Position numbers and translations under genes: made by a program. A stretch of DNA of 31,922 nt from a virus. The notes beneath the pieces were generated by a model, which was not told the DNA's origin, did not search any database, and saw nothing but the letters and a program-made list of their open reading frames with translations. The DNA lies in the IMG/VR virus record IMGVR_UViG_3300009551_000587, positions 1-31,922 of that record; one strand, given 5' to 3'. Positions 1-31,922 of the stretch are shown in pieces; the first letter of the stretch is position 1, and every line of letters begins with the position of its first letter.

Positions 1-1
1 C

Positions 2-841
2 CACGCCTTCCACGCCGGCAACTTCGCCGACGTTTTCAAGCACGCCATCCTCGTCGGGCTGATCGACTCGCTCAAGGCCAAATCCACACCATTCTGCTAT
101 ATCGACACGCACGCCGGCGCGGGGCGCTATGATCTGCGCGACGAAGAAGCGCGCAAAACCGGCGAATTCGTCGACGGCGTGCAACGCCTGCTTGCCGCAC
201 CCCACCTACCCGACAGCCTTCGCCCCTACTTCGACCTGCTGCGCACGGCGAACGCGGCCGATACGGATGGCCATCTAAACGTCTATCCCGGATCGCCGCT
301 GATCGCCGGTCTCATACTGCGCGAGAACGACCGTCTGACGTTGTGCGAGGTGCAACAGGCCGAAACCAACTCGCTCAAGAAGCTATTTGCCGACGACAGA
401 CGCGTCGGCGTGCATCAGCGCGACGGCTACGTGGCGCTGCCGGGGCTGGTGCCGCCGAAGGAACGTCGCGGCCTGGTTCTGATCGACCCGCCGTTCGAGG
501 CACAGGATGCCGAGTTCCGCACGATCGAATCCGCGTTGGCGAGCGCCTACGCACGCTGGCCGACGGGCATCTACGCCATTTGGTACCCGATCAAGTTGCC
601 CCGGCAGATCCTGCCGTTTCATCGCTGGTTCGCCGCTCACGGCATCAAAAAGACTCTCGCCGCCGATCTGATGATTGACGCCGACGATTCGCCGCTGCGC
701 CTCAACGGCTGCGGCATGGTCATCGTCAACGCGCCCTGGCAGTTCGATCGCTGGCTGGCGCAATTGCTGCCCGATCTTATGCGCCTGCTCGCACGCAATC
801 CGCGCGCCGAGCAGCGCGTGGCGTGGCTGACGCGGGAATAG
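2..841 (+). CDS. rlmJ: 23S rRNA (adenine-N6)-methyltransferase RlmJ, 5'-truncated
   Basis: The reading frame is open from the window edge and starts with HAFHAGNFADVFKH. This matches the conserved N-terminus of RlmJ, so only a few residues (family start near M-x-Y-R) are missing. RlmJ methylates A2030 of 23S rRNA with S-adenosylmethionine as donor, in the cytoplasm. Visible motifs are the SAM-site region DTHAGAGRYDL and the catalytic DPPF (family DPPY) in LIDPPFEAQDAE. About 279 residues are present, which is normal for the family. This is a host housekeeping gene and marks chromosomal DNA left of the prophage. The upstream start lies outside the window. Identification is by recognised motifs, not by a search. 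Confidence 0.93.
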   Translation, partial: HAFHAGNFADVFKHAILVGLIDSLKAKSTPFCYIDTHAGAGRYDLRDEEARKTGEFVDGVQRLLAAPHLPDSLRPYFDLLRTANAADTDGHLNVYPGSPLIAGLILRENDRLTLCEVQQAETNSLKKLFADDRRVGVHQRDGYVALPGLVPPKERRGLVLIDPPFEAQDAEFRTIESALASAYARWPTGIYAIWYPIKLPRQILPFHRWFAAHGIKKTLAADLMIDADDSPLRLNGCGMVIVNAPWQFDRWLAQLLPDLMRLLARNPRAEQRVAWLTRE

Positions 842-997
842 CCTGGGTCCGTTAGGAAGACCAGTTTCGATCGAAAGGGCTGGCCGGATTGGCGTTTCAC
901 CACTCGCGAGAGAGCGAAAAATCACGCCAAATCGGGCTGCGCGCGCCCAATTTATCTGGTCCAACCGAGAGAACACCGCTTCCGATCGCCCAAACTA

Positions 998-1026
998 TTG
1001 ACTGAAATCCGCACGTCGGAGAAAAT
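998..1026 (+). promoter_or_regulatory. Sigma70-like promoter of tRNA-Asn
   Basis: TTGACT (998-1003) and GAAAAT (1021-1026) are separated by 17 bp. The -10 box is followed by a GC-rich GACGGGC discriminator, typical of stable-RNA promoters under stringent control. Transcription would start about 14 nt before the mature tRNA. The rest of the 842-1046 gap shows no convincing ORF. Confidence 0.6.
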
Positions 1027-1046
1027 GACGGGCTCGCTAAAGCGAT

Positions 1047-1122
<76 letters not shown>

Positions 1123-1130
1123 GTAACGAT

Positions 1131-1164
1131 AAGGCCCGCAGCGTTTTTTCGCCTGCGGGCCTTT
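1131..1164 (+). terminator. Hairpin after tRNA-Asn, probable terminator
   Basis: AAGGCCCGCAG (1131-1141) pairs perfectly with CTGCGGGCCTT (1153-1163). Two more CG pairs lie inside, around a TTTTTT loop. The stem ends in TTTG, so the U tract is short. The position fits termination of the tRNA transcript and shields the prophage end from host transcription. Confidence 0.6.
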
Positions 1165-1205
1165 GTCCATTATTCACGGCACTGTCCATTATCGCAGCAA
1201 GCGAG

Positions 1206-1490
1206 ATGGCGCCACGCTACTCTGCACACATGCGTGGCGACAAACCAGCCATCGAGCAGTTGACGATCGAAACCAGCGGAACCAATCCTGGCTGGTCAGC
1301 CAAGCTAGACGGAAAAGAATTCGCCAAGTTCAGCGGATGCCCCGGCGGCATCGCTGTGCGATGGCTCTGGCTAGACTGGCCAGAACCTCACTGGAATACC
1401 GTCCATGCGGATTTCGATACCGCAGTGGAATATATCCGGCTCTGGGTCACCGGCCTGGATATCGTTCCCTGGGATGATTCAGTGCCCTGA
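1206..1490 (+). CDS. Hypothetical Trp-rich protein at the prophage left end
   Basis: I do not recognise this 94-residue protein. It is rich in Trp (GWSAKLDGKEF, RWLWLDWPEPHW, RLWVTGLD) and reads like a small soluble alpha/beta protein, with no signal peptide or membrane segment. The ATG at 1206 is chosen; ATG 1230 is an alternative, and neither has a strong ribosome binding site. It converges on the minus-strand secreted-protein gene, with the two stops overlapping by about 12 nt, which suggests both are real. It reads against the phage late genes and sits beside the tRNA, so it could be a lysogen-expressed accessory (moron) gene or host-derived. No promoter is evident apart from read-through past the tRNA hairpin. 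Confidence 0.5.
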   Translation: MAPRYSAHMRGDKPAIEQLTIETSGTNPGWSAKLDGKEFAKFSGCPGGIAVRWLWLDWPEPHWNTVHADFDTAVEYIRLWVTGLDIVPWDDSVP

Positions 1491-2258
1491 CGTGTAGAGC
1501 GTATAGCTCAGAGTCGATGAGGCACACGAATTCGCCGGGCCCTTGAAGCATAGATTGTTGCCCAGCGAGTCGACGTCAGCGATGTTCACGTAGTAGGTCA
1601 CGCCCTGCTGCACCTGACAGACCGAACCGGCGACCGTACTGACGTAGAGGCTGTTATTGCTTCCGCGAGTGAGAACGCAGATCGCGCCAGTCGCGTCCCT
1701 CGTCAGCGCGCCAGGAACCGTGCTTAGCGAGATCGTGCCGCCATCCCCGTAGGATGAATTGGCCACGAGCTGGATTGCACCAGTTTTGTTTGGCGTGAAC
1801 GCCAAGGCCAGATACCACCCCGAGTTTATCGTGAAGGTTGGCGAATATCCTGCGTAAGAGTACGCCGGCCAAGATCCACCGAGCGCCTTTGCGAGATCGG
1901 AACCATCACCGCTTCCGCTGATGCCGTTCGGCCAGAAGATCATGGATGCCGAGCACTGGCGCCTCAAGAACTTGCCACCGATAGAACTGGAGAGCTGGCT
2001 CGAATCGCATGACGCATTCGGCGGTATCACGCATTGATTGGTGGCTGGATTGAGTACAGCCGGCGGCGTGCAGGTAGGTGGCGGCGGTGGCTGTGTCGAG
2101 CCATTGCAATCGAGGATGACGCAAGATGGCGCGTTTGCGACGGCGCCAACATAGGCACAGGCGCTGGTCACTGCACACACAGAGTCTGCCTGAACGTGAG
2201 CAGTCGCAAACAAGAGCGAAAAAATCAGATAGGCGCAGATCGATTTTAAGAGATTCAT
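1479..2258 (-). CDS. Secreted Cys-rich protein with Pro-rich linker, function unknown
   Basis: The 259-residue protein starts with a clear Sec signal peptide: a Lys, a hydrophobic core ICAYLIFSLLFATA, and likely cleavage after HVQA near residue 24. A short Cys-rich segment follows, then a polyproline linker (STQPPPPPTCTPP), then a larger Gly/Ser/Thr-rich domain that looks beta-structured, with further cysteines towards the end. The ATG at 2258 is chosen because it overlaps the Rz stop as ATGA; a longer frame upstream lacks that support. A Sec signal is unusual for a virion part, so the mature protein probably acts in the host periplasm or surface. It is the last gene of the lysis cassette. 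I do not recognise the family; it could be a lysogenic conversion factor or a lysis accessory. Confidence 0.75.
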   Translation of the reverse strand: MNLLKSICAYLIFSLLFATAHVQADSVCAVTSACAYVGAVANAPSCVILDCNGSTQPPPPPTCTPPAVLNPATNQCVIPPNASCDSSQLSSSIGGKFLRRQCSASMIFWPNGISGSGDGSDLAKALGGSWPAYSYAGYSPTFTINSGWYLALAFTPNKTGAIQLVANSSYGDGGTISLSTVPGALTRDATGAICVLTRGSNNSLYVSTVAGSVCQVQQGVTYYVNIADVDSLGNNLCFKGPANSCASSTLSYTLYTSGH

Positions 2259-2755
2259 TTCGGCGCACTCGCTTTGGTTAGAATGGATGTTGTGGCTGCT
2301 GCCCACTGTTGCCATGCCCGGTCTTTGGCGTCACAGGCTGCTGCCGCTGCAATAATTCGGCTCGCACTTTCTGCTCTGTCTCTGGTGGCTGCATTAAGCT
2401 TGCCGGCGGTTGTGGCGGCTTCGGACATTCGATCGGCCTCGCAACCGGCCCAACGGTTTTGCAGCCGCAGAGAACCGTCAAGAAGATCATCGACAGTCTT
2501 TTGAGATTCGTTTTCAGCATCTTTCTTCCCCTTTTCATAGGATTCGGCCGCCGCATTTGCGGCCAATGCCAACTCGTACTCATGCATGCGAGCAGTCCGC
2601 TGCGCGTTTTCTTCGGCCTTTCTATCGGCGGCTAGATGCGACTCATACTTTGCATCTGCTTTGCTGCTCGCGTAGTCGTAACCAAAGTACGCACCCACCA
2701 GTAATCCGGTGAGTGCGAGGAACAGCGCGACAAGTGCCTTTTCGGAGAGAGTCAT
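2255..2755 (-). CDS. Rz: Rz-like inner-membrane spanin
   Basis: This 166-residue protein has one N-terminal membrane segment (ALVALFLALTGLLVGAYFGY, about residues 8-27). A long Ala/Glu/Lys-rich periplasmic helix with coiled-coil character follows. This is the i-spanin plan: with its outer-membrane partner it joins inner and outer membranes in the last step of lysis. The strongest evidence is a lipoprotein ORF in another frame, fully nested within it (2278-2520), as for lambda Rz/Rz1. It starts 2 nt after the Ig-like gene stop, and its stop overlaps the secreted-protein start. The sequence itself is not diagnostic; the call rests on topology and nesting. Confidence 0.87.
   Translation of the reverse strand: MTLSEKALVALFLALTGLLVGAYFGYDYASSKADAKYESHLAADRKAEENAQRTARMHEYELALAANAAAESYEKGKKDAENESQKTVDDLLDGSLRLQNRWAGCEADRMSEAATTAGKLNAATRDRAESASRIIAAAAACDAKDRAWQQWAAATTSILTKASAPK
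2278..2520 (-). CDS. Rz1: Rz1-like outer-membrane lipoprotein spanin (nested in Rz)
   Basis: The 80-residue protein lies wholly inside Rz in another frame. It has a basic N-terminus (MLKTNLKR), a hydrophobic stretch (MIFLTVL) and a lipobox L-C-G-C ending at Cys20. A Pro-rich mature part (ECPKPPQPPASLMQPPE) follows, the hallmark of Rz1 o-spanins. The start at 2520 has AAGGGGA upstream; an in-frame ATG at 2538 is an alternative. The lipoylated protein would sit in the outer membrane and bind Rz through its C-terminus. Confidence 0.85.
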   Translation of the reverse strand: MLKTNLKRLSMIFLTVLCGCKTVGPVARPIECPKPPQPPASLMQPPETEQKVRAELLQRQQPVTPKTGHGNSGQQPQHPF

Positions 2756-2757
2756 AC

Positions 2758-3063
2758 CTAGGCTTGCTGATCACCGAATGCGACCGACAGCACGAAGCCA
2801 GTGACGGCTACGGCCACGGTGATAACGCCGGTTACGGTAGACGTGAAGCCCTTCCATGTCGCTGTCGCTGTGAAATTCGCCGTACCAGCCGCCACGCTAG
2901 CAAAGTTGCCGCTGATATCGTCGCTAGGCGTAAAGGTGACAACGGCCGGGTTGTCGATCACAACGGTGACTGGCGCATCGAACTTCGTGACTGGCGCGCC
3001 GTTGCTGTCGATGCCGCTGAAAGTGGCAAGACGGAATTTGCCGATATCGATTGCAGTGTCCAT
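2758..3063 (-). CDS. Small Ig-like (BIG2-type) domain protein
   Basis: The 101-residue protein is nearly one Ig-like domain. It has alternating beta-strand patterns and the BIG2-like run around VVTFTPSDD, ASVAAGTANFTATATW and VTGVITVAVA. There is no signal peptide. Such domains often decorate phage particles and may bind surface sugars. The start at 3063 has GAGGAT just upstream. Its place between small membrane genes and the spanins is odd for a structural gene, so it could be a late-made decoration protein inserted in the lysis cassette. The fold call is by pattern only. Confidence 0.7.
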   Translation of the reverse strand: MDTAIDIGKFRLATFSGIDSNGAPVTKFDAPVTVVIDNPAVVTFTPSDDISGNFASVAAGTANFTATATWKGFTSTVTGVITVAVAVTGFVLSVAFGDQQA

Positions 3064-3072
3064 AGAAGATCC

Positions 3073-3243
3073 TCAAGATGTGGGTAAGGATTGCTGAGCG
3101 CCAAAGGCGACGCGCAGCGTGAACCGCGGTTGCGGATGGAAAATACGGCGTAGCAGCAGACGCGATAGCTTGAGCGCGAGGCACAAGGTGATGACGCCGT
3201 AAAAAGCGATGAACGAGAGTGCGAAAAGCTCTATGCCGTTCAT
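3073..3243 (-). CDS. 56-residue single-pass membrane protein, holin candidate
   Basis: MNGIELFALSFIAFYGVITL is followed by a second hydrophobic stretch and an Arg-rich tail (KLSRLLLRRIF). The start ATG (3243-3241) overlaps the stop of the preceding 33-residue ORF as ATGA, which decides the start. The topology suggests one long or two short membrane helices with a cytoplasmic basic end. It directly follows the SAR-endolysin unit, so it could be a holin, pinholin or antiholin. No family is recognised. Confidence 0.6.
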   Translation of the reverse strand: MNGIELFALSFIAFYGVITLCLALKLSRLLLRRIFHPQPRFTLRVAFGAQQSLPTS

Positions 3244-3341
3244 GTATGCCGGTGCCAGTCGGGTAAGTTCTTCGACAGGTCGCGATTGCAACCGAGCCAA
3301 TAGCCGGCAGCCACGCCGAGCAGGATTCCGAAGATGATCAT
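3240..3341 (-). CDS. 33-residue membrane peptide between endolysin and the next membrane gene
   Basis: The ORF encodes MIIFGILLGVAAGYWLGCNR plus a short polar tail (33 residues): one glycine-rich membrane helix. Its ATG overlaps the endolysin stop (ATGA) and its own stop overlaps the start of the 56-residue gene (ATGA). Both junctions support true translation despite the tiny size. It is a plausible holin/pinholin component or a membrane regulator of lysis timing. Confidence 0.55.
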   Translation of the reverse strand: MIIFGILLGVAAGYWLGCNRDLSKNLPDWHRHT

Positions 3342-3820
3342 GTCGATGTTCCCAAGCAAAGCGCGGTTTCGGCCGCGCGCCGTTTCACGAGGCCGGGCAA
3401 CTGAATCGACTGCCCAAATTTCGTCGCATATGTCCAACGATTTAGCTGTGCGCACCATTCTTCTGGTGCCGCACCCGTATTCGCCAATCGCGCAAGTGTT
3501 GAGCGACATAGGGCCGGCACGCCGACGTTATAGGCGAAACTGACTAGGGCTGCGGCTTGGTTCGGGGTAAGGTCGATCTGAACGCATTGCAGGACACCCT
3601 GCATTGCCATACGGAGGTCGCCATTGAGCAATGCTGCGCATTCGGAATCGGTCGCAGTTCGTTCTGCAGTCACGTCACCGCCAGTATGGCCGTAGCATAT
3701 CGTTGGGATACCCACAGGATCGGCGTATGTGCGCGGCACCATTCCTTCATAGTAGGACACGCATGGAGTTGCCAGTGCGAGGCATGCAGCAATACCGGCA
3801 CCAATAATGCGGCCTTTCAT
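3338..3820 (-). CDS. SAR-type endolysin, GH24 lysozyme
   Basis: This 160-residue muramidase cleaves the MurNAc-GlcNAc bond of peptidoglycan. The GH24 catalytic triad is in its normal spacing: Glu25 in YYEG, Asp34 in YADPVG and Thr40 in IPT, followed by ICYGHTGG. The N-terminus (IIGAGIAACLALATP) is a weakly hydrophobic Gly/Ala-rich helix directly before the catalytic Glu. This is the arrangement of signal-anchor-release endolysins such as R21, which reach the periplasm by the Sec pathway and are activated on release from the membrane. Both ends overlap neighbours as ATGA. A pinholin-type partner is expected among the adjacent small membrane genes. Confidence 0.93.
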   Translation of the reverse strand: MKGRIIGAGIAACLALATPCVSYYEGMVPRTYADPVGIPTICYGHTGGDVTAERTATDSECAALLNGDLRMAMQGVLQCVQIDLTPNQAAALVSFAYNVGVPALCRSTLARLANTGAAPEEWCAQLNRWTYATKFGQSIQLPGLVKRRAAETALCLGTST

Positions 3821-4185
3821 GGACGGCGCCCTTTGATTGCAGCACTCGTTTCGATCAGCAATACACGGCGATCGATATTGTCTATTTTCGTGTCCTGCGC
3901 GCTATTCGTTTTCTCAAGCTGGCTGAGGCGAGAATTCACCGTTTCGAAGTCCTTGCGTGCCATATCTGAGCGATATGCACCACTCAACTGCACTCTCATT
4001 TCTGCGATGTCGCTCTTGACCACACCATTGGACTGGCTGATATCCCACAGTGTGCTGACTATCCATTTCCCGCCAGTAAGTACAGCGCCCGTCAAAATGG
4101 TGACGACGATCGATTGATAGCGACGCTCACGCTGTACTTTTCGTTCCTTCTTTTCCTGCGAAGATTGCTGTACTTCGTCATCCAT
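3817..4185 (-). CDS. Single-pass membrane protein with coiled coil, holin/antiholin candidate
   Basis: The 122-residue protein has a highly charged N-terminus (QEKKERKVQRERR), one membrane segment (QSIVVTILTGAVLTGG region, about 24-46), then a helical, heptad-like C-terminal half ending in basic residues. The ATG at 4185 is preferred because GGGGA lies 5 nt upstream; ATG 4191 would overlap the previous stop as ATGA, and a GTG at 4197 is also in frame. Its stop overlaps the endolysin start. This topology occurs in several phage lysis cassettes just before the endolysin, so a holin-related role is likely but not proven. Confidence 0.72.
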   Translation of the reverse strand: MDDEVQQSSQEKKERKVQRERRYQSIVVTILTGAVLTGGKWIVSTLWDISQSNGVVKSDIAEMRVQLSGAYRSDMARKDFETVNSRLSQLEKTNSAQDTKIDNIDRRVLLIETSAAIKGRRP

Positions 4186-4187
4186 AA

Positions 4188-4844
4188 TCATCCCCACGGC
4201 GAGAAGGTTGTGACGTTGCCAGGGTTAAGGTTGAACAACCCTGTCGTATTCAATGTGGACGACACGTTCGCGCCATTCGAATCAAGAGAGGTTGCGATAT
4301 AAAGGGAATACCCGGTGGTAAAAGTAAATGAGGGGCTGGTCCCAGAGTCAGGATTTCCGCCACCCATCCACCCCGTGCCGGCGGCTGTGGTTATCCATAA
4401 CTTTCCTGCGGAGAAATCAATCGCCACTTGCAGATAAGCGCTACTCGCAAGCGCAGTTGACGATGTGTAGGCTCCGACCGTAAATCCACTGGCGCCCGTC
4501 AGTGTTCGGTATGTGGCTTGCTCGGCTAGCCAGATGCCACCAGAGGCGCCACTGCTGATATACGTTAAATTGCTTTGCGTCGTGGCGGTGCTTAGTAGTC
4601 CCCAAATCCAATTACCGGAGGTATTTGCTCCAGCGCCGCATCGAAGTTCAGCAAGCCGTTTCCCCGAGTTTTTTGCGGTAGTCGTTCGTGTCGACCGCCA
4701 TACAGAGCCGCTGCTGGCTGTGGTCGCGACCAAATTGCCACTACTCAGCGCGATGGGAGAACCGACCCATGCGGGATCCCACGTTGCAGGCGCAGTGCTT
4801 GCGGCACCCATCATCATCATCTGCGTAGCGATCGGCGTACGCAT
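4188..4844 (-). CDS. SPRY-like domain protein, fibre-associated
   Basis: The 218-residue protein carries features of the SPRY/B30.2-like domain seen in phage fibre and decoration proteins: GNWIWGLLS, an SAGKLWI strand, then GTGWMGGGNPDSG followed by an FTFTTGYSLYIATSL strand. The start at 4844 is chosen because it overlaps the collagen-like gene stop as TGATG; a start 10 residues earlier is possible. The domain is expected to bind a ligand, for example a host surface sugar or another fibre protein. It is the third of three coupled genes (5644-6162, 4844-5644, 4188-4844) that probably build one fibre. The domain call is by pattern and not checked against profiles. Confidence 0.75.
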   Translation of the reverse strand: MRTPIATQMMMMGAASTAPATWDPAWVGSPIALSSGNLVATTASSGSVWRSTRTTTAKNSGKRLAELRCGAGANTSGNWIWGLLSTATTQSNLTYISSGASGGIWLAEQATYRTLTGASGFTVGAYTSSTALASSAYLQVAIDFSAGKLWITTAAGTGWMGGGNPDSGTSPSFTFTTGYSLYIATSLDSNGANVSSTLNTTGLFNLNPGNVTTFSPWG

Positions 4845-5644
4845 CAGCCACCAGCCCGCATGCAGTATTCCCAACGCGTCCCGTTGTCGACGGTGGTGGC
4901 GGCAATGTCTGTGTAAGCATTCGCAGCAGACTGCACTGCCGTGTCCGAGCCTGCAATGGCTTTGAATGCCGATGGCAGTGCCACCGTTCTGCTTCCCGTG
5001 GCGTCTTGCTGCATGCGGATGAAGATTGCCTGTCCGTTACCGCTTCCGGGCAAGTTTGAGAACGTGATCGAAGTGACGTTTGCAGTAAGAGACAGGGAGA
5101 ACAGATCGCCCAGCGATAGATCGATATTCACAACACCCGAAGAAATCGAAAGTGCCGTGACAACCTTGGAAGCCGTGGCACCGGTGGCGCCCGTGGCGCC
5201 AGTCGCGCCAGTTGACCCCGTTGCGCCTGTCGCGCCGGTTGCCCCAGTCGGACCCGTGGCGCCAATGACGCCCATTTGCAATGAGCCGCTACCGCTGATT
5301 ACCTTCCATCCAGCTACATCCGTCCAAAACAAGGTGTAGCCTGATGGAATTGCTAACGTGACGAGGTTGTAGATCGTGCCATTGTTGTTGTAGCGAACCG
5401 TCACCGTGGCACTCGCGGTATCGGCGTTGAAGATGTTGAATGTCGTGATCTTTCGCTGCGTGCTGGCAGCCGGCGCCGCGACAGCCGTAACTGCTGTTGC
5501 TCCGTTCGTCGAAACTACCGTCTCCGCAGGGGCATAGCTCGTGGCAGTGATGTCCGTCCATGCAGTCGCGCACTTCAACTGAGTGGTCGCAACTGAGCCA
5601 GCGAGGACGACCTCCAGCGAGCGCGTAGTGGCGTCGAGGATCAT
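4844..5644 (-). CDS. Tail fibre protein with collagen-like GXY repeat
   Basis: The 266-residue protein has an N-terminal beta domain (1-120). Eleven uninterrupted Gly-X-Y triplets follow (about residues 125-157; mostly GAT, with GVI, GPT and GST), then a C-terminal beta domain. Collagen-like stalks trimerise and act as rigid spacers in phage fibres. The start at 5644 overlaps the upstream stop as TGATG, and its stop overlaps the next start the same way, so the three fibre genes are translated in step. The C-terminal part is likely the receptor-facing or partner-binding end. Confidence 0.85.
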   Translation of the reverse strand: MILDATTRSLEVVLAGSVATTQLKCATAWTDITATSYAPAETVVSTNGATAVTAVAAPAASTQRKITTFNIFNADTASATVTVRYNNNGTIYNLVTLAIPSGYTLFWTDVAGWKVISGSGSLQMGVIGATGPTGATGATGATGSTGATGATGATGATASKVVTALSISSGVVNIDLSLGDLFSLSLTANVTSITFSNLPGSGNGQAIFIRMQQDATGSRTVALPSAFKAIAGSDTAVQSAANAYTDIAATTVDNGTRWEYCMRAGG

Positions 5645-6162
5645 CAGTACGCCCTCAGCACTGCGATGGCACGCACAGCGCTTAAGGATGTCGTGCTGAT
5701 CGCTATGGGCGATACGCCAGTAACTCGACCCTCTGCGTCAACGGAGAATTGGGGGATATGTGAGGCATCCCCATAGGAGCCAGCCGTTACCCCGTTCGGC
5801 TTGAGCGTCGCCGAAATAGCTGGCGTCGTTGAGTTATAGGTGAAATGGATGTCGGTGCTATCGGAAAAAATGGAGCCCACGGCATCCTCTGCCCGCTTTG
5901 CCGTGAAATAGAGGTTGCCGCCCTCGATCACATCGTCCGTTGTCAGGTGTGATGGTGGCCCTCCACCTCCTCCCTGGATGATCGTGGTGTTCCCAGCCAC
6001 CGTTTTTGTGGTCACCGGGACGTAGATGTTGAGTATTTCTCGAGGGTCGAGAACTCGACCTTGATACGTTAAATTGACGCCCAGCTCAGCACCGGCCGCA
6101 TCCGTATCTATCGTGACGTAGCTTGCGGGTTTGCCGAAGATGGGGACGCGTGCACGGGCCAT
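5644..6162 (-). CDS. Tail fibre base/adaptor protein
   Basis: This 172-residue protein has an N-terminal domain suited to particle attachment and a Gly-rich hinge (IIQGGGGGPP). A fibre-like region follows with NLYFTAKRAEDAVG and SHIPQFSVDAEGRVTG, motifs common in repeated beta-helical phage fibres. It is the first gene of the fibre unit. No Shine-Dalgarno stands out at the ATG (6162). Instead the start lies in an inverted repeat (6159-6178), and the repeated element GACCCTTGACCAT ends 26 nt upstream. Both suggest special control of the fibre unit. Confidence 0.78.
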   Translation of the reverse strand: MARARVPIFGKPASYVTIDTDAAGAELGVNLTYQGRVLDPREILNIYVPVTTKTVAGNTTIIQGGGGGPPSHLTTDDVIEGGNLYFTAKRAEDAVGSIFSDSTDIHFTYNSTTPAISATLKPNGVTAGSYGDASHIPQFSVDAEGRVTGVSPIAISTTSLSAVRAIAVLRAY

Positions 6163-6178
6163 TCCAGAATTGGAATGG
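6159..6178 (-). promoter_or_regulatory. Inverted repeat over the fibre gene start codon
   Basis: On the minus strand CCATTCC and GGAATGG form a perfect 7-bp stem around the loop AATTCT. The 3' arm contains both the only SD-like bases (GGA) and the ATG of the fibre base gene, so folding would hide the start. Confidence 0.45.
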
Positions 6179-6188
6179 AACCAGGGAA

Positions 6189-6201
6189 ATGGTCAAGGGT
6201 C
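6189..6201 (-). promoter_or_regulatory. Repeated element, copy a (before the fibre genes)
   Basis: The minus strand reads GACCCTTGACCAT, followed by exactly 26 nt and the ATG at 6162. It is one of four copies at unit boundaries (see 11973, 20014 and 25401). Here the base before GACCC makes CGA where copies b and d have a TGA stop. TTGACC resembles a -35 box, but no -10 is seen 17 nt downstream (CCAATT). Confidence 0.6.
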
Positions 6202-6224
6202 GAAAACCGGAGTATGATTTTCGA

Positions 6225-6581
6225 ATGCCGAAAGTCCCCAAATTTCGCACCTACGTCTGGAATGCGATCATGTATTGGGGCGTGCTCGTCGCTGGACGGG
6301 CTGCCGCAAATCACATGCAGATAACCTGGGAAAGTGTCGCGGTTATATCAGGGATTTTCGGTGGTATCGCCGCCTGCGTTTGGTGCGTTCTTTTCCTTCT
6401 CAGCCGTTATGGCGGCGAGTTGGGCCGCAAGCTGCTTACTCCGATTGGACCCGGAGCCGAGGGTCCGAAGTTGGAGCAAAATATTTCTTCCCTCGGGATC
6501 GACCATCGCAGCGGCAAGTTGCTTATTGGTCATGATTCCAGCCAATTTGCTGGCGCCAAGGGCGGCCAGTCCGGTCACTGA
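6225..6581 (+). CDS. Possible plus-strand membrane protein antisense to an ejection gene (doubtful)
   Basis: A 118-residue frame begins MPKVPKFRTYVWNAIMYWGV and has a second hydrophobic segment (VISGIFGGIAACVWCVLFLL) followed by SRYGGELGRK, a plausible two-pass topology. Its first 120 nt lie in a stretch with no minus-strand gene (6203-6347). The rest is antisense to the end of the 688-residue virion protein, whose codons there could create hydrophobic antisense residues by chance. No strong ribosome binding site is seen. It is kept only because the gap is otherwise unexplained. Confidence 0.25.
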   Translation: MPKVPKFRTYVWNAIMYWGVLVAGRAAANHMQITWESVAVISGIFGGIAACVWCVLFLLSRYGGELGRKLLTPIGPGAEGPKLEQNISSLGIDHRSGKLLIGHDSSQFAGAKGGQSGH

Positions 6582-8414
6582 ATGCGCGGCTGCGGCCGTC
6601 GCCGCCCGTCGCACATCTCCTTCCAAATTCGCACCCGTTCCGCTGAAATTGTAGCCCGTCTTATCCCCCAGTCTTAGGGCGGCATCGTAAGCATTCCGCA
6701 ATTGGGCAAGCTCGTTCGGCTCAAGCAAGGACTGCGCCCATGCCTGTCCCTTCGGCGTATTCCCCTGCAGCGCTCTGACGAACGTGGTCGGCTGCATTGC
6801 CAGGGTATTTGCCCCCTGAGACGGAGCGGCATTGCGCGATTGCTCTAGCGCATCTTCAATCACTCGACGCTTGACTGCCTGCCATGCTTCTGGAGACGCG
6901 TCCTGCATCATGGTTTTCGTTACCGACACTTCGCTTGGAGTCATGGCCTTCACGCGTGCAACGATCTTCTCCGGAGGGATCGTATTGAAGTCATCTCCCG
7001 TCATCGTGCCCGTCACATCCTCGCCGAGAAGCTTACCTAAAGGCGATTTCTTCAAATAATCGATCTGACCGCTGAAATTGCGGTAGTTTTGGTTTGCCGT
7101 GCGCAGCATGTCACCGACAGGGCCGCCCAGCTTCTCTGCATTTGCATCCAGATCGTTGTCAATCGCCCCAAGAAGGTCGCGCGCGACTTTGCGATCGACG
7201 CCTTCACCACTGATCTTTGCTTGTCCACCAGCTACCTTGGAAAGGTAGGAACGCAGGCTCATTAGGCTATTGACATCGCCCAGCCCAGAATCGGACGTCT
7301 TGTTCGCAAATCGTGTCAATGCTTCCGCGCCTGGCGTGGCGATGTTTCCATTTTCTGTGGCGATATCGGAGAGCGCTGCACGGAGATTATCCGGTTCAAT
7401 GAGTGGTCGACCGCCAATCTGTTGACGGATGGCTCCGTACTGCTGATCGGCTAGCGTCTTACGCTGCCCCTCGATATCGGCAATCTTGTTTTTGATCGCC
7501 GTACGGACAAGATCCCCCGTTTCCTCTGGACTACGAGCATTTTTGCTCGTGTTGTTGAGCATGCGGTTGATATAATCGTCGAGCGCTTGGGCAGCCTGAT
7601 CATCATGAGCGAAAACAGTGTCTGCCGTGTCCTTTGACTGACGCAGTTTCTGCTCCATGGTCGTCAGACCTTTACTTCCCGTGCTCTGTCCGGGCGTGAA
7701 TGGCACGCCAGTTTCTTGCGACAGCCGGTCGCTTTCCGTCATGAAGTCTTTTGCCGGTGAGGGCGCCGCGCCTTCCTGCGCCGCTTCGACCACCGGCTTC
7801 CCTGCGGCCATACGGAATGGAAGTTTTGCGGCATTGGCCAGAGCGCCAGTTATCTCCCCGGCTTGCTTTAGGCCACCTCCTACTACCGCGCCGAGAGCCG
7901 ACCCCTCGCCGATCTGCTTTAGCTTTTCGGTCCCGAAATCGTTCGCATTTTCGACTGGTGTCACCGCGCCAGCGCCGGCACCCCCGATTGCGCCAGCCTT
8001 GATGGCCTGGATAGCTCTTCCAAGCCAATTTGCACTCTGGGCACCCCCACCACCAATGCCCCCGATGGGCGCCGTAAGCGCAGCGCTTCCAGCCAAGCTG
8101 CCCCATTGGCCAGGACTCGTATTCAGCAGAGGACGATCCATTCGCGCACTATCTGCGACATCCGTGTCAATACGATCTTTCCAGCCTGGATCAAAAGCAG
8201 ATTGGACGACGGCCTCAGGCCCTACTAACCATGGATAATGCGCTACCAACTGCTCCGCACCCTGGGCTGTACTGTGCATGCCCTGCCCGATTGCGGCGAT
8301 GAATTTGTCAGCCGTGGACATTCCATCCAATGGGCCAGTAGTGCTTGGCTGCGGCGCGCTCTGGACATCAGAAAGCTTGAGCGGAGCGCTTTGAACTACC
8401 TCGGAAAGCTTCAT
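6348..8414 (-). CDS. Large internal virion / DNA ejection protein
   Basis: The 688-residue protein has no signal peptide. It shows Gly/Ala-rich segments (GSLAGSAALTAPIGGIGGGG, AIGGAGAGAV) that resemble membrane-active stretches of ejection proteins, followed by long helical, Gln/Lys/Ala-rich regions. Size, composition and place after the T7 gp14-like and second ejection genes fit the last and largest member of a podophage ejectosome, which leaves the capsid with the DNA and spans the cell envelope. Its start overlaps the stop of the 571-residue gene as ATGA. No enzymatic motif was recognised. The name is inferred from context and composition. Confidence 0.75.
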   Translation of the reverse strand: MKLSEVVQSAPLKLSDVQSAPQPSTTGPLDGMSTADKFIAAIGQGMHSTAQGAEQLVAHYPWLVGPEAVVQSAFDPGWKDRIDTDVADSARMDRPLLNTSPGQWGSLAGSAALTAPIGGIGGGGAQSANWLGRAIQAIKAGAIGGAGAGAVTPVENANDFGTEKLKQIGEGSALGAVVGGGLKQAGEITGALANAAKLPFRMAAGKPVVEAAQEGAAPSPAKDFMTESDRLSQETGVPFTPGQSTGSKGLTTMEQKLRQSKDTADTVFAHDDQAAQALDDYINRMLNNTSKNARSPEETGDLVRTAIKNKIADIEGQRKTLADQQYGAIRQQIGGRPLIEPDNLRAALSDIATENGNIATPGAEALTRFANKTSDSGLGDVNSLMSLRSYLSKVAGGQAKISGEGVDRKVARDLLGAIDNDLDANAEKLGGPVGDMLRTANQNYRNFSGQIDYLKKSPLGKLLGEDVTGTMTGDDFNTIPPEKIVARVKAMTPSEVSVTKTMMQDASPEAWQAVKRRVIEDALEQSRNAAPSQGANTLAMQPTTFVRALQGNTPKGQAWAQSLLEPNELAQLRNAYDAALRLGDKTGYNFSGTGANLEGDVRRAATAAAAHSVTGLAALGASKLAGIMTNKQLAAAMVDPEGRNILLQLRTLGSGSNRSKQLAAQLAAITAEKEKNAPNAGGDTTENP

Positions 8415-10126
8415 TGCACCAACTCCACATCGGGATCGCTGGGGTCACCACCCGTTACGCGATAGTGCTTTCCGCCGACAGAGATGATGTCTCCGACCTT
8501 ATGGCCGCTCTGCATTAAATCAGAGATTGAGGTATTTGGACTGATATCCGATGAGCCCACTTGGATGCCACTACGTTGAGCGATTTTGTCAAATGCGCTA
8601 TGTGCGTGTGGAGAAATAAAGTCCTTCTGCGCCGCAATCGTCCCCATGCCCTGCCGGTACTGATCTCCCAGTGCGTTGATCTTCGAATGTAGGAGTTCGT
8701 TGATCTGACCTGAAACCGCTTGCAACTGCTCAGGGGAGTTGGCGGCGTTGAGCGCAGAGCTCCACGTTTTAATATCCGATTCACTGCCACCGGTGCCGCG
8801 GTAGACGCGAGTCAATTCATCAACGAGCGCTTTTTTCGTCGCCTCGAACTGAGGAATGCGGGGATCGCCCATTGCGTTAGCGATCCAGTTCTTCGGTGCG
8901 TTCAGAGGCGTCAAAACACCACCGAAATTGTTCAGCTTTTGAGCGGAATCGCTCAAATCACCCAGATGGCCGCTAACCGTATTGAGCGCATTGATCGTTT
9001 GCGCCTCTTTACCCGAAGTAAACGCTTTGCGAGTTGCCGATCGCGCTTTGTAATTTGCCGCCTCGAAACTCGGATCGTAGCTGGCGACATTCGCCAGCAT
9101 CTCCTGCCAGTAGGGCGATTTCAGCGCGGACCCGCTAGGGAAATCCATGCGTCCTTCGGCAAGCGCTTTCACCTGAGCAGCATCTGCCGGAGCAAGAGTT
9201 TTTAGGAAGTCGTCACCGTGAATGGTCGATGCCATCGCCTCAGCGAGCGGATTGGCTGCGCCAGCAGTCGCTGTTGGGCTGATAGTAGCTGTCCATTGAC
9301 CCGGGCCGGCCGTCGGCTTGGCAGCTGCTTGGAAGTCAGCTCCGATACCAGCATCGTCCTTCCCGGCCTCAACCGCTTTGACGATCGCATCGCGCTGCTC
9401 GGGCGGAATATCGCCCGTTAGATCGAATTTGACGGGGCCACCAGGAGACTGCGAGGTGAAATGCGTTCCAGAATCCGGCGCAGCACCCATCATTGCTCCG
9501 CTGATCGTGGCCCCGTTTTTCGCAGCTTTCGCGAGATTGTCCACGCTCGCGGCATTTCTTTGTCCGATCAACGACTGGCCGATGGGAGTCGACGCGAATG
9601 ACTGCGCATCCGCGGACGCATACGGATTCACAACGGTGCCGTCTTCAACGCGCGTTACCGCAAGCGGCTTCAACGTGGCCGCCGAAACAATCCGTGAGGC
9701 ACCCAGGTCATTCCCAGACATTGCGGCCGTCAATGCGTTGTCTTGGGCGTCGTACTTTCTCTGCCCTTGAAGTGCCTCGTAGACCACGTTTGGATTGAAT
9801 CCAGCACGAAGCGTTCCGCTCAAAATAGCGGCTGTTCTCTGGTCTATTCCGTTATTCGACAAAGTCTGCTCGTAGGAGTTCTGCGCATTGTTCTCTGCTT
9901 CCGCTTTGACGGACTGAGCAACACGTAAGCGCTCCTGAGCAAGGGCGTCTCGCATCCTCGAGCCCTGATAGGCGCCCTGCATCACAGCTTGCTGCTGGCG
10001 CAAGCCATTCCCTAACAGCGCGCTCGCAAGAGAAGCTCCCGTATTGTCGAGCGGATTGCTGTATCTCGCCTGCATTGCCGCGCCCAAAGAAGGCGAAGAA
10101 TTCGGGAGATTTTCGTACAGAGCCAT
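8411..10126 (-). CDS. Internal virion / DNA ejection protein
   Basis: This 571-residue, mostly helical protein is rich in Ala, Gln, Asn and Ser. Its N-terminus (ENLPNSSPSLGAAMQARYSN) is followed by Gln-rich helices, and it has a long middle region. The C-terminus ends in a small beta motif (VGDIISVGGKHYRVTGGDP) common at the ends of phage structural proteins. It starts 11 nt after the previous gene with a purine-rich leader (GGGGACCGCGGA), and its stop overlaps the next start. It is probably the second large ejectosome protein, stored inside the capsid and ejected with the DNA. No catalytic motif was seen. Confidence 0.75.
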   Translation of the reverse strand: MALYENLPNSSPSLGAAMQARYSNPLDNTGASLASALLGNGLRQQQAVMQGAYQGSRMRDALAQERLRVAQSVKAEAENNAQNSYEQTLSNNGIDQRTAAILSGTLRAGFNPNVVYEALQGQRKYDAQDNALTAAMSGNDLGASRIVSAATLKPLAVTRVEDGTVVNPYASADAQSFASTPIGQSLIGQRNAASVDNLAKAAKNGATISGAMMGAAPDSGTHFTSQSPGGPVKFDLTGDIPPEQRDAIVKAVEAGKDDAGIGADFQAAAKPTAGPGQWTATISPTATAGAANPLAEAMASTIHGDDFLKTLAPADAAQVKALAEGRMDFPSGSALKSPYWQEMLANVASYDPSFEAANYKARSATRKAFTSGKEAQTINALNTVSGHLGDLSDSAQKLNNFGGVLTPLNAPKNWIANAMGDPRIPQFEATKKALVDELTRVYRGTGGSESDIKTWSSALNAANSPEQLQAVSGQINELLHSKINALGDQYRQGMGTIAAQKDFISPHAHSAFDKIAQRSGIQVGSSDISPNTSISDLMQSGHKVGDIISVGGKHYRVTGGDPSDPDVELVQ

Positions 10127-10137
10127 TCCGCGGTCCC

Positions 10138-10830
10138 CTAAATCAGTCCAGATGTGTCGGCGGACAAATCGGAATAATCCATCCCGCTATACGGGTACGA
10201 GCCGGATTTCGCCGCCTGTGCGGCCTTCAATGCCGCAAGAAAATTGGCGCTCCCAGATGAGCCGGAATAGACGCCCGCTCCAGCCTGCAACCCGCTACCC
10301 AGTAGGCCGATCCAGGGGTTTTGGCGAATCGATTGAAACTTAAGCGTATCCAGGTAATTCTGCCCCTGTAGCTTTCGGCCGAGCGCTCCCAAATCATTCG
10401 CGTAGTTGTCGATATTGACCGTGTTTGCCTGTCGCTCCAAGGTGGGCGCAGCCATTCCGGCCATGAGTCCAGCGGTCGTGTTGCCGTAGTTTGAGATGCC
10501 TTGCGCGGCATCCGCGCCGGCATTTTGATAAGCCTGCGATACGGCGCCAGCGGATTGCAACGGCTTCACTGATTGCGCCTGATTTGCCTTCAACTGCCCC
10601 GTAAGCGCCGCTGTCTGCTGCTGCAATTGAGGCTGATCTGTCAGCCTCGCTTGCTGCGAGATCATCTGGCCTGTACGCGCATCCGCCTGCCGTTGAATCG
10701 CAGACTGATCTCTAATCTGCTGCGCAAGTGTCTGATCCTGCTTTTTCGCGGTCTGCTGCTGATTATAATAATTCGCCCCGGCGCCAAGCGCCGACATCGC
10801 GAGAGGGATCCAGATTGCCTCAGTACCCAT
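10138..10830 (-). CDS. Internal virion protein with N-terminal hydrophobic segment
   Basis: The 230-residue protein starts MGTEAIWIPLAMSALGAGAN, a hydrophobic segment, and continues with Gln-rich helices (YYNQQQTAKKQDQTLAQQIR) and a Gly/Ser-rich end. The start at 10830 is fixed by GGAGG 8 nt upstream; the frame is open further upstream but with an Arg/Cys-rich, non-phage-like sequence. It overlaps the previous gene by 11 nt. Composition and position fit a podophage ejection protein, possibly lining the DNA channel through the inner membrane. Confidence 0.75.
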   Translation of the reverse strand: MGTEAIWIPLAMSALGAGANYYNQQQTAKKQDQTLAQQIRDQSAIQRQADARTGQMISQQARLTDQPQLQQQTAALTGQLKANQAQSVKPLQSAGAVSQAYQNAGADAAQGISNYGNTTAGLMAGMAAPTLERQANTVNIDNYANDLGALGRKLQGQNYLDTLKFQSIRQNPWIGLLGSGLQAGAGVYSGSSGSANFLAALKAAQAAKSGSYPYSGMDYSDLSADTSGLI

Positions 10831-11458
10831 AGCTATAACCTCCACCACCATTCGAGCCAGGTCCGAACATCGGCGAGAAAATGGAGCCGTACCCGTACAG
10901 CATGGCTTGCTGCTGCGCCTTTTGGTTCTGGCTATTTGAATAGATGTTCGCGAAGTTATCGAACAGACCACCTAACTGCTGCGCCTGAGCCGTTCCCTGG
11001 GCAGATTGCAAATTGCTTTGCAGGCCCTGGGTGGCCATCTGCGATGATGTCGACGTGTCCGCGCCAGTCTGCGCCATGCCAAGCAATTGCATTCGCGTGC
11101 TTTCATCTGAATTCATCAGATTTGCTTTTGCCTGCTGGCCGTACTGAGACGCTTGAAGCAAGCCTTTCTGATAAGCCTGTCCAAGCTGACCACCCTCGGC
11201 CGCCTGCTGGCTACCACCAGCAAGACCTTGTCGCGCGAGCGCGAACTTTAGATTGCGCTGCTGAATGGTATTCTGGCGATTGAGGTCGTTGGTGTAATAC
11301 TGCGTCGTATCGGATGCGAGTTTGTCGTACTGAGAGGTTCGCGATGGGTCGGAGAAAATCTTATTGATTGCCGAGGTCGACGCAGCGATCTGCGCCTGGC
11401 GCTCCTGCTCGGCTTGATTTGCTGCATTCTGTGCCGAATTGTCACTCGATCCGCCCAT
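10820..11458 (-). CDS. T7 gp14-like internal virion protein
   Basis: The 212-residue protein is rich in Gln, Ala and Ser, with repeated helical runs (NLKFALARQGLAGGSQQAAE, AQGTAQAQQLGG) and a Gly/Tyr tail (GSNGGGGYSYGY). The LKFALARQGLAGGS segment is typical of gp14-type ejection proteins of podophages that insert in the outer membrane. The start at 11458 overlaps the GNAT-like gene stop as TGATG; a longer frame reaches 11515 but lies within the upstream gene. It belongs to the ejection unit headed by repeated-element copy b. Confidence 0.75.
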   Translation of the reverse strand: MGGSSDNSAQNAANQAEQERQAQIAASTSAINKIFSDPSRTSQYDKLASDTTQYYTNDLNRQNTIQQRNLKFALARQGLAGGSQQAAEGGQLGQAYQKGLLQASQYGQQAKANLMNSDESTRMQLLGMAQTGADTSTSSQMATQGLQSNLQSAQGTAQAQQLGGLFDNFANIYSNSQNQKAQQQAMLYGYGSIFSPMFGPGSNGGGGYSYGY

Positions 11459-11946
11459 CAGGCTACCCTCGAAAAAAGCGCTACGTCTTGGCCTTGAAGG
11501 CCATAAGCGCGCCACGTCCCCTCACGCACTAGCTTCAATCCCCGCTCGTACCACTCGATTGCGCGCGCGCGCGAAGCAAGGCAGTTCGTTTGCAAGCGAC
11601 GAGCGCCCGCTTCGAACAAACCGTCCGCGACCCACCGGGATGCCTTTGTGATCGAGCGCCACCCATCTTTCCAGCCATCGCACGAACCAACCATCCATGA
11701 CTGCCAAACACCTGGCAGCACTTCATGGTAGCCACCCGCGCACGCTGGGAAGCCATCGGGCCCGAGCAGCGTGAATTTCAAGCCAGGCGTATTCATGAAA
11801 CCGACAGCCGCGGCTTCGTGATCGAACGTCTGCGCAGGCACGAATGCAAGGTATTGCTCGATCTCATCCGGACGCATGCGCTCACAGAGATAGAGCAAGT
11901 GCGCTGGACGGCAAGCAATTAGATTTGACGGCGGATCGGCTCGCAT
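11458..11946 (-). CDS. GNAT-fold protein, gp13/DUF2833-like
   Basis: The 162-residue protein resembles the acetyltransferase-fold proteins found just before ejection genes in T7-like and related podophages. Supporting patterns are CAGGYHEVLPGVWQSWMVGS (core strands), then AGARRLQTNCLASRARAIEW and YERGLKLVREG, the typical GNAT helix and last strands. The usual R/Q-x-x-G-x-G/A acetyl-CoA loop is not evident, so it may be structural or non-catalytic. The ATG at 11946 has no Shine-Dalgarno (GCGCGT precedes it), but the repeated element ends exactly 26 nt upstream. It is the first gene of the ejection unit. Confidence 0.7.
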   Translation of the reverse strand: MRADPPSNLIACRPAHLLYLCERMRPDEIEQYLAFVPAQTFDHEAAAVGFMNTPGLKFTLLGPDGFPACAGGYHEVLPGVWQSWMVGSCDGWKDGWRSITKASRWVADGLFEAGARRLQTNCLASRARAIEWYERGLKLVREGTWRAYGLQGQDVALFSRVA

Positions 11947-11972
11947 ACGCGCAGCGTTCCATAGTTATATCA

Positions 11973-11985
11973 ATGGTCAAGGGTC
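11973..11985 (-). promoter_or_regulatory. Repeated element, copy b (before the ejection genes)
   Basis: The minus strand reads GACCCTTGACCAT, preceded by T so that TGA is the stop codon of the hub C-terminal gene. A 26-nt spacer leads to the ATG at 11946. Bases 6-10 of the spacer (TAACT) match copy d, and bases 20-26 (TGCGCGT) match copy c at the same offset. Confidence 0.65.
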
Positions 11986-12490
11986 ATGCGGTCGGGCGCG
12001 AATCCCTCAGATACATCGTCACGGCGTACAACGCCCATTTACTCGCACTTGAAAACGTTACCTTGAACGAGAACGAAGGCACGAATAAGGTCAATGGGAT
12101 AAATACCCCTGGGACCGTATCTGGAATTGTCGAATACACCGCCGTGAATGCCGATGTGTTCGACTCGTCGTAGCCGATCGACACGTCCGCGAGAAGTTGC
12201 GAGGAAGCCGTCATATCGAAGCCGACCATCAGCTTCGAAAGTCCAGGTTGCCCCATATCAAGCCAAGGCCATTGGATCGTTGAGGTGAACTCGGAAAATT
12301 TCGGCGAATTACCAACGTAGTCGCCTAGCGCACTCTGATCGACGGCGAGCACATCATCGCCAGAGCGGATGTACAGCGTACCGGCGTCTTGGGCAAACGC
12401 ATCGATTTGGAATGGAAACGTATACCTGCTCCACGCCCCAACTTCGCCGGTTCGGCTCAATGTGTAAACAAATACCGTAGTGTCAGTCAT
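11984..12490 (-). CDS. C-terminal part of a P22 gp10-like tail hub
   Basis: The 168-residue protein starts MTDTTVFVYTLSRTGEVGAW and contains SRYTFPFQIDAFA, LYIRSGDDVLAVD and QWPWLDMGQPGLSK. I recall these motifs from the C-terminal part of the podophage tail hub/stabilisation protein (P22 gp10-like; T7 gp12 role). In that family this region normally follows a strand like the one that ends the 14003-15352 protein. Here it is a separate gene after two others. The start at 12490 overlaps the previous stop as ATGA. Its stop lies in repeated-element copy b. Confidence 0.7.
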   Translation of the reverse strand: MTDTTVFVYTLSRTGEVGAWSRYTFPFQIDAFAQDAGTLYIRSGDDVLAVDQSALGDYVGNSPKFSEFTSTIQWPWLDMGQPGLSKLMVGFDMTASSQLLADVSIGYDESNTSAFTAVYSTIPDTVPGVFIPLTLFVPSFSFKVTFSSASKWALYAVTMYLRDSRPTA

Positions 12491-13080
12491 GACGGAGTGA
12501 ACTCGAATTGCAAGCGATTGCCTCGGTTCATGCCAAGCTTGGAAAAATTCAGTCCCGTGGGGATTGTGGCTTGCACGTACTCCATACCCCACCGATCACG
12601 CTGCATACGCGTGCACAACGTCTGACCATTCATGTAAGCAAGAATCATGTCATTCGAGCCCACCAGCGTCTCCAGCGCGCGCTTGTCGTCCATCGCCACA
12701 TGAGGGTGTGAATAGGAACCCGGGAATGACCTGAAAACCTGCGCATGCGCAATCGGGTCATACCACCATAAGTTCATCACGCCAGCTTGCATGAACGCCA
12801 CACAAGGGTTCATGTTCTGATCGAACGTACCGGATATTTCCGTTGTTCCGGCCTGAGTGAATAGTACGATCGGGCCGCCAGTCGATGGCGCAGAAACGCT
12901 GACCGTTCCGGTTGACGTATCCAAAGTAAACGTCCACACCTGAACTTGCAGCCCCTGCGACGAATCCTGTAGCGCAACTCCACCTAGCTCGTAGTCGAGC
13001 GTCGCACTTATGGCCAGATCGTCTGGTGGCAGAAGTAAGGCGTACTGCGGACTCGTCGATAGAATGTTCTGCGGCATCAT
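12487..13080 (-). CDS. Tail/neck protein of unknown role
   Basis: The 197-residue protein starts MMPQNILSTSPQYALLLPPD; the ATG at 13080 overlaps the previous stop as ATGA. It is beta-rich, with VQVWTFTLDTSTGTVSVSAP, FDQNMNPCVAFMQAGVMNLW and WGMEYVQATIPTG, resembling beta-propeller strands in phage tail hubs. It lies between the middle and C-terminal parts of the split hub and may belong to the same assembly. No signal peptide or membrane segment. The exact family was not recognised. Confidence 0.68.
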   Translation of the reverse strand: MMPQNILSTSPQYALLLPPDDLAISATLDYELGGVALQDSSQGLQVQVWTFTLDTSTGTVSVSAPSTGGPIVLFTQAGTTEISGTFDQNMNPCVAFMQAGVMNLWWYDPIAHAQVFRSFPGSYSHPHVAMDDKRALETLVGSNDMILAYMNGQTLCTRMQRDRWGMEYVQATIPTGLNFSKLGMNRGNRLQFEFTPS

Positions 13081-13991
13081 AGCGGGTGATTCGCCCATGA
13101 CACGCGGGTAACAAACGTCAATTGCTGTGTGTTTGTCTTGTCGATCGGAGGCGAAATTCCCATTTGGACGGAACCTAAGGTAGTTCCAACAACGTAAGAC
13201 TGAATACCAGTGATCGCCGTGTTGATGACGGACGATGCCGTTAAATCGACGTAGTAATTTCCATTTGTATATGACGACAAAGTCGATGATAAAGCGCCAA
13301 TGCTTGTCCCAGACGGAATTGAGGTGATGGGCTGTATTACTGACTGAAACCAGGATGGATTTCCTCCGGAAGAATAGAATCCGGCTTTTGCACCGATGTT
13401 CACGGTGCCGGAATTGGTAACCATCGCAGCACGGATCGTGATGGTGTATGACGTACTGTTGATAGTCACCGTTGCTGTGGCATCGCTCGCGGGAGGGTAA
13501 TAGCGAAGTTCATAGGTGACGTTTAGGTATTCGTCGCCCAAAACCGTAATAGTCGTTGGACTTCCCAAACCGTCGAGAATCAGCTGACGAGAAAAAAGTT
13601 TCCCATCATTCGCAGTACTTGCTCCCACGCCAACTTCTGAAAAGTTGTGCGCAACATTACCAAGCGCGGCAGGCGTGAACTGCCATGTTTTTATGTTTGA
13701 AATGTAGTACGGAGGACTTGATTGTGCGGTGATTGTGTTGCTAATCACGTTCGTAGTTCCAGCAACGTACGAATCGAGTCCGGTTTGGGTCGCTACTGGC
13801 GTCGAACTCCCTAGACCAACTTGGCAGGCACCATTGATTGAGCCTAGCGAACCAAGAAGATCAAGCCCATTGGTGAGGACGAGGTTGTTGAACCATCCTG
13901 TGCTGCAGCGTAATTCGCCATCCTGCCCTAAGACATCAAGCTTATATCGGCCGCCAATGCCAAATTTGAGATGGATATTCGGTTCCGTCAT
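13077..13991 (-). CDS. Tail/appendage structural protein
   Basis: The 304-residue protein has an N-terminal module LKFGIGGRYKLDVLGQDGEL, then TGWFNNLVLTNGLDLLG. I recognise this as a recurrent pattern at the N-termini of phage minor tail proteins. The rest is Ser/Thr/Gly-rich beta structure. The start at 13991 has GAGGG upstream and lies 11 nt after the hub middle gene. Its stop overlaps the next start as ATGA. It is an insertion between two hub segments and could form an appendage attached at the hub. Confidence 0.7.
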   Translation of the reverse strand: MTEPNIHLKFGIGGRYKLDVLGQDGELRCSTGWFNNLVLTNGLDLLGSLGSINGACQVGLGSSTPVATQTGLDSYVAGTTNVISNTITAQSSPPYYISNIKTWQFTPAALGNVAHNFSEVGVGASTANDGKLFSRQLILDGLGSPTTITVLGDEYLNVTYELRYYPPASDATATVTINSTSYTITIRAAMVTNSGTVNIGAKAGFYSSGGNPSWFQSVIQPITSIPSGTSIGALSSTLSSYTNGNYYVDLTASSVINTAITGIQSYVVGTTLGSVQMGISPPIDKTNTQQLTFVTRVSWANHPL

Positions 13992-14002
13992 GATCTTGAC
14001 CC

Positions 14003-15352
14003 TCAGAAAAACGATGCATCCCCGGGAACGCCGGGGAATGCAATCCAGTACTGACCAGCGGCTGGGTAGTAAGTCGCCAATGGAACGACATCAGAACTCA
14101 GGGCAGAAATTGCGCCCTGCACGAGCGTATCGATCGGTACGCCAACATCGCCCGCCTCAAGATTTCCCGAGCCGCCTGATATTCCCATCGAGCGAACGCC
14201 GAGCGCCGACAAGAAGAAAAGATCGTTAGAAATGGGAGACAGCGCTTTGTGGTACACCGAGCCTACGGGGATGGCATCGAGAAGAGCCGCATTTGCAGGG
14301 TCTTCGTCGACCTGCCACATCTGGAACCCGTTGGCATTGAACGCCACGAGGTTGGACCGATACAGCCCAAGAGCTTGTACGGGAGTGTTCCCATAGTTCT
14401 GCAGCCCATAAGGCAGGAATCCCGCATCAGCCGTCGACGTCCAATCGGTCGCATCCGATGTTGCAGAGAATCGAATGACGTCATTGTCCGCGGCGTAGAC
14501 TTTTGATGCGGCGATGGCCACATACTTCGTTTGCGGACAATTCGAATCGGAGATCTTTGGCGTGGTGCACGTCCACACAACGTCTCCATCCGTGACCGTC
14601 TGGCCCACAATGGTCGGCCATGCTGGTTCTGTCGCCGCCGAATCCATCAGTGGAGATGCTGTCCACTGCACTTTCGTCATGGCGCCGGCGGTCCATGTCA
14701 CACCACCATCGACGACCGTAGCGCCCACTGTCGTTGGCCAGTTCGGCTCAGTTGCTCCCGACTTCGCCGCCGCGGCTTGAGTCGCCGTATATATAAGCGG
14801 AGTAGCGGCCGTAGGAATTGTGTAGTTCCATGAGAACGAGTCACATCCCAGGGCACTCACGCCGCTAACGTTCTTGCCGTTGGCCCCAATGGCCGCAAAC
14901 GCTGCCCCAGCCGGCGCGGAAGCTGTGACCGTTGAGCGCTCCCAGGTGTGTCCATGCTTGGTGGCGATCACATTGCCATCGGAGCGAGACAGGAATGTCT
15001 TGCTGCTGTCGTACCAGTAAATGGAAACCGAACAGGTGGCGTCATTGTCAGACGCAAGACCATGCAATACCTGGCATGTCGCGGTGATGCTCTGCCCAAC
15101 AGACACCGGTACCTGATTGGTGTTAACCAGTGGAATATCGGTGCCTGCATACTTGCTTAGGTCAGCTTTGCCGATCGAGCCACCGTATCCTTGGTCGCTA
15201 TTCCATACCCATCCTGCACTGGCATTCCAGCCGTTGAGTTTGTCGGCGAAATTCGCGTTCGCCGGAGACGGGCTCGCCGTGACTTGCACCACCGTGGGCA
15301 CAACGGTCGCGCCAGGCGCGTAGGTAGTTCCGGGCAGCCAAGTGTCGGTCAT
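14003..15352 (-). CDS. Tail hub protein, middle part with sugar-binding-like modules
   Basis: This 449-residue protein joins two parts. Residues 1-270 carry a beta domain and repeated modules with the consensus EPxWPxxxGxTVxDGxVxW (ATEPNWPTTVGATVVDGG, ATEPAWPTIVGQTVTDGD), resembling small carbohydrate-binding-like inserts in phage tails. The C-terminal part has DNDVIRFSATSDATDW, VAFNANGFQMWQVDEDP and DLFFLSALGVRSM, the propeller-like core of P22 gp10-type hubs. The protein ends shortly after AAGQYWIAFPG, where the family normally continues. It starts by ATGA overlap with the 378-residue gene, which seems to be its N-terminal partner. Confidence 0.73.
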   Translation of the reverse strand: MTDTWLPGTTYAPGATVVPTVVQVTASPSPANANFADKLNGWNASAGWVWNSDQGYGGSIGKADLSKYAGTDIPLVNTNQVPVSVGQSITATCQVLHGLASDNDATCSVSIYWYDSSKTFLSRSDGNVIATKHGHTWERSTVTASAPAGAAFAAIGANGKNVSGVSALGCDSFSWNYTIPTAATPLIYTATQAAAAKSGATEPNWPTTVGATVVDGGVTWTAGAMTKVQWTASPLMDSAATEPAWPTIVGQTVTDGDVVWTCTTPKISDSNCPQTKYVAIAASKVYAADNDVIRFSATSDATDWTSTADAGFLPYGLQNYGNTPVQALGLYRSNLVAFNANGFQMWQVDEDPANAALLDAIPVGSVYHKALSPISNDLFFLSALGVRSMGISGGSGNLEAGDVGVPIDTLVQGAISALSSDVVPLATYYPAAGQYWIAFPGVPGDASFF

Positions 15353-16485
15353 GGGTTTAGCGTCGGCGTGCGAGTGCCCGTGCCGCCAATGGGTGACCGC
15401 GGTGGTGCGGTGCCGCCTGGATTGTTATATCCATCAGGCGGTGGCGGGGCTGTCGTTGGCGGCGCGGCGGGAGGCGACGGTGTGCCGTCAGACTCAGCAA
15501 ATTCATTCACGGTCGCACCGTTGAGCTTCGGCCAGTCCGGCTCAACGCTTCCGCTGGACGGATTGCTACCTGACGTACTTGTGACGGTGTACTTGAACCC
15601 GTTCGCCGTCGTTGGCTGCACGACATCGTTTACAGCGCGTTTTACCCCAGGAGCCCAGGCCACGGGTGAAACCTTGGGAGTCGCCTTGTAGTAGTAGCCA
15701 TTCGGCGTCGTCGGCTGTACGACATCGCCGTCAAGGTATTCGTGGTTCGGACTCCACTTCGAAGGATTCCGTAGGTAATAGTGGAAAATCTGCCCGTCAT
15801 CGAATTCGGCTACGACATACAAGTAGCCCATGAATGGCGCCGAAAAGTGAATCGCCGTGATCTGCCCCACGAATTCCGGATCTGGATGGCGTAGCACGTC
15901 GACGGCATAGGCGACCTTCGGCACCGGTGGGCCAGAAGGCGTCCCCACTCCTATATCAATGAACGTTAGCGAGCCTGCAACAAATTGCATCTGCAACTCA
16001 TTGTTCGGCGTCCGTCCGTAGATCGCGTATTGAAGTGCGCCCGGAACTGCCACCCAGGACACGAGATTCTTCGATCCAGCTGCCACATTCACGACGATGG
16101 GATCGGATGCCGGCCCTTCTCCCCAGAAACTAATCGCCGTAACTCGATAAGAGTACGAGCCCGCGATGAGCGAGCCACCAGCGCTCGGCGTCACGCTGAC
16201 ACTAGGCGCAGGAAGAATGTACCCAAACGACAACGGATCGGTGCCAGAGGTGAACGTATGCAGCGTCCCATCGAACGCGCATAACCCCTTGGTATTTGGC
16301 GGCAGAGTGAACTTGAAGGTCGTCCCGGGACGTTGGGCTGGAGCCTTCGATGGGAGGATGTAGCCGTTTTCGAGATCGTACAATGTCGCTGGAGACGCAC
16401 CGCCACGAACACGCATGCGGCTCATACCGGCAGATGCGGTCGTCAGTGACACGGGCCGAAGGGCGTTGTTGCCTTGCGCCGTCAT
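15349..16485 (-). CDS. Tail hub protein, N-terminal part with Pro-rich tail
   Basis: The 378-residue protein begins with a hub-like N-terminus (LYDLENGYILPSKAPAQRPG, then CAFDGTLHTF). A fibronectin-like strand set follows (GSYSYRVTAISFWGEGPAS), then modules WSPNHEYLDGDVVQPTTPNG and WAPGVKRAVNDVVQPTTANG plus one EPDWPKLNGATV copy. The end is strongly Pro-rich (SPPAAPPTTAPPPPDG), a flexible tail. Together with 14003-15352 and 11984-12490 it covers the order of features of one gp10-like hub. ATGA overlaps join it to both neighbours. Confidence 0.72.
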   Translation of the reverse strand: MTAQGNNALRPVSLTTASAGMSRMRVRGGASPATLYDLENGYILPSKAPAQRPGTTFKFTLPPNTKGLCAFDGTLHTFTSGTDPLSFGYILPAPSVSVTPSAGGSLIAGSYSYRVTAISFWGEGPASDPIVVNVAAGSKNLVSWVAVPGALQYAIYGRTPNNELQMQFVAGSLTFIDIGVGTPSGPPVPKVAYAVDVLRHPDPEFVGQITAIHFSAPFMGYLYVVAEFDDGQIFHYYLRNPSKWSPNHEYLDGDVVQPTTPNGYYYKATPKVSPVAWAPGVKRAVNDVVQPTTANGFKYTVTSTSGSNPSSGSVEPDWPKLNGATVNEFAESDGTPSPPAAPPTTAPPPPDGYNNPGGTAPPRSPIGGTGTRTPTLNP

Positions 16486-17510
16486 ACGCGCACTGGCAGC
16501 GACATGGGAAGCGGTCGTTGATCGCCTCCAGGGAAATAGCGCGCGCCGGCGTGCGATCCAGCAACGAGATCGCCAACGTATTCCCGAGCTCGTAAAACAG
16601 CGGCCTGCGCATCCGCTTGCTTATAGATCGTTTTCGCATCTCCCAGCGCGGTCAGATAGATCGCCTGCCAGTCGATGGTTGTCAGATCGTTGTCAGCCTC
16701 AAATGGCAGCAAGCAATAGAACGCCTTGATGCGCAGCAGCCAACCGACAATCGGCGTTGGCCACAACTCGATACACGATCGAATCTCGTAGTGTGTGGTT
16801 GGGCCCGTTTGAATGGCGTTGTACATTTCAGGGACGATTCCGCGGCGCAGCGGACGCCAGTTGTTGTCGCCGCACGATGTCCATGCCCCCTGGACCCAGC
16901 GCGGGTCCATCACGAGCGTGCAAGGCGGCGTTGCCGTCTGTTCGTCGTTCTCGTCGATGTCATAGAAGCGCTGTCCGGCCCCCAATGTCCATGTGAACCA
17001 GCGTTCCATCCGGAAAATGTTGTAGGTGCGAAACAATCGCTCCTGCGCATCCTTCAAGAGGCGATTCACGACCGTGGTCGCATTCGGTGGCTGCCGATTG
17101 ACGGCATCGGCGAGGTATTTTTTCGTTTGTTCGAAATATGAGCCAGCGTCAGGCTGGCTTAGATGCTCTTTTGCCTTCCCAATGGCCAGATTAAGGACTG
17201 GCGTATAGTCCAGAACGGTTTCGTCCGATCCATTTACTAGCAAAGGAGGTGCCGTCGCGTTTCCCTTGTTCAACTCAAGATCGCGCCACAAGTCCTGCTG
17301 CGCCATGTTGAGGAACTGAGACAGCGTTCCATAGGTTCCGGGAGGCAAATTTATGCCCAGTGCGCCGAAACCCAACGCTGGTGCCATATCGAGAACGAGA
17401 TCATTCAACGCACGCGTCACTGTGATAGACAGCGGATCGATAAAGCCGAGTCCGTCGAACATCTTCTGACGAAGCGCGGAGAGAGGCTGTGGTGTGTAAT
17501 CTCTGCTCAT
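16482..17510 (-). CDS. Head-tail adaptor / tail tubular A-like protein
   Basis: This 342-residue soluble protein has helices around LSQFLNMAQQDLWRDLELNK and VVNRLLKDAQERLFRTYNIF, then a strand-rich part with RFYDIDENDEQ and WRPLRRGIVPEMYNAIQTGP. This helix-then-sandwich order and the gp4/gp11-like position next to the hub fit a podophage adaptor that joins portal to tail. The start at 17510 overlaps the repeat-protein stop as ATGA, and its own stop overlaps the hub N-terminal gene. Family assignment is by pattern and order only. Confidence 0.72.
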   Translation of the reverse strand: MSRDYTPQPLSALRQKMFDGLGFIDPLSITVTRALNDLVLDMAPALGFGALGINLPPGTYGTLSQFLNMAQQDLWRDLELNKGNATAPPLLVNGSDETVLDYTPVLNLAIGKAKEHLSQPDAGSYFEQTKKYLADAVNRQPPNATTVVNRLLKDAQERLFRTYNIFRMERWFTWTLGAGQRFYDIDENDEQTATPPCTLVMDPRWVQGAWTSCGDNNWRPLRRGIVPEMYNAIQTGPTTHYEIRSCIELWPTPIVGWLLRIKAFYCLLPFEADNDLTTIDWQAIYLTALGDAKTIYKQADAQAAVLRAREYVGDLVAGSHAGARYFPGGDQRPLPMSLPVRV

Positions 17511-18169
17511 TGAAGGGTCGCCGACACAAGGCCAAAACCGATGTCAAGCGCCTCTGCCTTCATCGTGTAAGTGATCACGATGTCACGCAGAGATGCCGAT
17601 TGAAGATTGAATGCGGCATCCAATGCCTCCGGATGCGCGCCCTGGTAGTCATGCACAACATTCCTCAATGTCGCACTCTGCATGGAGTAGGAAACATCCA
17701 TCGCTTCGGGTTTCATCGTGCAGGAGTGCACAAGTTCACGAAGCGCCGCGCTATGGAGGGTGAAAAACGCATCGAGAGCTTCGATGTGCTTGAACTGCAC
17801 ATCGCCCTTTTGCAAACCGAATGCCGTCTGCAGTCCGTCCAACACTTCAACTGGATAGGGTCGACTCGTCAGGTAGTACAACGATGTCATCACCGCGGAC
17901 GTGAGAGAAAACCCAACGCTAAGAGCCTCTGGATCCATTACGCCATCCCATCTAGCGCGAGGAATGGGGCATTCGCAATCAATGTCGAGATGTAGCCCAG
18001 AAAGCGGAGTGTTGGGTGGAGTCGTTCCGGATGGCGGATTGGTGCTAAGCGACGTCCCAGCAAGATGAGCCTGTGGCGTCAACGTTCCCGCAGGATCAAG
18101 CCCGAGACGAAGACCGCCAAGTGGAGTGATCGGAGGAACCGGTACATCTTGATTGAGCGTTAGTCCCAC
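17507..18169 (-). CDS. Repeat-containing virion protein, function unknown
   Basis: The 220-residue protein has a Pro/Gly-rich N-terminal part (1-70) and then five or six degenerate repeats of about 25 residues with the pattern EALDxxFxLxSAxLRxxVxxYTMK. Units begin near Glu81, Glu108, Glu130, Glu155, Glu181 and Glu206. Each unit looks like two strands with a short amphipathic turn, suggesting a repetitive beta structure. The start is GTG (18169), with GGGG a few bases upstream. It is the first gene after the terminator at 18183-18208. I do not know the family; a neck or head-exterior protein is the guess from position. Confidence 0.68.
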   Translation of the reverse strand: MGLTLNQDVPVPPITPLGGLRLGLDPAGTLTPQAHLAGTSLSTNPPSGTTPPNTPLSGLHLDIDCECPIPRARWDGVMDPEALSVGFSLTSAVMTSLYYLTSRPYPVEVLDGLQTAFGLQKGDVQFKHIEALDAFFTLHSAALRELVHSCTMKPEAMDVSYSMQSATLRNVVHDYQGAHPEALDAAFNLQSASLRDIVITYTMKAEALDIGFGLVSATLQ

Positions 18170-18182
18170 ACATACCCCGATG

Positions 18183-18208
18183 AAAAAAGGGCCGGGCGAA
18201 CCCGGCCC
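18183..18208 (-). terminator. Rho-independent terminator after the capsid unit
   Basis: On the minus strand GGGCCGGG-TTCG-CCCGGCCC is a perfect 8-bp stem with a UUCG tetraloop, followed by TTTTTT. It lies between the last head gene (stop 18215) and the next gene (start 18169). It separates abundant capsid mRNA from tail mRNA, probably as a partial terminator, since no clear promoter follows. Confidence 0.9.
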
Positions 18209-18214
18209 ATATGG

Positions 18215-18514
18215 CTACGCTGCGACTTTCTGAGGCGTGATGTACCGCGACAAGGCGCCATAATCGCGAAACGTTTCTCGCACCGGATTGACCAGGGCAT
18301 TTCGGCCTTCGTCGAAGTAGTCGGGATAGGTGCGCATGAGACGGTCGTACTCTTCCTCGACGTTGACGTCCTTGGCAGAGGCGTTTTTCGTGCCGAGCAC
18401 ATGCACGTTCGCATCGCCGTGAATCTGGCGAAGGACATGCGCCTCGTATTCCGGCACTTCTTTGACGATCTTGAGCGCCGCGCCGCGTTCGATCTGGACG
18501 GTTTGAATTTCCAT
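18215..18514 (-). CDS. Small head protein, function unknown
   Basis: The 99-residue acidic, soluble protein begins MEIQTVQIERGAALKIVKEV and is predicted mixed alpha/beta (EEEYDRLMRTYPDYFDEGRN helix). The start at 18514 has AAAGGAA upstream. It is the last gene before the terminator and shares the unit with the capsid gene and the 85-residue gene, so it is likely made in amounts close to the capsid protein. Possible roles are capsid decoration or head completion. No family recognised. Confidence 0.72.
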   Translation of the reverse strand: MEIQTVQIERGAALKIVKEVPEYEAHVLRQIHGDANVHVLGTKNASAKDVNVEEEYDRLMRTYPDYFDEGRNALVNPVRETFRDYGALSRYITPQKVAA

Positions 18515-18523
18515 GAAATTCCT

Positions 18524-18781
18524 TTAGTCGATGAGAAGAATGCCTGCCGTCGCTGTCTTGATGTAGTTCGGCAGAGTGACCTCGACGAACGAGTTCGCCG
18601 GAACAGTAGCCAGCGCCGTGTAAGACACCACGTTGTCTGGCGACTGCGTCAGCGCGATTGGCGAGGCGGTCGGGTTGAACGCCAGGACATTGCGGCCAGA
18701 AACGAACGGTGTTGCACCACCGCCGACGCCAGGGCCGAGATTGATGGCAGTGGTGACACCAAGAGTGAAAAGCTTTGCCAT
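18524..18781 (-). CDS. Small head decoration-like protein
   Basis: The 85-residue protein starts MAKLFTLGVTTAINLGPGVG. It is beta-rich, with few charges, and has an FVEVTLPNYIKTATAGILLI end. It directly follows the capsid gene, with GAGGAC upstream of the ATG. Composition and place fit a capsid-surface decoration or cement protein. The sequence alone does not prove this. Confidence 0.72.
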   Translation of the reverse strand: MAKLFTLGVTTAINLGPGVGGGATPFVSGRNVLAFNPTASPIALTQSPDNVVSYTALATVPANSFVEVTLPNYIKTATAGILLID

Positions 18782-18791
18782 GGTCGTGTCC

Positions 18792-19853
18792 TCAGGCGAT
18801 GGAAAGAACAGCCATCGAATTGCGCTTTTTGACCGTCAGCCCATAGTCGGCGGTGAGGCCAAAATAATGGGTATAGCGGTCATAGACGCGATCGGGCTTG
18901 CGGTTGATGAGCCAGCGGCCCTTATTCGGGCGCAGGACCATGTGCTTGGACTGCAGGAAATAGCAGCGCTTGGCCCAGCCCGGCGTCGTCGAGTCGAGCA
19001 CATCGAACGTCGGATCCCACATGAGCTCGACGCCCTTAAAGTACAGGCCGCTCGTGCCACCACTGGTGTCGGTCGAGGCATCGATGTTCGTGTTCTTGCC
19101 GCTGCCGAGGATGATTTGACGGTTCACCGTCGAGAGCGCATCTTTGCGGTAGGCATCAAGGAACGCCGAGCCGACAAAGATCGCATCCGGCGACATACCG
19201 CCGTAGGTCATGCATTTGCGCCACTGAACTTCCATGGCCTGCACCAACGTGCCGGCCGTGCCAGTGTTGATGCCGATGGAGGCGTTGTTCTGCCAGTAGG
19301 CATTGATCGACTGATCGATGCCGCCGACGACCGTTGCCGACGTCGGCGTGGTCGAAACCAGTAGATCGAGGCCCGGGCACGACTTCGTCGACGCCGTACC
19401 GTCCTTGTGGATTTCGAGATCCCAGTTCTGCTGGAAACCGTCCTTCAAGGTTGCGTAGTTTTCCTTGAGGCGGTTGACGATCTGGATTTGCTCGGCCTCG
19501 GTGAGGACGGCATTCTTATCGTCGGTCAGCACGATGCCGTTGTCGGCCATGTCGGTTTCGTTGACCGCAAAGCCGTCATGGGCTTCGTAGTGCTGGAATG
19601 GCGCAAGACGAACGGTGTCCTTGGTGTTGTAGGTCACCTGGTCGTCGCGCGTGTAGTTCTGATAGTTCGAGTTGTTCGAAATGCGCACCTTCTCGTTGAA
19701 GATGCCATTACCGAACACGGATTCCTGCTTGTTCTTGATGAGCCACTGCGCGAACGGGCGCGCGGTCGTGAACTGATCGACCGGATCGTTTTTCGCATAG
19801 CTGTTGAGCTGATAGTTGGCGCCTGCGGCCAACTGGGCGGAAGTGATGGGCAC
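18792..19853 (-). CDS. Major capsid protein
   Basis: The 353-residue protein follows the scaffold gene in the order expected for the coat protein. It has an extended N-terminal arm (PITSAQLAAGANYQLNSYAK), a charged region DDQVTYNTKDTVRLAPFQHY, and a C-terminal part with VELMWDPTFDV and GWAKRCYFLQSKHMVLRPNK, which resembles the end of HK97-fold coats binding ordered strands. Start choice: GTG at 19853 has GAGG 10 nt upstream. An upstream GTG at 19919 would add 22 residues and fits less well. The upstream leader of about 170 nt holds a hairpin (19962-19995) and repeated-element copy c. No exact family was recognised. Confidence 0.85.
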   Translation of the reverse strand: MPITSAQLAAGANYQLNSYAKNDPVDQFTTARPFAQWLIKNKQESVFGNGIFNEKVRISNNSNYQNYTRDDQVTYNTKDTVRLAPFQHYEAHDGFAVNETDMADNGIVLTDDKNAVLTEAEQIQIVNRLKENYATLKDGFQQNWDLEIHKDGTASTKSCPGLDLLVSTTPTSATVVGGIDQSINAYWQNNASIGINTGTAGTLVQAMEVQWRKCMTYGGMSPDAIFVGSAFLDAYRKDALSTVNRQIILGSGKNTNIDASTDTSGGTSGLYFKGVELMWDPTFDVLDSTTPGWAKRCYFLQSKHMVLRPNKGRWLINRKPDRVYDRYTHYFGLTADYGLTVKKRNSMAVLSIA

Positions 19854-19961
19854 TGTTATGTCCTCGAAGTAGGAAAGGTCACAGCCGATTGGCTGATTTC
19901 TTCCCGCGTTCGTGGACACGACCCCACTTACGATGCTACGGAGCGCGACTTCCGCTTACGC

Positions 19962-19995
19962 TTGCGCGGTGCGGATTGTCAGTCCGCACGCGCAA
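19962..19995 (-). promoter_or_regulatory. Strong hairpin in the capsid gene leader
   Basis: TTGCGC-GTGCGGA pairs with TCCGCAC-GCGCAA (minus strand), 13 bp with one bulged C and loop CTGACAA. No U run follows, so it is not a simple terminator. It may stabilise or process capsid mRNA. It lies just after repeated-element copy c. Confidence 0.6.
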
Positions 19996-20013
19996 GATGC
20001 ACGATCTCGAAAG

Positions 20014-20027
20014 ATGGTCAAGGGTTC
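20014..20027 (-). promoter_or_regulatory. Repeated element, copy c (before the capsid gene)
   Basis: The minus strand reads GAACCCTTGACCAT. The scaffold stop TGA (20028-20026) overlaps it, with one extra A compared with the other copies. Spacer bases 11-16 (CGTGCA) match copy d and bases 20-26 (TGCGCGT) match copy b at equal offsets. No ATG sits at 26 nt here. Confidence 0.6.
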
Positions 20028-21078
20028 AACGAATTGAAGCGACGCCCATGGAAAAGGCTTCCATGTCGTCCTTCGGCTGACGTATTTGGGCGTTCGTTGC
20101 TCCGGTGGGGCGCAGCGGCACGGCTTCAACAGTGGGCTTTTGACCAGCGGCCGGCGCCGGCGCAGAAGCAATCGATGGAAGTGCCAAATACGCACGCTGA
20201 GCAGCAGCCGCCCATTCGCTCGGATGCATCGTTTGCTGGATAACCTGCAAAGTTGGCTGCAAGTAGGCCATTTTCTGGGAGAACGCCGGGTCAGAAGCCT
20301 GGAATCGCGCACCAACAGCTCGCAAGTCGCCCATGGCCTGCTCGTTAGCCTGCTGAAACTGCTGCTGACGCTGAAATTCGGCCTGTTGGCGCTGTGTAAG
20401 CTCACTGCTTCGCGCCGCATGTTCACGCTGCTGCACGATTTCTAGCGCGCGCTGACGCGTCAGCTCACCTTTGCCGACTTCCTCGGCCAAATCGCGGTGC
20501 TTGTCGAGCGGATCGAAGACGCCAGGGACTTCTTTGCCTATCCTCTGACCGAGCCATTTCATTTCAGCCAGCATGGCGTCGTAGACGAGTACCATTTTCT
20601 GCGGATCGCCGCTGTTGATCGCAGACAAGTAGTTCATCACGCGCCCGAATTGATCCGGCGTGGCACCTGTCGAAGCAATCGCGGTCTGCCATTCATCTGC
20701 TTTCGCAGCTTTTGCAGAAATCTCGTCGAAAGCCTGCTGTGTCGGTCGAGCCGACAATTCACGAAAGCGCGCCGCGGATTTTTCTTTCAACCCGAGGGCG
20801 TTTACTTCGGCTTCGATTTCAGCCTTCTGCCGATCCTCGTCCGAAAGGTCTTCATCTTCCTGCGCAGGAACGACTGGCACCGCAGGCGAAGCTGCTTGCG
20901 TAGCGTCCGTTTTGGCTTCTCCTGCGGGCGCCGGAGCGTCCGCGCCGCTCGCCTCTGCGACTCCGCGCGCAAATGCATCAACATCGCTTTCGGGAGCCGG
21001 CGCAGGAGCAGGCGCATCGACGGCAGGAGCGGCAGCAGATTGGGTGGTGTTGGTAGTATCAGCTTGGACGGTGTCCAT
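20026..21078 (-). CDS. Scaffold protein
   Basis: The 350-residue protein begins with a long low-complexity Ala/Pro/Asp region (PAVDAPAPAPAPESDVDAFA). Charged helices follow (SDEDRQKAEIEAEVNALGLK) and a Gln-rich coiled-coil segment (RQQAEFQRQQQFQQANEQAM). This profile and the place between portal and capsid genes are typical of podophage scaffold proteins, which guide capsid assembly and then leave. A small basic C-terminus (MEAFSMGVASIR) could bind the coat. The ATG at 21078 has AAAGGA upstream. No protease is seen in the window. Confidence 0.85.
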   Translation of the reverse strand: MDTVQADTTNTTQSAAAPAVDAPAPAPAPESDVDAFARGVAEASGADAPAPAGEAKTDATQAASPAVPVVPAQEDEDLSDEDRQKAEIEAEVNALGLKEKSAARFRELSARPTQQAFDEISAKAAKADEWQTAIASTGATPDQFGRVMNYLSAINSGDPQKMVLVYDAMLAEMKWLGQRIGKEVPGVFDPLDKHRDLAEEVGKGELTRQRALEIVQQREHAARSSELTQRQQAEFQRQQQFQQANEQAMGDLRAVGARFQASDPAFSQKMAYLQPTLQVIQQTMHPSEWAAAAQRAYLALPSIASAPAPAAGQKPTVEAVPLRPTGATNAQIRQPKDDMEAFSMGVASIR

Positions 21079-21244
21079 TGGAAATCCTTTGCGTGAAAAA
21101 TTGTGGCCCGACGCCTACAGATCGCGGGTCGCGATAGGCTTCATTGATTCCGCATTTCGAGCAGTGCAAATGACGAACAGCACCCCATTCAGACGAGTGC
21201 GTTGTCTGCCAGCGGTGCTCGCATTCAATTTGGGCGATGTCCAT
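21059..21244 (-). CDS. Small zinc-ribbon-like protein between portal and scaffold
   Basis: The 61-residue protein has CEHRW near the N-terminus, then HLHCSKCGINEAYRDP, a possible Cys/His zinc site (C-x-H with C-x-x-C). It overlaps the portal gene end by 20 nt and the scaffold start by 20 nt, and fills the gap between them exactly. GGGA lies upstream of the ATG. The snug fit and Cys pattern favour a real gene. Function unknown; small zinc proteins here may regulate or assist assembly. Confidence 0.6.
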   Translation of the reverse strand: MDIAQIECEHRWQTTHSSEWGAVRHLHCSKCGINEAYRDPRSVGVGPQFFTQRISNGHRPS

Positions 21245-23558
21245 CGATCATCCCATTGTGTGGAACTGGTAAGAGGTTTGCGCCGCCTTGTGATGGCGGA
21301 ATTGGAATGGCTGCGCCAGATGGTTCGGGCATTAGCTGCGCCGGCATCTGAGGCATCGGGCCTGGTTGTTCGGCCGGCACCGGTGGCAGGAAACGTGACG
21401 GATCAAGACGATCGCCGGTACGGTTGAGCGTCTCGGCGACCAGCTCCTGAATACCATCCGCGATATCGCTCGGGGCCGACTGACGTAGCTGACCGACCTG
21501 CATGATAGCGTTCTGCAGAACTGGCATAGTCGCTGCCCACGACTGCTGCTGCGCCGTGGTATCAGGCTTGCCTGACGAGCCGCCCTTCACTGAAACGGTG
21601 AGCAGGACAGATAGACCATCAATCGTGATTCCTTCCGGCCAAAATGCCCATGGTCCGGCGATTTCCTCGACGTCTTTGCGGTCCATCTTCTGTAACGAGA
21701 CTTCGGCCGTGTATTGCGCCAGATCGTCCATCAAAGAATCGATGCAGTCGCGCATGTAGCTCGTGCGCGCGTTGGTACCGGTTTGCTGAATCTCGGCTTC
21801 GGTGGCCGTCTTGGCGGTGCGCACGGAGGCGGCCAAAGCTTCTTGAATGCCCCACGACATTTCCAACATCGCCCGCGTTGGCCGATCGTCGTAGAGATTG
21901 ATGTCGATCGGTGGATAGGCAATCGCGGCGATAGCGTTCGCTATGGGTTCGCCTTGACGGGAAGGATGCAGGCCAACCATCTCACCAATCGCGCCCATCT
22001 CGAGTTTTTTAGCCTGACTGGCATCGAGCAGCGTGGCATCAAATCCCGTCTTCGGAATCGCTCGACGACGGTGCTCGGCGCGATTCGAATAGATGCGGTT
22101 CATGTCATCTAGCAGATGACGAGTGCGCGAGATCATGGACTGCGGATGCCGCTCACCATCGACACGAAGCATCGATAGTGCAAAGAACGGATAGAACCGA
22201 GTCGTTCCCGGATCCGGCGCATAGGTTGGCTTGGCGTACTTCTCCAGACCCTCCACCAGTGTCAGGACGGAATTCGCATCCTTGTTCCAAACCTCCCATA
22301 CGCAAACCGAACCATCGCCCGTTTGATTGCTGCTCGTAAGCGACGATCCCGCAGCACCGCTGCGATACGAATCGGCGTCGACATCAGAGACATTCGCCAG
22401 AGGGCCAATGTCCTTTCGATCGGTATTGTCAGATGGTTTCTGCTGAAAATAGATGTTCGCCTTGCTTAGGTCTTCCTCAACGGTAGGAAACGCCGCACGG
22501 GCATCATTCAATGTCATGAACGTGCGATGCGCGATCCACGGCGCATCGCGATAGCCTTCGAGCGTTCCAACCTGCGGCGCAACCTGGATGTCTTCGGCAT
22601 TGATGAAATCGATCGCCATACCGCGGGCGACAATCACCTCAACCCTGGCCTGCAGCCCTTCCATTTGCTGCTGCAGGCTGGCGCGCAGTTCGTCGGTGTT
22701 GTTTCCGCCATCCTCGATTTCCTCTTGGGTCGCTGCGATGCGCTCCAAGTTGTCCTGCATGTCGCTCAGCTGAGACTGGATGATCGGGTCTTTGCCCATC
22801 CGCTGCTGCCAACTGGCCTTGAGCCAGCCGATGCCAACCGAAAGGCATGAGCCGACCAACGGTTGCCCCTGAGCCTTAAGCCTTCCCTGCTTCCACAAAC
22901 GCTCAATGACGATCTCTAGCGTCTGCCCAAGTTGCTTGGCGTCGTCTTGCCGCTGACGGTAAGGCGCAAGAATCTTCTTGGCCGCCTGTCGAACTGCCTG
23001 ATCGATCCAGCCTTGTATCGCGGCTTGAGCCGCCTGCTCCGGAGGGACTGTCGGCTGCGGCGGGCTTGTCTTTGGAACGCCGTGTGTCAGCGCCTGACCC
23101 ACACCAACGAGCGTGGCTTGGGCATTCGCGGTGGCGGCAGACGCTGCCGCTTGTTGCCCTACCTGCTGCATCATCGCCTGGGCTTGCGGATCGGACATGA
23201 CCTGAGCCCGCGCCATCTCCATGATCTCGGCCATCGGCGGCGGATTGGTCGCGTCCGCCGGCATGATGTCCAAATCAGGGTCGCGCGCGTACAGAAACGA
23301 CTTAAGGATATCGATGTACGTGCCAGCAATGGGAATACTGACCTCGAACTGGCCAGCGTCGCCTCGCGCATAGCGCCGGTCCAGCGCATACTGCTTACGT
23401 GCAGCCTTATCGAACTCACGAGCCTCGTTGATGCGCTTTAGCCATGCTTTGACGTCCGCACATTCCTGCGCGTTGTAGTCCGGCTTGTCCTCCATTGCCG
23501 CCTGCATGAACTGGTCAGCGTCGGTAGGCTGCGCGAGGTATTCTTCTGGGGTACTCAC
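21225..23558 (-). CDS. Portal protein
   Basis: The 777-residue protein follows terminase and precedes scaffold and coat, as podophage portals do. It is in the size range of P22-like portals and has the helix/stem pattern of the family. Regions that fit are PIAGTYIDILKSFLYARDPD (N-terminal wing), a Gln/Ala-rich coiled segment at about 110-190, RTRHLLDDMNRIYSNRAEHR (stem-like helix), TATEAEIQQTGTNARTSYMR, a typical portal crown/wing motif, and a Pro-rich C-terminal tail. Portals form dodecameric rings through which DNA is packaged and ejected. The start overlaps the TerL stop as ATGA. Confidence 0.9.
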   Translation of the reverse strand: MSTPEEYLAQPTDADQFMQAAMEDKPDYNAQECADVKAWLKRINEAREFDKAARKQYALDRRYARGDAGQFEVSIPIAGTYIDILKSFLYARDPDLDIMPADATNPPPMAEIMEMARAQVMSDPQAQAMMQQVGQQAAASAATANAQATLVGVGQALTHGVPKTSPPQPTVPPEQAAQAAIQGWIDQAVRQAAKKILAPYRQRQDDAKQLGQTLEIVIERLWKQGRLKAQGQPLVGSCLSVGIGWLKASWQQRMGKDPIIQSQLSDMQDNLERIAATQEEIEDGGNNTDELRASLQQQMEGLQARVEVIVARGMAIDFINAEDIQVAPQVGTLEGYRDAPWIAHRTFMTLNDARAAFPTVEEDLSKANIYFQQKPSDNTDRKDIGPLANVSDVDADSYRSGAAGSSLTSSNQTGDGSVCVWEVWNKDANSVLTLVEGLEKYAKPTYAPDPGTTRFYPFFALSMLRVDGERHPQSMISRTRHLLDDMNRIYSNRAEHRRRAIPKTGFDATLLDASQAKKLEMGAIGEMVGLHPSRQGEPIANAIAAIAYPPIDINLYDDRPTRAMLEMSWGIQEALAASVRTAKTATEAEIQQTGTNARTSYMRDCIDSLMDDLAQYTAEVSLQKMDRKDVEEIAGPWAFWPEGITIDGLSVLLTVSVKGGSSGKPDTTAQQQSWAATMPVLQNAIMQVGQLRQSAPSDIADGIQELVAETLNRTGDRLDPSRFLPPVPAEQPGPMPQMPAQLMPEPSGAAIPIPPSQGGANLLPVPHNGMIDGHRPN

Positions 23559-24883
23559 CGGTAGAACCTCCGACGCTCGTCTTCTTCCTGCGATTCGCTA
23601 TAGCGAATCGACTCGATATGCCTGCGCGTGAACGGAACAATGGGCGCATCGTCCTTTTTCTCGGGCTTACGAGCGTTCGCCATCATGTCTAGGCCGCGGG
23701 CAAGCAGACTGCACACGTCCACCATGTCGTCGGTTCGGCCATCCTCACCAGTGAAGCTGCAAAGCTGGTTCACCAGACGTGTCGCCCATTCAGTCTTCGG
23801 CAACAAAACGGCGCCAGCGGATGCACGTGCAGCGAAGCCAAGCGCTCGCTCTGCCTTGTTGCCGGCGGATGCCAGTGGTTCGCGCAAGATGAAAGTGTCA
23901 CGCTCGCGCAAACGCTTAGAGATCGCGCCATCGACAGCGCGCAGGATCACGCCTTTTTCCTCGAACCACAGTTGCGGCTTGTTACGGCGAATCAGGCCAA
24001 CCGCTGCCTCGATCCATGTCTCCGGCGCCGTCTGTCCGCTCCACCAGTCGACGAAGTACAGGTCGCCCTGATCGTCTAAGGCGGCAATGCCGTGCTCCGT
24101 CCAATCGCCGCCATCCTCACTGACGGCGTAGTCGCTTGCCATGTAAACGGACAGGCGCTCAGGAAGCGTGTCGTAGAACTTGAACCAGTGGCGTTTGAAC
24201 AACAGGCCAGCAAGCGATCGGCACTTACCCTCCCAAACGTGCCGGTAGAGGTCGTCGTTCAGCGCTTTGAGCGCAAGACGCTCGGCCTCTAGCTCTGGCG
24301 GGAACCAGGGGTTATCTGCATAGCTCACGTCGATCACGAGCGCATCAGCGCGCTTCGCGATATCGGCGTGAACGTAATCCTCTTCGAGCCTCGGGTTGTA
24401 ACTCCACCAAATCTCTGATTGTTCTCCACGAGAGCGCGCGGCATCACTACCGCGAATCGTGGGGATCAAAATATTTGCGGAATGCTGGCTAACGGTCTGC
24501 GCTTCCTCCACCCAGCAGATATCCACACCCTCATACGATTTGATGGAATCCGACGTGTGATCTTGCAGGCCGGTGAATAGGAATTCCGTCCCATTCGCTC
24601 CCTTGATCGTGGTCGCCTGAATATCGTAGAAGGCAGACAGGCCCATCGCCTCGATCTGGTCGGATAACAGTTTGTGAACGGAGTCCTTGATCGACTTCTG
24701 CACTTCGCGAGCGCATAAGATGCGCAACTTCGTTTCAGCGCCCCTAAGAAGCAGTAGGCGCGCTATGCACCAGGACTTGCCACCCCCACGGCCACCACGG
24801 GCAACCTTGTGCCGTCTACGTTCCGCGTGGAACGGACGCATGACCGGCAGCAGACGAATCGGCTCGTTCGCGCCGTCTGCCAT
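23555..24883 (-). CDS. terL: Terminase large subunit
   Basis: The 442-residue packaging motor has a Walker A in GGRGGGKS (residues 30-37, Lys36) and a Walker B with catalytic acids in DICWVEEA (about 121-128). A nuclease domain has acidic residues in ASDYAVSED (Asp251), WFEEKG (308-309) and DDMVDV (385-390), the usual RNase-H-like set. The domain order and length fit phage TerL, which binds portal and TerS and cuts and pumps DNA. The start overlaps the small-subunit stop as TAATG, and its stop overlaps portal. Confidence 0.95.
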   Translation of the reverse strand: MADGANEPIRLLPVMRPFHAERRRHKVARGGRGGGKSWCIARLLLLRGAETKLRILCAREVQKSIKDSVHKLLSDQIEAMGLSAFYDIQATTIKGANGTEFLFTGLQDHTSDSIKSYEGVDICWVEEAQTVSQHSANILIPTIRGSDAARSRGEQSEIWWSYNPRLEEDYVHADIAKRADALVIDVSYADNPWFPPELEAERLALKALNDDLYRHVWEGKCRSLAGLLFKRHWFKFYDTLPERLSVYMASDYAVSEDGGDWTEHGIAALDDQGDLYFVDWWSGQTAPETWIEAAVGLIRRNKPQLWFEEKGVILRAVDGAISKRLRERDTFILREPLASAGNKAERALGFAARASAGAVLLPKTEWATRLVNQLCSFTGEDGRTDDMVDVCSLLARGLDMMANARKPEKKDDAPIVPFTRRHIESIRYSESQEEDERRRFYR

Positions 24884-25128
24884 TACGGCCCCCAGTTGAC
24901 TTTCAGGGCATGCTGAATCGGACCGCCGTCACCACCCGTCAGAACGCGAGGCACAACTTTGCCGATCAGGGTAAGGAATGCCGTTGGGTTCTCTCTTGCC
25001 TGCTTTGCCAAGTATTGGCGGCCGCCAACATCAGACAGCGCGCCCTCGATCATGTCTTTGATCGCCGCGTTATCCTTGTTTGGCTTGCCCTTACGCGAGC
25101 CACCCCCGGTTTTAATCCCTTTCGCCAT
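24883..25128 (-). CDS. terS: Small terminase subunit-like protein
   Basis: The 81-residue protein begins MAKGIKTGGGSRKGKPNKDN, a basic, flexible DNA-binding-like start. A helical part follows (AAIKDMIEGALSDVGGRQYL, then NPTAFLTLIGKVVPRVLTG). The pattern YL-x-x-QA-x-x-NP-x-AF-x-x-LIGKV-x-P is familiar from small terminase-type genes upstream of TerL. It is shorter than most TerS proteins, so it may be a minimal one. Its stop overlaps the TerL start. Confidence 0.78.
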   Translation of the reverse strand: MAKGIKTGGGSRKGKPNKDNAAIKDMIEGALSDVGGRQYLAKQARENPTAFLTLIGKVVPRVLTGGDGGPIQHALKVNWGP

Positions 25129-25149
25129 GGCAGTTATGACACTCTGCGA

Positions 25150-25374
25150 TTAGGAACCGTCATCGCCACCGGTCGTCTGACCGAGCACGACATTGGCTTT
25201 GCGATCGATGGTGGCTTTCTGGCCCGGAGTGATGGACTTGCCGACCTGCTGCGATGCGCGTGCCTTCGCGTTTGCCGCGTGAGCTTTGTCTGGCATCGGG
25301 TATTTGCGCTTATCGGCCAATCCAAACATGGCGTCCGAGAGCGCGTTGCGGCCTTTCGATGTGAGCGTACTCAT
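25150..25374 (-). CDS. Small basic protein, DUF6582-like
   Basis: The 74-residue protein contains LTSKGRNALSDAMFGLADKR, KYPMPDKAHAANAKARASQQ and ITPGQKATIDRKAN. It resembles small phage-associated proteins with a KYP-x-x-D-x-xHA-x-NA motif (DUF6582-like, by recall). The ATG at 25374 has no Shine-Dalgarno (TGTCTGCGC precedes it) but lies exactly 26 nt after repeated-element copy d. It heads the packaging unit. Function unknown. Confidence 0.72.
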   Translation of the reverse strand: MSTLTSKGRNALSDAMFGLADKRKYPMPDKAHAANAKARASQQVGKSITPGQKATIDRKANVVLGQTTGGDDGS

Positions 25375-25400
25375 GCGCAGACAGTGCACGAGTTACGCGA

Positions 25401-25413
25401 ATGGTCAAGGGTC
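25401..25413 (-). promoter_or_regulatory. Repeated element, copy d (before the terminase unit)
   Basis: The minus strand reads GACCCTTGACCAT within TTGACCCTTGACC, a near-tandem repeat. The TGA stop of the 108-residue gene overlaps it. A 26-nt spacer leads to the ATG at 25374. Spacer similarities to copies b and c are at the same offsets. Confidence 0.65.
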
Positions 25414-25738
25414 AAGCGGCGGTTAGGAACTCTTCCAGGAACGCGCAGATGTCGGCTTGTATTTGCTCTGTGGTGGGGAATACCGGCGATCCGCTCGCGT
25501 ACAGTCCGATGACCATTTTAGGACAGCGCCGGATCCACAATTGCGTTGTTGCGGCTTCCTCGGAAAGAAGATAGATGAACCGATCCGAGTCTGCCAACAC
25601 GTAGGCTCCACATTGCGTGCGATCACGTATCCCACGGATCCGGCGTACAAGGTCAGCCGCAAATTGCCCAGCAGACTCATCGCTGAATTGCCCGATAGAC
25701 TTGAGGCGCTTATCCGACCAGCGATTGGGCGCCTTCAT
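25412..25738 (-). CDS. Hypothetical protein, 108 aa
   Basis: The protein begins MKAPNRWSDKRLKSIGQFSD and ends with a helical DICAFLEEFLTAA. The middle shows VRRIRGIRDRTQCGAYVLAD and FIYLLSEEAA, mixed alpha/beta with no membrane segment. The start at 25738 overlaps the stop of the nuclease gene as ATGA, and the stop lies in repeated-element copy d, so it is the last gene of the early/replication operon. I recognise no family. Confidence 0.72.
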   Translation of the reverse strand: MKAPNRWSDKRLKSIGQFSDESAGQFAADLVRRIRGIRDRTQCGAYVLADSDRFIYLLSEEAATTQLWIRRCPKMVIGLYASGSPVFPTTEQIQADICAFLEEFLTAA

Positions 25739-26040
25739 GCGGCTTTTGCTCCAAAGATGGCCAGAGCCTCGTCTACGTTCTTGACCACAAAAATGGCGCA
25801 GCCTGCGCTCGTGACCTTTTGGTGCAGCTTTTCTTGCGCTGCGGTCAATCTACGCTTGCTCGGACTCTTCTTACCATCCTTGACCTCGATCGCGGTCCAA
25901 TTCCCACGGAACCCTACCCACAAATCGGGATTCCCATCCCCTACGCTGCCGTTATCCAGTACCACAGCGCCAATGCCGAGAAGCGCTTCTACAACCTCCG
26001 CGTGATTCGCATCTCTACGGGCTGCTCGGCGGAAGGTCAT
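25735..26040 (-). CDS. VRR-NUC-like PD-(D/E)XK nuclease
   Basis: The 101-residue protein has the PD-(D/E)XK signature: GDGNPDLW (Asp39), then TAIEVKDG (Glu52-x-Lys54), followed by LTAAQEKLHQKVTSAGCAIF. This is the usual core of compact VRR-NUC nucleases, Holliday-junction resolvase relatives found in phage replication modules. It probably resolves branched DNA before packaging. The position next to NinB (recombination) fits. ATGA overlaps link it to both neighbours. Confidence 0.85.
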   Translation of the reverse strand: MTFRRAARRDANHAEVVEALLGIGAVVLDNGSVGDGNPDLWVGFRGNWTAIEVKDGKKSPSKRRLTAAQEKLHQKVTSAGCAIFVVKNVDEALAIFGAKAA

Positions 26041-26270
26041 TTTGTGCGCTCTCCCACAATGGTTCCTCCGCCAGGAAGTGCATGCAGGTATCGCCCCTCA
26101 GTCGTAACTCGTGGCTCGAGCAAGCAGCTGCGCTGTCCCCGGAACCGCGGCCACACCATGACCGGCGCATGGATCAGACCGAAATCACCCATCAGTTCCA
26201 GGTGCGGAATCCTACCGGCCGCCGTGTCTGTGAAGCCGTATGCTGTTCGTGTTCTTTCGCTGTCGTTCAC
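26037..26270 (-). CDS. Hypothetical protein, 77 aa
   Basis: The GTG start at 26270 overlaps the NinB stop as GTGA, and the stop overlaps the nuclease ATG. The 77-residue product has RIPHLELMGDFGLIHAPVMV and RYLHALPGGGTIVGERTK, soluble and beta-like. A longer ATG frame exists (26327) but runs through the ninB end. No family recognised. Confidence 0.65.
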   Translation of the reverse strand: MNDSERTRTAYGFTDTAAGRIPHLELMGDFGLIHAPVMVWPRFRGQRSCLLEPRVTTEGRYLHALPGGGTIVGERTK

Positions 26271-26698
26271 GCCGCCTTTCTCCCCTGTTCGCCTCCGAAT
26301 TTGACGCCATGCTCCGCGCCGAACCACAGCGCGAACTCGATCAATTCAATCATTTGAGGAATAGACATGCGGCGGGTTCGAACTCCCAGCATGACGAAAC
26401 CACCGCCTATTCCGGCCGCAACACGCTGATGCTTCTTGAGCCCGGCGGTGCAGATGTCCTTCCAGTCTTCTTTCTCAAGCCATTCCATCTTGCCGTCGAC
26501 CGGCCACTGGACTTGCTCAGCGATATCGGTCAGAACGGCCCACATCTTGTCGTTTTGCTCAAGTGTCCGAGTCGACACCAGTTCTTCAATGCGCACTCGA
26601 ACCGCTTTGCCGATTTCTAAGAATCGGCAGGCGAACTTCCAGGCCGCCGCCATGCGATCGCGCGCATTGCTTGGCTGCAGAATGAATATTTCAGTCAT
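26267..26698 (-). CDS. ninB: NinB family recombination protein
   Basis: The 143-residue protein matches NinB (lambda Orf) features: RTLEQNDKMWAVLTDIAEQV, then EKEDWKDICTAGL and a C-terminal helix LIEFALWFGAEHG. Lambda Orf/NinB works with phage recombination functions and can replace RecFOR by binding single-stranded DNA and SSB. It lies after the DUF1364-like gene in the nin-like region, as in many lambdoid phages. The start at 26698 overlaps the upstream stop. Confidence 0.9.
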   Translation of the reverse strand: MTEIFILQPSNARDRMAAAWKFACRFLEIGKAVRVRIEELVSTRTLEQNDKMWAVLTDIAEQVQWPVDGKMEWLEKEDWKDICTAGLKKHQRVAAGIGGGFVMLGVRTRRMSIPQMIELIEFALWFGAEHGVKFGGEQGRKAA

Positions 26699-26997
26699 TC
26701 GACCACCTCAAGATATCCCTGGCGCCAAAGCTCGGTGAACGTTCGCTCGTAGCCGCGGTTCCAGATTTCCACCTTTTCCTCTCGCGTGAACATATGGCCC
26801 TGATCGAGCTCGCGATGACAGGGGCGGCAGCCGGATGCGAAGAAGTGATCGTGAGCCTTGATGCCCGCGCCCTTCCCGTGTCGCGATTGATTGCTGTGGC
26901 ACGGCTCGCCACGACCGCCCTCGCACACGCCTTCAATCTGCAGCGTGCAATCGATGCGATATGCCAGATCAAGCAGAGAGCGGTTGCGGTAGTTCAC
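26695..26997 (-). CDS. DUF1364-like zinc/HNH-type protein
   Basis: The 100-residue protein begins NYRNRSLLDLAYRIDCTLQI and contains EGVCEGGRGEPCHSNQSRHG, KAHDHFFASGCRPCHRELDQ and a C-terminal helix. This matches DUF1364, a family of phage nin-region proteins with conserved Cys/His residues resembling an HNH nuclease site. The GTG at 26997 (overlap GTGA with the previous stop) is chosen over a longer frame. It may be a nuclease for recombination or packaging; activity is not proven. Confidence 0.85.
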   Translation of the reverse strand: MNYRNRSLLDLAYRIDCTLQIEGVCEGGRGEPCHSNQSRHGKGAGIKAHDHFFASGCRPCHRELDQGHMFTREEKVEIWNRGYERTFTELWRQGYLEVVE

Positions 26998-27191
26998 TCG
27001 AACGCCTCGCAGCAGATGACTTTCAGCTTCCGCTTTGGCTCCTGCGATGTCAGGTGATAACCACCGCAGCCCTTGCAGAAATAGAATCGACGCTCGCGGC
27101 GATGGCCTACGCGATGCATCCGCGCCCCCGCAAGCGCCAGCATGGCTTCGACACGATTGGGATATAGGCGCTTGCCACAAGATGTTTTCAT
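26994..27191 (-). CDS. Small zinc-finger-like protein
   Basis: The 65-residue basic protein begins MKTSCGKRLYPNRVEAMLAL and carries RRERRFYFCKGCGGYHLTSQ, a C-x-x-C-x-x-x-H zinc-binding-like site. Both ends overlap neighbours (ATGA, GTGA). Similar small Cys-rich proteins lie in lambdoid nin regions. Function unknown; DNA or RNA binding is plausible. Confidence 0.72.
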   Translation of the reverse strand: MKTSCGKRLYPNRVEAMLALAGARMHRVGHRRERRFYFCKGCGGYHLTSQEPKRKLKVICCEAFE

Positions 27192-27844
27192 GGGGCAGCC
27201 TCATCGTTACCTGAGCCTTCCCCAAGAATGGCCGCCAACTGAGCGCATGCAGCACGCGCAACCTCTGGGTCACACGCCTTGCGTGGCTCTGGTTCCTTGG
27301 CTTCGATCAACGCTGATGGTTCAGCGAGATACTCGCCACCACGCATGATGTGGTCGCGCGCAACTTCGTACGCATCACGCAGGAGCTTGTCAGCAATCGA
27401 TTGCTCAGCGCGTGCGAATCTCCATCCATCCAGATACGACCAGACGAGCCGAACGAATGCACTGGGAAGTTTTTCGCTGAGATCTCGGCGGACCTGTGCA
27501 AACGACGGAATTCCATAGCACATCGCGCGAAAGCGCGGGGCACTGGGAGGGAAATCCGAACCCATAGCCAGCGCCTCCCGCATGCCGTGGGCGACTTGCG
27601 CCGACGTCACTCCGGATAGTGCCGTCGCCCACGTGTCTGCTGCCACGCCAGCAGGCTCGGCGCCATACTGCGATGCCCACGCATGACCGTAGAGAGCGCC
27701 CATGCGCAGCCAGAAGTTATCCAGCAACGCCTGTGATGGCTTCGCGCTCTCCGGCCTCTCGCCGTTTGCGATCGGCGATGTTTTGCTCGATCCGTTCGAC
27801 AACGCTGAGATTGCGGCTTTGGCCGCTATTGATGCGGTTTGCAT
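27188..27844 (-). CDS. Replication protein P-like helicase loader
   Basis: The 218-residue protein has NFWLRMGALYGHAWASQYG, WATALSGVTSAQVAHGMREA and DFPPSAPRFRAMCYG, the pattern of phage P-type proteins that load the host DnaB helicase at the origin. The start at 27844 is well supported by AAGGGAG 8 nt upstream, even though it overlaps the initiator gene by 128 nt in another frame. The middle helices (LVWSYLDGWRFARAEQSIAD) fit the family. It works with the DUF1376 initiator just upstream. Confidence 0.8.
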   Translation of the reverse strand: MQTASIAAKAAISALSNGSSKTSPIANGERPESAKPSQALLDNFWLRMGALYGHAWASQYGAEPAGVAADTWATALSGVTSAQVAHGMREALAMGSDFPPSAPRFRAMCYGIPSFAQVRRDLSEKLPSAFVRLVWSYLDGWRFARAEQSIADKLLRDAYEVARDHIMRGGEYLAEPSALIEAKEPEPRKACDPEVARAACAQLAAILGEGSGNDEAAP

Positions 27845-28502
27845 GCGTTTCTCCCTTGCGCCGCTTTGCGGCGGCAGAAAGCCAGGCTTGAGGATTGCTC
27901 ACGTCCTGGCGCTCGGCTTCGCCAAGAAGTTCGGCGGTCGTCAGGTCATCGTGAAGTTCCTTGCGCAGCAGCCCGAGGAACGAGCGGGCAGTGGATTCGC
28001 GAAGGCCCTTGCGTCGGAGGAAATCCAGCCCTGTCCCGAAGATCGGATCGGGTGGCTCCGACACGGCTGCGGCCGGCGTAGCCGGAATCTTTTGCTCTAT
28101 ATTGGCTAATGGCTTATGGCTTGGGTTGTAATTCGCTAAGCATTCTTGTGGCGTTTCGCTTAGCGTTTCGCTAGCGTTTCGCTTAGCTTTTTGCTTACCG
28201 CCCAAACTCCCAATCGCTTTGTTCTTTTCAGACTTCTCTCGGTACTTTGCTATCTCTTCGTCCGCGCGCCCATGACGCCAAACGCTGTCTTCGCGGATGA
28301 AGAATTTGGAAAGAACTTTATCCACCATCCCGCGATCCTTGGCCGAATCCGCGCGACAGATGGAATACGCGTCCTTCGTGGAAACCGGGCATTCGTCGGT
28401 GTAGTAGAGATCGAGCACAAGGTTGTACACACCGTGCTCATAGGTGTTAAGCGTGCGTGTGTTCTTGGCATAATCGCCAAGATGGCGCTTGTAGTAGTTC
28501 AA
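27717..28502 (-). CDS. DUF1376 (YdaU-like) replication initiator candidate
   Basis: The 261-residue protein starts MNYYKRHLGDYAKNTRTLNT and continues YEHGVYNLVLDLYYTDECPV, a clear DUF1376 N-terminal domain (about 1-85). The linker holds an iteron-encoded segment (KRNASETLSETPQ, about 108-120). The C-terminal part carries LDFLRRKGLRESTARSFLGL and a basic tail. It lies before the P-like gene, in the place of lambda O, and contains the likely origin. The start overlaps the stop of the 100-residue gene (ATGA). Confidence 0.85.
   Translation of the reverse strand: MNYYKRHLGDYAKNTRTLNTYEHGVYNLVLDLYYTDECPVSTKDAYSICRADSAKDRGMVDKVLSKFFIREDSVWRHGRADEEIAKYREKSEKNKAIGSLGGKQKAKRNASETLSETPQECLANYNPSHKPLANIEQKIPATPAAAVSEPPDPIFGTGLDFLRRKGLRESTARSFLGLLRKELHDDLTTAELLGEAERQDVSNPQAWLSAAAKRRKGETHANRINSGQSRNLSVVERIEQNIADRKRREAGEREAITGVAG
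28151..28197. repeat. Iteron array, candidate replication origin
   Basis: Four tandem units lie inside the initiator gene: GCGTTTCGCTTA (28151-28162), GCGTTTCGCTA (28163-28173), GCGTTTCGCTTA (28174-28185) and degenerate GCTTTTTGCTTA (28186-28197). A stretch richer in A/T lies beside it (about 28090-28145). This parallels lambda, where O-binding iterons sit inside gene O. Confidence 0.75.
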
Positions 28503-28801
28503 GCCGCCCTCGCGGCGTTGCGCGGCAAGCGTGTTTCAAACAGTTCAGCGCGCTCTGGATAGGTCTGCTGATACAGGCGAGCCAGATCAGGCACATAGTT
28601 GCCGTTGATCTTGAACTCGCCGCCGTTCTCCGCGAGGGCTGTTTCGTGGCGTAGGTATTCGATGATTGTCCTGGCGCTATAGTGGCGCCGACCGCGGTTC
28701 CACGCCTTGTTCGCCTCTTTGACGAAGGCAAGCCAAATATGGAAGTTAGGACGCAGCCAGTCGGCGAAATCAGAGCGAAATTTGCGTGTGTCTATGATCA
28801 T
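28499..28801 (-). CDS. Hypothetical phage protein, 100 aa
   Basis: The protein has DWLRPNFHIWLAFVKEANKA, RRHYSARTIIEYLRHETALA and GGEFKINGNYVPDLARLYQQ. It is a soluble alpha/beta protein. I have seen similar small proteins before replication initiators in proteobacterial prophages but cannot name the role. The stop overlaps the initiator start as ATGA, and its own ATG overlaps the stop of the 130-residue gene. Confidence 0.75.
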   Translation of the reverse strand: MIIDTRKFRSDFADWLRPNFHIWLAFVKEANKAWNRGRRHYSARTIIEYLRHETALAENGGEFKINGNYVPDLARLYQQTYPERAELFETRLPRNAARAA

Positions 28802-29190
28802 GCGGCCGCCCTCAAACCCGCACGTTCCATCTTTACGAACAGCGCCTGCATGGCCTTGGACTGCTCTACGAACTGCCGCTGCAATGCAGCACGTTCATCT
28901 TCAGGCTCAACTGGCTGAGGCTCGGCGTAGCCTGCATCACGCATTTCCCATGTTGCGAGGACATGGATATTCCGCTTGCGACATTCTCGGCGGATGAGCG
29001 CCACATCTTCTGGTGAAAGCTTCTCTCGCTTCTTGGGATTCAAGCATTTCGCCAGCGTGTCGCCGGCTTCCATTGCTTCCTTACTTGGCCAAAGCATGGC
29101 GCCCACTGGCTTGAAGCCACCTAGCGCGACTATCGCGGCGAGCAACGCATCGCGATATGAATCCGTGAAAAGCTGATGTTGGCCAGTCAT
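28798..29190 (-). CDS. Probable phage regulatory protein (CII position)
   Basis: The 130-residue protein starts MTGQHQLFTDSYRDALLAAI and has ALGGFKPVGAMLWPSKEAM, then LNPKKREKLSPEDVALIRRE, a pattern resembling helix-turn-helix regulators of phage early operons. A helical C-terminus (LQRQFVEQSKAMQALFVKME) could mediate oligomerisation. It is the second gene of the PR operon after the Cro-like gene, the place of CII in lambda. The start has CGGGA nearby. Not identified as CII by sequence. Confidence 0.68.
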   Translation of the reverse strand: MTGQHQLFTDSYRDALLAAIVALGGFKPVGAMLWPSKEAMEAGDTLAKCLNPKKREKLSPEDVALIRRECRKRNIHVLATWEMRDAGYAEPQPVEPEDERAALQRQFVEQSKAMQALFVKMERAGLRAAA

Positions 29191-29227
29191 TCCCGATCAC
29201 TCCCGAAACAAGGGACAGCAAGGGACA

Positions 29228-29260
29228 AGCTCATTCGGGCAAAATTTTTTGCCATGAGCT
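29228..29260 (-). promoter_or_regulatory. Extended inverted repeat between Cro-like and CII-position genes
   Basis: AGCTCAT..ATGAGCT and inner GGCAAAA..TTTTGCC form a stem of 14 bp with a 3-nt bulge. It is in the place where lambda has nutR/tR1. The rest of the 29191-29376 gap shows no gene. Confidence 0.45.
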
Positions 29261-29376
29261 CAGCAGAAGAAAAAAGCGCCGCGCGCGAAATCCACCGTGA
29301 CCGAATGGAGTTAAGAAACGGGGATGCGCCAACGCGCGGCATGGGGGAAAATGTTGGCTGGGCGCAAGACATGGCC

Positions 29377-29613
29377 TCAGGCCGCCTTTGCCTTGGAGCT
29401 TTTGAGAGCCTCCGGCCAGATGTCTGGGCGCAGAGAAGTCCTGGGCACCGCCCCTCGACTCTCTTCATCCAGGCGCCGCACAAGTGCGCCGTCAAGACGC
29501 GTATTGAGAGAGATTGCTTTGCGCAAGTAGCCGAGAGTCGATCCACAACGCTTTGCGTATGCGATCTTTTCCCGCATAGAGAGGCTGTTCAGATATGCGC
29601 GCAGTGTTTCCAT
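29377..29613 (-). CDS. Cro-like / YdaS-type helix-turn-helix protein
   Basis: The 78-residue protein begins METLRAYLNSLSMREKIAYA and continues KRCGSTLGYLRKAIS, a YdaS/Cro-type helix-turn-helix (about 13-38), then GALVRRLDEESRGAVPRTSL and RPDIWPEAL. This family controls the lytic early promoter in prophages. It is the first gene from PR. The ATG at 29613 lies only 8 nt after the -10 box, so the message should be nearly leaderless; no ribosome binding site is present. Confidence 0.87.
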   Translation of the reverse strand: METLRAYLNSLSMREKIAYAKRCGSTLGYLRKAISLNTRLDGALVRRLDEESRGAVPRTSLRPDIWPEALKSSKAKAA

Positions 29614-29621
29614 GGCGCATA

Positions 29622-29650
29622 TCATTACCTTTCGGGAATTCCCTCGTCAA
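29622..29650 (-). promoter_or_regulatory. PR promoter (drives cro-like and rightward-lytic genes)
   Basis: TTGACG (29650-29645), a 17-bp spacer and TAATGA (29627-29622) form a sigma70 promoter reading leftwards. Operators lie in the spacer (29625-29640) and just upstream (29652-29666). The predicted start (about 29615) is two bases before the Cro-like ATG. Confidence 0.85.
29625..29640 (-). promoter_or_regulatory. Operator OR-proximal
   Basis: AATTCCCGAAAGGTAA on the minus strand lies in the PR spacer. It matches the shared operator pattern AATTCCC-n-GGTA of the other three sites and would block RNA polymerase when bound. Confidence 0.7.
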
Positions 29651-29651
29651 G

Positions 29652-29666
29652 TACCCTAAGGGAATT
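29652..29666 (-). promoter_or_regulatory. Operator OR-distal
   Basis: AATTCCCTTAGGGTA lies one base upstream of the PR -35 box. Between PR and the repressor gene it could also control repressor transcription, which reads the other way from this region. Confidence 0.7.
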
Positions 29667-29699
29667 TCCCCAAAGAACCGCATCCAGGATGATGCGGCC

Positions 29700-30206
29700 A
29701 TGACGAAACTTGAAGCACGGCAAGCCTGGGTGCGGGGAATCATCGACCGCGAATGCGGCGGTAATAAGGCCGCCTTTGCACGCCGCATCGGAAAATCAGA
29801 TTCTTACGTCAACCGAATGCTATTCCCGAAGGGAAAGCCAAACGCGAAGGGTATCGGCGACGAGATCATGCAGGCAGTTGTTGAGGCTTTTCCAACTGCC
29901 GGCCTTCCACTTGGCGATCTTCATGCTGCACCCGAGCGTGGATTGCAACCAACTGCCTCAGAACAGCGCGACAATGACATTCTCGCGCTGCAGATGACGA
30001 TGGAGAGTCTAGTGAAATCAGTCAGCGAGAACTTACCAGCCGCAGGTGCGGCTTTTGATGGCCATCTTCGCGCTCGGGCGAGAGAAGAATCTTTTTCAAC
30101 CCGCGCAGGCTTGCTGGCCTCTGTGCTGAAAATCGCTGCACAAGGTCATCATACAACGGAAGTTTCCCCCGCTCCCGCAAAGATCGCCGGTTCTCGCGGG
30201 AAATGA
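29700..30206 (+). CDS. CI-like prophage repressor (short, no S24 peptidase domain)
   Basis: The 168-residue protein starts MTKLEARQAWVRGIIDRECG and has a helix-turn-helix in NKAAFARRIGKSDSYVNRML (22-41). The C-terminal half is helical (ALQMTMESLVKSVSENL) and lacks the Ser-Lys S24 autocleavage domain of lambda CI, so induction may not go through RecA-stimulated cleavage. The start at 29700 is divergent from the Cro-like gene, with the operators between. An AGGA lies about 10 nt upstream. It would hold PR and PL closed in the lysogen. Confidence 0.85.
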   Translation: MTKLEARQAWVRGIIDRECGGNKAAFARRIGKSDSYVNRMLFPKGKPNAKGIGDEIMQAVVEAFPTAGLPLGDLHAAPERGLQPTASEQRDNDILALQMTMESLVKSVSENLPAAGAAFDGHLRARAREESFSTRAGLLASVLKIAAQGHHTTEVSPAPAKIAGSRGK

Positions 30207-30246
30207 AGGCGAGAAATTCCGGATTGGAATGGTCAAAATTGGTCAT
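30022..30246 (-). CDS. Possible small antisense ORF over the repressor end (doubtful)
   Basis: The 74-residue frame begins MTNFDHSNPEFLAFISRENR, preceded by GAGGGG at 5 nt from the ATG, a strong ribosome binding site in the opposite direction. Otherwise it is antisense to the CI-like C-terminus, whose own frame looks better. No family recognised. Kept at low confidence because of the ribosome binding site. Confidence 0.3.
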   Translation of the reverse strand: MTNFDHSNPEFLAFISRENRRSLRERGKLPLYDDLVQRFSAQRPASLRGLKKILLSPEREDGHQKPHLRLVSSR

Positions 30247-30314
30247 GACTGCCCCTCATGATTGAGCCGGTATTGCAGCACTGCCCTATCTCAAAAACTA
30301 AGATGCTAAGTGCC

Positions 30315-30731
30315 ATGAACTGGAAAACCATGACTGCAGTCTGGCTCGCATTGTCGGTCAACGGCTGTGCGATGTTAGGACCGAAAGGTCCGGACGAAGT
30401 TCAACCATCAGTAGAGCACCGCTTTCTAGGGCGCCCCGTTCAGGAAATGGTTGCCGCCTATGGTCAGCCGGCAAGAACGGAAGTCCAGTACGGGCATAAT
30501 GTTTACTACTGGGTGCAGATCACGGCAGGCTCACATACCCCAACGTATACCGCCAATACGCAAGGGTATGTTGGCAATACGCCCTATAGCAGTACAACGA
30601 CAATGCAGGGTGATACGCAAGGATTTGTAGGGCCATCCTGCACCCTTTCTGCAGGAACCGACGTCGACAGCGATCGCGTAATCAAAATGCAGGTTCGTGG
30701 ATTCGACTGCGGTTTGTTTCTGCGCAACTAG
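30315..30731 (+). CDS. Lipoprotein in the immunity region (lambda rex position)
   Basis: The 138-residue protein begins MNWKTMTAVWLALSVNGCAM: a basic start, a hydrophobic core and a lipobox V-N-G-C. It should be lipidated and exported. The mature part has PVQEMVAAYGQPARTEVQYG and Tyr/Thr/Gly-rich strands (TYTANTQGYVGNTPYSSTTT), ending DRVIKMQVRGFDCG. Transcribed with the repressor and closed by a terminator (30757-30780), it is probably expressed in the lysogen. Lipoproteins at this place can exclude other phages (for example Ltp of TP-J34), so superinfection exclusion is the leading guess. ATG 30303 and 30258 are alternative starts. Confidence 0.78.
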   Translation: MNWKTMTAVWLALSVNGCAMLGPKGPDEVQPSVEHRFLGRPVQEMVAAYGQPARTEVQYGHNVYYWVQITAGSHTPTYTANTQGYVGNTPYSSTTTMQGDTQGFVGPSCTLSAGTDVDSDRVIKMQVRGFDCGLFLRN

Positions 30732-30756
30732 AGCCAAAAATTCCACTTTCCTATTC

Positions 30757-30780
30757 AAGCCGCCTTCGGGCGGCTTTTTT
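30757..30780 (+). terminator. Terminator of the repressor/lipoprotein unit
   Basis: AAGCCGCC-TTCG-GGCGGCTT is an 8-bp stem with a UUCG loop, followed by TTTT (six Ts in all). It stops transcription 26 nt after the lipoprotein gene and before PL, like lambda t-imm. Confidence 0.93.
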
Positions 30781-30795
30781 GTGCTCGTCGAAAAT

Positions 30796-30810
30796 AATTC
30801 CCTAAAGGTA
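30796..30810 (+). promoter_or_regulatory. Operator OL-distal
   Basis: AATTCCCTAAAGGTA touches the PL -35 box directly. It matches OR-distal (AATTCCCTTAGGGTA) at 13 of 15 positions and sits in the same place relative to its promoter. Confidence 0.72.
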
Positions 30811-30839
30811 TTGACAAGGTAATTCCCTGCGGGTAAGTT
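30811..30839 (+). promoter_or_regulatory. PL promoter (plus-strand early operon)
   Basis: TTGACA (30811-30816), a 17-bp spacer and TAAGTT (30834-30839) read rightwards. With an operator in the spacer and one before -35 it mirrors PR base for base in layout. It drives the tiny-gene operon beginning at 30881. Confidence 0.87.
30821..30836 (+). promoter_or_regulatory. Operator OL-proximal
   Basis: AATTCCCTGCGGGTAA lies in the PL spacer and overlaps the -10 box. It is at the same offset from -35 as OR-proximal in PR. Confidence 0.72.
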
Positions 30840-30848
30840 ATCTTCAAC

Positions 30849-30868
30849 GCTCGCCAACCAACGCGAGC
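30849..30868 (+). promoter_or_regulatory. Leader hairpin after PL
   Basis: GCTCGC and GCGAGC form a 6-bp stem around CAACCAAC, within the predicted PL leader and before the first gene. It might act in antitermination (nut-like) or simply shape the leader. Confidence 0.35.
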
Positions 30869-30880
30869 CTGGAGAGAACG

Positions 30881-31015
30881 ATGATATCCAGCCCACTCCT
30901 GATCGCTCGCCTGATCGACCTAGCGGTCATCGCCGGCAGTATCACGATCATCGTGTTGTTCTCGTTTTTAGTCGGCCTGTACGCGCTCAATGCCGGCATG
31001 GGGTACGGATCGTGA
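30881..31015 (+). CDS. Small membrane protein, 44 aa
   Basis: The ORF encodes MISSPLLIARLIDLAVIAGS and a long hydrophobic run (ITIIVLFSFLVGLYALNAG): one or two membrane helices. GGAGAG lies 6 nt before the ATG. It is the first gene of the PL operon, and its stop overlaps the next GTG. No family recognised. Confidence 0.72.
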   Translation: MISSPLLIARLIDLAVIAGSITIIVLFSFLVGLYALNAGMGYGS

Positions 31016-31191
31016 ACGTCCTTACCTACGAGAACTTCCGCAATCTCGAACGTCAGCGCCGGTATCAGCATGCGATTGCCGATGCCGAAACGGATCGTTT
31101 CGCCCTTCCCTATCGAATCCTGCGCGGCCTGAACTTTAAGAAGTCGCTGCGCAAGGCGTCGAACGACGAAAGTAAGAAGGCGGTCGCATGA
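31012..31191 (+). CDS. Hypothetical basic protein, 59 aa
   Basis: The GTG at 31012 overlaps the previous stop (GTGA), and its own stop overlaps the next ATG. The product (NVLTYENFRNLERQRRYQHA, then LRGLNFKKSLRKASNDESKK) is a helical, strongly basic protein and may bind nucleic acid. Unknown family. Confidence 0.65.
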   Translation: MNVLTYENFRNLERQRRYQHAIADAETDRFALPYRILRGLNFKKSLRKASNDESKKAVA

Positions 31192-31370
31192 CCACCCTTC
31201 GCGAAGCTGGCTATCGCTTTATGTGCGACGGCGCAACGTGCAATTGGGTTCATCCGTTGCTCGTAAACCCGACGCACACCGACTGCACGGACATGACTGA
31301 CGACGAGTTTGACGCCTACATGGCGGCACAGCCAGTCAAGGCGCCACTAGTCGAGACGGAGGCACCATGA
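31188..31370 (+). CDS. Hypothetical Cys-containing protein, 60 aa
   Basis: The 60-residue protein starts MTTLREAGYRFMCDGATCNW and continues with HPLLVNPTHTDCTDMTDDEF. Three Cys and several His could bind a metal, and the end is acidic. ATGA overlaps place it in the operon. Function unknown. Confidence 0.68.
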   Translation: MTTLREAGYRFMCDGATCNWVHPLLVNPTHTDCTDMTDDEFDAYMAAQPVKAPLVETEAP

Positions 31371-31519
31371 ACCACTCCCGCAACGAGATGTTCGAATCCG
31401 CAGTGACGCGAGCGCAGGAGAAGTTCGAACGCTTCCTGGATAGGACTGGCACGGTCATAGCTTGCGCTTTGATCGCTTATGCCGCGGCCATCGGAACAAT
31501 CATCGGGATATGGGGATGA
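31367..31519 (+). CDS. Small membrane protein, 50 aa
   Basis: The ORF encodes MNHSRNEMFESAVTRAQEKF and a C-terminal membrane segment (VIACALIAYAAAIGTIIGIW). GGAGG lies before the ATG, and both ends overlap neighbours. Probably an inner-membrane early protein; unknown role. Confidence 0.68.
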   Translation: MNHSRNEMFESAVTRAQEKFERFLDRTGTVIACALIAYAAAIGTIIGIWG

Positions 31520-31638
31520 GCTTCTTTGAGCTCGCCATTCGTTTCCTTCTCGCCATCTTCATTGGCGCGGTAGCTGGATTTTTCATCATCACCGCGTTGG
31601 TCTTTTCAACCATTCTTTTGAACTGGGGGTCGATGTGA
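31516..31638 (+). CDS. Small membrane protein, 40 aa
   Basis: [20 protein letters not shown] and [16 protein letters not shown] span one or two membrane helices with almost no soluble part. The ATG overlaps the previous stop, and the stop overlaps the next GTG. It is the third membrane peptide of this operon. Confidence 0.65.
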
Positions 31639-31922
31639 GTACAAATTCGCAAGTGACGATGCAGATTCGTCATCGCTATACGGATGTCGTCCTGTTTGAG
31701 GGCGTATTTGAATGCATGAAAGCATTGTTGGAAGCGGCTATCGCAAGCGGTGCGAACCTGAGCGGTGCGTACCTGAGCGGTGCGAACCTGCGCGGTGCGA
31801 ACCTGAGCGATGCGTACCTGCGCGGTGCGAACCTGAGCGGTGCGTACCTGAGCGGTGCGAACCTGAGCGATGCGTACCTGCGCGGTGCGAACCTGAGCGG
31901 TGCGAACCTGAGCGGTGCGAAC
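31635..31922 (+). CDS. Pentapeptide-repeat protein, 3' end outside the window
   Basis: The GTG at 31635 overlaps the previous stop, with GGGGG before it. After a 36-residue start ([20 protein letters not shown] region), 12 consecutive pentapeptides of the A(N/Y)L(S/R)(G/D) type follow, a right-handed beta-helix of stacked squares. Each unit is an almost identical 15-bp DNA repeat. Such proteins can mimic DNA and bind gyrase or other enzymes. The frame is open at the window end. Confidence 0.85.
31743..31922 (+). repeat. 12 tandem 15-bp units coding pentapeptides
   Basis: Units follow the form CTGAGCGGTGCGAAC, with changes only in AGC/CGC, GGT/GAT and AAC/TAC. The first is degenerate (GCAAGCGGTGCGAAC). 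The near-identity suggests recent repeat expansion, and slippage could change the copy number. Confidence 0.9.

Follow-up and report, generated by a model that had tools for sequence, protein, structure and literature searches.

We propose that the late genes of this prophage are turned on together from four promoters that share a phage-private box at the −35 region. The window, i.e. the whole stretch of 31,922 nucleotides analysed here, is an IMG/VR virus record that represents a prophage, and it contains exactly four exact copies of the 12-mer ACCCTTGACCAT, all on the minus strand and each at the start of a late unit. It is likely that these copies mark late promoters that would be served by the host σ70 polymerase together with a phage factor that reads the box. 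In each promoter, the −35 element would lie inside the box (about −38 to −26); after a spacer of 16 bp would come a weak −10, and transcription would begin seven bases beyond it. Messages from sites d, b and a would be leaderless, their start coinciding with the A of the ATG, and that from site c would begin at the first base of a hairpin and carry a structured capsid-gene leader of 134 nt, which this hairpin opens. Transcription is probably carried out by host σ70 RNA polymerase, and a poor −10 combined with a private box implies that a phage-encoded factor turns the units on. A change of this factor in a sister lineage would have carried all four boxes along. The likeliest factor is the 108-residue product of ORF 25412-25738, whose gene immediately precedes the first late promoter.

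The late region of the window runs leftward and encodes lysis, fibre, capsid, portal and terminase functions; the early region is lambda-like, with a P-like loader, an HNH protein and NinB (Table 1). The host gene rlmJ and the tRNA gene that follows it occupy positions 1-1119, a likely attachment site. At the other end, tandem 15-bp repeats of a pentapeptide-repeat-like type (31747-31922) continue past the right end. A megablast search of isolated phages with the window returned no match, and tblastn with the capsid protein found remote phages only. In the phage collection covered by these searches, the group to which the prophage belongs has no close relative among isolates.

Table 1. Coordinates of the genes, promoter sites and RNA elements discussed in the text. 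Positions are those of the window unless a relative is named; start points (+1) are predicted.
Feature	Position	Strand	Description
rlmJ	left edge		host gene
tRNA gene	1047-1119		next after rlmJ
Gene a	5644-6162	−	172 aa, fibre-like; predicted leaderless
Site a	6189-6201	−	GACCCTTGACCAT; −35 TTGACC 6196-6191; weak −10 TCCAAT 6174-6169; +1 at A of ATG 6162
Gene b	11458-11946	−	162 aa, PHROG 4177; predicted leaderless
Site b	11973-11985	−	GACCCTTGACCAT; −35 TTGACC 11980-11975; −10 AACGCT 11958-11953; +1 at A of ATG 11946
Terminator-like hairpin	18189-18208	−	strong, intrinsic type; downstream of capsid gene
Major capsid gene	18792-19853	−	likely true start GTG 19853; ribosome-binding site GAGGA
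Structured capsid leader	19902-19987	−	5′ hairpin GCGGACTGACAATCCGC; closing stem CCGCG/CGCGG; inner stem
Site c	20014-20026	−	AACCCTTGACCAT; −35 TTGACC 20021-20016; −10 CATCTT 19999-19994; +1 at 19987, first base of leader hairpin
Portal	21225-23558	−	
Terminase	23555-24883	−	
PHROG 11043 gene	24883-25128	−	after first late gene
First late gene	25150-25374	−	74 aa; predicted leaderless
Site d	25401-25413	−	GACCCTTGACCAT; −35 TTGACC 25408-25403; −10 CACTGT 25386-25381; +1 at A of ATG 25374
ORF 25412-25738	25412-25738	−	108 aa, lambda-Q position; stop codon overlaps site d
Leader equivalent, L202	8957-9043		
Leader equivalent, L244	10807-10894	−	

The first-pass annotation of this DNA had reported three exact copies of a 13-bp element and a one-base variant on the minus strand. 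All three exact copies were found where it placed them, and the variant is genuine but ends at 20026 rather than 20027. The distance of 26 nt between the three exact copies and the ATG of the following gene was correct, and so were the bases shared at equal offsets in the spacers (TAACT in b and d, CGTGCA in c and d, TGCGCGT in b and c). Three copies had been said to include the TGA stop of the preceding gene; those at sites d and b contain only its last two bases (at 25413 and 11985) and that at site c only the last base (at 20026). Any 11-mer present in four copies occurred in 1 of 300 dinucleotide-preserving shuffles, and no further 11-mer reached four copies on the minus strand once the tandem repeats of pentapeptide-repeat type near the right end were set aside. 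The absence of a normal −10 had been overstated. At every site TTGACC is followed, at a distance of 16 bp, by a degenerate −10, which has the form nAnnnT at three of the four, the exception being site a, which lacks the A at −11; moreover, the key −10 bases are conserved in relatives.

This conservation was examined in an alignment, anchored at TTGA, of 53 distinct sites that come from about 30 related phages. They share an architecture that consists of CC(G/C)TTGA, a −10 located 16 bp past the −35 hexamer, six bases, and then either the start codon ATG or the hairpin with which the capsid leader opens. The −35 in the window is TTGACC, and TTGA is present at 53 of 53 sites, though it also served, with position, as the anchor by which the sites of the relatives were chosen. 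The −10 was not used in choosing them. Upstream of the anchor, C is found at −37 in 84% of the sites and at −36 in 96%, with G or C at −35 in 92%. In the −10 region, G-13 (90%), C-12 (75%), A-11 (84%) and T-7 (96%) stand out, although many of the 53 sites are orthologous and so do not represent independent events; the spacers have diverged, whereas the conserved columns have not. The A-11 and T-7 expected of a σ70 −10 thus occur at a 16-bp spacing across the collection. Heat-shock σ32 was considered for the CCCTTGA part of the motif; its −10, CCCCATNT, is missing from these sites, and it was rejected on the G at −13 (90%) and the T at −7 (96%).

The register between the −10 and the gene start is equally regular. 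T-7 is followed by six bases and then the ATG at sites d, b and a of the window and at most b and d sites of the relatives, and by seven bases at L202 b, L205 b, L244 d and L262 d. The standard σ70 register places +1 seven bases past the end of the −10, so that the predicted start falls on the ATG or one base before it at sites a, b and d, and the messages from these three sites of the window would be leaderless. At L202 b, where the ATG is one base later, the predicted message would gain one extra base. At the portal site of the relatives, the −10 and the ATG have shifted downstream together relative to TTGA, which indicates that the position of the ATG follows that of the −10. The b site was not seen in L258-L260 or L244. 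In the L204 group, the match at site b lies inside the coding sequence of the preceding gene (NALNVTV) and has no −10; it may not be a promoter and was set aside. From these alignments, the four sites are most likely σ70-type late promoters, three of them leaderless and that of the capsid gene with a 134-nt structured leader. The earlier proposal of a phage-specific promoter or activator site making almost leaderless late messages stands in that motif and spacing are both conserved in related phages, with the motif private to each phage, but it does not extend to the capsid copy.

The predicted capsid message is the exception. The longest open reading frame begins at GTG 19919, which falls within the structured leader. 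The start is most likely GTG 19853 instead, where the proteins and ribosome-binding sites of the relatives align, and the predicted message therefore carries the 134-nt leader. At site c, the hairpin GCGGACTGACAATCCGC begins exactly at the predicted +1; in the relatives compared, the predicted +1 is mostly within about three bases of a hairpin whose sequence differs while its pairing is kept. In an alignment of the leaders, 93.6% of the cells are paired and 8 of 15 pairs have changed on both sides. None of 500 shuffles was as high in compensatory changes, and sliding the pairing partners destroyed the signal. Judged by this covariation, 19902-19987 is a conserved structured RNA. It matched no Rfam family at the gathering threshold. 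A covariance model of the leader built with L244 left out matched L244 with an E value of 1e-10, and matches were present in 11 of 91 Stenotrophomonas genomes. The inner hairpins have similar loops of the TCGCG type. Possible roles of the leader are control of capsid translation or protection of the message at its 5′ end.

An argument for a dedicated reader of the box comes from the closest relative of the window, L202 (IMGVR_UViG_3300026078_000069, a record of 32,518 bases). Its capsid protein is 94% identical to that of the window and its first late protein 93%; the DNA is about 69-82% identical in aligned stretches, and the product of gene a shows 77% identity to its orthologue across the first 91 residues. 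The box of the window is absent from L202. The L202 record instead contains exactly four copies of AGCCTTGATTGTTG, on one strand and at all four orthologous sites. The places orthologous to d, c and b read GAAGCCTTGATTGTTG, the equivalent of site d reads AAGCCTTGATTGTTG, and the fourth AGCCTTGATTGTTG precedes the gene a orthologue. The window and L202 therefore differ by the same four substitutions (at −37, −30, −29 and −28) at each of four well-separated sites, and both keep A-38, C-36, C-35, TTGA and T-27. The more distant L244 (43% identity in the capsid protein) has a 16-bp version of its own, TGCCGTTGACGCCTTG, at sites d and c. It is very unlikely that independent drift would give identical changes at four sites, while a shared trans-acting reader could do so. 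The concerted change thus implies a phage-encoded reader of the −35 region.

We considered the possibility that these are plain host σ70 promoters that work without a phage factor, the shared letters reflecting a conserved −35 alone. A-11 and T-7 are conserved as this would predict, and relatives at site c read CCGTTGACA-N16-CATAGT/CATATT, near to the consensus (TTGACA-N16-CATAGT/CATATT); many Stenotrophomonas phages have a capsid promoter that approaches the σ70 consensus and might work without a factor. However, the identity of 12-16 bp within a phage extends well outside the hexamer, the boxes change in concert between phages, and the −10 elements of the window are poor. The host genomes also argue against it. 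Of 299 genomes of the family, 14 contained a match to CCGTTGA, spacer, nAnnnT, 5-7 bases and ATG with a GC further downstream, and a reversed control gave a similar number, i.e. chance level. A stricter pattern had a single match in each of three lysogenic Stenotrophomonas genomes, always at site b of the prophage. The pattern is not a general host promoter, and the absence of a phage factor appears unlikely. Two wider searches were also conducted: an exact scan of viral contigs for CCCTTGACCAT-N26-ATG returned at least 117 stretches with one match each, which is uninformative for a pattern of this size, and a profile search with the divergent alignment A1 gave matches in 4 of 399 genomes of the order.

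The best candidate for a phage-encoded late activator is the product of ORF 25412-25738, on account of its position, its near-universality and its fast divergence. Its family is the one early gene found in 21 of the 22 early regions compared. A profile search recovered it from almost all loci extending to the Q position but not from L216 and L260; the capsid site of L216 is also without the usual CC(G/C)TTGA in register. In the seven loci examined (the window, L202, L206, L211, L227, L244 and L262), the candidate gene ends within site d or immediately before it. The product is only 48% identical between the window and L202, compared with 93-94% for NinB, the first late protein and the capsid protein. 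Such divergence would be expected of a factor with changed specificity, although the neighbouring VRR-NUC protein is as divergent. The protein has no Pfam or PHROG family. Its confidently predicted fold, E-H-E-E-H-E-H (pLDDT 87.5), had no Foldseek match in PDB or BFVD and contains no helix-turn-helix, which makes direct DNA binding uncertain; as modelled, the product may act on sigma or together with another protein. We suggest tentatively, as a possibility about which we remain somewhat doubtful, that it is the first member of a new family of late activators with a fold of their own. Such proteins would recognise the −35 region and co-evolve with a scattered set of leaderless late promoters, the promoter specificity being rewritten in step at all sites between sister phages. 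In the early regions of L209, L210, L242 and L205, the homologue is itself closely preceded by a promoter of the kind described here, whose −10 is better (TATAC-like). This arrangement would fit self-activation.

The location of the candidate gene raises the question of whether the box could instead bind a Q-like antitermination factor that loads onto polymerase at each promoter. As with Q and pR′ of lambda, a small gene with a putative regulatory role lies directly before the first late promoter and an element is embedded in the promoter. However, the QBE is located between −35 and −10 (PMC6606751), whereas the element here overlies the −35 (about −38 to −26), and the candidate lacks a helix-turn-helix. 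Within the first 15 predicted transcribed bases, a pause-like −10 (nAnnnT) is present at sites c and d and missing at sites a and b. Furthermore, four promoters, as opposed to the one of lambda, would be odd for a read-through strategy, and we regard antitermination as improbable. A prophage repressor that occupies the −35 of each late promoter in the lysogenic state would likewise account for a box that overlaps the −35 and for its concerted change. This reading is very improbable: the box lacks dyad symmetry, lysogens normally keep their late genes silent without a repressor acting on them directly, and no copy of the box is found near the immunity region.

The proposed activation through a private box at −35 has a counterpart in the middle promoters of T4, a case of sigma appropriation with AsiA in which a phage factor reads the MotA box, this box replaces or overlaps the −35, and the σ70 −10 is kept (PMC7403470). 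The window resembles this system in having a private box at −35, a retained σ70 −10 and a proposed phage reader; it differs in that TTGA is retained and that late units of a temperate phage are involved. No relative of MotA or AsiA was detected by PHROG or Pfam among the window ORFs scanned. Several phage-private promoter copies along the late genome are also typical of T7-like phages with single-subunit polymerases, but the sites in the window keep the −35/−10 logic of σ70. No match to a phage single-subunit RNA polymerase was found in the window, in which two large unassigned ORFs have no Pfam match. Middle and late transcripts without leaders are found in the Thermus phage phiYS40 (PMC3594737). 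The window is predicted to share this feature for the late messages from sites a, b and d, although phage and host are unrelated and the window has, in addition, a conserved −35-type box, a fixed spacing and a structured capsid leader. The predicted leaderless late programme would thus extend beyond the Thermus phage case and include a conserved structured capsid leader. Because box and presumed reader changed together at four sites, the sister phages form a natural series, and the specificity code of a late activator, here a candidate with no recognised fold in its predicted model, could be worked out by simple swaps.

The terminase module of the window (23555-25128) differs from that of L202 (3152-5183), although the flanks on both sides are closely related, which suggests that a module was exchanged between promoter sites d and c. 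That the boxes are merely recombination linkers at module boundaries, with no role in transcription, would agree with this difference and with their location at unit boundaries but is hardly credible, given the fixed distance to the ATG, the conserved register of −10 and hairpin, the single orientation, and the concerted divergence rather than conservation between related phages.
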